From Polytrichum commune (taxonomy: Eukaryota; Streptophyta; Polytrichopsida; Polytrichales; Polytrichaceae): DNA of 64,000 bases. A program made the translations under genes and the position numbers. The stretch's first letter is position 1; the number at the start of each line of letters is the position of its first letter. The notes beneath the pieces were generated by a model that was given only the letters and a program-made list of their open reading frames with translations, had not been told where the DNA came from and searched no databases. Positions 1-64,000 of the stretch are shown in pieces. The stretch is from assembly GCA_950295325.1 (NCBI GenBank), contig OX485804.1, positions 14,756,001 through 14,820,000 of the forward strand. The letters are read 5' to 3'.

Positions 1-27
1 TAATGTGCATTTGGGTATTGTAGAATC

Positions 28-155
28 ATGGAGGAGGAAATTCCGGAGTATGAGAGGATGCGGAAGAAAAACATCGAGGCCAACAACCAGAAGCTGCGGG
101 AACTGGGTCTGTCACCGATTGGGACTTCTCATTTCAAGAGGCCTGAGGACCCCGG
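28..155 (+). pseudogene. Element 1 exon: basic helical segment
   Basis: The exon encodes MEEEIPEYERMRKKNIEAN and about 20 further residues ending HFKRPEDPG. It stops at a good donor (GTATGT at 156). This charged YERMRKKNI.AN...LG pattern is common at the start of proteins encoded near plant En/Spm-type transposons. The phase (two bases) matches both the exon at 2115 and the shorter copy at 520. There may be more 5' exons outside the window. Confidence 0.5.
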
Positions 156-519
156 GTATGTATGACCAAACCCTAATACAACGGACCCGCTACCGCTAGG
201 GTTGCTTCTGAATTTTGAAACATTTATGAGTCCTTGTAGTCATAAATTGCATACAACTCGCTGAAGACATGACTGTTTGCAGTCATAGTTCAAATTATTA
301 TGACTCCCTGTAGTCATACTTTAAGGTCATTATGACACAGTCCAGTCACATTTGCTTGATTATGACTCCTCCTAGTCATAAAAATATTGTAACTTCTTCC
401 CACCCCTTTGTTGTTGTGCATCACATGTGGCTTCTATTGGTTTTCTATGATCACGCAGTTATGATCATGTGTATGAACAATGTTCTTGTTTGTTATGACA
501 TAATGCGCGAATAATCTAG

Positions 520-594
520 TGGAAAGAAGGGCAAGGTTGGTGCCCACAATGAAGATGAAAGTTTGAACTATTGGAACTCAATTAATACTAGCTA
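520..594 (+). pseudogene. Truncated duplicate of the 2115 exon start
   Basis: The acceptor-like ATAATCTAG followed by GGAAAGAAGGGCAAGG nearly repeats the start of the exon at 2115. The frame gives SGKKGKVGAHNEDES and ends in TAG at 592-594 after 25 codons. It lies just before a direct-repeat-bounded stretch at 597-1146. It looks like a partial exon copy that was duplicated or interrupted by an insertion. Confidence 0.4.
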
Positions 595-596
595 GA

Positions 597-1146
597 ACTT
601 GTGTATGTGTTTGTTGCATATTCCTTTCGTAAGATGAATTCACAAAAGTGCAAACTTTAGCTCTTGACCATTAGAATCTCTCAATTTTGGAGTTCCTCAA
701 CCCTCTAAATCCACCAATCTTTGTTACACAATTTTTGATTGAATTTTCTAATAAAGGTATTCAAGATCGTCTTGAAAGTGGGAAGGAATCTAAGGCACAC
801 TTCCATGTGACACTATGGTTTTCATCACATTTGCAAGCTTGCCACCTACATCTTAACCAAGACCATACAAATATCAATTCCTCTTAATTTTGGTTTTTGG
901 TTTCACATCCTCAAATGTTGGATTTAGAAAGTGAGACTTTGCTCACTGGGTTTTGTCAAGACTTTTCATTTTGACAAGTTTATCACAAACACATAGTGAG
1001 CCGTTGAAGACCAAAGAAATTGTTGGAGTTGTTGAGGGAGGGTGCCACTATACATAACTTATCACCTCACTTTTGAATGTTATTTTAGGTCCAACTTGTG
1101 TAGGTGTTTGTTACATATTCCTTTCGTAAGATGAATTTACAAAAGT
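597..1146. repeat. Stretch bounded by 53-bp direct repeats
   Basis: 597-649 and 1094-1146 are direct repeats of about 53 bp with four mismatches (ACTTGTGTA.GTGTTTGTT start, ACAAAAGT end). The 445 bases between them are AT-rich and hold no convincing gene. The arrangement could be a short non-autonomous insertion or an unequal duplication inside an intron of element 1. Confidence 0.5.
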
Positions 1147-1369
1147 ATGATGAACTGAGATCCTCATATAGGGGTTCAATTTCAATCTTTATTTAGGACC
1201 AATCTCATTACATGTTGTGACCAATTTCATGATTATGACTCCTCCCAGTCATACAAACGTGGAGACCTCATGACTCATTTGAGTCATGTTTCAGCATTGA
1301 CAGTCGTTGGAGTCACGATTTTTGTGAGATGTAATGTCCGTCTAATAACTCCCGCTCGTACTGAACAGT

Positions 1370-1735
1370 GTGGTTCCCGCGACTTCCACCAAAAATGCCG
1401 AAATGAACAATGTACTAGTCAATTTGATAACAAAAATAGCTAATCTGCCTGATGGCATGCAAGTGGAAGTATTTCGCACAATTGCTAGTTTCCCAGCAAT
1501 TTCATTGCCGGTTTTGAAAATGACTTCGAATGAGGTTGCGCGTGTTTTTGAGAGTAGCCGTGGCGTGCCTGTGGGAGAGCCGGGCCCATCTCTAGAGCAG
1601 GGTGGTGGCTGGGGTGTGACCACTCGAGCGAAGGGAAAAAAACAACTTCCTGAAACGGACCTCGATGATGACGAGGACGAAGAGGACGAAGAGGAGACTT
1701 CCGAGGACGAGCGGCCCAAACCAAGGAGGCGGAAG
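1370..1735 (+). pseudogene. Element 1 exon: acidic/basic linker
   Basis: Encodes about 122 residues: a helical N-terminal part, a Gly/Pro-rich middle (EPGPSLEQGGGWGV), then a long acidic run (DLDDDEDEEDEEE) and a basic tail (RPKPRRRK) ending at a GTAAAA donor at 1736. The acidic-then-basic layout matches the exon at 13826-13975 of element 2. Low complexity prevents a functional call. Its phase does not join cleanly to the 2115 exon, so its place in the transcript is uncertain. Confidence 0.4.
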
Positions 1736-1859
1736 GTAAAAACATAAATCTCCGTAGTCTCTTGCATTTGCAAACGCATTTAGTCGTCCGCGTTATTTGG
1801 GCCTCATTCCAAACACATATAGAAAAAATGTTGGTAACATATGTCCGTATATGAATATC

Positions 1860-2090
1860 AATCCATGAGGTCATAATTTGACCCCGAACATGATACTTAG
1901 TACAGTCATGTAATATGACTATAGGTAGTCACATGACTTTGTCCAGTCATATTATGCAATCATATCCTTCCACTCGGCCATGTAGTGTGACTCGATGCAA
2001 TCATGTAACTCAGTACAGTCATGCAGGGTGACTCCACGCTCACATATAGTGTACTGTACGTTTGGGTGTGTAGGGTAATGCAAATGAACC
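1860..2090. repeat. ATGACT/AGTCAT motif cluster (intron)
   Basis: Repeated hexamers ATGACT and AGTCAT alternate at short spacing, for example near 1914, 1933, 1945, 1987 and 2017. Pairs in opposite orientation form small inverted repeats. The cluster lies between the exons at 1370-1735 and 2115-2924. Confidence 0.7.
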
Positions 2091-2114
2091 CAGGTCATGG
2101 CCGTTGCAATCTAG

Positions 2115-2924
2115 CGGAAAGAAGGGCAAGGCGGTCGATGAGGAGGATATCCTGCTGTCCCAAGACATGCAAGATACTATCCGGGCTTGTGAGATGGACG
2201 CCGACGAAGCATCGGCGGACAGCGAGGAGGCAGACATAGGCGTAGGGCATCGTAACGAGCTCCTTGACGAGCTGGAGCTCCGGGAAGTAAGCATTTTGCG
2301 GCGTATGGCTAAAAAAGGAGCTGATCCGACACAACTTCGCGAGAAGGTGCGTTGCCTTGGCCGGACGGCAGAGGTTGAAGGCGGCGATGGAAGCGCGCGG
2401 CTTCGACAGTCGAAGTTGAAGAACCTTAGGCGGTCCTTGAAGAAGAGTGACGAGCTGCACACTTCCAGTGGTGGTCAGCGTTTGTGGGTCGAGGTCGACG
2501 AGGCCGGGTGCCCGACAGGGATACATAGGCCTGACTGGCTGACGCGACTACGCGGGTACTCTCGCGACCTCGACTGGAGCGTCGACAACTTCAGGGCACA
2601 CCCACGGCCCTTGTTGTTGGCGATTAAAGACAAGATGGCCGCACAGTTCGAGTACCGTGGTGGACTCGGAGACGTGCCTGAAGCTATTTTTTTCTTCAGA
2701 TTTTGCGGCAGCAGATGCGGACTCGCAGGTCGAACATGAAGAAACTCATAGAGAGTTGTGGCCCGCTCCCACTGTATGTGAAGAAGGCGCACGTCGACAA
2801 CTTCAAGCGGTTAATTGCCCGGACGGACAAAATCGCGGAAGCCACGCGCATGAAAGCCGCACGGCAGACCGTGCAGACCTTGTCGTATTCTGGAAGGTCC
2901 AAAGGGGAGGTGCGCTCTAGACTG
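2115..2924 (+). pseudogene. Plant En/Spm transposase-like domain (Transposase_24 type) exon
   Basis: After a Lys/acidic start (SGKKGKAVDEEDILLSQD) and a basic segment (RLRQSKLKNLRRSLKK) comes a block that fits the plant Ptta/En/Spm family (Pfam Transposase_24): VDEAGCPTG, a LDWS..NFR segment, AAQFEYRGGLGDVPE, then RTRRSNMKKLIESCG and a C-terminal helix to SGRSKGEVRSRL at the GTAAGT donor. A frameshift in the seven-T run at about 2688-2694 separates the first 200 codons from the rest; one added T restores frame. Element 2 has the homologous FEYVGSKL...RSKMKAW block at 12960-13231. In known elements such proteins accompany the catalytic TNP2 transposase and bind DNA. Family assignment is from remembered motif spacing. 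Confidence 0.6.
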
Positions 2925-2935
2925 GTAAGTGATTT

Positions 2936-3270
2936 TGTGTGCAAGTCATTCAAACATAAATATGTGACAACCTGCAGTCATATAATTGAGTGATATAATG
3001 AATGATATCACTTTACATAGTCATACCGGAAGTCATATGACCATAGATAGTCACACGCTACCTGAATATGACTTCATCTAGTCATATTCAGAGACATATG
3101 ACTTCACCTAGTCATATGTTGAGTAATATGACTATACCTAGTCATATGTTGAGTAATATGACTTCAGCTAGTCATATTCCGAGTAATATGACTTCAGCTA
3201 GTCATATTCCGAGTAATATGACTACAGCTAGCCATATTCTGAGTCATATGACTTTCCATAGTTCCGATTA
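2936..3270. repeat. Intronic ATGACT-N5-7-AGTCAT tandem palindromes
   Basis: Seven or more regular units of about 28 bp at 3067-3265 have the form TATGACT-short spacer-AGTCATAT, with links such as TGAGTAA or CGAGTAA. Each unit is an inverted repeat. This is the most regular cluster of the motif in the window and lies in an intron between donor 2925 and acceptor 3316. Confidence 0.8.
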
Positions 3271-3316
3271 GTATGTTTACGTATTTTTCATGGATCCACA
3301 GTTGCTCCTTTCACAG

Positions 3317-3640
3317 GCCGCAGATTTAGAACGGCCCCCCACGCAGCTGGAGGTGGAAACCGAGCTAGCGACACCCGGGAAATCAGGACGGGGCCGGTCA
3401 TCTTCGTCCAGAGGGCCACTCCCAAATGCAAGAGCGGGAGATAGAGCCCTCTTTGTTACGCGGAGCGAGCTGCACGACTTCCAGGATAGCATGAAGGGGG
3501 AGATGGAAGATGTGAAGGCTATGATGAAGTAGCTACTGCTGGAGGTGTAGAAGCGAACGACGCCCACGGACATGGAACCCCCAGCCACGGCGGAAGCGGG
3601 AGTCGACGTGATCCAAGTAACCGCCGAAAAGGTTGCGTCT
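3317..3640 (+). pseudogene. Element 1 exon with two in-frame TAG codons
   Basis: Starts after the acceptor TTTCACAG. Encodes AADLERPPTQLEVETELATP, an RS-rich stretch and a coiled-coil-like segment (SELHDFQDSMKGEMEDVKAMMK). TAG occurs at 3530-3532 and 3548-3550; both read as Gln if CAG, and coding-like sequence continues to about 3640. The donor (GTTGCG) is weak. No known domain. Confidence 0.45.
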
Positions 3641-3762
3641 GTATACCCTCTAGTACTCCATTCGATTACATATATGGAACACCTTTGCTTCAGCAATGTT
3701 GTATGTCATGCATGAAGATCGTTCACTAATACACGCCTCATGTGGATCATTACAACATGCAG

Positions 3763-3966
3763 GCAACTGGGAAGTCGGCGGAATCCGGGCATACTGGCTC
3801 GACCGCGGATTCGGAGCCACTGCGTAACACCCTAGCAGATATGAGTTGCCAACCCGTCATTGAAAAGAAGAAACCCATAGCCAAGAAGAGGAAGGGCGAA
3901 GCGGAGAAGCTATTGGCGGAACACGATGCACGGCCTACCCGGCGTGCAATGGCTCGACAGAAAGAG
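3763..3966 (+). pseudogene. Element 1 exon: basic linker
   Basis: Follows the acceptor CAACATGCAG. Encodes ATGKSAESGHTGSTADSEP, then a lysine-rich stretch (EKKKPIAKKRKGEAEKL) resembling a nuclear localisation signal, and ends near RAMARQKE. The donor is weak (GTTGAC). No enzymatic domain is visible. Confidence 0.45.
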
Positions 3967-4044
3967 GTTGACATTCATGTCATATGCACATTATACTTGT
4001 CGGATAGTTATACTTACGTGCAAGCTTTATGTCTTTGATTTGGC

Positions 4045-4250
4045 CTCAACATTGGACAGTCATATGACTATGTCGCATAATACGACTGAAAGCAGTCATA
4101 TAATATGACTCTAGGCAGTCATGTTATACGACTATAGGCGGTCATACTATATGACTCAATGCAGTCATGAACATGACAAGTAGCAGTCATATAACATGAC
4201 ATGAGGTTATTACAAGCAGTCAAGTATGACAGGGCCGAGTCATACTCTAA
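4045..4250. repeat. ATGACT/AGTCAT motif cluster (intron)
   Basis: About ten hexamers in both orientations (around 4060, 4082, 4095, 4105, 4117, 4150, 4160, 4173, 4186) precede the acceptor at 4282. Spacing is less regular than at 3067-3265. Confidence 0.7.
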
Positions 4251-4282
4251 CGCGTGCGGCTTACTGGGTTGTGGCCTTCCAG

Positions 4283-5057
4283 GTTATGACGGTTGGAGCG
4301 AGTCAAGATCAACCCGTGGACTTGCAGGAGGACGAGGACAATGAGGCGCCTGGCTCGAAGAGGCCGGCAAAACGGGCTCAGAAAGGAGGCAGTCCACAGA
4401 AGAAGAAGAAAAAGGCTGGCAATGCTCCGAAGACCCAGCCGTTAGCCGCGAAGGTCCCCTCGGTAAGAGTGTCGGACTCCGGGCGTAGGAAAATTATAGT
4501 ATTGAATGTTGTAGGACTTCTTTGCGATATCAGACCTTTGCACGATAGGAGAGAGTGGGGCCCGGATCTAGTCATCCACTACGCAAAGGACCTGAATGTA
4601 AAAATCAAAAAAAGAACCGACTGCGACAAGTTTTTGTCGATGTTGTTCTCTAATTTTGATGTCGGGATATGGTCCCCCGTAGAGCAGAACGTACTAGAGG
4701 TTGTAGGTGCATTTCTTGCATCGGGAACGACAGCTCAATGGAGCTTTCTGTGGGGGAGGACTTACCCCCTGTAGAACCCAATAAGAGACCTCCGCAATCT
4801 ATTTGATATGATTCCGGACCCCACGCACGGCTCAACACGGTGTTTCCAAATCGATTGGGATACAACGGCGACGGCGCGTTCCCCCCCCCTCAAATGTCCT
4901 AAACTTTCTGCGTTGGGATTCCCTAAACCCCAACGATGACTTCCTCCGCAGAATCTGCGGGCCATTCGAAGCATTGGCCCGCAAGCAATCCGACATTGAA
5001 TATTGCTTGGCGTATCTGACCAAGGAGGTCCATCTAGCGTCGGTATCTGCGAACCTG
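4283..5057 (+). pseudogene. FCP1/NIF phosphatase-like domain lacking catalytic Asp (element 1)
   Basis: The exon opens with an acidic then lysine-rich linker (PQKKKKKAGNAPK). At about 4493-4530 it encodes IIVLNVVGLLCD, at the place where FCP1/NIF phosphatases carry a DxDxT nucleophile motif: the first Asp is Asn and the second is Val. KRTDCDKFLSMLFSNFDVGIW matches the family's RPG.DEFL...F.VGIWS segment. After a stop at 4772, other frames continue the fold: RDLRNLFDMIPD, a LGYNGDGAFPPP segment matching the family's NPP.TAIFP region, and NPNDDFLRRICGPFEALARK matching the DD.FL.P.G.LR..LE region. At least two frameshifts separate these pieces. The domain is recognisable but cannot be an active phosphatase. 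Element 2 carries the same degenerate domain. Confidence 0.65.
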
Positions 5058-5159
5058 GTAGGTTCATCGACACATGTAAGCTGCTCTTGGATATTTTTTG
5101 TTTCTATTTGGTTCTCACTCCAATCGCAAACAAGGAAAATGCTGATAACACATGTCCGC

Positions 5160-5420
5160 GTAGGTATGTCATTCCACGAAGTAATATGAGGACCATAGGC
5201 GAATATGTTATTCATTGTGGTCATTCTAATATGACTATGGTCAGTCATAGGTCATATGACTATGTGCGGTCATATGACTATGGCTAGTCACGGGTTGTAT
5301 GACTACGTCCAGTCATATGACTATGCTCAGTTATAGGTCGTAATGATATTACTCATTGTTGTCATATCTGATGACTACGGTGCGGTATATGAATATGTCC
5401 TATCAGATTATGCAATCATG
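5160..5420. repeat. ATGACT/AGTCAT motif cluster (intron)
   Basis: Alternating ATGACT and AGTCAT within the intron that follows the FCP1-like exon (donor 5058, acceptor 5510). Several adjacent pairs form near-palindromes such as CATATGACTATG. Confidence 0.7.
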
Positions 5421-5510
5421 GCCTAGTGTGAGGTCATATATTGAGTATTAAAGCTCCAGTAACTCAACGCGGATTGTTTTACTTGTTGATAATTACGTTT
5501 TCTGCTGCAG

Positions 5511-5675
5511 ACACAAGCAGAAGAGGTCGCCACCGTATTGTCGGAGACGGCTAATGCGATGGTGGAGGACGCACCCTTGCCGTTGGCCACGGGGTCCAAT
5601 GTCGCATTGTTCGACCTGGACTATCCCGTTAGAACCTCAACAAGCCACTTAGATTTCGGTAGTTTACACATTTAG
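5511..5675 (+). pseudogene. Element 1 last recognised exon
   Basis: Follows a strong acceptor (TTTCTGCTGCAG). Encodes about 54 residues from TQAEEVATVLSETANAMVED to DFGSLHI and ends in TAG at 5673-5675. No domain is recognised. The TNP1-like C-terminus seen in element 2 is not evident here, so this may be a shortened isoform or a broken end. Confidence 0.4.
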
Positions 5676-5779
5676 GGGTCATGTAGGAAAGATGAACACA
5701 TTTGGATATGCTTGGAGACATGGACTACATAAAGTCGTTCAAGTTATTGAAATTTATCTGCTCAATTTGTGCGCTCAAT

Positions 5780-6471
5780 TTCTTATTTGGCTCAGTCATG
5801 TAGCGCATGACTTGAATGTGTCGTAATTGCTTGGGTTGTGCCTGGAAATGTGACTGACATTCAGAATTGCTAGTAATACAAATCTAACTCAATACAGTTA
5901 CCACAACGCACAAAGAACTACGCAATGTGACTCTCCATCTACGCGAATATCACTCCATCATGTCACATTATGCATCACATGTTACTAAGAATATGACTAT
6001 AGGACATCATATAATAATGTCATCCCCGCAGAAAATATGACTATCGCCTCAAAAAACATGACTACAAGTAGTCAAAAAACTAGTAGTCACATTCCACGTG
6101 GCCTGCCACGTCGGCAAAATTATGACACATGTAAGTCATATTACACGTCAGCAGAAAACATGACTACATAGAGTCACATGCCACATCGGATAGGTATTTT
6201 TTCTGCCCGGGCAGGTCAAAAAAGGGCACAGACTCCAAGGCTAGTCAAGATATGCCCCACGTGCTGTGGGGATCGTAGAATCTGTCCTTTTATACGCCCC
6301 CACAACCATATATATTCATATGACTCATGTCCGAAGCGACTCGTCGGTAATGACTAGACCCAGTCACCGTGCGCGTCATCCTCATCCGGAGCCTCGTCAG
6401 TCATATTTTGGGATTTTATGACTTAAGGCAGTCATAAATTTCAGTCATAAAATACCCAATCTGTTGTAGTG
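5780..6471. repeat. Subterminal repeat region and 3' terminus of element 1
   Basis: Non-coding. ATGACT/AGTCAT hexamers recur up to the last 40 bases (TTATGACTTAAGGCAGTCAT near 6416-6435) and the region ends in TGTTGTAGTG. The stretch 6085-6200 has repeated CACGTGG/CCACGTCGGC-like steps between the motifs. Confidence 0.65.
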
Positions 6472-6626
6472 CCGCTCGCCGTCCACCAGCAAAAGATGGT
6501 CATGAAAGTGGTGTCCTTCGCAAAAAATTGAGTTCTTTGTGCTTGCGTGAGAAGCTCGAGGAGCTGTCGCCGGGCGGGCAGTACTAGTGCATTATAATTA
6601 ATTGTGATTAGTCAATAGGATGCCAC
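6472..6626. other. Short spacer between two CACTA termini
   Basis: These 155 bases separate the end of element 1 (6471) from the start of element 2 (6627). GC content is higher than in both elements. No gene or repeat is seen. It may be older host or transposon sequence. Confidence 0.5.
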
Positions 6627-6639
6627 CACTACAACAAAA

Positions 6640-7800
6640 TTGACAAAAAATGACTTTATTTTTGTCGTTGAGGACTACAATGACTATTAATTTTTGTATT
6701 ATTACGGACGAATCATAACGGACAAACATTCGTTGGGGACGTGACGTGGGAACCTGGATGCTATAGTCGTATAGGGTAGTCGTAAACATGTTGAGCGGAC
6801 GTGGCAAGCCGAGATGACACAGATTTCACGTGGCATCCACGACACGACCTCACATCCAGGTCATCATCTGACGTGGCATCCACGCCACAACCTCACATCT
6901 AGGTCATCATCTGACATGGCATCCACGCCACGACCTCACCTCCAGGTCATCATCTGAGTTGGCTCTCACGCCATATCAACAAACACGTGGCTTCCGAGTC
7001 AATTGGCCATGTCATCGTTACATATGGGCAACTAATATAATGTCACGTATCCATAAATATAGTTCTTGTGTAGTCATTTGCCGGTTGTTAAACATGACAC
7101 GGCGCATATGTGAAGCACGTTGGGTTTCGCCATGTGGCCATGTGTATCCGAAATGACTATTATGTTACTATTGAAGAACTATATGCTAGTGACATGTGCA
7201 CGGGTTTCGGCCATCTATGAGCACATTGAGCCTTTGTTTATTCTTTCATTAGTGGGACATTTCATTAGTGCCGAGGTGTCAGGGTACACGTGTCTTTTGT
7301 AATGACTCAGACCTCCACGTGGATGCATAAATGACTAGAATTCGACATCATGTACAAATTTTTGTGCTTTCTGTGCGGCCATGATTGTTCCAAGACGGAT
7401 TTGTGTCATGCCATTTTGACTACGAGGAGACTTTGAATGGTTAACAATGACTACACTGCAAAATCTGTGCAGTCATTGATATACAATCAGCATCCATCTC
7501 AACTTCACAGTGACTACAAAATCTGCGAAGAACTCGACCTCAACGACGACAAAATTACTATTTAATGCATACCAATGACAATGAGAAATTGCGTTAACAA
7601 TACCTTTCAAACATGCAACTACTATTCAAGCATTAAAGAGGGAGACTCAATTGGTGAATCGGGATCATATTTGAAAAAGAATACATATTTCAAATTTATT
7701 GTTCAGTTCCCAACAAAATGCGTGGGCGTGTTCTTGAGTGGGTTTAGAATTTACAGTGCGGAAGTCTTCTATATCCTTCCTGATAAGTACGTGGGAGAAA
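6640..7800. other. Non-coding subterminal region of element 2
   Basis: No gene is supported on either strand. The start holds scattered TGACT motifs and small hairpins (TGACAAAAAATGAC...TTTTTGTCG). It includes a 43-bp tandem repeat (separate entry) and a foldback near 7450-7490 (GACTACACTGCAAAATCTGTGCAGTC). Confidence 0.5.
6828..6956. repeat. 43-bp tandem repeat, three copies
   Basis: Units start at 6828, 6871 and 6914 with ACGTGGCATCCACG-type starts and CAGGTCATCATCTG ends. They differ at a few positions. The CGTGGCATCCACG part of each unit is itself palindromic. Confidence 0.8.
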
Positions 7801-7802
7801 AA

Positions 7803-8200
7803 TCATGCTGCTCTCAGGTTCCTTTCATTCCACAGTATGCACCCTCCCACCACATCTTTCACTACCCATTGGTCTCCGTCCTCATGTGGATGTGCAAGTT
7901 TCACGTCACCTAGGTAAACAATGGTCACGTCCACTTTGTAGCAAAATTCCGGAATGACCTTAAAATGAAACTTATCCACACCCCCCACACCGCTGATTTT
8001 ACCAATGGCCACCTTCCGTCTCTTGTTTTTCGGGCTCATCATATGCACGGATTGCCCAACATTGAACTGCACCCATACACCATCCACAAAACAGTCAATG
8101 GCATACCTCATACAATGTAAGTATCTAATTAGCAATGTGTCAGCAATCAGGGCTTCATGTGGCACTGACCAATGTCTTCGTTGCCCTCCAATGTCACTTC
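7803..8200 (-). pseudogene. TNP1/En/Spm-like C-terminal domain
   Basis: The - strand frame reads HWSVPHEALIADT, a Cys/Tyr-containing linker, then a block that fits the TNP1/EN/SPM family (Pfam Transposase_23): VGQSVHMMSPKNKRRKVAIG, ISGVGGVDKFHF, YKVDVTIVYLGDVKLAHPHE and a final VVKDVVGGCILWN, where the family ends in a G....WP-like motif. In En/Spm-type proteins this domain lies at the C-terminus, and here it is the last coding segment before the CACTA end at 6627. Stop codons flank the segment, so it is an exon or a remnant. Role inferred from family: DNA binding or protein interaction during transposition. Confidence 0.55.
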
Positions 8201-8275
8201 CATAATGGACTAAAAAACCACACCAAACAATGCATACGACATTTATACGGTTCTAAAAATGTTCAGGGATGCATT

Positions 8276-8395
8276 GCTTAAGGACTGCTGAATGATTGCT
8301 AAATGACTGCTCAATGACCACTAAATGACTGTTGAATGACTGCTAACTGACTGCTAACTGACTGCCGAATAATTATTGTCTGACTGTTAAATGAC
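8276..8395. repeat. Short AATGACTGCT repeats
   Basis: About ten imperfect copies of an 11-base unit (AATGACTGCT plus one base). The same unit recurs at 14326-14465 and contains the TGACT core of the element 1 motif. Confidence 0.75.
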
Positions 8396-8537
8396 TTTAA
8401 AAAATGTTCAGGGATTGATTGGACAAACCGGACGTGAAGGCAATATTGTATTGCCTGATGTGCTATCCCCTGTTTTGGCACCCCTTCCCAGCAATTTCAT
8501 CTCGGGAACCACATACACATGCAAGTAAAATCCAAAT

Positions 8538-9811
8538 TCAATTAGTCATGGACCAACTAAGAGGAGGGGGGGGACAATGTTCATTGTGAATTTCAAGTTC
8601 ACAACTCCCCTCATCTCCTAGAGCCGTCACAGTAGTCTTTGCCATGTTCTTCGAAAATTGATTCAGTTCACACGCCCCTATTTGAATTATGGATAGATTG
8701 CAAGTGGACCAAAAACTTCCAACATCCTGGTGCACATAGAAGCCTTGAAGAACTGGCCATAAGTTTTGCTGTAAATAATCTTTGTCCTCAAATAAATCCT
8801 TCAGATTTGCAACATAGAAAGGGAGGGGGAATGATCACATTTGATTGTGGGTTGAAGTTCACCCTAGGCTCATGGTGGTCTATGATAACAGTGTTGGTAG
8901 CATCCCAACATGGCCATTTCTTCCAAACCTTGGTCATGAGTTTCACCTACAATGAAACATGATCACTCTTTGGAATTAACTCGCAATTATTTGCTGATCA
9001 CGTAAAAATTGGTATATGGCCTCCCAAATGTGAGAACACTGGTAGGATCTCCCGTAGAACCTCTTCTATATACAACTATTCTTAGTACCCCAAAATGCTA
9101 TTTTGAACATTTTAAAACAGCAGCCTAAGAACTCCATCATCCATGGCCTGAACACGAACCTACGTGTGTAAGTTTTTTTGGTCACACGGATGTTGCAGTT
9201 TAGATTTGGTTGAGTCAATAGGTTGGTATCCAGAAGTGTACCATGCACATTGAAGATCACTAGTTTGGTTTGATTGTAGAGTTCCGCTATCGAATTTAGC
9301 GGCGGGCTTACCTGACCACCATGCGCACTGTTTGAACCACCAATGTCACCTATCTTGCTTGGTGACATGATCTTGGGATTTTTGCTCACAGATTCCGGAG
9401 ATTCTCCCTTTTCCACTGACGCAACAAGGGATGCATCCTCAGCCAACACGACAACGTCTATGCCCTCTACATGCTCATTCTCCACAATTTGCTCCAGCCC
9501 TTTCCCTCCTCCCAAACTCCCACCTCCACCACTAATGCGCTCCCCACTCCCATCTATTTTTTGTGCCACTCCCCTACTTGCGTATTCCATATTTCCTCTC
9601 TTTCCCCCCCCTCTCCACTATCTTCCACCCCACTCCCACCCACTGCAATGTTGGGAGGGCCACTGCTATGTTCTACACCCCCACCTACAACAGCTCCAAC
9701 TTCCTGCTTCCCATCATCTGGGGTTATTGGCTGCCCAGTGGCCGCCGCTCCTGCAGCTCGCCTATTTACACCTCCCTTTGCTATCCTCCCTTTTTTTGAG
9801 ACGTCTCGCGT
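8538..9811 (-). pseudogene. FCP1/NIF phosphatase-like domain lacking catalytic Asp (element 2)
   Basis: Reading the - strand from 9811: a Lys/Gly-rich linker, then about 9264-9229 encodes LVIFNVHGTLLD, where the FCP1 DxDxT motif would be; the first Asp is Asn and the second is His. FVFRPWMMEFLGCCFKMFKIAFWG matches the RPG.DEFL...F.V.IWS segment. After a frameshift near 9075 come IEEVLREILPVFSHL, an intron-like gap, then KVWKKWPCWDATNTVIIDHH; the usual IDDSP motif is IDHHE. A further frameshift leads to NLKDLFEDKDYLQQNLWPVL. The order and spacing follow the FCP1/NIF fold throughout. All expected catalytic acids except one are gone. Homologous to the exon at 4283-5057. Confidence 0.65.
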
Positions 9812-11013
9812 TGTCGTGATGTAAATACGTACACTATATAGATGTGTACGTATTTAATATTGCATTGTGATTCTTGGTCTTGGAGAAAAATAATAAAGAA
9901 TAGAAGTAGATTACTTTTTTTATTTACTCATAGTTTATTTTAGCTATCATTACCTAAGGATAGAAGTGGATAGAAGTTGCTTACCTTTATGTGTACTCAT
10001 AGTTACTCTTAGTTACCTTTACCAAATGATAGAAATAGATTACCTTTTTATTTACTCATAGTTTATTTTTGTCTTTTAGTTATCTTGAGTTACTTTGGAC
10101 CAATGGGTGATTAGAAGCCATGTGATGAGGATAAGAGAGAACTTTGTCTCTCGCATGGATAGGGAGAGGTGGTGAAGGAAAGATGTTATGTGATTATTGT
10201 GGGAGGGAAGTTGTTGAGAGAGAGAAGTGGATTCGAAGCTCACGGTGTGAGTTGTTTTTTAGAAGAATATGAAATAAAATACGAGGGATTTGTGATTCAT
10301 GAGAGATCTCACTTGTTGTTTTGGAAGTTAGCAATCAAGATTTGTGCTTGTTTGAGTGGAGGGAAGTCTGTTGGTTCTTAAAAGAAGAGCTGAGACTTCG
10401 ACCGACCATAGAAGACGGACAGATTAAAGAATTGAAGGCTTCAAGACTCGAATGTGTGGTTGCTTGTGGCACGTTGTCTTTTTCTTGTGTGTGTGATTCC
10501 AAGCCGGTTTTGGAGGCTAGTTGCATTTCATTTCTGCATCGTAATTTGTTTCATGTGTGACAACGAAGTGGGATTAATGACCCACAAGGTTGTTTGTGAC
10601 AACGAAGTGGGATTAATCACCCACAAGGTTGTTTTCTGTCGTTCCCACTGGTGAGGCGCGATTGCTGGTCACCGTGGGTTTGAAAGTTTAGGAGCCAATC
10701 TTTCGGACGTCAGCTCGTGTTCTGACGTCCCGTTTTACCCGTCCGAAGCCCGTGGTTTCTTATCACACTACCCTTACCCTTTATCCATATAGAGCCGCAA
10801 CAGGATAGGTCGACGGGAAAGAGGTTGAAGATTAGAAGAAATTGAAGAAATTGAAGACTAGAAGACCGGAAGATTCGATTGAAGACCAGAAGATTCGACG
10901 GGTCCGATAAAATCTAGTTGCAGCCAGAAGCCCAACGCTTTCCCAAGGCGGAACCCTCTCTACCCGACAACGTGCACGGCCTTTGCTCCCCACCTGACTA
11001 TTGTCTTGCGACA
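9812..11013. mobile_element. LTR-like insertion (family Z), probably a solo LTR
   Basis: Begins TGTCGTGATGTAAATACG and ends near CTTGCGACA at 11013. The first 280 bases are nearly identical to 37076-37351. A related end (GTTGCGACA) precedes a primer-binding-site-like sequence at 37543. It splits the FCP1-like exon from the rest of the element 2 gene. Left and right 5-base flanks (CGCGT, CGGTA) do not match, so a clean solo LTR is not proven. It contains the hairpin duplication at 10556-10632. No coding region is supported. Confidence 0.45.
10556..10632. repeat. Tandem pair of hairpin units
   Basis: Two copies of a 39-base unit, each holding GTGGGATTAATNACCCAC, a 5-bp-stem hairpin, followed by AAGGTTGTTT. 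The same stem-loop style followed by GTTGTT occurs three times in LTR1 at 16560-16680. Confidence 0.75.
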
Positions 11014-12840
11014 CGGTAACCCCCTTCAATTTAGCATCTTTGTTCCTAGTCAATACATTGTAACAACGACACATATAGCGGGATATACAACTACATAATG
11101 ACACATAAAATACATGATACGACTAAACAATGATACATAAAACATTGAATTACGACTGTACAATGACTAATACTGGCTACTGGAAATAATTATACAATGA
11201 CACATATTGTGTAAGATATAACTACAGAATGAAACATTGATCACTTCATATATACAACTGACCAGCAACCAGTAAAATACACATGCAAACACTTTGTGGA
11301 TCTTACAGAGGTGCATGCCCATGTCTGCTCTGAATCTTGCAGGTCCTCCGTTATTTCTGTAATCCCGGTGTCAAGAAAAATGTGCACTATCCGGTAAGCA
11401 CGGGGCTGTTTTTTTTTTATGGTAGTCTTTAAAAATTTATGGTACCTTTCCCTTCTCCTACACCCTTATTGTAAATGCCTCTCAATATTGTCCTACTAAA
11501 CTTCAGAATAGTATATCACTCACCTAACCCACTCTCTTCAAGTGAAACTTGGTACAGTTATTAAATACCTTACTAAAAGTATCCACACCAAATTTCAGCA
11601 CAAACGGAGCTCAAACTGAAACGTTATGTATGTTTTTCTAATTCTAACTTCCTAGCATGAATGTCGTGGTATAACATCCGGTCATTAAAACTCTAATAAC
11701 TTCTAACCATTAAGTCCAATCAATGTTAAATTTTGACACATAATAGATAAATAAGATCAAAAGGTACTGTCAAATTTTTGAAGCCATAGCTATAATACGA
11801 AAAAATATTCATATTTTCAAACCTTCTTATTCTAGTTGTCTTTAATCCTAGACACCCTTCACTTTAATTTTTTACAATTTTTTCTCCCTAAAAACTGAAG
11901 CTTCCAAATTTTTACCTCAACTTCTATATCTCATAAAGAACATCCTCTCAAATTTTCATAACAATCAAACACCCTAATCATCGACAATTCACAAATCCTT
12001 CATTCCAAAGTTCTGCTCACTTAAAAATCAATGAAACAATATAAATAATGCACATAGTGCAACGTAATCATTCTAAAAGTCTCACCCCCTCATCCTCTTG
12101 TATAGATGAGCTTCCTTGACACTTTTTCTTCTCACAATGCTCAAAGCTCCTTCAACTCTACACAAGTACTAACTCCAAATGCTAACATTCGTCCTCCTTA
12201 ACACACTTCTAACACCCCTTAAATACGCTTCTTCTTTGCCCCTTTCGGCCAATAGAAAATCATTGGGGTAAGGATTTCTAGAACCCCAAATGGCTAATTG
12301 ATAGGAGACATTTTGGGTAAAAGGTTTCTAGAATCCTTATCTTGCTGGAAATAGGAAATGTTTGGGTTAAAGGTTTCTAGAACCCTTATCCCGCTAGAAA
12401 TAAGAAAGTTTTGGGTTAAAGGCTAATCCGGCAAGCCAGTAGGAAAATTTGGGTTTAAGGCTTCTAGAGATCTTATCTAGCTAACAAATAGGAAACTAAA
12501 AATTTAGGCCTTCTAGAACCCATAGGTAATTAAATAACGGTCCGCTGGCAAATCCTATCTTTTCCAAATCTTACCTATCACATCCATCTACCGAGTCACC
12601 CGGTCTTGAATTTAAGACCGGTTCTCAATTTAAACAACTAACTTATATCATCATATAAATATCAATTTGAAAAAAACAATAACATATAAAATGCCTAAGT
12701 TCTAACTAGTAGTCGGCCCACATCACGACACTGGGACTCCTCTGTCTGTTCTTGCTCTGTCATCATGAACACGCGCTCAATTAATGGCTCACATTTCAAA
12801 GTCACCAAGCCCAGCTCAACATAATGGTGAAAGAATACTA
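11014..12840. other. AT-rich non-coding stretch
   Basis: 11040-11270 holds ATGACACATA-like repeats similar to element 2 introns. 11390-12250 is pyrimidine-rich AT sequence with no gene on either strand. 12258-12530 carries a degenerate tandem repeat (separate entry). It may include another old insertion. Confidence 0.45.
12258..12530. repeat. Degenerate ~57-bp tandem repeat with TTTCTAGAA core
   Basis: Four to five imperfect units share AAATAGGAAA, TTTTGGGTTAAAGG, TTTCTAGAACCC and CTTATC. The TTCTAGAA core is palindromic. Copies have diverged by point changes and small indels. Confidence 0.6.
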
Positions 12841-12878
12841 GAAAATCATTATTAATCATTACTAAACACTACACTTAC

Positions 12879-13640
12879 CAACTGTGCTTCTTTTCCAACT
12901 TTGCCAGCCCGCCCAATGGTGGACTGGTTCTTCACTGATTTCCTTGCATTTTCCATTTTGATTGCCTTCTGCTTCATTTCTGGTTTTGACCAGTACTCAC
13001 AAAGACGTGCTTACTAATCGGGCTCAATATAAATCGGGCATGGTTTCTTCCACTCAAAAACCATGCCTTCATTTTAGACCTCTCAGTTTTTATCTGCCTC
13101 TTTACTGCATTCTTGAATCCCTTCTCTGATAGTTTGCTCCCCACATATTCAAACTTATTGTCCAGGGCACTCCTTAGTTTCTCAATGCTGCAAGCGGATT
13201 GGTCCTTCCACTCTACACAACTCACGTCCAATATCCTAGGGATCAGGCTCCTAAGTGCTTCGTCAAATTCATTCTTACCTTTGCAACCTCAATCTATGCC
13301 TCCACCCACCTTGACCCTCACCTTTTGCGGTTTTTATCCCACAACTCTCCTTGCATCCACTATTTCCTTCCTATGCGCTCTCTGGCTTCAATGTGGGACC
13401 CTCGTTATGTGGGGCTACGGGAGCTTGTTGTGGCTGCATCCAAGGACTAGGAAATTGTTGACCCATCATCCACGGGTCATGTTGCCCCATCATCCACTGT
13501 TGTTGTTGTGTGGATGGCGGCGCCATCCATGGTTGTTGCATCCACGAGGGATTGGTCGGGAGTGCAGCTTCTGGTTGAGGAGGAGTTGTTGTTTTTGGTT
13601 GGGAGACGTGCGCCTTCGTACAAAGAACCAACATCATCAT
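12879..13640 (-). pseudogene. Element 2 exon: Gln/Pro-rich region and En/Spm transposase-like block
   Basis: From 13640 downward the frame encodes a Gln/Pro/Trp/Met-rich stretch (WMQQPWMAPPSTQQQQWMMG). After a frameshift, 13231-12985 encodes CVEWKDQ...LRSALDNKFEYVGSKLSEKG then TERSKMKAWFLSGRNHARF. This is collinear with the element 1 block FEYRGGLG...RSNMKKLIESCG. A second frameshift near 12985 leads to YWSKPEMKQKAIKMENARK and ends at a GTAAGT donor (boundary 12879), exactly as the element 1 exon does at 2924. Shared splice phase supports homology of the two genes. Confidence 0.55.
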
Positions 13641-13825
13641 GAGCGCATAACTACATTCATTTCGACAGTTCCGGTAATTGTCTTAGGAATGTGAAGCGAT
13701 ATGTTACTACACGAGAACCTACACACACGAGAACCGATTGAATTCGCAATTCTTCACATATTCACATCCAGAAACTATCGCATCGGATATTCTGAGACAA
13801 ACCTACAAGAAGGCATGAAAATTAC

Positions 13826-13975
13826 TTTTTTGGCTGGGCTCTTGAATATTTGCCTTGTGTGCCTCTTTGTTGCACTTGACCCTGGTAGATCCGAGGTGCC
13901 TTCTCGTAATGAGTGAACATCTTCGTCCTTTTCCTCATCTACAAGTGGCTCACCAACCACACAATCAGGTACATA
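13826..13975 (-). pseudogene. Element 2 exon: acidic/basic linker
   Basis: Encodes VDEEKDEDVHSLREGTSD, then basic ATKRHTRQIFKSPAKK up to a GTAATT donor at 13825. The acidic-then-basic pattern matches the 1370-1735 exon of element 1. The 5' limit is uncertain. Confidence 0.35.
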
Positions 13976-14325
13976 CGGACAGTTGCGGTGGCAATGCCGA
14001 TCATGTAGCGTAGAGAAAAGTCACCGTGCAGAAATGTACCGAAATTGGAGCCACTAGAATCCCCCATGCCTGTTCAATCAAAAATTGCAACGTGGTTTAG
14101 AGGGGTCATTTCAAAGGGATCAGCTCTAGTGCTCAGCCAAGAAAATATGTTAGTTGAAGCCTACAAACCCTTGTATATTGTTCCAGCTTTGTGAATGTTG
14201 CAATGTCCCGGCTCCATGAGTGTTGGAGCTTATGGAAAATGTCAGTTGGTCAACAGTCCCTACACAATATATGATGTAGGCTTCATATAGGTGCGGTCGG
14301 GACTAGGATTTAGGGAATGTATGGG

Positions 14326-14465
14326 TTTTGAATGACTATGAATTACTACTTAATGACTAGTTTGCAACTAGTGAATGACTGGTGAATGACTGCTCAATAA
14401 CTAGTGAATGACTGCTGAGTGACTGTTGAATGACTTCTTACTAGCGAATGACTAGTTGGATATGC
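14326..14465. repeat. Short GAATGACT repeats of element 2
   Basis: About ten imperfect copies of (G)AATGACTGCT/AGT, the same unit as at 8276-8395. They lie just before LTR1. 13976-14325 shows no supported gene. Confidence 0.7.
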
Positions 14466-14532
14466 AAGCAATGACTGGTTAAAGACCATAAAATCACTCT
14501 GACATACAAATACGATTGACCTATACACACTT

Positions 14533-17373
14533 TGTGAACCCTTTGAGTGGTCCACCACTCTGCGGGATCACTTTTAGTTAGAATGTTAGCATTAAAAGTT
14601 AGAATTGATAGGGAATTTAGGAAAAATTAGTTCATTTAGCATTTAGCATAGAAGAAGGAAGGTCAAAATGAAACTAAGTAGTGCTAGAAGATAGCAAAGT
14701 AGAAAAAATGTGCTAGCTAGTAAAAACAACTAGCTAAGCAAATATTAGTAGATGCTAGCTATTAAGCAAATGTTAGTAAATGCTAGCTAAGCAAGTGTTA
14801 GTTTATTAGTAGTGTGAGGCACACAAGACTATTAGAGGTGGTTTAGGTAAGAAGATAAAATCGGCGTGAAGAATTTTGAAGACAAAAAAGAAAGAGAGCA
14901 AGGGGGATACTTGCCCACTTGCCCCCTTGCCAACTCGATGGCGGAAAAATTAGAAAGATTTCTAAAGGTTTTTTGTCGGAGCCACCTCGGCGAGAGGGTG
15001 GCAACCTCAACCGGGAAAACCCCCGAGCCAAAATTTCGGGAAAGGGTTTGAAAAATGGATCCGGTGGAGGAGGGGTCCAACCCTTTTGTGAGAGGGTTTA
15101 AAAACCCCTCCTTCCACCTTGTAGCTCTCTCTCTTTCTCTAGTTTTTGGGCGAAGCCCTGCTTCAATGTAGTTAGGAAAAAATCCTTTAGCATGTATTCT
15201 CAATGGTCTAAAAGAAAGGCTTGAGAACCTCCTCTACTCTCTCTCTCCTAGTTAGGTTGTATGTTTATTAACACACCAATAAAATTATTCCTTCTTTTGT
15301 AGAGGTAGGTTGGATGGTAGAGTTTTGAGTAGAGGCATTATAGACCTCATCTGCCAATGCCCTGAAGGCTTAGTTCAAAAGCTAGAACAAGATACTTATC
15401 ATTTTTCTCTTAGAGAGATTTCATATAGCTATCCATAGCCGTTTCCCATTTGTGATTTGGTTGAGATGACAATTAGTTATGGATTTTCAAAGATGGAGTA
15501 GAAAAACTGGGTGGTCTTGTGGGTAGCGGCTGCTGGATCAGACCTGCGAGCCCAATAGGAATTTTAATTCCAAGAAATTATATTTTTCCCAAGTAGAACT
15601 TTTGTGTAGCTTTCCAAAATGGCTTAGAACATTTGATTTGAGCATGAATTGAATTAGATATGAATTGTGCAAGATGGGACACATAGTTTGAGAACTTTTG
15701 GTTGACTGCTGCATTACAGAGGACCTGCTGGGTTCACTTCGGCTTACCTTTCTAATCACATATTTTTATCAAATACATCTTTTTAATATCTCTCCAGGGT
15801 CATATAGAACGTTTGATTTGACTAAGATTTGAATTAGATATGAATGGTTGAAGGCGAGATACATAGTTTAAGCCTTCTTGATTGACTGCTGTGTTACAAG
15901 GAGTCCGCTGAATTTCTATTAGCTTAACCTGCTGATGTCATAATTTTTTCTAGTTAGAGCTTGTTCATAGCTTTCCAATGGTATAAGGAAAGCCTAGATC
16001 CAAGTAGTAAGGAATGTGCTATGAATTTTTGAAGTTAGAAGGTAGATAGGTGGGTTGGAAGGGTCGGTTGAATCGACCTCACACTTCCAACCCTCATAAC
16101 TTTTGCATTTCTTATCCGATTAGAGTGATTTTTAGATCATTGGAAAAAGATAATTTGGTGCACTAAGTATAAATATTATGCTTAGGATTAAATTACAGGG
16201 CAGAATAACACTTTATATTTTAATTGTTAACTAAGGTACGCTTACTACCAAACTAGTTACAAAGAAGGAGGCAAGGTCGACGCTCGGAAAGTGGAGCAAG
16301 GAAGGAGGTAGCGGCTCGGCCTACATCAAGCCCAAATCAACCGAGGAAAATTGAGGTAAATTAACTAACCTTAAGCCTTCCATTTAGGATCGGAGGGAGC
16401 ACGGCTAAGGTACGCATCTCTAAACCCACTCACCTATCTCGTAAGGTCAAGTGGCTTGACCACTTGACCGCCAAGGGAGTACCCAATTCCATTGTTTTCG
16501 GGGCCCTTGGTATGTTTTGTGGTAGTAGCTTCATTTATTAGCAAGTTTCGTGTGTGGTAAGTCGGATTAATCACCGACACGACCACTCTGAATGTTGTTG
16601 GTGGAAAGGTGGGGTTAATGACCCGCGAATCCACTATTATGTTGTTGGCCCCATAGATTGGGAGTAATGGCCCCAATTTATGAAGATTGCGCAACAGGTT
16701 GAACCTACAGGTCGCCCGTCACCCTGGTCCCATTGAGTTGCATTTCGTGGTCTATCCAGTGTAAACACATTTAACAATCAAAACATACCAAATAAATCGT
16801 AAACCCTTGTTGGCAAGAGACCCGAGGTAAGGGGTGATGCCTAATATGTTAATGTAGTGAGTTAGGACGTGCAAACAAAAGTAAGTAATTAAGAAGGAAT
16901 TTGTGTGAAGGGTGGGACTTAGGCCAAGTTCCCCCGCTTAGAAAACTAAATAGAACTAAATAAAGAAATAGGAAGAATTGAATGGTCCATCAAATTGTCG
17001 TTATTCCGTTCGTTGAGTTAGGGTGGTATGAGTCACACCCGGTTGGGTGTATCAGAACCATCCCAATTCACAAATTAGGATTGCCTTGGTTTCAAGGCTG
17101 GTGCGTCTGCGCGTAGAATAGGTTGTAGGTTAAGGTTAGAACTAGATATGAAATTGGTTAGTGGAGTTTAAAGCCACACTAGTAAAAAACTAAGGCCTAA
17201 CCTCCGGAGGTACTACGACGCATATTTAATCTCCCTTAAAAATCTAACTACTCACGTTATACACCTATCATCCGGGTTCGGCTTGGGCGCCTGCAAATGC
17301 AGGCCACCTTCACCGAAGGGCTTGTGTGATACTTTTAGGCTCCCTCGAAAGGGGGTGGCCCAAAAGTACCACA
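14533..17373 (+). mobile_element. LTR1 of gypsy family X (2841 bp)
   Basis: Runs from TGTGAACCC to GTACCACA. It aligns without length change to LTR2 (44776-47616, constant offset 30243) and in inverse to LTR3 (53378-56247). It is followed directly by CAAGCCGAAGCGG, the coding sequence of element R, with no primer-binding site, so it stands as a solo LTR. Its flanks do not match: CACTT on the left, CAAGC on the right. The left one matches the right flank of LTR2 and the right one matches the left flank (in LTR orientation) of LTR3. Short frames inside it are repeated in all copies but show no known domain. Confidence 0.85.
16440..16700. promoter_or_regulatory. Hairpin-rich block in LTR1
   Basis: 16444-16468 is an inverted repeat with 10-base arms (GGTCAAGTGG and CCACTTGACC, 5-base loop). 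It is followed by three stem-loops of one style: GTCGGATTAATCACCGAC, GTGGGGTTAATGACCCGC and TGGGAGTAATGGCCCC, separated by ATGTTGTTGG-like spacers. Similar units occur at 10556-10632. A structured RNA leader or packaging element is possible; function is inference. Confidence 0.4.
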
Positions 17374-17374
17374 C

Positions 17375-19000
17375 AAGCCGAAGCGGATTAGCCTCACCAT
17401 GGCTAACACGCTGTTTGGTGCAATGTCCGGAGTCCGGCCGGTGAATTGGGGCCTGATCATCCAGGAGATAGTCGGACGGGCCCTCCCCCACATCGGCCGG
17501 AAACCCTCCTTCCTCTCCCCCTTCATTCTACACCTTTACCAGCACTTTGACTGCATCCTGGCGGAGGAGGAGGACCTGCTAACGATAGCGACGGACGAGG
17601 TCACCTACAAGCTTCTTCCGGAAGCCGGAGACGTCGAGACGGAAACATCCAGCGACCCCATTCTTCCGGAAGCACCTCCCTCGTCGCCCGGAAGCCCGCC
17701 GCCGACTGTCTCGAGGCCACTCTCTCCTCCTCCCTCGCACCATCATCCGGAAGCCGGACCCAGCCGGGAGACCCCATGGCGGAATGTGGACCTATCCGCT
17801 TGGGACTTTCCGGAGAATCCGTTCAAACGGTTCCAGGAGGGCATGGAGGACCTCAAGACCCAATATTACCGACTGGAGCACATCGTCAAGGGGGCGAACC
17901 ATGCTCTGGACGACTGCGGACCCGGAAACATTCTCCGGGAATTGGCAAAGAGGGCGGACCGGAAGGAGCTGGAGCAAGCCAAGACGGAGAACGCCCACCT
18001 CACCGCACAGGTAGCGGCCATGACTCAGGAGCTGAGTCAGAAGAGCGAGGAGATCCGGAAGTACCATGCGGAGCAGGCAGTGCTCTTCAGCCGGATCCGG
18101 GAGCTGGTGGGTCATCCGGCGGAGATCGTGAACAAGGCACATCTCTACGACCGGATGATGGAGTCCGGAGATCCCGTTTCCGCCAGGCAGACCCTCCCCA
18201 TCCTCGTGAAGTATTCACGGACGATGACGGCGGAAATCCAGAGGGTGGTCCCGCCAAGCGGAACACCGCGGAGGGTGCTCTATCCGGGTCTGCCAGGGTC
18301 ACCAACCGGAACCCTCTACGAGGTGGTTGGTGAAGTAGCCCTGGTTCAGAACCCGCCGTCCTCTGCAGGACCCAGCCAGCAGGGAGGCGGCTCTCGGCCT
18401 GGTAGTTCCGGAGGGGCTCCGGAAAGGGTCCGTTCTCCCCAGGTGAGGCAGAAGAGCACCGGGTCGGTCCGATCCGGAAGGGGCCAGTCCCCTGTTCCAC
18501 GGAACTCGGATAGGTCCCGGACTCCGGATAGGGCTAGGACGCCGATCCGGCACCAGACTTCTGATCGGGATGCAACTCCGAGTAGGGGCAAGGCCCCTAT
18601 GACCCACGCCTCGCCATCGTCTCCACGGGACTGCCAAGTGGTGAGTCCATTTCCTCCGCCACCCTCAAGGGCGGCCTCCAACAGGGATCCGCGGACGGCT
18701 TCACTCTCGGGCGGACGGAATCCCGAGCAGGGCACCGGAAGCGATCCTTCTCCAGTCCGAAGCATCCGGATGGGAACAGCTTCCGGAAACCCAGGGACAG
18801 TCTCCGGGACACCAGGGACCGCTACCCCACGAACCGAGAGGGCAGCGGATTCGGAGGACGAGGTTGCTCCGTCTCCGAACATGAGGAGGATGCTCACGCG
18901 GCTGCAGAAGGCGTCGCCGGCAGGGGGCTCATCCGCCGTCAGCGGGTTAGGGAGCCACTCAAAGGAGGGATCGGCTCCTAAGAAGCACCGGTCTTCTTAG
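17375..19000 (+). CDS. Element R protein, C-terminal part (plant transposon/gag-like)
   Basis: The open frame runs from the LTR1 junction (KPKRISLT, then Met at 17399) to TAG at 18998-19000, about 540 residues. The first 75 residues hold a conserved hydrophobic block (SGVRPVNWGLIIQEIVGRAL ... SPFILHLYQHFDCI) like that in putative plant transposon proteins near gypsy gag genes. Next come a Pro/Glu/Ser linker, a coiled coil (RADRKELEQAKTENAHLTAQ to about residue 250) and a long disordered Arg/Ser/Pro tail with SDRSRTPDRARTP repeats. The N-terminal 147 residues are encoded at 56689-56248. Codon choice is strongly biased to CCGGA-containing pairs. It lacks nine bases present in copy B (the KDLLAE region). 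I cannot assign an enzymatic role. Confidence 0.65.
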   Translation, partial: KPKRISLTMANTLFGAMSGVRPVNWGLIIQEIVGRALPHIGRKPSFLSPFILHLYQHFDCILAEEEDLLTIATDEVTYKLLPEAGDVETETSSDPILPEAPPSSPGSPPPTVSRPLSPPPSHHHPEAGPSRETPWRNVDLSAWDFPENPFKRFQEGMEDLKTQYYRLEHIVKGANHALDDCGPGNILRELAKRADRKELEQAKTENAHLTAQVAAMTQELSQKSEEIRKYHAEQAVLFSRIRELVGHPAEIVNKAHLYDRMMESGDPVSARQTLPILVKYSRTMTAEIQRVVPPSGTPRRVLYPGLPGSPTGTLYEVVGEVALVQNPPSSAGPSQQGGGSRPGSSGGAPERVRSPQVRQKSTGSVRSGRGQSPVPRNSDRSRTPDRARTPIRHQTSDRDATPSRGKAPMTHASPSSPRDCQVVSPFPPPPSRAASNRDPRTASLSGGRNPEQGTGSDPSPVRSIRMGTASGNPGTVSGTPGTATPRTERAADSEDEVAPSPNMRRMLTRLQKASPAGGSSAVSGLGSHSKEGSAPKKHRSS

Positions 19001-20373
19001 TTAGGGGAGTAGCTAGAATAGTTAGACAGAATAGAGGTAGGCAGGTAGGACTTAGGAGTTTTCGAAGACGATTAATAAAACTTTCCCTTGGTAAGTGTCA
19101 GCGGAAAACCCGGATCTGGATTCGGGAAATCCGGGAGACCGGGTGTAGTTAGGGTTTTTTTTCTTGAGCGGCGGCCACTTGGGCCGCCGCCTTCAGTTTA
19201 GGGATTTTTGAGCCTCTACTTAAGGCTGAATAAGGAGCTTGAGAAGGGTTCCTTCTCAATTGTTGTATTGCGATTACTCCTATTCTGAATAAATGTCTTT
19301 GCTTCTCACTCCTTGACTTCTCTTTATTGTTGTTTGTGTGAATGATCCGGAGATCGTTAGTGGAAGAGAGAGAGAGCATGAGGGATAGGAGTTCCGGATA
19401 GGACATGAGAGAGGAGACCCAGATCAGATCCGGTTATCGCCTTGTAGATCCTCTCTGAGTGTAGTGGGAAGGAAACCTCACTAATCCGGTAGGTTGGGTA
19501 ACGTCTAGGTGGGATAGCCGCTGGGAAGATTGGGTGAGATCCGGAAGGGATCCGGACTTACGCCAATCTGATCTTCTGAAGAGGTCCCACCGTCCTTAGA
19601 CGGACCTATCCGGATTAGTGGTACGGATCGCCCAGTTAGCTCAGATTGAGTAGAATCCAAGGTAGAGGTAGCCGAACCGATCCGTCGGACGGAGAAGGAG
19701 AGGTCCGGATCAGTAAGGATTCCGGATTGGAGGCCACCTCCGGAGTGCAGTAGGAAGAGATCCTCATTGTTCCGAATGCCTGGGTAACGTCCATGTGAGA
19801 TAGCCGTCGTTAGGACTGGGCAAGATCCGGAAGGTGCCGGACTTACGCCATCCGACCTTCTGAAGAGGTCTCACAGTCTTTGGACGGGGTAATCCGGAAA
19901 GTGGTACGGGTCACCTACTCATCCCGTCGAGTTAGATCTCCGGTCGGAATCCGGACTCCTCTGGCCACTATGGTCCCAAGAAACAATCCAGATCTCTCTG
20001 CGTGACCTGCCAGGACGGACCTGATCAATCCGGATTGGTTGTGAGGGAGTTTCCGGATTCTAACCTTATCAAGGACGTCTTCACCGGAAGAAACCACTTA
20101 TTCTAGAGGGTAGACGTAAAGGGGTGGGTAAGTATTATAAAGAGGACCTAGAAATAACATCCGGAGAGGCACACTCCGGAAAAAGGCTAAGAATGTCCCC
20201 AAAGACCAAATATCCGGAAATTTGGCTAAGGAAGAGGAAATAAGCAGGTACGGAGAGTTTTAGACCTCCTACACTTCACAGAATCCCTGGACGATACTAG
20301 GGTCATCCGGACAACCCAGATTTGGCACTTAAAACCGCCAATCCGGATCTTTTGGTGTTCGCGTGTTCCCACA
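19001..20373 (+). repeat. TCCGGA-rich 3' region of element R
   Basis: Non-coding. It contains dozens of CCGGA/TCCGG motifs, often as ATCCGGAT or TCCGGA palindromes, and an internal duplication: about 19440-19620 resembles 19740-19920 (GTAACGTCNANGTGNGATAGCCG and AAGAGGTC...GACGG). It ends at CGTGTTCCCACA. It may act as a subterminal repeat region, or simply as a 3' untranslated region with AATAAA-like signals near 19075 and 19285. Confidence 0.55.
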
Positions 20374-20424
20374 GAGGAAATTAAATCGAGTGAAAGACAA
20401 TTATGAATCATGAAGGGGATTTAC

Positions 20425-22530
20425 CAGTTCCATGAAACCACCCCATTGAAGGTAGCGGAAGTGCCAGAAAGCAAGCCATAGCTGGAGGTGCTTGAGACTG
20501 TCCTCACTTGTACAATTCGATGATGCCCACCAAGCCTTGATAGCTAGGTACCTAGTCTCCGCCTCTGCCATAGAGGACGCATTGCGATATTGAAGGCAAA
20601 GGTGTCTATGTTGGTCTTGTAACTCATGCTTTATGTAGGATTTCGTATGTTTCTCGAGCGACTGTTTCCAATGGAAAAAACAAGTGCGCTCACGGCCCTC
20701 CATAGGAACTTTGGGATCTCCTGAACCATACACAATGCGCACAACATTCCAATTGGTTTGCGCACTGTCCGCCATGAAGCCAATAAAGTTAGGATGCGGG
20801 ATACCGTGGCGGGCCATGACATGGTTGAGGTTCTGCCAGAAGAGCACTTGGGCATCCTTATCCTCCGATTGGAAATCACAACATGAAATGGTCATGACCC
20901 GTTGATAAGTCCCATCGTAGACATGAGCGGCCATGGTGGTCCACCCTTTGACACGCTTGACGTGATCGGACATAATCCAGGCGTTCTCAAGGTCCCCACC
21001 CGGTTGCATCCGACGAACCAAATCCACCCCGCTTCCAGGACCAACCTCAGACATCTTGAAGACGAACACCTTGTCGGCATCGTCACCTTGTCCTGGGAAT
21101 TGGTTCCGTTGGACGTAGGCCCAATTGCTAACGCCTCGGAGCTTTGCGATGCCATCCATAACACCGAACCTCCGCAAAAATTTGAAAGAGGTAACCTTAG
21201 ATCGAAGGTTTGGGGAATTCAACCCTCTACAGCTCTCAAACACAGTGTCGAGCTCTGTTAAGGAGAGGAGACGGTGTTTCTCACTATTTTCAGAAAGGAG
21301 GAACTCACCAACAATGTCCTTGCTGGCTTCAAGGACGATCTTGTTGTACGTGGCCTGAGGCGTACGCTCAACGTGCTCCTCGATAAGAGCATTGATGCGC
21401 TTCCGACTGTCTCTGCAGTCCCCAACCTTCACTGGATGTTGATGGTTTCCGATATGAATGCAGGCTCTTTGGGAGAAATTCTTCCCATGGACGTAGAAAA
21501 TCTTCGCCTCGCAAAATGCAATGCATTTGGGAGGTTGTTTGCAGATCTTGCACACAAGAGTAGATCCGGATGGCACAATGCCAGAGAGAGGGAAAGGCTG
21601 AGTAGTGAAACCATCAAATTCCGTGTCGTTGACATGAGAGATACGATGGGCGCGTTGAAGGAAATCACAACAAGTGTTTTGGCATTGGAGATGGCCAACA
21701 CAGGTAGAGGAACGAAATAGAAGGCCAACGTCGTTTGTAATGTTGGTGGTCTGAGTCTTCGTCCAAACATGGCCATCATATTGCTTGTCCATGCCGTCCA
21801 TGGACCTGGCCCTGGAAAGAGATGAAGAGACTTCTGGTGCAGGGAGGACAAATAACTGGGTACCATCGAAACGAGGGGGGAGGTGATTAACCTCTTGGAT
21901 TTTGATCTTATCGTAATCTATTTTCTTGAGGACGCTTTTACTACCGGGTATAGAACCTAGACGACGAAGACATTGAACAATAGGTGGAGGAGGTTTGGAC
22001 GTAGACGGTACGGAAGGAGATAAAGGAACATAGCGAGAAGGTGAAGGTGTTACAAAGGAATCAGAGGGAAACAAAGGAGGGGAATCATGAACATCAGCCT
22101 TCCTCATAGATACATCTTCAATCGAAGAATCAGACAAGTCTACAACATTGTCTATGTCAGGCTCGGTCTTGACACTTACTACCGGAGGTGTGCTAAAGTC
22201 ACCAGTGGAAGATCGAAGAGGAGCATGGAGTTCTGTTGACACTCCCATCTAAGAAGCTGGCCAACCAATAACCCTATACTTTCCAGGGCCAAGCTCCCAC
22301 ACTACATTGCCATTGTCAGTTGCCTTGGAGGATTCATGGAAGGAATGAACGAGCAATCCAGTATCAGGATTGAAGATCTCACGATCTACCCATATTGTAT
22401 TAAGTTGAAGAGAGAACCTAATGCTAAGATGAAGCTCCGAGACAACAGCAATACCCTGTGCACCAATGGGGAAGAGAATAGGGACATCGTTGGCATTGGA
22501 ACGAAGTTCGGCCATTGAGCTGGAAGCCAT
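20425..22530 (-). pseudogene. MULE transposase, N-terminal part (exon 1)
   Basis: Start chosen at 22530 (MASSSMAELRSNANDVPILF). An in-frame TAG at 22249-22251 breaks an otherwise single open frame that continues to 20425, where CTG|GTAAAT is a good donor; the exon is 702 codons. The order is an N-terminal domain, an acidic/Pro-rich linker, a Cys/His cluster (CKICKQPPKCIAFCEAK then HIGNHQH) like WRKY-GCM1-type fingers, and the catalytic core: HVYDGTYQRVMTISCCDFQ with the first Asp, NFIGFMADSAQTNWNVVR with the second Asp, and ERTCFFHWKQSLEKH. The third acidic residue is in the second exon at 57445. Mutator-like transposases cut and paste DNA. The intron contains element R copy A. Confidence 0.75.
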
Positions 22531-22832
22531 GAAGGCAAAAAAACATAAACGTAAATGAACAAAGATGCAAAGATTTATAAGGAAGAAGAATGGTGAAGAC
22601 AAACGTTGTGATGTCACCATGTGCATCACCGAAGGAACAGATGTTGAGGAACTAATGTATATAAAAAAGGAGTAGGGGGAGGATGCCAAAAAAGGAAAAC
22701 AAGGGACGGCTGCCAAAAAGAGGGAAACCCTAACCCTGAAGCACTGGCAATATAAAGAACAATACAAGCAAAGGAACGAGTTATTATGTGAGTGCGATGC
22801 CCTAATAGAAGAGTATAGGAGAGAGACGATTA
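22531..22832. promoter_or_regulatory. Divergent intergenic region in the MULE
   Basis: These 302 bases separate the transposase start (22530, - strand) from the charged-protein start (22833, + strand). AT-rich with TATATAAAA-like sequence near 22656-22666. It probably holds both promoters; no factor sites can be named. Confidence 0.4.
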
Positions 22833-23400
22833 TTGGGACGCCGGGACGCACACATGAAGGAACCAGGAAATAGTCAAGTCTCCACAGCCGATCCTGGAAG
22901 GAAGAGGAAGAAAAGAAAGGGAGGGACGAGTTTTAGCAATTCAAAGCAGAGGCGACAGAGAGAACTTAGGAAGAAGGAGCAATCTTGTACACAGGGAAGT
23001 GAACCACCAACAAATTTGAGCAAGACGGGGGGAGAGGCAGAGACAGGGACGTCTAGCAGGAACGAGGAATTGGAACGGATAGAGGAAGAACGGGAGCAGA
23101 GTGGATCGCGCGAACCATCGATGGGAGAGAGCAAGCATCGAAGTGATTCGGATTCAAGCGAATCTGAGGAGGAGATAAAAGAGGACTCAATTGGCACAGT
23201 AAGTTTGGGTTTAGCGTATTACGCACTAGGCTCATATATACATTTAGGATATTTACAGGATGGAATTTGATATTGAGTTATCTAATGTGATTCTTAACGA
23301 CCAACATGTGAAATATTGGAAGTTCTTATTTTGTTTAAGTTGGTTAGAGGGGAATATAGAACCAAACCCTCTCGGAACCGAGAGGGTCAAATATTATGCA
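22833..23400 (+). CDS. MULE accessory gene: charged, disordered protein
   Basis: Exon 1 (22833-23198) encodes MGRRDAHMKEPGNSQV, then a basic block (GRKRKKRKGGTSFSNSKQRR) resembling a nuclear localisation signal and an acidic Ser/Glu tail (SDSDSSESEEEIKEDSIG). It ends at GTAAGT. A 49-base intron ending TTTAG at 23247 would join in frame to DIYRMEFDIELSNVILND and continue to the first palindrome near 23364; other acceptors give an early stop. The 3' limit is unclear and the gene may run into the satellite or splice further. It is transcribed divergently from the transposase. No domain is recognised. Confidence 0.45.
23364..23390. repeat. Isolated copy of the satellite palindrome
   Basis: CCCTCTCGGAACCGAGAGGG flanked by A/T, the perfect palindrome of the 139-bp array, here with GGAACC in place of GGTTCC at its centre. 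It lies 300 bases before the array, inside or just after the accessory gene. Confidence 0.75.
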
Positions 23401-23699
23401 CCACGAATAGGCTATAAGCTAAGCACGAAGTTGTGCGGGGCCGCCACCTCCCAAACATGGCACATAGGACATAGGCTTTCGGCCCATACCCTTTTGGGGT
23501 GAGGTACATAGGCCAAAGTATCCCGATTCCTCTAGCTCCTAGGAACCATCCACCACACCAAGGAACCCTTGAGTCTAACCTAGATTAGTCTTCGGAGGCG
23601 CCTCCACTATATGCCGGCCGAAGCAAGGAGGAGCGCATTCGTGAGAGGTTGGAAGTTCGGGATTCTCAGGTGGATGTCTACTTGTGATATTCTGAATGT
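23401..23699. other. Sequence between accessory gene and satellite
   Basis: Contains GGCCGCCACCTCC and CCCTTTTGGGG-like runs and no supported gene. It leads into the first degenerate unit near 23700. Confidence 0.35.
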
Positions 23700-26600
23700 T
23701 GATTTCTCAAGACAGGAATCTGAAATGTAGATATGGAGTCCATATAGGTAGTTTTGATTTTCAAAAGTTGATAATATGGTTAGGATAGTTAGACAGGGAC
23801 ACCCTCTCGGTTCCGAGAGGGTGGAGAAATGTGGAAATTTGAGGCTTATGACTAGAATCTGATTTGTAATTAATGGGACCATATAGGTAGTTTTGATTTT
23901 CAAGAGTTGAAAATATGGTTAGGATAGTTAGACTAGGACACCCTCTCGGTTCCGAGAGGGTGGAGAAATGTGGACTTTGGAGGCTCCTGACTAGAATCTG
24001 AAATGTGGATTAAGGGCCCATATAGGTAGTTTTGATTTTCAAAAGTTGAAAATATGGTTAGGATAGTTAGACTGGGACACCCTCTCGGTTCCGAGAGGGT
24101 GGAGAAATGTGGAAATCTGAGGCCCTTCACTAGAATCTGAAATGTGCATTAAGGGCCCATATAGGTAGTTTTGATTTTCATATGGTCAATATATGGTAAG
24201 CTTAGTTAGACTGGGACACCCTCTCGGTTCCGAGAGGGTGATGAAATGTGGAAATTTGAGGCTTATGACTAGAATCTGATTTGTGGATAATGGGACCATA
24301 TAGGTAGTTTTGATTTTCAAAAGTTGAAAATATGGTTAGGATAGTTAGACTGGGACACCCTCTCGGTTCCGAGAGGGTGGAGAAATGTGGAAATCTGAGG
24401 CCCTTCACTAGAATCTGAAATGTGGATTAAGGGCCCATATAGGTAGTTTTGATTTTCATATGGTCAATATATGGTAAGGTTAGTTAGACTGGGACACCCT
24501 CTCGGTTTCGAGAGGGTGATGAAATGTGGAATTTTTAGGCTCATGACTAGAATCTGATTTGTGGATATGTGGCCAATTTAGGATGTATTTATTTTCATAT
24601 GGTCAATATATGGTCATTATAGTAGGAAGGGGACACCCTCTCGGTTCCGAGAGGGTGGAGAAATGTGGACTTTTTAGGCTCATGACTAGAATCTGATTTG
24701 TGGATAATGTGACCATATAGGTAGTTTTGATTTTCAAAAGTTAAAAACATGGTTAAGATAGTTAGACTGGGACACCCTCTCGGTTCCGAGAGGGTGGAGA
24801 AATGTGGACATTTGAGGCTTATGACTAGAATCTGATTTGTGGATAATGGGACCATATAGGTAGTTTTGATTTTCAAAAGTTGAAAATATGGTTAGGATAG
24901 TAAGACTGGGACACCCTCTCGGTTCCGAGAGGGTGGAGAAATGTGGAAATTTGAGGCTTATGACTAGAATCTGATTTGTAATTAATGGGACCATATAGGT
25001 AGTTTTGATTTTCAAGAGTTGAAAATATGGTTAGGATAGTTAGACTAGGACACCCTCTCGGTTCCGAGAGGGTGGAGAAATGTGGACTTTGGAGGCTCCT
25101 GACTAGAATCTGAAATGTGGATTAAGGGCCCATATAGGTAGTTTTGATTTTGAAAAGTTGAAAATATGGTTAGGATAGTTAGACTGGGACACCCTCTCGG
25201 TTCCGAGAGGGTGGAGAAATGTGGAAATCTGAGGCCCTTCACTAGAATCTGAAATGTGGATTAAGGGCCCATATAGGTAGTTTTGATTTTCATATGGTCA
25301 ATATATGGTAAGCTTAGTTAGACTGGGACACCCTCTCGGTTCCGAGAGGGTGATGAAATGTGGAAATTTGAGGCTTATGACTAGAATCTGATTTGTGGAT
25401 AATGGGACCATATAGGTAGTTTTGATTTTCAAAAGTTGAAAATATGGTTAGGATAGTTAGACTGGGACACCCTCTCGGTTCCGAGAGGGTGGAGAAATGT
25501 GGAAATCTGAGGCCCTTCACTAGAATCTGAAATGTGGATTAAGGGCCCATATAGGTAGTTTTGATTTTCATATGGTCAATATATGGTAAGGTTAGTTAGA
25601 CTGGGACACCCTCTCGGTTCCGAGAGGGTGGAGAAATGTGGACATTTGAGGCTTATGACTAGAATCTGATTTGTGGATAATGGGACCATATAGGTAGTTT
25701 TGATTTTCAAAAGTTGAAAATATGGTTAGGATAGTAAGACTGGGACACCCTCTCGGTTCCGAGAGGGTGGAGAAATGTGGAAATTTGAGGCTTATGACTA
25801 GAATCTGATTTGTAATTAATGGGACCATATAGGTAGTTTTGATTTTCAAAAGTCGAAAATATGGTTAGGATAGTTAGACTAGGACACCCTCTCGGTTCCG
25901 AGAGGGTGGAGAAATGTGGACTTTGGAGGCTCATGACTAGAATCTGAAATGTGGATTAAGGGCCCATATATGTAGTTTTGATTTTCATAATGTCAAAATA
26001 TGGTCATTATAGTAGGACAGAGACACCCTCTCGGTTCCGAGAGGGTGGAGAAATGTGGAAATTTGAGGCCCTTCACTAGAATCTGATTTGTGGATAATGG
26101 TCCCATATAGGTAGTTTTGATTTTCAAAAGTTGAAAATATGGTTAGGATAGTTAGAGTGGGACACCCTCTCGGTTCCGAGAGGGTGGAGAAATGTGGACA
26201 TTTGAGGCTTATGACTAGAATCTGATTTGTAATTAATGGGACCATATAGGTAGTTTTGATTTTCAAAAGTTGAAAATATGGTTAGGATAGTTAGACTAGG
26301 ACACCCTCTCGGTTCCGAGAGGGTGTAGAAATGTTGAAATCTGAGGCCCTTCACTAGAATCTGATTTGTGGATAACGGGCCCATATAGGTAGTTTTGATT
26401 TTCATAATGTCAAAATATGGTCAGTATAGTAGGACAGAGGCACCCTCTCGGTTCCGAGAGGGTGGAGAAATGTGGAAATTTGAGGCCCTTCATTAGAATG
26501 TGATTTGTGGATAACGGGCCCATATAGGTAGTTTTGAATTTCATAATGTCAAAATATGGTCATTATAGTAGGGCAGGGACACCCTCTCGGTTCCGAGAGG

Positions 26601-27530
26601 GTGGAGAAATGTGGACTTTGGAGGCTCATGACTAGAATCTGAAATGTGGATTAAGGGCCCATATAGGTAGTTTTGATTTTCAAAAGTTGAAAATATGGTT
26701 AGGATAGTTAGACTGGGACACCCTCTCGGAACCGAGAGGGTGGAGAAATGTGGAAATCTGAGGCCCTTCACTAGAATCTGAAATGTGGATTAAGGGCCCA
26801 TATAGGTAGTTTTGATTTTCATATGGTCAATATATGGTAAGGTTAGTTAGACTGGGACACCCTCTCGGTTTCGAGAGGGTGATGAAATGTGGAATTTTTA
26901 GGCTCATGACTAGAATCTGATTTGTGGATATGTGGCCAATTTAGGATGTATTTATTTTCATATGGTCAATATATGGTCATTATAGTAGGAAGGGGACACC
27001 CTCTCGGTTCCGAGAGGGTGGAGAAATGTGGACTTTTTAGGCTCATGGCTAGAATGTGAAATGTGGATAATGCGCCAATATAGGTAGTTTTGATTTTCAT
27101 TAGTTCAGACTTTGGTCATTATAGTAGGACATGGTCACCCTCTCGGTTCCGAGAGGGTGTTGAAATGTGGAAATTTTAGGCTCATGACTAGAATCTGATT
27201 TGTGGATAATGGGCCCATATAGTTAGTTTTGAATTAGTTAGACTGCGTGTATGTCCTCTCGGTTCCTAGAGGGGGAGACATGTGGAAATTTGAGGCCGAA
27301 CACTAGAATCTTATATGTGGTTATATAGCCTTTAAAGGTATTTCTGATTTCTGAAAGTTGAAAATATGGTCTGGTTTGTTAGATTGGGTCACCCTCTCGG
27401 TTCCGAGAGGCTGGAGAATTGTGGATTTCTAGGCTCATCACAAGAATCATATATGTGGTTTAAGGTTACTTTAGTAGGACAGGACACCCTATCGGTTCCG
27501 AGATGGTGGAGAAATGGTGTTTATATGGGC
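23700..27530. repeat. 139-bp palindromic satellite array, block 1
   Basis: About 25 units of 139 bp plus several degenerate ones at the right edge. Palindromes begin at 23799, 23938, 24077, 24216 and so on. Each unit has the palindrome CACCCTCTCGGTTCCGAGAG plus GGTG, then GAGAAATGTGGA, CTAGAATCTGA, CCATATAGGTAGTTTTGATT and a GTTGAAAATATGG end. An 8-unit block (1112 bp) is duplicated: segments from about 23880 recur from 24992. Since 139 is not a multiple of 3, the repeated - strand frames are chance products. Confidence 0.9.
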
Positions 27531-27726
27531 TCTTCACTCTATTCTTATTTCAGATTTTCGGATTCAATAGGCTAGGTTTGAAGTGTATGGATTATTTGTA
27601 TGTGTATGGAGTGCGTTGTATAAGGTTAAAGGGTGCATTTCTAAAAGGACTGGGGCATCATCTCGATGTATTTTGTGCATACAGGCATCGCAGGCTTTGG
27701 CCCTTACTGTGGCGCGTGTCTAATAC

Positions 27727-30700
27727 ATGGCGGATGGGCATATTCTATTGTCGCCTCGTGAAGATTGCCATAGGGCACTGGATGACATCTCACAGGGAGA
27801 GGTGTTTGATTCGTTGAAATTCTGTTGTATTTTTGTTTGCCTCTGCTTCTTGTTTGTTTCGTCTTATAGTTTTTTTCTGATGTTTCCCTCCTCTTCTCTT
27901 GTAGATTGATGTTCCGCTTGTTTCCGACTGCATTCGACCTCTTGATGAGGAGAATCCAGATGAAGCCGAGCTCAAGGTTCGGAGATCGCAGAAGCAAGAC
28001 TCTAACACCGTGATTCAGCGGGTGCGATTCAAGCCTCTTGGGAAGTCTCATTTCTCTATTCCATTGTGTTGCTTGCGGAGTCTTCCTCTTGTTCGGCCAA
28101 TCAACAACGTTGATGTTTCTCGTTTGGAGAATGAGTTCGTCATGGGATACCGTGATGGTGACCGCGCTTTGTACGTCTCTCTAGGAAACAACCTCGATGA
28201 GGTCCTTCATGTCTCCGATGACGTCAAGTCCTCCTGGAGTCCATTATGGCAAGAGGCCAATGCAGAGTTTGATGCGATTCTCGAAAGAGACCCCGACCTT
28301 GCTAACTTTGTTGGCAAAATGTTCTACGTGTGGGAGGGGAACCATCGGTTGACAGCTTGGTGGAGGCACATCAACAAGCATCACCCTTTGGACAAAGATT
28401 GGCATATATGGGCTGATTGTATTTTGGTGGATCCAAGAAATTGCACCGCCCTCTTCCTTAATGCTATGAATGACATCAACTGGTGAGTTCAACATTTAAT
28501 GTTGCTGATATTCTCTTTTGTTTGTTCTCATTTTTCCCTCTAACATTTTGTTTGTTATAGGTCCACGGAGCATGACCATGTTAAGGATAACCTCCCCGCC
28601 AAGTTACTTCGCATTCGCACGTTTGGAAAGATGAGGCTAGAGGAGTTCAAAGACCTCCTTTCCGTTTCGGACTACAAGATGTGTGAGTCCAAGATGGAGA
28701 AGACTCCTACTTGGTATCCCCTGACATTAGATGTCTTTGTCAAATTCTTATACAAGGTAAAGTTTGTTTAAACTTTCCTTGACTTTCCTTCTCCCATGTT
28801 TATGTGGGTTCCTTATCCTTCTTTGTGTTTGTTTCAGAGAGAGATATCCAACGCGGCTGATACGGCTGCGAGGTTATACCGTGAGGCCACTCCCGAGGCT
28901 CTCCGATCTTCGACAGAAATTTGGGATATTATGTCAAAAGCCCAGGATAGGTTGATCAAAAGCATTCGTTCTCGGAACTTTGAGAAGTTCATTTCTGTTG
29001 CCCACAAGGACAACGGGGATGATTTCTTCAACGAGGTGTCTCTCTTATCCTTGTGTTTTCATTTATTCTTTCATTCTCATTTACATCATGTCGTGCTTGA
29101 TATCTCTTTCTTACTTATCTCTATTCTTACTTCATATCTATGTGGCAGATTGACCGTCATTTCTCCACCTTCCTCGTCCCTGATATGACAATCGAAAAAC
29201 TTCAAAAGGTGGCTACCGCACATGTGGATGCCCATTTCAAGGCCAAGTGGCTTCGTTGGTGGAACTCCCCTGCCGATGTCAAGGAAAAGAATAGATTTCC
29301 GTCGTCTCTCCCTCTTAGGGAGAAAGTCCTCGAAAACTGGCTCAACAAAGCTTCTTTCTGGGCGCAGGTGCAACTCTTGTTTTTTTCCTCTTTCTATTAT
29401 TTGAAATCTTCATACCAAGGACTAGGACACCCTCTCGGTTCCGAGAGGGTGGAGAAATGTGGATATCTTAGCCTCAAGACTATAATATGAAATGTGGATA
29501 TTGAGCCAATATAGGTACTTTAGATTTTCAAAAGTTGAAAACATGGTCATTGTAGAAGGACTAGGACACCCTCTCGGTTCCGAGAGGGTGGAGAAATGTG
29601 GAAATCTCAGGCTCAAGAATAGATTCTGACTTGTGGATAATGGGCCCCTATAGGTAGTTTTGATTTTCAAAAGTTCAAAATATGGTTAGGTTAGTTATTC
29701 TGGGACACCCTCTCGGAACCGAGAGGGTGGAGAAATATGGAAATATTAGGCTCATGTCTAGAATCTGATTTTTGGATAATGGGCCCATATAGGTAGTTCT
29801 GATTTTTACAAGTTCAAAATATGGTTAGGTTAGTTAGACTGGGACACCCTCTCGGAAATTAATGGCTCATGACTAAAATATGGTTTGTGCTTATTTAGCC
29901 AATATAGGTAATTCTGGTTTTTAAAAGATGAAAATATGGTGAAAATGGTAGGACAGGGACACCCTCTCGGTTCCGAGAGGGTGGACAAATGTGGAAATTT
30001 TAGGCTCATGACTAGAATTTGATTTGTGGATAATGGGACCATATAGGTAGTTTAGATTTTCAAAAGTTGAAAATATGGTTCGGATAGTTAGACTGGGACA
30101 CCCTCTCGTTTCCGAGAGGGTGGAGAAATGTGGAAATTTGAGGCCATTCACTAGAATCTGATTTGTGGATAATTGGCCCATATAGGTAGTTTTGATTTTT
30201 AAATGTTTAAAATATGGTCATTATAGTAGGACAGGGACACCCTCTCGGTTCCGAGAGGGTGGAGAAATGTGGAAATTTTGTGTTCATGACTAAAATCTGA
30301 TTTGTGGAAAATGGGCCCATATAGGTAGTTTTGGTTTTCCAAAGTTGAAATTGTGGTTAGGATAGTTAGACAGGGACACCCGAGAGGGTGTAGAGGTGTG
30401 GAAATTAATGGCTCATGACTAGAATCTGGTTGGTGATTATTTAGCCAATATATGTAATTCTGATTTTCAAAAGTTCAAAATATGGTGAAAATAGTAGGAC
30501 AGGGACACCCTCTCGGTTCCGAGAGGGTTGAGAAATGTGGAAATCTTAGGCTCGAGAGTAGAATCTGACTTGTGCATATTGAGCCAATATATGTAATTCT
30601 TATTTTCAGAACTCGAAAATATGGTCATTTTTTATTTTAGTGTTTTCCGAAATTTGGATTTGGGGTTCCCATGACTAGAATCTGATATGTGGTTATGAAG

Positions 30701-33700
30701 CCAATATCGGTATTTTTGGTTTTCAAAACTTTAAAATATGGTCAGTCTAGTAGGACGGGACACCCTCTCGGTTCCGACCGGGTGGATAAATGTATATATT
30801 TGAGGCTCAATACTAGAATCTGATTTGTGCTTCTTGAGCCAATAAGGGAATTTCAAGTTTTGATACTAAGGTTATTTTGGTATTAGTGGGTGCCTAGATG
30901 TGGAATTTGGGTTCTCAAGACTAGAATCTGTTATGTGGATATTGAGTTCATATAGGTAATTCTGATTTTCAAAAGTTATGGTCATATAGATAATGGGCCC
31001 ATTTAGGTAGTGTTCATTTTGAAAAGTTCAAAATATGGTTAGGTAGTTAGACTGGGACACCCTCTTGGTTCCGAGAGGGTGGAGAGATGTGGAAATTAAT
31101 GGCTCATGACTACAATCTGTTTTTGCTTATTTAGCCCATATAGGTAATTCTGATTTTCAAAATTTGAGAAAATGGTCATTATAGTAGGACCGGGACACCC
31201 TCTCGGTTCCGAGAGGGTGGAGAAATGTATGTTTTGAGGCTCAAGACTAGAATCTGATTTGTGCTTATTTAGCTAATAAGGGAATTTCAGATTTTGAGAA
31301 TATGTCACTGTGGTCATTTTGGGTGAGAACTTGAAAATATGGTCTGATTTCCCGGTCCAGTTTTCTAATGTGCATAAGTGATGCTAATATGTGGTGCTCA
31401 TATGTGGATTTATTTGGCTCGTCACTAGAATCTGATATCAGGTTATTCAGCTAATATGTTTATTTCTTGTTTGGAAATATAGAATGTTTGACTGGGACAC
31501 CCTCTCGGTATGAGTGGGACACCCTCTCGGTCTTTTTGTCATGTCTAAGGTTTTTTTTATGTGTCTAGAGTCTAAGTTCATGTTTGTAGGTTATTGAGTT
31601 GTTCTTTTCTTACTATTTTCCTTTTCTGTCATAGTTGGAGAAGGGGGTTGAGGCTGAGATTGCTTCATTTGAGAATGTTTGTTCCGTTGAAATCGATTGG
31701 AGTTCCACGGAAGATATTTTTCAACCGGGAGATTATGTTGAGCATTGGAGGCTGATTCTTTGGGACAAGGCATTTTTGGTTTATTTTGACGATAAGGGAG
31801 ATCTAAAATTTGTCAAAGGCCTTGATCTCATGGATTTTAGGGACGGCCCCATATCAATCAAACGCGTCGCTTACCGGTAATATTCTGAGTTTTCTTTGAG
31901 TACATGTTGTTTTTGTTTCATTTCCTTTTCCCCACCGTCTTTGTTTCTCATGTTTTTCATTTTTCAGGTTCATTCACCGTGAGCTCGTTGTGAAGAATGC
32001 ATTGCCTTTTTCGTGCTTGCCAACTTTTCTTTTACATTGGGTCGATGTCAACTCCGATCTTTGTGTTTTTACGCCCAATCAAGTTGCCAAGTTTCCGCAG
32101 TCTCATTTGTAAGCTGGGGGATGGTACTTGGATTGTTCTGGAGGATTTGTGCATGCGGAAGAAAAGCCTCTTCTTACTAGCCTTGTGCGTAGTGCTCCCG
32201 AGGTGAACATTGTCCCGGATGAGGAGCTCGACATCGTTGAGCTTCCTCCTCCACCGCCCAAGGCACCCAAGGCAAAGGGCAGAGGTAAGAATACCGGCAC
32301 TCAATTAACTCGGTCCGCCTCAAAGACCCCCGTTCAGCCACCCACCTTACTACAGAGTCCACCTAGCACTCCCTCCGTTGCTCCATCAGCTGCCCCCTCT
32401 ATCACTCCCTCCGCATGTCGGCCACCAACTGTTGCTACTCCTTATCACAGTGGCACTTCTCTTCTCTCCTTGCCTCGCAAGAGGAAGGCCGCCCTCTTGG
32501 ATACGAGTGCCACCTCTTCGGATTCACCTACCACGCTTTCCCTCATCGAAAATGTGGACATGGTACAATTCATGCTCGATTGCGACCTTGCAGGAGGTCC
32601 CCTCCCGGCATATACGCGCATCCAAAAATTCATTGCCAAGGTTTGTATGTTTTTTATTGGCATTCATCAAACTCCTTTCCATTTGGTTTGCGTTTTTTTT
32701 TCCTTCTTCATTTTTTCTCATGGATTTTTCATTGCAGGCCGGGGAAGGTCGTTCCCATGTGAACACCTCCTCTACACATCACAAGGGACTGGATTTACTC
32801 TTCGCGGACATTCCCGAAAATTTGCCGGTGCCCAACATCTCCACGGATGTTCCTGATTGGAACAAGCTCTATGACTCTTACTATGACTGTCTTTTTGCTT
32901 TTGCAAAATCTAACCTCTATGATCATGGCATCCTTGTTATTTTCCATTGTGCGAGTGCAAGTGTTTCTAGGCTTATTTTCGATTGGGCTCACACTTACGA
33001 CTTCTACATCGCCGAAGATTGGTTCGGTATGGCTGATTTGGACCTCCAATCTCCGATGGACCCCTCTGGAGTGGTAAGCAACTATCCCTCTCCTAGTCCA
33101 TTTTTTTTTTTTTTTTTTCATTTCACTTCTTCCGATTCTTATGGAATCGTTTTCATTTTTTCAGACTCGTAAATTCAGTATCAAGGTTCTTGTTTGTGTT
33201 AACTTCGTTCTGAAAGTGCGACCGGAGGCCGCCAAGGAGTATGGTTACTACCTCCAGCGAGATGGATGGTTGAATGCTGTCACTGATGAGAAGAGCCAGA
33301 CGATGCGCAGTGATGGGATACCCTGGAGAGGTGCTCGCGAGAAGCATCAAGTTTTCTTCTCTATCCTTTTTGCTACTCTCACAGATAAGAATGATGTTAT
33401 TATAGACTGGCATTGTGGTGTAGGTGGTTCAATTACAGCGTGTCGCTCCATTGAGCGGCATATTGTGGCCCTTGAGAGTGACCCAGTGATTTTCAATGCG
33501 ATCCTACTCCCCATGCGTGAAAACCAACCTTCGCAACCCTCCCGCTCAAATGCCCCACCGTCCACCTCTATGTTTGATCCGCCTAAGAAGATGACCAAAC
33601 GAGCATTCGGTTTTCTTTGTGCGTAAGTTTTCTTTCTATGTTTTGTCATGTTTGCCTTCTAGTGATTTTCTCATCTTCGTGTGTCATCTTGTTTCTAATC

Positions 33701-33930
33701 TTATTGTTTTTTGGTTCAGAGTGCCAAGGGAGAACGCATGTATGAGTTCGAGTCCTTCCAAGACATTTGAGCTCCCTTGCTATGCGGCTGGGCTTCCCAA
33801 TCTTTTGGCGGAAGCTCCGTCTCCACCTCCCAGTCGCATCCGACCTTTCAACAAACTAGTAGAGGAGTATTTAGACGTAGAGGTGGAGGAGGGCGAGGAT
33901 AGTGATAGACATGGTAGTCCTAGTTCTTGA
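27727..33930 (+). CDS. ParB-like / beta-class adenine-methyltransferase-like fusion protein
   Basis: Ten exons: 27727-27801, 27905-28482, 28561-28756, 28838-29035, 29149-29367, 31635-31876, 31968-32640, 32738-33073, 33165-33622 and 33720-33930. Phases agree and give about 1061 residues. Exon 2 has a ParB/sulfiredoxin-like fold signature ending FYVWEGNHRLTAWW (GNHR box, 28337-28348). A long helical middle and a Pro/Ser linker follow. Exon 8 has GLDLLFADIPENLPVPN at the place of the DPPY motif (DIPE, 32807-32818), then HGILVIFHCASASVS. Exon 9 has REKHQVFFSILFATLTDKND followed by VIIDWHCGVGGS, an AdoMet motif I (33405-33431). Motif order IV then I is that of beta-class N6A/N4C DNA methyltransferases. 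The DPPY motif is altered, so activity is doubtful. An in-frame TAA at 32110 is avoided if 32109-32180 is a 72-base intron (GTAAGC...CTAG). The exon 1 donor is weak. Confidence 0.65.
29420..31530. repeat. 139-bp palindromic satellite, block 2 (within intron 5)
   Basis: About 12-14 units of the block 1 family, more diverged, fill the 2267-base intron between exons 29149-29367 and 31635-31876. Some units keep only half of the palindrome (near 29846 and 30375) and spacing becomes irregular after 30500. Confidence 0.85.
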
Positions 33931-34489
33931 CTACGCCTCGGACCTCCATTTTGTTTATATTGATTTTACTTTATAAGTTTATTTCTTGAATTTTTATGTG
34001 GCTTTTGCAAACCTTATTCAATCCCTCATTGAAGTTCGTTAGTGTTTGATTTCAATTCTTTAGATAGGTTCGGGTGGACAGGTTGAGTATACTTTGAAGG
34101 TTGTCTTCTTTAGTTGTACTTGAGAGATGGTAAGGTTGTGAGTGACTTTGAATGGTTTGAATGTTTGTGTTCAACTTTAACTCTTGGCCACATTCCATAC
34201 CGCTTTAATGTTTGTGTTAAGCTTCAATTGATGACGTAAGCCCTAATTTAATATAAACGTATTCGAAACCTATACTATAAGATGTTTGATAACAAACACT
34301 ATCTTCCACGCCTATAGGTTCGGTTCTTATTTACACGGGAATGGGGTGCCTTTCCGACAAATTGAAGACAAACTATCACTAAAATCCACGGAAATAGGCA
34401 CGACTTCTCCTATAATTACCCAACAAATTTGAAAATCTCCGCTCTCCGCTCTCCGCTCTCTGAGCTATGCTCGCATACTTCAGTTTCCC
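33931..34489. other. 3' flank of the methyltransferase-like gene and MULE terminus
   Basis: No gene. Near 34385 lies CCACGGAAATAGG, also present inverted in position at 59920. 34438-34461 holds tandem CCGCTCT/CTCCGCTCT repeats that recur near 60040-60090. The MULE ends at 34489. Confidence 0.6.
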
Positions 34490-34492
34490 TCC

Positions 34493-36288
34493 TCGGGGGA
34501 TTACAGAAGGATGGGCCGGCCGCCGCGAGGGCTTGTTCGCCGGAAAATTTAGAAGAGACGCGGATCCGAAGGACAGCTTCCACCCCGGGAACTGCCGGAA
34601 CCTAAGAGAGAGGAGGGTATTGGAATTCCTCCTGCCTATCCTTAACCCGGACAAGCCGAAGCGGATTAGCCTTACCATGGCTAACACGCTGTTTGGTGCA
34701 ATGTCCGGAGTCCGGCCGGTAAATTGGGGCCTGATCATCCAGGAGATAGTCGGACGGGCCCTCCCCCACATCGGCCGGAAACCCTCCTTCCTCTCCCCCT
34801 TCATTCTACACCTTTACCAGCACTTTGACTGCATCCTGGCGGAGGAGGAGGACCTGCTAACGATAGCGACGGACGAGGTCACCTACAAGCTTCTTCCGGA
34901 AGCCGGAGACATCGAGACGGAAACATCCAGCGACCCCATTCTTCCGGAAGCACCTCCCTCGTCGCCCGGAAGCCCGCCGCCGACTGTCTCGAGGCCACTC
35001 TCTCCTCCTCCCTCGCACCATCATCCGGAAGCCGGACCCAGCCGGGAGACCCCATGGCGGAATGTGGACCTATCCGCTTGGGACTTTCCGGAGAATCCGT
35101 TCAAACGGTTCCAGGAGGGCATGGAGGACCTCAAGACCCAATATTACCGACTGGAGCACATCGTCAAGGGGGCGAACCATGCTCTGGACGACTGCGGACC
35201 CGGAAACATTCTCCGGGAATTGGCAAAGAGGGCGGACCGGAAGGAGCTGGAGCAAGCCAAGACGGAGAACGCCCACCTCACCGCACAGGTAGCGGCCATG
35301 ACTCAGGAGCTGAGTCAGAAGAGCGAGGAGATCCGGAAGTACCATGCGGAGCAGGCAGTGCTCTTCAGCCGGATCCGGGAGCTGGTGGGTCATCCGGCGG
35401 AGATCGTTAACAAGGCACATCTCTACGACCGGATGATGGAGTCCGGAGATCCCGTTTCCGCCAGGCAGACCCTCCCCATCCTCGTGAAATATTCACGAAC
35501 GATGAAGGATCTCCTGGCGGAAATCCAGAGAGTGGTCCCGCCAAGCAGAACACCGCGGAGGGTGCTCTATCCGGGTCCGTCAGGGTCACCAACCGGAACC
35601 CTCTACGAGGTGGTTGGTGAAGTAGCCCTGGTTCAGAATCCGCCGTCCTCTGCAGGACCTAGCCAGCAAGGAGGCGGCTCTCGGCCTGGTAGTTCCGGAG
35701 GGGCTCCGGAAAGGGTCCGTTCTCCTCAGGTGAGGCGGAAAAGCACCGGGTCGGTCCGATCCGGAAGGGGCCAGTCCCCTGTTCCGCGGAACTCGGATAG
35801 GTCCCGGACTCCGGATAGGGCTAGGACGCCGATCCGGCACCAAACTTCCGATCGGGAGGCAACTCCGAGTAGGGGCAAGGCCCCTATGACCCACGCCTCG
35901 CCATCGTCTCCACGGGACTACCAAATGGTGAGTCCCTTTCCTCCGCCACCCTCAAGGGCGGCCTCCAACAGGGATCCGCGGACGGCTTCGATCTCGGGCG
36001 GGCGGAATCCGGAGCAGGGCACCGGAAGCGATCCTTCTCCAGTCCGAAGCATCCGGATGGGGACAAGCTTCCGGAACCCCAGGGACAATCTCCGGAACAC
36101 CAGGGACCGCTACCCCACGGACCGAGAGGGCAGCGGATTCGGAGGACGAGGTTGCTCCGTCTCCGAACATGAGGAGGATGCTCACGCGGCTGCAGAAGGC
36201 ATCGCCGGCAGGGGGCTCATCCGCCGTCAGCGGGTTAGGGAGTCACTCAAAGGAGGGATCGGCTCCGAAGAAGCACCGGTCTTCTTAG
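34493..36288 (+). pseudogene. Element R protein, copy B, C-terminal part
   Basis: Continues from the MULE junction in frame as RGITEGWAGRREGLFAGKFR, through RRVLEFLLPILNPDKPKRIS and the conserved MANTLFGAMSGVRPVNWG block, the coiled coil and the Arg/Ser/Pro tail. It is the uninterrupted version of the region that LTR insertion splits in copy A. A one-base insertion near 36063 (GGACAAGC against GAACAGC) shifts the last 75 codons; the ancestral stop corresponds to TAG at 36286-36288. It retains KDLLAE, absent in copy A. Confidence 0.6.
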
Positions 36289-37075
36289 TTAGGAGAGTAG
36301 CTAGATTAGTTAGGCAGAATAGAGGTAGGCAGGTAGGACTTAGGAGTTTTTGAAGACGATTAATAAAATTTTCCCTTGGTAGTGTCAGCGGAAAACCCGG
36401 ATCTGGATCTGGGAAATCCGGGAGACTGGGTGTAGTTAGGGTTTTCTTAAGCGGCGGCCGCTTGGGCCGCCGCCCTCAGTTTAGGGATTTTTGAGCCTCT
36501 ACTTAAGGCTGAATAAGGAGCTTAAGAAGGGTTCCTTCTCAATTGTTGTATTGCGATTACTCTTATTCTGAATAAATGTCTTTACCTCTCACTCCTTGAC
36601 TTCTCTTTATTGATGTTTGCGTGAATGATCCGGAGATTGCTAGTGGAAGAAAGAGAGAGAGCATGAGGGATAGGAGTTCCGGATAGGACATGAGAGAGGA
36701 GACCCGGATCAGATCCGGTTATCGCCTTGTAGATCCTCTCTGAGTGTAGTGGGAGGGAAACCTCACTAATCCGGTGGGTTGGGTAACGTCTAGGTGGGAT
36801 AGCCGCTGGGAAGATTGGGTGAGATCTGGAAGGGATCCGGATTTACGCCAATCTGATCTTCTGAAGAGGTCCCACCGTCCTTAGACGGACCTATCCGGAT
36901 TGGTGGTACGGATCGCCCAGTTAGCTCAGATTGAGTAGAATCCAAGGTAGAGGTAGCCGGACAGATCCGTCGGACGGAGAAGGAGAGGTCCGGATCAGTA
37001 AGGATTCCGGATTGGAGGCCACCTCCGGAGTGTAGTAGGAAGAGATCCTCATTGTTCCGGATGTCTAGGTAACGT
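36289..37075. repeat. TCCGGA-rich 3' region of R copy B
   Basis: Parallels 19001-19790 of copy A, with the same CCGGA-rich motifs and only small differences. No gene. Confidence 0.6.
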
Positions 37076-37542
37076 TGTCGTGATGTAAATACGTACACTA
37101 TATAGATGTGTACGTATTTAATATTGCATTGTGATTCTTGGTCTTGGAGAAAAATAATAAAGAATAGAAGTAGATTACTTTTTTTATTTACTCATAGTTT
37201 ATTTTAGCTATCATTACCTAAGGATAGAAGTGGATAGAAGTTGCTTACCTTTATGTGTACTCATAGTTACTCTTAGTTACCTTTACCAAATGATAGAAAT
37301 AGATTACCTTTTTATTTACTCATAGTTTATTTTTGTCTTTTAGTTATCTTGAAATGGGTTACCGACTAAGGGGTGAGTCCCGAAAGCAAAGTAGGAGGGT
37401 TGGTTCCCTCCTATGAACTATTGGTCCGGGGTAAGAGGAGCTATCCATTAGCATGGCGGAATGCGAAGGGTTAGCGACTCGTAACCTTTGCTAGAATTGA
37501 AAATTGGCAAGATTATTAAGGGACCTAGCAAGGGTTGCGACA
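37076..37542 (+). mobile_element. Family Z LTR-like fragment joined to X
   Basis: The first 276 bases match 9812-10091 (TTGTCGTGATGTAAAT start to TTATCTTGA). The remaining 190 bases are unlike 10092 onward and end GTTGCGACA directly before CTGGTGCGTCTGC, which looks like a primer-binding site. It may be a 5' LTR of a family Z element from which the X 5' LTR has become chimeric. Confidence 0.4.
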
Positions 37543-37818
37543 CTGGTGCGTCTGCGCGTAGAATAGGTTGTAGGTTAAGGTTAGAACTAGATATGAAATT
37601 GGTTAGTGGAATTTAAAGCCACACTAGTAAAAAACTAAGGCCTAACCTCCGGAGGTACTACGACGCATATTTAATCTCCCTTAAAAATCTAACTACTCAC
37701 GTTATACACCTATCATCCGGGTTCGGCTTGGGCGCCTGCAAATGCAGGCCACCTTCACGGAAGGGCTTGTGTGATACTTTTAGGCTCCCTCGAAAGGGGG
37801 TGGCCCAAAAGTACCACA
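37543..37818 (+). repeat. Remnant of the X 5' LTR (LTR4)
   Basis: Matches 17099-17373 of LTR1 with only two or three changes (for example CACGGAAG for CACCGAAG) and ends GTACCACA. The 2565 bases upstream in a full LTR are missing. Confidence 0.8.
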
Positions 37819-37822
37819 TAAT

Positions 37823-37840
37823 TGGTGCGTCTGCCGGGAG
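37823..37840 (+). other. Primer-binding site of X
   Basis: TGGTGCGTCTGCCGGGAG begins four bases after the LTR end (CCACA-TAAT). The pattern TGG.GC...TGCCGGG resembles primer-binding sites of Athila-like plant elements. The tRNA was not identified. Confidence 0.6.
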
Positions 37841-37956
37841 GGTGGATGCCCCTGCCATGCTCGAATGATATTTCTTTGAGCACTTATACGTTTAGACTAA
37901 GAGAAGAAGAGTTTAGTCCAATATAAATTAGTCATACGTCATGGGCCACTTGTGCT

Positions 37957-39249
37957 ATGGTTAGTACTAGGGGACGATCGTACGACACCCCAACAACAAC
38001 AACCGCATTTGCATCGGAGGCAACACCAGGTAAGAGGTCGAAGAACGAACCACCAAAACCCGGAAAGACTAAGGAAAATAAATATCAAGGTCTAGGTCCA
38101 GAGTCCGAGCGCGAGAGGGAGAAATCCCCCACCTCACAAAGTCCGGTTAGGGTGGCACGACCCCAATTCATGGCGAATCCTTTGGATGCAATGATGGCTC
38201 CTAGAGGGCCTCCCATTGTAATGCCACAAGCATTAGCGCCAAGGGCGATGCCGAGTTATTTTCCGAAGTTCGGTGGCCTCCCGCATGAGGATCCTTCAAC
38301 CCACATTGAACGATATATTGAGGTAATGTTGGCCAACGTGATAGCCGAAGACACGTACAAACTCGTTTGGTTTTCTAGTACGCTAGAGGGTATAGCGTAT
38401 GAGTGGTACCGATCCCACGATGAGGGGACATTTAGGGACTGGCGAGCATTGCAGACGGCATTCCTTAGACAATTTAGACCGGAAATGGGCCAACAAAGCG
38501 CACTCGTGGCGTTAACGAACATGCGGCAAGGCCCATCCAAGGGTATTACATCATACATCCGACGGTTCGAGACGGTGGTAACTCGTTATGTAGGAACCCT
38601 TCTCACAAATGACACGATTAAATTCTACTTCATACAAGGGTTCAACAAACAAGGTACAATCCGAGAAATTCTTAACTCCAACCCTCAGGATTTGGAAGAA
38701 GCTAAAGCCGAGGCTAGGAGGATCGAAGGTGTAGACAAACAAAATGAGCGGATGTGGAATTGCACTATTGCACCTGTGCCAGCCTTCCTACCCACAACCT
38801 ACATTCCTCCCGAGCAGAGTAAGCCTCCTCAGCTGGAGCCATCCCGACCGGATGCATACGCAGTCCACCGAGCGGCCCCGGTTCCTTTGGCTACGAGGCC
38901 ACCCCCTGAGCTCTTAGCACTCCCTAGCCCTCCGAGCCACACCACGATCGAGGAGCTAGAACTTAGAGTTAAGAAGGCCAACGACGAGTTGAGGAGCGAT
39001 GTCATGCAGTCGCTCAAGACCCTCACAGAGCAGCTAACAATGGCAATCACGTCTAGGCCCTTAGCACAACCAGTTCCGCCGGCCTCGGAGGCAGGTAATT
39101 ATGGCACCAACATTTGGTGTCGTAATTGCAACAAACCTGGCCACAGTAATCAATTTTGCACGGAGCCTAGGTTCACAGGTAACCTAGTAGCCCCACCCCC
39201 CCCGTCCACAACAAGGCCACTCCCAGACTCAAGCCCGGAACAACGGTAA
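37957..39249 (+). CDS. gag: Retrotransposon X Gag (capsid and first zinc knuckle)
   Basis: Encodes 430 residues from MVSTRGRSYDTPTTTT. Residues about 115-260 match the retrotransposon gag domain (DPSTHIERYIEVML, YEWYRSHDEGTFRDWRALQT, FLRQFRPEMGQQSALVALTN). A Pro-rich linker and a short coiled coil follow, then a CCHC knuckle CRNCNKPGHSNQFC at about residue 388. The frame ends at TAA 39247-39249 because of an indel in the C run at about 39191-39203; further knuckles lie in the next frame. Gag forms the virus-like particle that packages the element's RNA. There is one clear start codon 139 bases after the LTR. Confidence 0.8.
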   Translation: MVSTRGRSYDTPTTTTAFASEATPGKRSKNEPPKPGKTKENKYQGLGPESEREREKSPTSQSPVRVARPQFMANPLDAMMAPRGPPIVMPQALAPRAMPSYFPKFGGLPHEDPSTHIERYIEVMLANVIAEDTYKLVWFSSTLEGIAYEWYRSHDEGTFRDWRALQTAFLRQFRPEMGQQSALVALTNMRQGPSKGITSYIRRFETVVTRYVGTLLTNDTIKFYFIQGFNKQGTIREILNSNPQDLEEAKAEARRIEGVDKQNERMWNCTIAPVPAFLPTTYIPPEQSKPPQLEPSRPDAYAVHRAAPVPLATRPPPELLALPSPPSHTTIEELELRVKKANDELRSDVMQSLKTLTEQLTMAITSRPLAQPVPPASEAGNYGTNIWCRNCNKPGHSNQFCTEPRFTGNLVAPPPPSTTRPLPDSSPEQR

Positions 39250-39643
39250 AGGAGTTTGTCCCACTTGCGGCAAGGTTCATATTTTGGGGCCAGGTAAGTG
39301 TTGGATCGAGACGGGGGTGGTCTGCAACCATTGTGGGGGTAATCACCCGGTCGATAATTGTCGTAGGATTCTCGCGGAGCGACCCTCCCATTACTCTCAG
39401 CTGAATCAACAACTTCCGGCATTCTTCTATGATAGGAATCAACAGAACCAAGGAGGAATGTCGGTTAATTATCACCAAGGTAACCCTCAAAGCAATGGCC
39501 AACAAAACTACGGTCCACCCAACCACCAAAACCAAGGTAATAGGGGGAACAACTATCAAGGTCCACAAAATTTGTACCCTCAAAACCCCCCAGCCGGTGG
39601 TAGGCAAGCCGACTCGAATTTGGTAGGAATGGTAAGCCAATAG
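39212..39643 (+). pseudogene. Gag C-terminal part in the shifted frame
   Basis: In the frame of pol, QGHSQTQARNNGKGVCPTCG starts a region with a CPTC...H...C finger and a clean CCHC knuckle (CNHCGGNHPVDNC), then an Asn/Gln-rich stretch. TAG at 39641-39643 stops it; SQ-stop-YVPQM reads as Gln if CAG. This links gag to pol, so the parent element probably had one Gag-Pol frame. Confidence 0.65.
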
Positions 39644-39655
39644 TATGTCCCTCAG

Positions 39656-42600
39656 ATGGGCCGGAACCAACCAAATAGGTTCAACAATGGACCCCAAGTT
39701 GCACAACAAGGTAATACCTTCAATAACTCCCCTAATGAAGGCAACCCATTCTATGGGTACCAAATGAACCAAGGTCAGGCTTATGGTCTTAACGGTCAGT
39801 ATACCGACAACCCTCCTCAACATCTTATGGGGAGTGGACAGGATACTAACCAACAATGGGCGCAAAACATGAATGGGCCTCCAACATCCCAAGGTCCCCT
39901 TAACCTTGGTCATGCACAAACCCAAGACGCGAGGTTCATTGATAACAATAGGGCGAGCACAAGTTGTTCAGCTCCATTCCTTCCTATCCCAAATGATAGT
40001 CATAGCAACTTCATCTCTCACGAGCTAGCCGATTCTTCTTTACGGGCTATCCTGGTTCCCCCTAAAAAACTAAAGCAGAAAATAGACGTGGCAGTGGTCA
40101 CTAGGGCTCAGAAGAGGGCACAAACCGTGATGGGTGAAGGTTCCGAGAAGTCGAATGAGTATGAAAAGTCACCAAAATTCGCAGAACTTCCAGAGTTCTT
40201 GCAGAACGCAGCCCTTAAGGCTAAGGTTCCCACAACTTCCCTAGAACCTAACCCTGATGACGAACCGGTAGAAGAACCATTACTGGAGGAAGAGGAAGAC
40301 CTCTTCCGATTTGTGGATACAAGAGACACATGGGGCAATGGCCTGCCCGCTAACTTCCCACCGAAACCCCGGCCTAGTCGCGCCTTTAACCCGGCCGAGG
40401 ACTACGACCTTTGGTCAGACCTTTGTAGCCTACGAGCCAACATTTCTTTGGCACAACTAATTCAAGTAGCTCCCGCCCTAAGAAAGGAATTCAAGGAAGG
40501 AGCCACCCAGGTTAGGAAGGCTAAAATCCCAACGATGGCAGTTGAGGTCCGAAGAACCCCCTTAGGGGACGAAGGACCAATCGAGGTGGAGGTTGAGATT
40601 ATGGACAAAATAATCCCGCACACCCTGGTTGATGGGGGTAGTGGGATCAATATTATGCCACTCTCAACGTTGGAAAAACTTGGCCTCGAGCTCACTGGCC
40701 CTTCACCCTTTGTTATCAATGTCGCGGACCAAAGACAAGTCACCCCCCTTGGACAAGTAAAGGATTGCTTGATGAAAGTCGGGGGAGAAGTCTATACGAT
40801 CACGTTTCAAGTTTTGAGGCTCCCTGTAACATCCAAAAGTTATCCGATACTTTTAGGTAGAGACTGGCTTCGGAGAGCAAATGCCACAACCGAGTGGTCT
40901 ACGGGTACCTCCCAAATAACATTTGGGCCCCCTCACAACAGAACAACGACAAGAATTGCACTCCGTAAGCCTTCGACAGAATTCACGGAATCCGACCTAC
41001 CCAAATCGAAGCCAGAACCCAACATAGTTTCGGTAGACTTAGCCAACCAAACATTGGGCACTAAGACCCATTTAGGTCCAGTGAAGGACATGGGTCCCGG
41101 CCTCTATGGCTGGGAGGACACGGGCGAGTTTACGGCGTGGATGGAACTCAACCCCGAAGAAACAAGTACCCACACCCAGGTGTACACTATTTCCGCCACC
41201 TGGGACACATCGCTGGGTTATCCGGGATTCACTTTGTTAGCAGATGATCTATCCATCGAATCAGTCTACGCCCTCGAGATAGACGGCACCCAACCAATGA
41301 CGCTAGAGGATCTCTTACTCGAGGAAGATATCATGCCATCATTACACTTCAGGAACACCTCCACCGGAATTCAGGTAGGCCATGATTTCGCGTCATATCC
41401 CTCGGTGCCAAACGATTGGTATAAAGGCCCAACCAACCCCACAAGAGTGTCGGATGCAGACTGGCAGGAAATTGATGTTAGTCTACCTGGTGAGGAACCT
41501 AAATCCATCAAGATGGGTTCACAACTCTCTCCCGGAGAAATCGCTGAATACTCAAAGTTAGTCGTAGAGTTCAGAGACATTTTCGCTTGGTCCTATAAGG
41601 ACCTCAAGGGTATACCTCCACATCTAGCCCAACATTCAATTCCACTAATCCCAGGGGCTAAACCAATCCGCCAAAAGGAACGGCGAATGAACCCTCGCCT
41701 CCAACTAGTAGTGAAAGCAGAGCTCGAGAAACTATTGGAGGCTGGATTCATCCGACCAGTTGAAATCACGGATTGGGTTTCGCCAATGGTATTGGTGAAG
41801 AAGAAGAATGGTAAACTTCGGGTGTGCATCGATTATAGGAAGTTGAACGCGGCCACCCAAAAAGACCATTTCCCTCTACCATTCATTAACCAGATACTAG
41901 ATGAGGTAGCCGGCCACGAGTTGTACACGTTCATGGACGGTTACTCGGGATACAACCAGGTATCTATCAACCCCAAGGATTATCATAAGACCGCCTTTAC
42001 TAGACCTTGGGGTACTTTTATCTACTTGGTAATGCCATTTGGGCTCTGCAATGGTCCATCAGCCTTCCAGCGTGTGGTAACGGCAGTGTTCTTTGAGTTA
42101 CTCCACCTCACAATGTCGGTGTTCATCGACGATTTTAGCACCCAAACGACAAAGGTAGCTCATCTTGAGGCACTGAGGGCTTGCTTCGTGAAGTGTAGGG
42201 CCAACGGAATAACCCTCAATCCATCCAAAATGTACGTAGCCGTAACTCGGGGAGTTTTGCTAGGGTATGTGGTCTCGAAGACGGGAAAAGAACCAGATCC
42301 CGAGAAGATAGAGGTAATTACCAACTTGGAACCCCCGACCACGGTAAAAGGCATTCAAAGTGTGTTGGGCCACTTTGGATGGTACCGAGACATTATGTCC
42401 GATTACGCTACCGCAGCATTGCCCCTTACGAACTTGACTCGTAAGGAGACTCGATACGTTTGGACTCCCGAGTGTCAGGTAGGATTTGATGCCTTGAAGG
42501 CCAAACTCACCTCATATCCTTGCCTTGTACCCCCGAACTGGGACGTGCCATTTCATGTTTACTGCGATGCCTCGTCAGTCGCAGTGGGGGCAGCCTTGTG

Positions 42601-44242
42601 CCAACCTTACGGCGACGAGAAGAAAGATAGGCCAGTGGCATTTGCAAGCAGGCAACTCACAACCGCGGAGAGGAATTACTCAACCACGGAAAGGGAATGC
42701 CTAGCCATGGTGTTCAGTGTCAAAAAATTTAGACACTACCTCCTTTTGAACCCGGTAGTATTTTTCGTAGACCACCTCGCTCTCAGATACTTGGTCAACA
42801 AACCAGACCTTAGCGGGCGCTTAGCTAGGTGGGTGTTGCTTCTTGAGGAGTTTGACTACACTGTCGAATATAAGCCGGGTAGGATGCACAAACAAGCTGA
42901 CCATTTGTCCCGCATCTCCAACAAGCTAGGAACTGAAGACATTGAGGACGAATTTCCGGATGCGGACTTGTTTTTGGTAAGTGCAACCACTGAATGGTAT
43001 GGCCACGTTGCGGAGTTCCTTAGCACACAAAGAATGCCCTCGGAACTCAACAAAATTGAGAGAAGAAAGGTCCGAACAAATAGTAGACACTTTGCGATAA
43101 TCGCAAACAGGTTGTATCGACGGGGAGTCGATGGGGTCCTCCGCAGATGCTTGTCATATGCGGAGGTCCCAGAAGCTTTAATAGCCTGCCACGATAGTGA
43201 GTGCGGGGGGCACTTCTCGGGTAGGTTAACTGCCCAAAAGGCGTTGAGGGCCGGTTATTTTTGGCCAACTATGTTCGCGGATGCGCAAGCTCACGCCGCA
43301 AAGTGTGACGCATGCCAAAGGTATTCTAGGAACGACTTGAGGCTAGAATTACCCTTGATTCCATCGCTTCCCCTGACACCCTTCGAGATGTGGGGAATTG
43401 ATTACATAGGACCCGTCCACCCAACATCGCCGCGGAAAATGGCCTACATAATAATCGCGGTAGATTACCTCACGAAATGGGCAGAAGCTAAGGCGGTGAA
43501 GGTAGCAAACGCCGTGACCACTGCGGCATTCTTGCACGAGAACGTGATTGTTCGATTCGGAGTGCCAAAGGTATTGGTCAGTGATCGCGGAACCCACTTT
43601 TTGAACGAATTAATCGAAGCAATGACGGAGGGGTACGGCATTGACCACCGCAAAACCACTCCTTACCACCCTCAAACTAATGGGTTGGCTGAGAGAGTAA
43701 ACCAAACCGTAGTGAGGATCCTACGCAAGACAGTCAACGACAACAAGCGGGACTGGGACGTGAAGCTACCCTCGGCGCTATGGGCTTATAGGACGACTTT
43801 CAAGGTGACAACCAACCAAACGCCGTTTGCCCTTGTATATGGGATTGAAGCAGTGCTCCCAATTGAGTTGGAGATCCCCTCTTTGCGAATTGCAGTTGAT
43901 TCACGACTTACGGTAGCCGAGTCACTAGCAGATAGGTTGCTAATGTTAGAGAGTCTTAGCGAGCGACGACGAGCTAGTGTGCAACATCTCGAGGCAATGC
44001 AACGGAGGCGCAAGGCCGTCTTCGACAAACGACACAAGGTAAGAACTTTGCAACCCGGGACGTTGGTGATGCTCCAAGATGCGAGGAAACTGGAGTTCCC
44101 AGGTAAGTTTGACGCCTTGTGGTTGGGCCCCTTTTGGATCACGAATGTGTATGACAATAATTCGGTTCAATTGGCTACACTTGATGGCACATATTTCCCT
44201 ACGCGAACTAACGGGGGTCGGTGTAAGTTGTATAATGTGTGA
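39656..44242 (+). CDS. pol: Retrotransposon X Pol polyprotein
   Basis: 1528 residues. About 1-200 is the Asn/Gln-rich Gag remainder. Protease: LVDGGSGINIMPLSTLEKLG with Asp326. Reverse transcriptase: VCIDYRKLNAATQKDHFPLP, LVMPFGLCNGPSAFQ and the active-site pair Asp825-Asp826 in VFIDDF. RNase H: FHVYCDASSVAVGAALC with Asp971. Integrase: an HHCC finger (H...H...CDACQRYS) and a DDE core at Asp1249 (WGIDYIGP), Asp1310 (SDRGTHF) and Glu1346 (NGLAERVNQ), spacing D-35-E. It ends WLGPFWITNVYDNN...LYNV without a chromodomain. All catalytic residues are present. The annotated Met is just after the TAG and is unlikely to be the native start. Confidence 0.9.
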   Translation: MGRNQPNRFNNGPQVAQQGNTFNNSPNEGNPFYGYQMNQGQAYGLNGQYTDNPPQHLMGSGQDTNQQWAQNMNGPPTSQGPLNLGHAQTQDARFIDNNRASTSCSAPFLPIPNDSHSNFISHELADSSLRAILVPPKKLKQKIDVAVVTRAQKRAQTVMGEGSEKSNEYEKSPKFAELPEFLQNAALKAKVPTTSLEPNPDDEPVEEPLLEEEEDLFRFVDTRDTWGNGLPANFPPKPRPSRAFNPAEDYDLWSDLCSLRANISLAQLIQVAPALRKEFKEGATQVRKAKIPTMAVEVRRTPLGDEGPIEVEVEIMDKIIPHTLVDGGSGINIMPLSTLEKLGLELTGPSPFVINVADQRQVTPLGQVKDCLMKVGGEVYTITFQVLRLPVTSKSYPILLGRDWLRRANATTEWSTGTSQITFGPPHNRTTTRIALRKPSTEFTESDLPKSKPEPNIVSVDLANQTLGTKTHLGPVKDMGPGLYGWEDTGEFTAWMELNPEETSTHTQVYTISATWDTSLGYPGFTLLADDLSIESVYALEIDGTQPMTLEDLLLEEDIMPSLHFRNTSTGIQVGHDFASYPSVPNDWYKGPTNPTRVSDADWQEIDVSLPGEEPKSIKMGSQLSPGEIAEYSKLVVEFRDIFAWSYKDLKGIPPHLAQHSIPLIPGAKPIRQKERRMNPRLQLVVKAELEKLLEAGFIRPVEITDWVSPMVLVKKKNGKLRVCIDYRKLNAATQKDHFPLPFINQILDEVAGHELYTFMDGYSGYNQVSINPKDYHKTAFTRPWGTFIYLVMPFGLCNGPSAFQRVVTAVFFELLHLTMSVFIDDFSTQTTKVAHLEALRACFVKCRANGITLNPSKMYVAVTRGVLLGYVVSKTGKEPDPEKIEVITNLEPPTTVKGIQSVLGHFGWYRDIMSDYATAALPLTNLTRKETRYVWTPECQVGFDALKAKLTSYPCLVPPNWDVPFHVYCDASSVAVGAALCQPYGDEKKDRPVAFASRQLTTAERNYSTTERECLAMVFSVKKFRHYLLLNPVVFFVDHLALRYLVNKPDLSGRLARWVLLLEEFDYTVEYKPGRMHKQADHLSRISNKLGTEDIEDEFPDADLFLVSATTEWYGHVAEFLSTQRMPSELNKIERRKVRTNSRHFAIIANRLYRRGVDGVLRRCLSYAEVPEALIACHDSECGGHFSGRLTAQKALRAGYFWPTMFADAQAHAAKCDACQRYSRNDLRLELPLIPSLPLTPFEMWGIDYIGPVHPTSPRKMAYIIIAVDYLTKWAEAKAVKVANAVTTAAFLHENVIVRFGVPKVLVSDRGTHFLNELIEAMTEGYGIDHRKTTPYHPQTNGLAERVNQTVVRILRKTVNDNKRDWDVKLPSALWAYRTTFKVTTNQTPFALVYGIEAVLPIELEIPSLRIAVDSRLTVAESLADRLLMLESLSERRRASVQHLEAMQRRRKAVFDKRHKVRTLQPGTLVMLQDARKLEFPGKFDALWLGPFWITNVYDNNSVQLATLDGTYFPTRTNGGRCKLYNV

Positions 44243-44775
44243 CAGGTGCAACTAGCGGATTAAATACGATGTGATACCTTTAGACCCAAGGCAAAGGCGG
44301 AGGGTTTCCAATTCCTGCAATAGGTGCTAGGTTAGAGGTCGGCCCTCCGTGGTCATTGTTTGAAGGAAACCAGTAGGGGGACCTTCTTTCTTCAGCGCCT
44401 GGGAATTGCTCTTGTAGTCCGAACTCTCTCCGAAAAGGAAGGAAGCGGGTTGAAAGTTTTTTCTTCTATAGCTCCAAGTTGCTCCCGCAAGGCGGAGGGG
44501 GTGTCCTAGATAGACACAAACCCAGTCCGGTGGGGGAGTGTGGCGGCTTTGAAGTGTTTTTTGGCTTTAGTATAGTACTATCTTTTTTTTCTCTCATCTT
44601 CACAACTTTGAAAGGATAAGATGCAAGTAATGATAAGAAAAACAAAAAAAAAAAAACAAAAATATATGTGTAAGTGGTTGTGTGCATGCAGGTGACCGTG
44701 TACCCAGGATTGGCGTGCGAGCAAGAGCTGGTGTTCGTAGCGCTCGAACGAGCAGCTCCCCTGATGGCCGACATA
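44243..44775. other. X region between pol and 3' LTR
   Basis: No gene. A purine-rich tract GGTGGGGGAG at 44530-44538 could be the polypurine tract, but it lies about 240 bases before LTR2 rather than next to it. An A-rich run occurs at 44640-44665. Confidence 0.45.
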
Positions 44776-47616
44776 TGTGAACCCTTTGAGTGGTCCACCA
44801 CTCTGCGGGATCACTTTTAGTTAGAATGTTAGCATTAAAAGTTAGAATTGATAGGGAATTTAGGAAAAATTAGTTCATTTAGCATTTAGCATAGAAGAAG
44901 GAAGGTCAAAATGAAACTAAGTAGTGCTAGAAGATAGCAAAGTAGAAAAAATGTGCTAGCTAGTAAAAACAACTAGCTAAGCAAATATTAGTAGATGCTA
45001 GCTATTAAGCAAATGTTAGTAAATGCTAGCTAAGCAAGTGTTAGTTTATTAGTAGTGTGAGGCACACAAGACTATTAGAGGTGGTTTAGGTAAGAAGATA
45101 AAATCGGCGTGAAGAATTTTGAAGACAAAAAAGAAAGAGAGCAAGGGGGATACTTGCCCACTTGCCCCCTTGCCAACTCGATGGCGGAAAAATTAGAAAG
45201 ATTTCTAAAGGTTTTTTGTCGGAGCCACCTCGGCGAGAGGGTGGCAACCTCAACCGGGAAAACCCCCGAGCCAAAATTTCGGGAAAGGGTTTGAAAAATG
45301 GATCCGGTGGAGGAGGGGTCCAACCCTTTTGTGAGAGGGTTTAAAAACCCCTCCTTCCACCTTGTAGCTCTCTCTCTTTCTCTAGTTTTTGGGCGAAGCC
45401 CTGCTTCAATGTAGTTAGGAAAAAATCCTTTAGCATGTATTCTCAATGGTCTAAAAGAAAGGCTTGAGAACCTCCTCTACTCTCTCTCTCCTAGTTAGGT
45501 TGTATGTTTATTAACACACCAATAAAATTATTCCTTCTTTTGTAGAGGTAGGTTGGATGGTAGAGTTTTGAGTAGAGGCATTATAGACCTCATCTGCCAA
45601 TGCCCTGAAGGCTTAGTTCAAAAGCTAGAACAAGATACTTATCATTTTTCTCTTAGAGAGATTTCATATAGCTATCCATAGCCGTTTCCCATTTGTGATT
45701 TGGTTGAGATGACAATTAGTTATGGATTTTCAAAGATGGAGTAGAAAAACTGGGTGGTCTTGTGGGTAGCGGCTGCTGGATCAGACCTGCGAGCCCAATA
45801 GGAATTTTAATTCCAAGAAATTATATTTTTCCCAAGTAGAACTTTTGTGTAGCTTTCCAAAATGGCTTAGAACATTTGATTTGAGCATGAATTGAATTAG
45901 ATATGAATTGTGCAAGATGGGACACATAGTTTGAGAACTTTTGGTTGACTGCTGCATTACAGAGGACCTGCTGGGTTCACTTCGGCTTACCTTTCTAATC
46001 ACATATTTTTATCAAATACATCTTTTTAATATCTCTCCAGGGTCATATAGAACGTTTGATTTGACTAAGATTTGAATTAGATATGAATGGTTGAAGGCGA
46101 GATACATAGTTTAAGCCTTCTTGATTGACTGCTGTGTTACAAGGAGTCCGCTGAATTTCTATTAGCTTAACCTGCTGATGTCATAATTTTTTCTAGTTAG
46201 AGCTTGTTCATAGCTTTCCAATGGTATAAGGAAAGCCTAGATCCAAGTAGTAAGGAATGTGCTATGAATTTTTGAAGTTAGAAGGTAGATAGGTGGGTTG
46301 GAAGGGTCGGTTGAATCGACCTCACACTTCCAACCCTCATAACTTTTGCATTTCTTATCCGATTAGAGTGATTTTTAGATCATTGGAAAAAGATAATTTG
46401 GTGCACTAAGTATAAATATTATGCTTAGGATTAAATTACAGGGCAGAATAACACTTTATATTTTAATTGTTAACTAAGGTACGCTTACTACCAAACTAGT
46501 TACAAAGAAGGAGGCAAGGTCGACGCTCGGAAAGTGGAGCAAGGAAGGAGGTAGCGGCTCGGCCTACATCAAGCCCAAATCAACCGAGGAAAATTGAGGT
46601 AAATTAACTAACCTTAAGCCTTCCATTTAGGATCGGAGGGAGCACGGCTAAGGTACGCATCTCTAAACCCACTCACCTATCTCGTAAGGTCAAGTGGCTT
46701 GACCACTTGACCGCCAAGGGAGTACCCAATTCCATTGTTTTCGGGGCCCTTGGTATGTTTTGTGGTAGTAGCTTCATTTATTAGCAAGTTTCGTGTGTGG
46801 TAAGTCGGATTAATCACCGACACGACCACTCTGAATGTTGTTGGTGGAAAGGTGGGGTTAATGACCCGCGAATCCACTATTATGTTGTTGGCCCCATAGA
46901 TTGGGAGTAATGGCCCCAATTTATGAAGATTGCGCAACAGGTTGAACCTACAGGTCGCCCGTCACCCTGGTCCCATTGAGTTGCATTTCGTGGTCTATCC
47001 AGTGTAAACACATTTAACAATCAAAACATACCAAATAAATCGTAAACCCTTGTTGGCAAGAGACCCGAGGTAAGGGGTGATGCCTAATATGTTAATGTAG
47101 TGAGTTAGGACGTGCAAACAAAAGTAAGTAATTAAGAAGGAATTTGTGTGAAGGGTGGGACTTAGGCCAAGTTCCCCCGCTTAGAAAACTAAATAGAACT
47201 AAATAAAGAAATAGGAAGAATTGAATGGTCCATCAAATTGTCGTTATTCCGTTCGTTGAGTTAGGGTGGTATGAGTCACACCCGGTTGGGTGTATCAGAA
47301 CCATCCCAATTCACAAATTAGGATTGCCTTGGTTTCAAGGCTGGTGCGTCTGCGCGTAGAATAGGTTGTAGGTTAAGGTTAGAACTAGATATGAAATTGG
47401 TTAGTGGAGTTTAAAGCCACACTAGTAAAAAACTAAGGCCTAACCTCCGGAGGTACTACGACGCATATTTAATCTCCCTTAAAAATCTAACTACTCACGT
47501 TATACACCTATCATCCGGGTTCGGCTTGGGCGCCTGCAAATGCAGGCCACCTTCACCGAAGGGCTTGTGTGATACTTTTAGGCTCCCTCGAAAGGGGGTG
47601 GCCCAAAAGTACCACA
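44776..47616 (+). mobile_element. LTR2, 3' LTR of X (2841 bp)
   Basis: Same length as LTR1 with no indel between them. Left neighbour is X internal sequence (GACATA). Right flank is CACTT, which matches the left flank of LTR1 rather than any flank of X. TGTGAACCC start and GTACCACA end are intact. Confidence 0.85.
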
Positions 47617-50577
47617 CACTTCCATGATCACCATGGTAGAAAGACTCTAGATCATGATTGCCATTCGCATTCTTGGGAAACAATAGTGGTCAATTTGGTG
47701 ACTGGACTAATCAATTTGAACCTGCTTTACTGAAAGAATTGGACCACTGTGGCAGTGTGGCTAATTAAGGGCACATATGTAGAGTAATAAAATGAAACTA
47801 CTGCACATATCACATAAATATTTGCTAACAAACAGCGAAATGGGTAACATTTGCCTTCTAAAACACTATGAACTATGTTTGCAAACGTAGATCCAAATAA
47901 TTCGACAAACATAGTCTCAATCCAGAACTTAATATGAAAAATACAAACTATGATAGTGTTAATGTATCAATATTGAAAAGCTATAAATCCATGCCAAAAA
48001 TTGTATCAATATTGCAATATTGCAGACTTGCAAAGCTATATCTCCATTCCAAAAATTGTAGACCCCCTCTGCACTCACTTACCCATGTTCACATTTTATA
48101 TGAACCATCGTCATGGTTGAGGACACTCACCTGGACTGTACTCGTGCTCAGTCTTTGTCTCTACCGATTCCTCCGAACCCACCATGTCTTGAAGATCTTT
48201 CCGAGCCTCCAAGGTTGCAATTTTCCGCAGTACTCTGTGGCTGCGGCGCATTCATACCCCCGGTGCCGCCTGCCTAGCGATCGAAGCTGACTTTAGTGCG
48301 CCGAAGTTGTCACGCTTGCATTGAGCACAATGGATAGCATGCAACAATCTCTTAATAATTGAACGATACAAAATGAACAATACATAATGAACGATACAAA
48401 ATGCACTGTACATCATGACGGATACAAACCTTCATCACACCGCATTCTCAGCATATCAGAATCACCTCCCTAAATCAGCTAAGCATCGCTCGCTTATGAG
48501 AAAATAAGTGTGTCTTCACTAAGTAAAAATCAAGACTAAGTTGAATGTGGGATATTTTTGTAGAATATCCACTTTCCCCTGTCAAAGCATGCCAGTTGCC
48601 ACATGGGTCAGAAAGGAAATTTAGAGGACAATGACACCATGCAACAACATCTCAACACCATCAACATAGATGAACATAGTTCATCTTCATGAACTCAAGT
48701 ATGACACATGCAAATTGGAATTCTAGATCCTTTCGCAAGTTTACTGCTTGATTTTTAAATGCATGTTAGTATACAAATAGTTTGGGCCATAAAATATTTC
48801 GTCCTGACCAATGTGGCATGATAGAATTATCGTGGCTTGTTCTAAAGATCGTGTATGTTACAGGATTGGAATATGTACATAATGTATAACGATGTGACTA
48901 CTTATTCTCTTTAAAATACATTGGCTAGAACATAGTTCTAAAATACTTCACATAATTACAAAATATATATAATACTAATGCCTTTAGTATTGACAATTTT
49001 TTTGAATTTATGATATATTAAGTACATTTTTTGGCCGATAATGCAAGATGCTTTTGATTAGTCCAGCATTGATCTTAATTTAAGAACATTATGGTTTTCT
49101 ATGTCCACCTCTGGGTTTAATCTCTAATTAGAAAAGAAACAAATATGTTCTATATATCAAAATGAAGATGTCATTTCCTTCAATAAATGTTCAATCAGAC
49201 AATCAATGTGTTCTATGATTATGTGAAAACCACAAAACATACAATCTTTATCATATTTCACAACACTAGAAGTACTCCCACTCCCTATTCAATCAACCAA
49301 TATGATACTCATCCCTCCATAGATTGAATTTTTTGAGGACCTACCTACTGTGATAGTACAAATGCACGAGTATGTGTATGTGTTGAAGTCTTGAAATAAG
49401 TAAAACTGAGTTGAAGTTTGAGATATTGAAGTAGAGATAATAGACATGAATGAAATATAGTATGTACAATGTCATGAAGAGGTAGACATATCAAACCAGC
49501 ATAGGTAGAGCTTTCAAATCACCCAAACACAATGCTTCGATAACATAATCCATTTGTCAACTATCAAAGGATTTTGGCATTCATACCAGACATGTATGTA
49601 AATATTGAGATAAAGAAAACATAAATCAATGCCACCTACAAATTTTATATCAATTAGTGTAGACATCTAGTACTTAATTTTGCATAATTATTAAAGTGGG
49701 TTGCATCAATTCGAGAGTTGCTTGGAACTGAGGTGGACCAAATAATCTAGCCATTTGTGACCATAAATGATAATCATCAACAACTCACCACTCCCACGTC
49801 ACTCATGCAACCAACCCACTTAAAACAAAGTGCTTGTCTATTGTAGAAAAATATTAATATGAAATGTGCACTCAAAAATCAACAAACTTGGAACACCACC
49901 TTACTCCATGACACACATTATTTTGAATACAAGTAAACAACTTCGATGTAAATCCTTACACATTGATTGACCTTATTCGTAAAAGGCTGGGTGAAATACA
50001 AAAAAATAATCCAAGTTTTATAGAATTTATGTTCTTGTATGGTTTGTTTCTACCATGTTAGGACATATTAATGGACAAAGAGTGAAAGATTTTTTCCTTC
50101 TATTCTTGGCTTCACCAAAGTTTAGTCTCAAATTTGATTTCTTTTCTTTTCTTTTGGGAACATGCAAATTGAGCTTACAAATTTGTTGGTGGACCTAGCA
50201 TGTCTATATTCAAAATATTTGTTAAAATATGCAAACTTCAAGCTCACACTCAAGACAAGATGCACCTCCAAACACCGGATGGTTGCCCCCAACCTTCTAA
50301 GAATAACTTTATTATTTTATTATCAGAATTCATATTCAGCTCAAATTGGTGCGGATGCTCCATAGTTTTAGCATGGTAAACACTAATTAAAATACACAGT
50401 GTGGCGTCTCAATTTTGAGATACCAATCAACTCTTATTATCACCATGGTTGCTCAAAGAATTCCCAAAAAAATCACAACCATATGTACATGAGTATTGAC
50501 GAGGACATTGCACACTCTTCTCTGTCTACATATATATCTTTCCAAAGGAAGTCATAACGTACCTGATAAGACCGTCT
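47617..50577. other. AT-rich non-coding stretch
   Basis: Only a weak exon candidate at 48131-48264. The rest has low-complexity AT content and short ACAAAATGAACAATACA repeats near 48360-48420. If LTR flanks are re-paired this is the continuation of element 2. Confidence 0.5.
48131..48264 (-). CDS. Possible exon, unknown protein
   Basis: The - strand frame starts MRRSHRVLRKIATLEARKDL and runs to TKTEHEYSPG at a GTGAGT donor (boundary 48131). GC is higher than in the neighbourhood. It could be an early exon of the element 2 gene, which runs in this direction if the flanks are re-paired. No domain. Confidence 0.25.
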
Positions 50578-50802
50578 CACTAGAAGAAATCTTGTCCATT
50601 TCAACCGAGGCCATCGCGACTCGTGCACCCAAAAAATGCATAAACAAATCAATTTGTTGGCACCCGGAAGGTACCCGTGGTGTACCCATGGAGGGTGCCC
50701 CCCCGGTTGCCAACCAAATTGATTTGTTTATGCATTTTTTGGGTGCGAGTTGTGATGGCCTAGTCGCAAGGCCGGTTGAAATGGACAAGATTTCTTCTAG
50801 TG
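50578..50802. mobile_element. CACTA-type foldback MITE (225 bp)
   Basis: Starts CACTAGAAGAAATCTTGTCC and ends with its near-perfect inverse, GGACAAGATTTCTTCTAGTG. The two arms (about 87 and 95 bases) pair almost fully around a short GC-rich loop near 50665-50705 (GGTACCCGTGG...). TCT occurs on both sides (50575-50577 and 50803-50805), the 3-bp duplication typical of CACTA elements. Overlapping frames on both strands only reflect the palindrome. Confidence 0.85.
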
Positions 50803-51684
50803 TCTTCAGCTGCTCTCCTGAGAATTTAACACGTGTACCAATCTTCCAATTTCCAGGAGTATACAAATCATAACTGCAAGGCTTTCCAGAGCATGTAACA
50901 TTCGTGGAATGCAATCAACTGTAGTTTAGCAGAAAGGACACTCGAACCGGCTTCACGGTTCTAACACACTACACCCAGAGCATACACAATTGGGATTAGA
51001 ATTAGTAGAAGTACACTACTCACCCAGTCTCCTACTGAAGCAGATGTTACTGGAATTGCTTTACCTAGTAGATACAAGATTACTAGGGATTTATTGCAGT
51101 AAATACTACCTGACAAGTTGGAAGGCAAGAATGGTTGGCACGCCCCTGAGTTCATTTACATTTACGTCAGTGACATGCATGACATAAGAGCAAAAAATGA
51201 TTGACATCAAATAGCCACCTTGTGATGAGTTCAACATTCAGGACCGAGGGCGTGTTACAATAGTTATGTCATAACAAGCCTGCTTCAACCTTCAGACACT
51301 GGATCAAACGCACTCATTGGTCACCGGCACACGAAGTCTACAGTGTCGATACAGACAACTCGTAGTATTATATTGTACCAATATCTATTGACTGTGAGGC
51401 AGAACCTCAACAAACGTTACAGTAGCACCAAATTGCAGAAGTAACTCAATCGGTTGAACGCTTTACTCAGAATATTTACCAAACAAGGAAGAAATATGGG
51501 GGGCGAGCAAAAGATCGCTGGTTCCAGCTTTAGCATGACCTGGGCATGGAACTCAAATACCGATATTGAAAACAATAAATGATATACATACATAATGTAA
51601 CATCTGCTACAGTAAGAGAGTGGGTGATGCGACACTTGAGTAGCGTAATCGAATAAGATTGAGAGTTTCACGTACAGAAATTTC
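50803..51684. other. Non-coding stretch
   Basis: No gene or clear repeat is supported; short frames lack conserved motifs. Confidence 0.4.
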
Positions 51685-52530
51685 GCCTTGTACTATTGAT
51701 TTGGAGTTACAATATACAAACCATTTAAAGTAATTGGACATAAAGACCGCTAAATGGGACTTAATGGACACTCTTCTTGACCCGCCATGTTGTGCAGGAG
51801 ACATGTAGGTTCTAAACGATTGATAGACCTAGTGTATGCCCACCGACTACATAAGTGCGGGAAGAAAGAGAAGAACCACAGTAAACATATCAACAACATA
51901 CCATATGAGCCGTGACTGTGATCATCTTATCCTTTCAAAGCAAGTGACATCGAAAACATAACACAATTCCCGTACTATTGATTTGAAGTTACGAAATGTA
52001 ACCATGGAAAATAATCGGAGACGAAGACCGTTAAATGGGACTTAGATGACACTCTTCTTCACCCGCCATGCTGTCCAGCAGATATTTAGGTTCTAGACGA
52101 TTGTTAGACTTAGAATCCACATCCACGTCCACATCGACTACTTAATGTGGGAAGAAGGAATCGAACTACAGTAAATATGTCAACCACAAATCAAATGAAT
52201 CGTGCTCGTGATCATTTCATTCTTTTAGAGCAAGTCATACCAGTAAAAGCATAACACAAAGCCTGTGCAACATACAAACCATTGAAAGTAATCAGAGACA
52301 AACAACGCTTAATGGGACTTTTATGAAACTCTTCTTGACTGGCCATACTGTCCAGAAGACATGTAGGTTTTGACGATTGATAGACCTAGTGTGTGCACAT
52401 CGACTACATAAATGTCGGAAGAAACAGACAAACCATAGTAAACATGTCAACGATATACCAAATGAGTCGTGCTTGTGATCATTATTTTAGAAGCAAGTAA
52501 TTGCAAAAACATAATACAAGGCCCTTATAG
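51685..52530. repeat. Degenerate ~285-bp tandem repeat, three copies
   Basis: Units begin near 51685, 51968 and 52255. Each holds ATGGGACTTA..GACACTCTTCTT, CCGCCAT.CTGT, TAGGTTCTA.ACGATTG.TAGA and GTGATCAT segments in the same order. Copies differ by about 15-20 percent by eye. Confidence 0.65.
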
Positions 52531-52730
52531 AAGAGGTTGACATACCGTGTTCATGCTGTGACGACATTGATGCGTCGACAAGAATTGCAGCACGATTTGT
52601 CCGAGATAGTCACATAATGGACAACATCATTGTGTTTTACGTGAAATGTTAGCTGATGTGTTGAAATTCTCTTGAAACTAAGATTATCGTAAGTCACGCA
52701 TCTGTTATTTGTTTCCACATTCCAGTTAAA

Positions 52731-53365
52731 GAAAGCGGGGACATAATGCTATAGCCATGTTGCAGCATGAGCGTAGCACATGTGAAGTGTCAAAATTGTT
52801 GGGTATCTCTCAATCTACATGCTCTAGGATTCATAGAGAATATGTTCCTCATGTAAAGCCTTCAAGAGGAGGGCACCCAAGAAGTATCATCCCTGCTAAA
52901 TGACGAGCGTATGTAAGAGCCATTGCAGTTGGTGGACTAGATAATGTTGTAAACGTGAAGAATGCTTTGAGTGAGCACTTGAATGTGGCGGTGAGCACCA
53001 ACATAATGAGGTGTGCACTTCATGAAGAAGATCTTAGGTCATTAGAGAAGCACAAGAAATCATTGTTGACGGCCAAGAATGTGCATTATAGGTTGGATTT
53101 TGCTGGACATCATCAATATTGGACTATCCATGATTGGTATAAAGTAAATTTTAATGACAAGACTAAGATCAATCAATTTTAGTATGATGGTCGCGCTTGG
53201 TGTTGGGTGAAGGATGGAGAATTTCAATTACAAACTCATCATGTGAGTCAAATGGTTCAACATGGGAGGTGGTGCAATTTTGTGTGGGGTTGTATGACTT
53301 CCATTAGCATAGGTTACATGTGCAAGAAAGAGGGGAAGATGACATGAGCTTTGTATCTTAGCATT
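52731..53365 (+). pseudogene. Tc1/mariner transposase relic, N-terminal and middle part
   Basis: Encodes KRGHNAIAMLQHERST, a helix-turn-helix (EVSKLLGISQSTCSRIHREY) and a GGHPR linker. After a TGA at about 52901 follow NVVNVKNALSEHLNVAVSTN, LTAKNVHYRLDFAGHH and WYKVNFNDKTKIN, where Tc1 enzymes have the first catalytic Asp in SDET. After TAG come YDGRAWCWVKDGEFQLQTHH and VQHGGWCNFVWGCMTS, matching the family's conserved HGG...WGC. The frame ends near ALYLSI at 53365, where element R copy B is inserted (GCATT duplication 53361-53365). It continues at 61064. Several stops make it non-functional. Confidence 0.75.
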
Positions 53366-53377
53366 TGTGGGAACACG
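53366..53377 (-). mobile_element. Last 12 bases of element R copy B
   Basis: TGTGGGAACACG is the inverse of the CGTGTTCCCACA that ends R copy A at 20373. On its outer side is GCATT, repeated at 61064-61068 next to the 5' end of R copy B. On its inner side LTR3 starts at once. Confidence 0.75.
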
Positions 53378-56247
53378 TGTGGTACTTTTGGGCCACCCCC
53401 TTTCGAGGGAGCCTAAAAGTATCACACAAGCCCTTCGGTGAAGGTGGCCTGCATTTGCAGGCGCCCAAGCCGAACCCGGATGATAGGTGTATAACGTGAG
53501 TAGTTAGATTTTTAAGGGAGATTAAATATGCGTCGTAGTACCTCCGGAGGTTAGGCCTTAGTTTTTTACTAGTGTGGCTTTAAACTCCACTAACCAATTT
53601 CATATCTAGTTCTAACCTTAACCTACAACCTATTCTACGCGCAGACGCACCAGCCTTGAAACCAAGGCAATCCTAATTTGTGAATTGGGATGGTTCTGAT
53701 ACACCCAACCGGGTGTGACTCATACCACCCTAACTCAACGAACGGAATAACGACAATTTGATGGACCATTCAATTCTTCCTATTTCTTTATTTAGTTCTA
53801 TTTAGTTTTCTAAGCGGGGGAACTTGGCCTAAGTCCCACCCTTCACACAAATTCCTTCTTAATTACTTACTTTTGTTTGCACGTCCTAACTCACTACATT
53901 AACATATTAGGCATCACCCCTTACCTCGGGTCTCTTGCCAACAAGGGTTTACGATTTATTTGGTATGTTTTGATTGTTAAATGTGTTTACACTGGATAGA
54001 CCACGAAATGCAACTCAATGGGACCAGGGTGACGGGCGACCTGTAGGTTCAACCTGTTGCGCAATCTTCATAAATTGGGGCCATTACTCCCAATCTATGG
54101 GGCCAACAACATAATAGTGGATTCGCGGGTCATTAACCCCACCTTTCCACCAACAACATTCAGAGTGGTCGTGTCGGTGATTAATCCGACTTACCACACA
54201 CGAAACTTGCTAATAAATGAAGCTACTACCACAAAACATACCAAGGGCCCCGAAAACAATGGAATTGGGTACTCCCTTGGCGGTCAAGTGGTCAAGCCAC
54301 TTGACCTTACGAGATAGGTGAGTGGGTTTAGAGATGCGTACCTTAGCCGTGCTCCCTCCGATCCTAAATGGAAGGCTTAAGGTTAGTTAATTTACCTCAA
54401 TTTTCCTCGGTTGATTTGGGCTTGATGTAGGCCGAGCCGCTACCTCCTTCCTTGCTCCACTTTCCGAGCGTCGACCTTGCCTCCTTCTTTGTAACTAGTT
54501 TGGTAGTAAGCGTACCTTAGTTAACAATTAAAATATAAAGTGTTATTCTGCCCTGTAATTTAATCCTAAGCATAATATTTATACTTAGTGCACCAAATTA
54601 TCTTTTTCCAATGATCTAAAAATCACTCTAATCGGATAAGAAATGCAAAAGTTATGAGGGTTGGAAGTGTGAGGTCGATTCAACCGACCCTTCCAACCCA
54701 CCTATCTACCTTCTAACTTCAAAAATTCATAGCACATTCCTTACTACTTGGATCTAGGCTTTCCTTATACCATTGGAAAGCTATGAACAAGCTCTAACTA
54801 GAAAAAATTATGACATCAGCAGGTTAAGCTAATAGAAATTCAGCGGACTCCTTGTAACACAGCAGTCAATCAAGAAGGCTTAAACTATGTATCTCGCCTT
54901 CAACCATTCATATCTAATTCAAATCTTAGTCAAATCAAACGTTCTATATGACCCTGGAGAGATATTAAAAAGATGTATTTGATAAAAATATGTGATTAGA
55001 AAGGTAAGCCGAAGTGAACCCAGCAGGTCCTCTGTAATGCAGCAGTCAACCAAAAGTTCTCAAACTATGTGTCCCATCTTGCACAATTCATATCTAATTC
55101 AATTCATGCTCAAATCAAATGTTCTAAGCCATTTTGGAAAGCTACACAAAAGTTCTACTTGGGAAAAATATAATTTCTTGGAATTAAAATTCCTATTGGG
55201 CTCGCAGGTCTGATCCAGCAGCCGCTACCCACAAGACCACCCAGTTTTTCTACTCCATCTTTGAAAATCCATAACTAATTGTCATCTCAACCAAATCACA
55301 AATGGGAAACGGCTATGGATAGCTATATGAAATCTCTCTAAGAGAAAAATGATAAGTATCTTGTTCTAGCTTTTGAACTAAGCCTTCAGGGCATTGGCAG
55401 ATGAGGTCTATAATGCCTCTACTCAAAACTCTACCATCCAACCTACCTCTACAAAAGAAGGAATAATTTTATTGGTGTGTTAATAAACATACAACCTAAC
55501 TAGGAGAGAGAGAGTAGAGGAGGTTCTCAAGCCTTTCTTTTAGACCATTGAGAATACATGCTAAAGGATTTTTTCCTAACTACATTGAAGCAGGGCTTCG
55601 CCCAAAAACTAGAGAAAGAGAGAGAGCTACAAGGTGGAAGGAGGGGTTTTTAAACCCTCTCACAAAAGGGTTGGACCCCTCCTCCACCGGATCCATTTTT
55701 CAAACCCTTTCCCGAAATTTTGGCTCGGGGGTTTTCCCGGTTGAGGTTGCCACCCTCTCGCCGAGGTGGCTCCGACAAAAAACCTTTAGAAATCTTTCTA
55801 ATTTTTCCGCCATCGAGTTGGCAAGGGGGCAAGTGGGCAAGTATCCCCCTTGCTCTCTTTCTTTTTTGTCTTCAAAATTCTTCACGCCGATTTTATCTTC
55901 TTACGTAAAACACCTCCAATAGTCTTGTGTGCCTCACACTAACTAATAAACTAACACTTGCTTAGCTAGCATCTACTAACATTTGCTTAATAACTAGCAT
56001 CTACTAATATTTGCTTAATAACTAGCATCTACTAATATTTGCTTAGCTAGTTGTTTTTACTAGCTAGCACATTTTTTCTACTTTGCTATCTTCTAGCACT
56101 ACTTAGTTTCATTTTGACCTTCCTTCTTCTAGGCTAAATGCTAAATGAACTAATTTTTCCTAAATTCCCTATCAATTCTAACTTTTAATGCTAACATTCT
56201 AACTAAAAGTGATCCCGCAGAGTGGTGGACCACTCAAAGGGTTCACA
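53378..56247 (-). mobile_element. LTR3 of family X, inverted (2870 bp)
   Basis: In its own orientation runs from TGTGAACCC (56247) to GTACCACA (53378). It is about 29 bases longer than LTR1 and LTR2 because of an extra ACTAGCATCTACTAATATTT unit near 55975-56040. It is flanked by R coding sequence ending GGACAAGC on one side and the 12-base R copy B end on the other. The two flanks do not form a duplication. Confidence 0.85.
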
Positions 56248-56689
56248 GCTTGTCCGGATTGAGAATGGGCAGGAGAAACTCTAGCACTCTCCGCTCCCGA
56301 ATATTCCGGCAGTTCCCTGGGTGGAATCCGTCCTTTGGATCCGCGTCCCCTCTGAACTTCCCGGCGAACAGGCCGCCGCGGCGGCCGGCCCACCCCTCCG
56401 TGATTCCCCTGGGAAACCCGTAGACCCTGTTCCACGTATCCGGAGTCCAATGTTCCGGATCCCTCCTCTTTGTGCCTAGCCACTGATTTCCTTTCTCGAA
56501 TTTAAACTCGCGGAGGGTATCTTCCGCTCTGAGATTCCAGGGCTTAGAGAGCAATCCCGCACAACCCATGACCCTGAGATCCTCCGCAAGCTCCTGCAGC
56601 TCTCTATCCTCCCTCGGAATTGCAGGGGTGAGGGCTTTCAGCGGAATCGGGATGGGTTCCCGCTGATCCTCTTCCCGTGCTTCCGGCAT
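56248..56689 (-). pseudogene. Element R protein, copy A, N-terminal part
   Basis: 147 codons from MPEAREEDQREPIPIPLKAL through RELQELAEDLRVMGCAGLLS, a WLGTKRRDPEHWTPDTWNRV segment and GFPRGITEGWAGRRGG to FLLPILNPDK, where LTR3 begins. Continues in frame at 17375 (PKRISLT). The same start occurs in copy B at 60397. No known enzymatic motif. The start is chosen because it is shared by both copies. Confidence 0.65.
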
Positions 56690-57342
56690 TTTCCTCTCCT
56701 CTCACCCTTTCCGGCTTGCAATCTCTCTCTCTCTTCCGTCTAATTGCCACAAAGTCCCGGCAAGCCCACTGCCGGTGACTGAAAAGTGCAGAGTCCCAAC
56801 AATCCAACTGCTGGCGGCTCGAAAGAAGGAACACCTCACCACTCGTTCTCTCAACAAGTTGCCCTTTTTTTTCCAGAAAAGAGTGGGAGGGAGAAGGAAG
56901 GGACCCTTAAATATCCTTCCTCCCTCTTCCTTCCCCTGTTACCGTTTGGTTTAACGGAAAACGGTTACCAACCGTTTTCCGGCGGTTCTCACCAACGGTT
57001 TTACTTACATTTTTACCAACGGCTTTCTTTTCCCCCAACCGTCATAAGGCCTGTTATAACCGCCACTTCTGGGCCGTTGGGTAATCTTGGCGCGTCCGTT
57101 ACTTGGTCCGGACCAATGGTTTGGACCATGATTACAGGGTCCGCCCATCCTATTTGACGGACCGGTCATAGTACTTATTTAGAGTCGTTTTTCCGCACAA
57201 GGCGGGGTTAGAATACTCTATTTCCTAGTACAATTAATTTTGTCCTAATAGACCCTATTACCTTCAGATAAGCAAGGAAAAATATGGAAATGGAATCCGT
57301 ATTTCCGTATTTCCGTCTTTCCGTCGAATTTGGACTCCCACA
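56248..57342 (-). mobile_element. Element R copy A, 5' part
   Basis: Starts TGTGGGAGTCCAAATTCG at 57342, preceded by GAGGA on the - strand (57347-57343), and runs to GGACAAGC at LTR3. About 650 bases of leader precede the start codon at 56689. The leader contains CGGAAATACGG repeats and several AACGGTT motifs. Confidence 0.75.
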
Positions 57343-57390
57343 TCCTCTCTATGTGCTCCCTCTAATACTCCCTCTGCACTCCCCAATCAG

Positions 57391-58848
57391 GAAAAGGTTC
57401 TGACTCAAGACCAGTTGGCCGAGATGCCGTCGTGCAATCTTGCGGAGTCCATCCACAACAAATGGCTTCAGGCCTCGGGCAACAAGGGTGGAGATTTATA
57501 CGTGGCTACGGTGGACGACTACATTCGCGCCTTCGTACAAGTTGTTGCATACTACACATTCCTTAAAGGTGGAGTTGGCGGAGATGGTCCAAGCAAAGAG
57601 GAACTCAAGCTCAGGGGTGTTCAACGTCGAGCTCAGCGTACTGGCGACCCCACAGTGTTGCAGAAGGTCTTGCTCGATATGCCCGGTGGGGAAGAGTTTT
57701 GCACTCGCGATCCACACCTTGAGGGCGCCGAGGTGTTTGGATCGCAGAAACGAAGACCTGACACTCCAATTGGTGATGATGGCGAGACCCACCACCCCGA
57801 TACCGTGAACTTCTCACGCCCTCGTCCCGGTAAGCGAGTCACTCGATCTTAGCCAGAAACCCTACCTACTATCATTGAGGAGTGTTCCCCGTCTGTTCAA
57901 GAGGTTCAAGTGCCTTCACCTGCAGGACTTGGTTTCCATCGTGTCACCGCAGTGCAAGAAACCAAAGTAGATGTCTCTCTTTGGCATATTGCCCGCATAC
58001 CCTATACATCAAGGAAGTCTTGTTGGGCTAATCATGCGGGCACGAAGAAGAAGTGCTCTGCAAGAATCGTCACCAATAATAAGAGCGTCCCTGCGCCTAC
58101 CTACACCGATATGTGGCATCATTACAAACTCCAATCGATGAAGCGCACGGACTTCGTCTTCTGCCCCAACGACATAGAGTGTTGTGTAAAGGGCCCTCGT
58201 CGGAAATGGGTCATGCCGTTCTCTGATGGTAAAGAGAAACCTCCCATTCCCCCAATCTGGCCTGTCAAGATTGGTACCAACCTCACCCGCTCGGAGATCT
58301 TCGCACTTGAGAACGCAAGTTTTCAACTCCCACCAAAGGAGCGCATCACACCGACTCGGCTCTTCACCAACTCTGCTCCCCCGCTGGATATGTCTCGAAT
58401 CCTTATTCCTGAACACCCCGACTTCATCCCTCCCACAAGATTGTCCAAGCTTGTTCGGCGATCCAGCAACGCACCTTCGGCAAAGCAGAGGCAGATGGTT
58501 GCCTCTGCTGAAGCTATGCATGGTATCGTTCTGAAGTTAACTATGATCCCTCAACCGGGATTTGGTTGCATTATCACACTGCAGTCCAAGTCAGAACCGC
58601 AACCACCCATCTACCAAGTGACAATAAGTTCTATTCCAGAGTGCAATTGCGCGAACTTTGTGGATATGATTTCCAAGTTCGGCCGCAAACGCAATCCTTA
58701 TCAAAATTGTAAGCATTTGTATTACATCTTCATCAAGGTTTCCAATTTGGATCCGGAAGTGAATTTGTTCATTCACGCCCCGACATTTAGCTTCAACGAA
58801 GTCAAACTTATCCTCGAAGGGGGTCTTTTGACACAACCTACTTCCTAG
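57391..58848 (+). pseudogene. MULE transposase, C-terminal part (exon 2)
   Basis: Follows a clear acceptor (CCCAATCAG) and is in phase with the donor at 20425. It starts EKVLTQDQLAEMPSCNLAES, where the Glu at 57445 in LAESIHNKWLQ is the expected third catalytic residue of Mutator-like enzymes. TAG at 57850-57852 interrupts the frame, then PETLPTIIEECSP continues to 58848. A SWIM zinc finger (CNC...CKH, about 58641-58722) lies near the C-terminus, as in many plant MULE transposases. 486 codons. Together with exon 1 the protein is about 1187 residues. Confidence 0.75.
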
Positions 58849-59009
58849 AATTCCGCTCAGCCTAGCACTACATTAGGCTATGATATATGTGTCCATTTAT
58901 GGACCAACCCTAAACCAATAATTGATTGATATAATAAAGGTATAATCTCAATGATTATTTTTATTTGCTTCAAAAATTTGTATCACAATGCTTCCTATGT
59001 CTATCAATT

Positions 59010-59477
59010 CTATTTCCGATTTGCATACTTCTTGGATAATTCCGATGGAGGTGGACCCGGTCGAAGCAAATCCCTATAAGATATTGTTTTGTCTCTAATT
59101 CGATCCTTCAGCGGAAGATGATGCGGAGGCAAGGCTCTCATTCTTTGGCGTAATGAAAGAGACTTCGAAGATTCACCTTCCACATTCACCTCTTGGTCCA
59201 TTTCCTTCGAATTGTCTTCATCCAAATCAGAGTCCTTCTCCGGCACATCTTCCTGCCTTTGTTCTTTTTTCTCATATTGTTTCTGCTCCTCCTGCACCCT
59301 CCACCTCCATGCTTGTGTAGACTGCGAAAATGGAGTCAGGTCGTAGTCATCACTAGCTCGATTTACAGGCCTAAATTCAAATTCCGGCGATGAATTAACG
59401 GGAATATGGGGATCTCCTAGACTTCTAATTTCCATCTCCCACCCTAATCCAGCAAACATGTCTCTCTTTTCTCCCAT
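59010..59477 (-). CDS. MULE accessory gene, unknown protein (~155 aa)
   Basis: Start chosen at 59477 (MGEKRDMFAGLGWEMEIRSL); an upstream Met at 59498 is possible. The N-terminal 50 residues look ordered (ASDDYDLTPFSQSTQAWRWR), followed by a charged coiled region (EKKEQRQEDVPEKDSDLDED) and a basic C-terminus (SYRDLLRPGPPPSELSKKYA). It is convergent with the transposase. No family recognised. Confidence 0.45.
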   Translation of the reverse strand: MGEKRDMFAGLGWEMEIRSLGDPHIPVNSSPEFEFRPVNRASDDYDLTPFSQSTQAWRWRVQEEQKQYEKKEQRQEDVPEKDSDLDEDNSKEMDQEVNVEGESSKSLSLRQRMRALPPHHLPLKDRIRDKTISYRDLLRPGPPPSELSKKYANRK

Positions 59478-59499
59478 TGTGTGCAAGTGTATACACAAT

Positions 59500-60113
59500 C
59501 ATGGTGGATATGAGTCCAATTTATAGTCTATTCGGCCACAAACGATAATTGCTAAAGTCCAACTTATAGAGTAGACTCACATATAAGACAAAGAGAAAAG
59601 TGATGAATAACAACGAAGGAAGTTTATTATTTTGATTCCTTTGTATTTTGATTGACCCATTCTTCATTTATACCAATCTTAGAAAATCCAATTTCATTGA
59701 TTATTCCTTGTAATCATCCTTGGTTTTAATAATTCTTCAATTATACCAACTTCGATATACTTATTTTGTTTGTTCTTTCTTGGGATCACCATTGATGTTT
59801 ATCATATACTTATACGTTTTATTTTGATGCTATTTCATTGTAGCACTTCTCGGGTCCGAAATGTAGTGAGACATTTTCAAATATAGGGCCTTTTGAGTTA
59901 GATGTGGACCTGTACATTCCACGGAAATAGGTCCTTTTTTTGCTATTTTTAGTAGATTCTAGCATATTTGAAGCATATTCTAGACTATTTTTTTAAAATC
60001 TAAATTTGGTCTCAGAAGTTTGCTAAATTTAATCACTCAATGCTCTCCGCTCTCCACATCACCGCTCTAAGCTCTTCGCTCCCCGCTCTACGCACACGTA
60101 CAAGTGTCGTCCC
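59500..60113. other. MULE terminal region
   Basis: AT-rich, no gene. Shares CCACGGAAATAGG (near 59919) and CTCCGCTCT repeats (60042-60090) with the opposite terminus. The last 25 bases are an imperfect inverted copy of the end at 34489. Confidence 0.6.
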
Positions 60114-60397
60114 CCCCGAGGAAACCCGTAGACCATGTTCCAAATATCCGGAGTCCAGTGTTCCGGATCTCTCCTCTTTGTCCCTAACCACTGATTTCCT
60201 CTCTCAAACTTAAACTCTCGGAGAGTATCTTCGGCTCGGAGGTTCCAGGGTTTGGCTAGCAACCCCGCGCAGCCCATAACCCGGAGATCCTCCGCGAGCT
60301 CCTGTAGCTCCCTATCCTCCCTCGGAATTGCAGGGATGAGGGCTTTGAGCGGAACCGGGATAGGTTCCCTCTGATCCTCTTCCCGTGCTTCCGGCAT
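60114..60397 (-). pseudogene. Element R protein, copy B, N-terminal part
   Basis: 95 codons from MPEAREEDQREPIPVPLKAL to YGFPRG, where the MULE 9-bp duplication begins. Continues in the part at 34493 (RGITEG). Differs from copy A at a few residues. Confidence 0.6.
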
Positions 60398-61063
60398 TTT
60401 CCTCTTCTCTCAGTTTCCGGCTCAACCACGGAAACTCCCTCTCTTCCGGATTCCTTCCCTTCCGTCTAATTGCCACAGAGTCCCGGCAAGCCCACTGCCG
60501 GTGACTGAAAAGTGCAGAGTCCCAGCAATCCCACTGCTGGCGGCTCGAAAGAATTAACACCTCACCACTCGTTCTCTCAACAGGTTGCCCTTTTCAGAAA
60601 AAAGTGGGAGGGAGAAGGAAGGGACCCTTAAATATCCTTCCTCCCTCTTCCTTCCCCTGTTACCGTTTGATTTAACGGAGAACGGTTACCAACCGTTTTC
60701 CGGCGGTTCTCCCCAACGGTTTTACTAACATTTTTACCAATGGCTTTCCTTTCCCCCAACCGTCATAAGGCCCGTTATAACCGCCACTTCCGGGCCGTTG
60801 GGTAATCTTGGCGCGTCCGTTACTTGGTCCGGACCAATGGTTTGGACCATGATTACATGGTCCGCCCATCCTATTTGACGGACCGGTCATAGTACTTATT
60901 TAGAGTGGTTTTATCGCACGAGGCGGGGTTAGAATACTCTATTTCCTGGTACAATTAATTTTGTCCTAAGAGACCCTATTATCTTCAAATAAGCAAGGTA
61001 AAATACGGAAATTGAATCCATATTTCCGTATTTCCGTCTTTCCGTCGAATTTGGACTCCCACA
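60114..61063 (-). mobile_element. Element R copy B, 5' part
   Basis: Starts TGTGGGAGTCC at 61063, flanked by AATGC on the - strand (GCATT at 61064-61068), and runs to the MULE duplication. Very similar to 57342-56440. Start codon at 60397. Confidence 0.75.
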
Positions 61064-61500
61064 GCATTCTTCAAGATAGGGTCATGAAGATAATTGAATG
61101 GTACCGTTTCAACCCTTCCCGTGTCATATTTTAGCATGATTCGATGACGTTCCTAAACATTTTGAAATTTTAATCAAGCAATGATTGTTAGTGCAAAAAA
61201 AATAATGTACTTACCTAGCCTCCTCAATCACTTGACCTAAATCCAATGGAGCATGTGTGGGTACTTGTGAAACGCCAACCAAATGAATGCTTCAATTGTG
61301 GGAATGTGCACAAGCTTCTTTCCATTTCATCACTCTTGAGCAACGTCAAAAGTTATGTCATAGCATGCCCAATCATATCCAAGTTGTTCGAGCTTTTGAA
61401 GGAGGGTGGACAAATTATTGATTTGTTGGTAGATGTAGGTTACAAAACTGAGTCAATCTATATATGTTTGTTCAAATCATTGTTTCTCCAAGTGTAGTTT
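61064..61500 (+). pseudogene. Tc1/mariner transposase relic, C-terminal part
   Basis: After the GCATT duplication the frame resumes LQDRVMKIIEWYRFNPSRVI, then TAG (61132-61134) before HDS, which corresponds to the second catalytic Asp in FQ.D. After further stops, PPQSLDLNPMEHVWVLVKRQ at about 61227-61286 matches the family's PPQSPDLNPIEHVW motif with the final acidic residue. The remainder to 61500 has one open frame of about 70 codons. Confidence 0.75.
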
Positions 61501-63380
61501 TGCAATAGACGTGAGACTTTGGAAATGATGTACTAGATCATGACTATTACTTTACATAGGTGAAGGTTTGTATATTCTTGTTTTTATTTGCGTGGCATTG
61601 TGTGTGAAAATTGATGTAGTGAGTCACTGACTTAGTTTTGAGACTCAGTGTATGTGTAGATTGCAGACAACATTTGTCAATGAAATTAGAAACTTGTAAG
61701 TTAGTTCATCAAATTCAATATTTTGTTATGTAATTCAAACTTCATGGGCCATAAAAGTGAATACAAAATGACATTATTGCATTTCATGAAAATTGGGGTG
61801 CTTAGAGTGAAAGGAAAAGTCCCACGCATGATCTTATTCAATTAACGACTTGAATTTTCAAAAACTATGTTTTCTTTAGCTTCTTGGGCATGATTACAAG
61901 GTGAGAACACGCCCCCTTAGTGCTTTTGCCTTCTTCATAATTGTGAAACAAATTATTCTCGGCATTTTACATAACATTACTAAGATTTGGCATGCTCCCT
62001 CATGTATTCTAAATAAAAAACATGTCATGTTCCATGGGGGATCTTGCCATGGTGTGAGCCCAAATGAGGTGCTCACACGAGTGATTAACCTTAAAAGTTG
62101 TTAGGATTTGATTTTGAAATTATTTTAATTACTCAAAAACTTAAAAAGAGTGCAAGCATGGGTTTTGGGTTGAAGTTGAATTTGACTGTGAGATAATGTG
62201 TTTTAGGGGTTTGGGAAGGAAGCATGTTCATTTAGAGTACGTGAAAAATCATTGGGGGGGGGGGGGGGAACTTGTTGTGAGGAGAGAGTTGGGTGTTGTT
62301 AGAATTAGATTAGGGTGAGTGTTCGAATTGGGATGGGCTAGTGTTCATTCATGGATGGGGTCACTGTGACCTAGTGAATCCCGAACCCAGGGAACACCAC
62401 TTCAGTTGATGCGGCCGCTACCAGACTCTCTCTCGAAGGTACCGAATGCCGAACGGAGGCGGGAGGTGCCAACAACAAAGCTACTGGAATGGGCTGAATT
62501 TTTGGGAGTGAATCAAGGGAGCTAGGAAGCAGGAGAAAATGGGAAGAAGGTTGGGCCGTGCCGGAGGGAAGCGGCCAGAATGGCTGCATTAAGCATAGCT
62601 CACATGGCGAGGGGAAAAAAACAGCCATGTAGACACATCAGTGGGGGGGGGAGCATTCAGAGAGCTGATGAATACTTTTGCGAGGCAGCAGGGATCGCGA
62701 CTGACGAGGCGAGCTCAGGTTTGTTCAATTGTGGGCCTGAATTCAGTGTTGGGTTCGAAGGAAAAATTATGGAATCCCAACCAGGAAGTTCGCAGACCGG
62801 TTCAGGAAGGTGTGATTGAAGACTTGAGTGATGGGAGACGGTATTAAGCCTTGCTGTCTGCATGGATATGGGAGGTGCCCATTGCCGGATGATGGCGGAA
62901 TACAGGGCGACTGGCTGTGCGATTTGGAGGCTAAGAAGTTATGAGGCCATCTCCTGGCCGGAAGCCCAGTGACGGGCACTGACGGGCTGTCGGGAGGGCA
63001 AACAACGTAGATTGTGAGATGGTCAGGTGGGACTGTTGTCCGAGGCTGGTGCGGTTAGGGACCTGAAGAGGTGGCTGCAAGTGTTGATGGATTAGATTAG
63101 GGAATTAGGCTAGGCTAAGTGAGGGTTTAGTAAAGATTAGGGAAATGGTTCAAAGGCTGAGGTAGCTTTTGAGCCATAACTTGTAGTGTTATGGTTTTGA
63201 ATTGTTTATGTTAGCTTAGTGGGCACCAACCTTAGATTAGGAAGAGCATTTCTCAATGCTTGTACCTTGTGCTAAGTAATGGAAGTGGCGATTTTGTGTG
63301 ACATCGGGGAAGACTCCACACATGTCAAGGTTCAGTGAACAGTGGTAAGCGAGTGTGAGTCACCTGCCCCCACCTGGACT
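61501..63380. other. Non-coding sequence, likely part of an LTR
   Basis: No supported gene. G-runs at about 62255-62270 and 62644-62652. The part before 63413 is probably LTR sequence because it ends at a primer-binding-site-like motif, but its start was not found. Confidence 0.35.
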
Positions 63381-63433
63381 ACGACGCATAAGGGTGGGTG
63401 GTTTGGCCTCACATAAATGGTGCCTCCGCCGGT
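63381..63433 (+). other. LTR 3' edge and primer-binding site of another gypsy-like element
   Basis: GACTACGACGCATAAGGG resembles the TACTACGACGCATA stretch near the end of family X LTRs. CCTCACA ends at 63413, followed by TAAATGGTGCCTCCGCCGG, similar in position and form to the X site at 37823. Confidence 0.4.
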
Positions 63434-64000
63434 AGTGAAGCGGGATTAGGAGACAAGACTTGGAGGCGATTAAGGAAGACTTGGAGGCACGAACTTGAAA
63501 GAGAGGAAGAAACACTTGGTGTTGGGTAAGTGTTCACATTGGTCTTTGAGTTTTTGAGTGGATTAGATTAGTTGCCTTTCAATTCTTTCCTTGGAATGAA
63601 TTGCATTTTCAATTACGCATTTTGTTTTGAGGAAGGAGCGCGGTTTGAGGTAATTTCCTAAACTTTCTTGGGAATGGCATAAGGACATAACATTAAGCTT
63701 GCGATCATTAGCTCACTAAAATATTAGAGGGATAATTAAAGTTAGGAAGAGTCAACTTTGATGCTCATCTTCGGGCGAGTCTCCAAGTTAGGGGATTTTT
63801 GAATTTGATGAGTAGGCTACGAATGTTAATTTAGAGTTGTGGTGTTGATGTCACCTTGAGTCACGGTCGAGTGTGAGTGCTAATGTGCAGGGGGAAGCGA
63901 ATTGCTTGAGGTATGACATTCTTCCAAGTGAAATTGCTAATTAATTAAGGATGGACTTTAGTAATTGTCTTTGTCGTTGTCCGTTGTAGAGGGTAATTCC
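63434..64000. other. Leader of a putative retrotransposon, no gene seen
   Basis: No open frame with recognisable motifs up to the window end. Confidence 0.3.

What the first reader, a model, noticed from the sequence alone, without database searches (positions are those of the whole stretch)
20374..60113. A Mutator-like transposon appears to carry a ParB-like/DNA-methyltransferase-like fusion gene
Seen: a 9-bp duplication (TCCTCGGGG at 34490; inverse at 60114) with GGGA termini bounds two segments that together hold a MULE transposase and, 5 kb away, a ten-exon gene at 27727-33930. That gene shows a GNHR ParB-like box, a DIPE motif where DPPY is expected, and an AdoMet motif I, in beta-class order. 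Known: ParB-like plus N6A/N4C methyltransferase fusions occur in phages and bacteria, and MULEs often carry extra genes. Inference: the fusion is MULE cargo that may mark or protect the element's DNA. I do not know of a description of this combination.
Basis: partly seen in the sequence, partly recalled or inferred. Interest (0 to 1): 0.92.

Follow-up and report, generated by a model that had tools for sequence, protein, structure and literature searches.

The report
Jumping gene with ParB–methyltransferase-like partner
A large, recently active family of jumping DNA carries, besides its transposase, a gene joining a bacterial-style DNA-clamp domain to a methyltransferase that has probably lost its activity, together with arrays of palindromes that may be that protein's landing sites; if so, it is an independent analogue of a rare way for transposons to escape silencing.

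Summary
The gene (27727-33930) lies in one element with GGGA termini and a 9-bp duplication (34490; inverted at 60114), split by nested insertions and an inversion. Elsewhere, 5 of 5 copies with both ends read (16.2-19.4 kb, about 99% identical outside arrays) have 9-bp duplications, the same gene and an open 1193-aa transposase. At least 78 loci hold gene parts; 24 of 37 exact left ends have one within 35 kb (0.1 expected). It is a standing second gene, not one-off cargo. Predicted structure gives a ParB/sulfiredoxin fold; profiles give a beta-class N6-adenine methyltransferase whose DPPY is DIPE, with no aromatic in 17 readable loci: probably inactive. dN/dS is 0.16-0.29. New: non-coding arrays between the genes and in a big intron carry 24-26-bp palindromes (23-45 per complete copy, 34 in the window arm); outer arms differ between two lineages while symmetry and CTCGGNNCCGAG persist. 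Layout, diverged second protein and conserved transposase match VANDAL/VANC anti-silencing, with unrelated proteins. Best reading: a self-recognition and anti-silencing factor. Binding and demethylation are untested; MULE membership by transposase sequence is not established.

The parts
34490..34498 (+). 9-bp target-site duplication, right copy (TCCTCGGGG)
60114..60122 (-). 9-bp target-site duplication, left copy, inverted (CCCCGAGGA)
20373..34489 (+). right arm of the element (transposase N-terminal exon on -, palindrome arrays, ParB/MTase-like gene on +, right terminus)
   Evidence: aligns to an intact copy from element position 2643 to 19322 of 19379 in pieces of 65-89%, the repeat arrays unaligned; right terminus as in other copies
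57380..60113 (-). left arm of the element, inverted in the window (transposase C-terminal exon, left terminus)
   Evidence: aligns to element 1-2614 at 72-91%
20425..22521 (-). transposase exon 1 (residues 11-708 of the intact protein); carries an in-frame stop in this copy
   Evidence: tblastn 87%; stop seen; open in 5 of 5 other copies translated
57391..58848 (+). transposase exon 2 (residues 709 to the end), with C-x-C...C-x-H (SWIM-like, by eye) at the C-terminus in intact copies
   Evidence: tblastn 91%; translation of intact copies
27727..33930 (+). ParB-like/MTase-like gene: exons 27727-27801, 27905-28482, 28561-28756, 28838-29035, 29149-29367, 31635-31876, 31968-32640 (in-frame stop inside), 32738-33073, 33165-33622, 33720-33930; exon 1 is the least certain
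   Evidence: GT/AG boundaries, exon structure kept in other copies
27905..28482 (+). exon encoding the ParB/sulfiredoxin-fold domain with GNHR
   Evidence: AlphaFold2 pLDDT 84.2, PDB matches, 423 proteins at E <= 1
32738..33622 (+). exons encoding the methyltransferase-like domain: DIPE at motif IV, then motifs X, I (CGVGG) and II
   Evidence: hhalign 94.7% with five phage methylases
23366..27430 (.). main palindrome array between the two divergent genes; 139-bp units (TRF 23740-27232), most with CACCCTCTCGGTTCCGAGAGGGTG or a close variant
29420..31318 (.). second palindrome array inside the intron 29368-31634 of the gene; 7 dyads with 10 or 11 of 11 symmetric positions

Best explanation
The feature is a 16-19 kb autonomous, Mutator-like DNA transposon family with two divergent genes: a transposase and a second protein made of a ParB/sulfiredoxin-fold domain and a degenerate beta-class N6-adenine methyltransferase. 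Shown by computation: the element, its copies, its two-gene content in the copies examined, the predicted ParB fold, the methyltransferase homology with loss of the catalytic aromatic, low dN/dS, and lineage-specific palindrome arrays. Inferred: the second protein, probably as a dimer, recognises the element's own palindromes, loads there much as ParB loads at parS, and keeps the element's chromatin open or counters host silencing, as VANC does for VANDAL elements. The presumably dead methyltransferase would serve as a DNA- or AdoMet-binding module rather than an enzyme. The transposase then acts on the terminal repeats.
For: Element and copies. ParB fold. Methyltransferase homology; no aromatic in 17 of 17 readable loci. 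Whole-gene dN/dS 0.16-0.29 in five pairs. Palindromes: 34 dyads in the window right arm (27 before exon 2, 7 in the intron, 0 in exons) against 0 in each of 20 Markov shuffles scored the same way; 34 palindromes with arms of 9 or more against 0 or 1 in each of the 20. The palindrome is the best conserved of 116 24-bp windows of the 139-bp unit, 99.3% against 89.6% for the rest. The other lineage has AAGAGGCCTCGGATCCGAGGCCTCTT or its core in different repeat units, 493 exact copies in the genome against 0 of the reversed pattern. Palindrome type agrees with the lineage of the 5' (ParB) half of the gene in 14 of 14 copies, window included (for L040 and L043 only one or two of the 5' exons could be compared). 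VANDAL parallel: motif arrays upstream of VANA and in introns of VANB and VANC, conserved transposase, diverged VANC (PMC5735166, sections read); here the transposase core is 92% identical between lineages, the ParB exon 64%.
Against: No binding, expression or methylation data. The arrays sit beside and inside the 5' half of the gene, so physical linkage alone could explain why palindrome type follows that half. There are only two lineages, so covariation has one independent contrast. No helix-turn-helix was identified. The C-terminal half was not folded. L038 and L042 keep few well-formed palindromes in the fetched 7 kb, although L038 has an open frame over nine exons. Of the first 50 listed sites of the second palindrome, 9 lie more than 26 kb from any listed copy and 13 more than 20 kb. 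dN/dS could not be estimated for the ParB exon between lineages because dS is saturated.
Confidence: 0.5

Rival explanations
1. The fusion is an active N6-adenine (or N4-cytosine) methyltransferase that marks the element's own DNA, the ParB part giving specificity.
For: Beta-class motif order and a glycine-rich motif I; dN/dS of the methyltransferase part is 0.17-0.33.
Against: Motif IV is DIPE, DIPK, DISE or YIPE in 17 readable loci, never ending in Y, F or W. A phage relative annotated as an adenine methyltransferase reads DIPY (JL22), so the P-to-I change alone need not matter, the loss of the aromatic does; that the motif needs an aromatic is recalled knowledge of the family, not tested here.
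Confidence: 0.1
2. The second protein is a transposition accessory factor (like MURB or a target/integration factor) and the palindromes serve transposition or replication of the element.
For: Second genes that assist transposition are known in Mutator elements (recalled); both genes are open in 3 of the 5 copies where both were translated.
Against: The palindromes are not in the terminal repeats but in the middle of the element.
Confidence: 0.2
3. The palindrome arrays are neutral minisatellites or hairpin-prone repeats spread by unequal crossing-over; the second protein has an unrelated role, for example a ParB-like scaffold or an RNA-level function.
For: Tandem arrays expand by slippage anyway; the number of palindromes varies between copies.
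Against: Different repeat units in the two lineages each carry a palindrome with the same central CTCGG..CCGAG, and in the window array the palindrome is the most conserved part of the unit.
Confidence: 0.2

Closest known systems
VANDAL elements with VANC anti-silencing proteins (Arabidopsis; PMC5735166, abstract and two results sections read; PMC10398659, abstract and outline seen)
   Same: Mutator-type element with 9-bp duplications (table passage of PMC6446971); transposase plus a second, faster-evolving protein; target motifs in tandem arrays upstream of the transposase gene and in introns; motif type differs between related subfamilies
   Different: VANC proteins carry DUF1985/DUF287, here ParB/sulfiredoxin and methyltransferase-like domains; the VANC21 motif is a 9-mer arrayed in one orientation, here 24-26-bp palindromes; anti-silencing is shown for VANC, only inferred here
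ParB/Noc/KorB DNA clamps and sulfiredoxin-fold domains
   Same: Predicted fold of exon 2; palindromic candidate sites
   Different: GNHR instead of the ParB GERR box (recalled); no helix-turn-helix identified; eukaryotic transposon; nucleotide binding unknown
Beta-class N6-adenine DNA methyltransferases (CcrM, DpnA, phage methylases; possibly ParB-methylase fusions such as the 392-aa methylase of Lactobacillus phage T280)
   Same: Motif order IV, X, I, II; ParB-then-methylase order if the T280 N-terminus is ParB-like (by eye only)
   Different: No catalytic aromatic in motif IV; ten exons; no match above Pfam's cut-off
Rehavkus and other minisatellite-bearing Mutator relatives (PMC6446971, abstract, one section and passages read)
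   Same: 9-bp duplication and internal minisatellite
   Different: Rehavkus has a PHD finger and is described from insects and annelids; second gene differs

Membership tests
Mutator-like elements (MULE superfamily) | 8-11 bp target-site duplication | tested here: met
   9 bp in the window copy and in 5 of 5 other copies with both ends read; range from PMC6446971 (passage)
Mutator-like elements (MULE superfamily) | terminal inverted repeats (present in most families) | tested here: met
   shared GTATGTGAGCGTAGAGCGGAGAG behind GG(G)A ends at both termini
Mutator-like elements (MULE superfamily) | transposase with MULE-type DDE domain | tested here: inconclusive
   No Pfam MULE match at E <= 10; 1 of 24 homologues hits PF00872 Transposase_mut at 0.034, below significance; hhalign against eight genomic MULE loci not significant. 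By eye: FMADSA, CFFHW (C2H), NLAESVHN and C-x-C...C-x-H
VANDAL/VANC | second protein with DUF1985/DUF287 | tested here: not met
   Pfam scan of both pieces of the window protein gave no such match at E <= 10
VANDAL/VANC | sequence-specific binding and loss of DNA methylation | not testable with these tools
   no binding or methylation data
ParB/sulfiredoxin-fold superfamily | ParB/Srx fold | tested here: met
ParB/sulfiredoxin-fold superfamily | sequence-profile match to ParB families | tested here: not met
   PF02195 is not among the 18 families matched by any of 96 members at E <= 1; no PDB sequence match at E <= 10
ParB CTPase clamp proper | CTP binding, helix-turn-helix, parS | not tested
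   GNHR in place of GERR (recalled box); no data
N6_N4 DNA methyltransferase, beta class | motif order and Rossmann-type motifs | tested here: met
   hhalign 94.7%, score 57.0 over 195 columns against 11.5-18.1 in 20 column-shuffled controls
N6_N4 DNA methyltransferase, beta class | Pfam cut-off for PF01555 (26.7 bits) | tested here: not met
   11.7 and 13.2 bits for the window protein, the only family listed but under the cut-off; 2 of 4 copies listed it
N6_N4 DNA methyltransferase, beta class | catalytic (D/N/S)PP(Y/F/W) | tested here: not met
   0 of 17 readable loci have an aromatic at position 4 (18 loci looked at, 1 unreadable)

The most novel reading that the evidence does not exclude
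A eukaryotic transposon family has turned a ParB-type domain fused to a dead DNA methyltransferase into a self-recognition system: the protein loads at dozens of parS-like palindromes in each element, spreads or clusters there, and shields the element from silencing; protein and palindrome diverge together between lineages. This would be a second, independent origin of sequence-specific anti-silencing by transposons, built from bacterial segregation parts.
Probability: 0.35. Interest if true: 0.93.

Novelty: new variant of a known kind. Interest (0 to 1): 0.82.

Why it matters
Sequence-specific anti-silencing by transposons is known to me only from VANC in Arabidopsis relatives. An unrelated protein with the same genetic layout would show that the strategy evolves repeatedly, would give a ParB-like system in a eukaryote with ready-made candidate sites, and could explain how 16-19 kb elements have spread recently. 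The palindromes make the idea directly testable in vitro.

Tried and rejected
Full-length search of the second protein in 5.8 billion proteins gave nothing at E <= 0.001, perhaps because gene callers split the exons and the length filter drops the pieces; a single-exon profile gave 423 matches at E <= 1. AlphaFold on one sequence failed (pLDDT 38.5); with 96 sequences it worked. Pfam, PHROGs, NCBIfam and PDB sequence searches of the ParB exon gave no credible match. hhalign of the transposase against eight local MULE loci was not significant. No relative of the ParB exon in viral contigs; one relative of the transposase in prokaryote genomes, a 4.1-kb contig of a cyanobacterial MAG, probably a contaminant. 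I first thought L039 a recombinant between lineages; exon identities do not support that. The 3' half of the gene differs far less between lineages than the 5' half (dS about 0.4 against saturated); old gene conversion is possible, not shown. Paper searches for a ParB/methyltransferase-bearing eukaryotic transposon showed none (listings only), in an open-access library.
Full report
What was checked. The window is G000:C2:14756001-14820000 of an unnamed 408-Mb genome in 64 contigs. The claimed 9-mer and its inverse each occur once, at 34490 and 60114. Immediately inside them lie the termini of one element: GGGACGACACTTGTACGTG... read inward from 60113 on the minus strand, and ...GCATACTTCAGTTTCCC ending at 34489.

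The element is real and repeated. A protein search with the C-terminal half of the gene gave 207 matches in the genome, 84 of 2674 candidates being scored; from the cut listing I took 78 loci, a lower bound, each holding part of the gene. Six further copies were fetched. They share an element at about 99% identity outside the arrays; five have both ends in the fetched stretch, 16.2-19.4 kb, and all five show 9-bp duplications. An exact search for the left terminus found 37 places, 0 for the reversed control; 24 of 37 have a same-strand copy of the gene 5-35 kb inward, against 0.1 expected for random positions. The other 13 may be truncated copies or may lie outside the cut listing.

How the window copy was broken. 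Aligned to an intact copy, the window arms cover element 1-2614 (60112 down to 57380) and 2643 to 19322 (20373 to 34460), apart from diverged arrays. The break lies in the transposase intron. Between the arms are a second copy of the host repeat (about 56248-57379 and 17376-20372, inner borders inferred) and LTR-retrotransposon material: LTRs at 14533-17375 and 44776-47618 are identical over 2843 bp, a third lies inverted at 53377-56247 (98.8%). Exchange between LTRs could explain the inversion; that is inference. The host-repeat copy without the element gives a related empty site.

The gene. Ten exons with GT/AG boundaries run from 27727 to 33930, with one in-frame stop in this copy. Of 140 exon cells (14 copies by 10 reference exons) 127 were located, most of them without any shift to reach AG and GT; 13 were not, from truncated stretches, damaged copies or a diverged last exon, and the last window exon was placed by hand. 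One lineage has an extra intron at motif I, the other a repeat-bearing intron of about 2 kb. Without the uncertain first exon, 4 of 6 copies of the second lineage are open to the end and 2 have one internal stop; L038, of the window lineage, is open over nine exons; L039 and L041 have stops, L037 and L042 lose frame, and L040 and L043 were too incomplete to translate. Whole-gene dN/dS over five pairs is 0.16-0.29: 0.16 for L038 against c4a, 0.29 for the window against L038, 0.19 for L041 against c4a.

The partner gene. On the other strand 5 of 5 copies translated encode an open 1193-aa protein in two exons (c3a not tried). It has 57 relatives at 35-95% identity in the protein collection, none with a precomputed Pfam domain. 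No Pfam MULE model matched, one of 24 relatives hit the bacterial Mutator family at E 0.034, and a thin profile comparison failed. Motifs read by eye fit a Mutator transposase. I call it Mutator-like, not a proven MULE.

The methyltransferase part. Weak but agreeing hits: PF01555 0.089, CcrM 0.0029, PHROG methyltransferase 0.0023, DpnA structure 0.053, phage CR8 methylase 1e-3 by tblastn. Profile alignment to five phage methylases reached 94.7% and score 57.0 over 195 columns, 20 shuffled controls 11.5-18.1, and laid DLLFADIPENL on DMVLCDPPYGT. Of 18 distinct loci, 14 read DIPE, one each DIPK, DISE and YIPE, one was unreadable. Loss of catalysis is therefore likely but not shown.

The palindromes. 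In the window right arm 34 dyads with 10 or 11 of 11 symmetric positions lie in non-coding DNA: 27 before exon 2 and 7 in the big intron. Twenty Markov shuffles gave 0 such dyads each, and 0 or 1 palindrome with arms of 9 or more against 34. In 25 aligned 139-bp units the palindrome is the most conserved 24-bp window of 116 (99.3%; rest 89.6%). The second lineage has different repeat units (307, 127 and 96 bp among others) and the palindrome AAGAGGCCTCGGATCCGAGGCCTCTT or its core, 23-45 dyads and 25-47 cores in each of the five complete copies. The genome holds 493 exact 26-mers, 0 reversed; of the first 50 listed, 37 lie within 20 kb and 41 within 26 kb of a listed copy. Outer arms changed on both sides; symmetry and CTCGG..CCGAG stayed. 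L041 has an imperfect form of the second type; L038 and L042 have few and weaker copies of the first.

Reading. Conserved transposase (92% in the core), diverged second protein (ParB exon 64%, middle 61%, methyltransferase part 84%), lineage-specific arrays upstream of the transposase gene and, in the window lineage, in an intron of the second gene: this is what was described for VANDAL and VANC (PMC5735166). The proteins share no Pfam family. I therefore propose a convergent self-recognition and anti-silencing system, with ParB-like loading at palindromes. Element, domains and arrays are shown by computation; binding, loading and anti-silencing are inferred. The rivals are an accessory transposition factor and neutral arrays, about equally likely, and less likely an active methylase.

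Noticed in passing
14533-17375, 44776-47618, 53377-56247: Three copies of a 2.84-kb LTR, two identical and one inverted at 98.8%, with flanks (CACTT, CAAGC) that suggest exchange between two insertions of one Ty3-type retrotransposon; gag and pol frames at 37927-44242.
   Followed up: partly
34499-37075 and 17376-19790: Host repeat with a 629-aa open frame without a Pfam match, present twice (96.5%); one copy received the element, the other sits inside it.
   Followed up: partly
37073-37352 and 9809-10088: A 280-bp stretch duplicated at 100% identity near a truncated LTR piece, perhaps patchwork repair or recent conversion.
   Followed up: no
element copies in L019-L036: A third palindrome, CCCACGGGTGAACACCCGTGGG or close variants, at least two copies seen in each fetched copy of the second lineage, near the main array.
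   Followed up: no
gene, 5' half against 3' half: Synonymous divergence between lineages is saturated in the 5' half but about 0.4 in the 3' half.
   Followed up: partly
L046:14-2122: A 43%-identical transposase relative on a 4.1-kb contig filed as a Synechococcales MAG, probably eukaryotic contamination.
   Followed up: no
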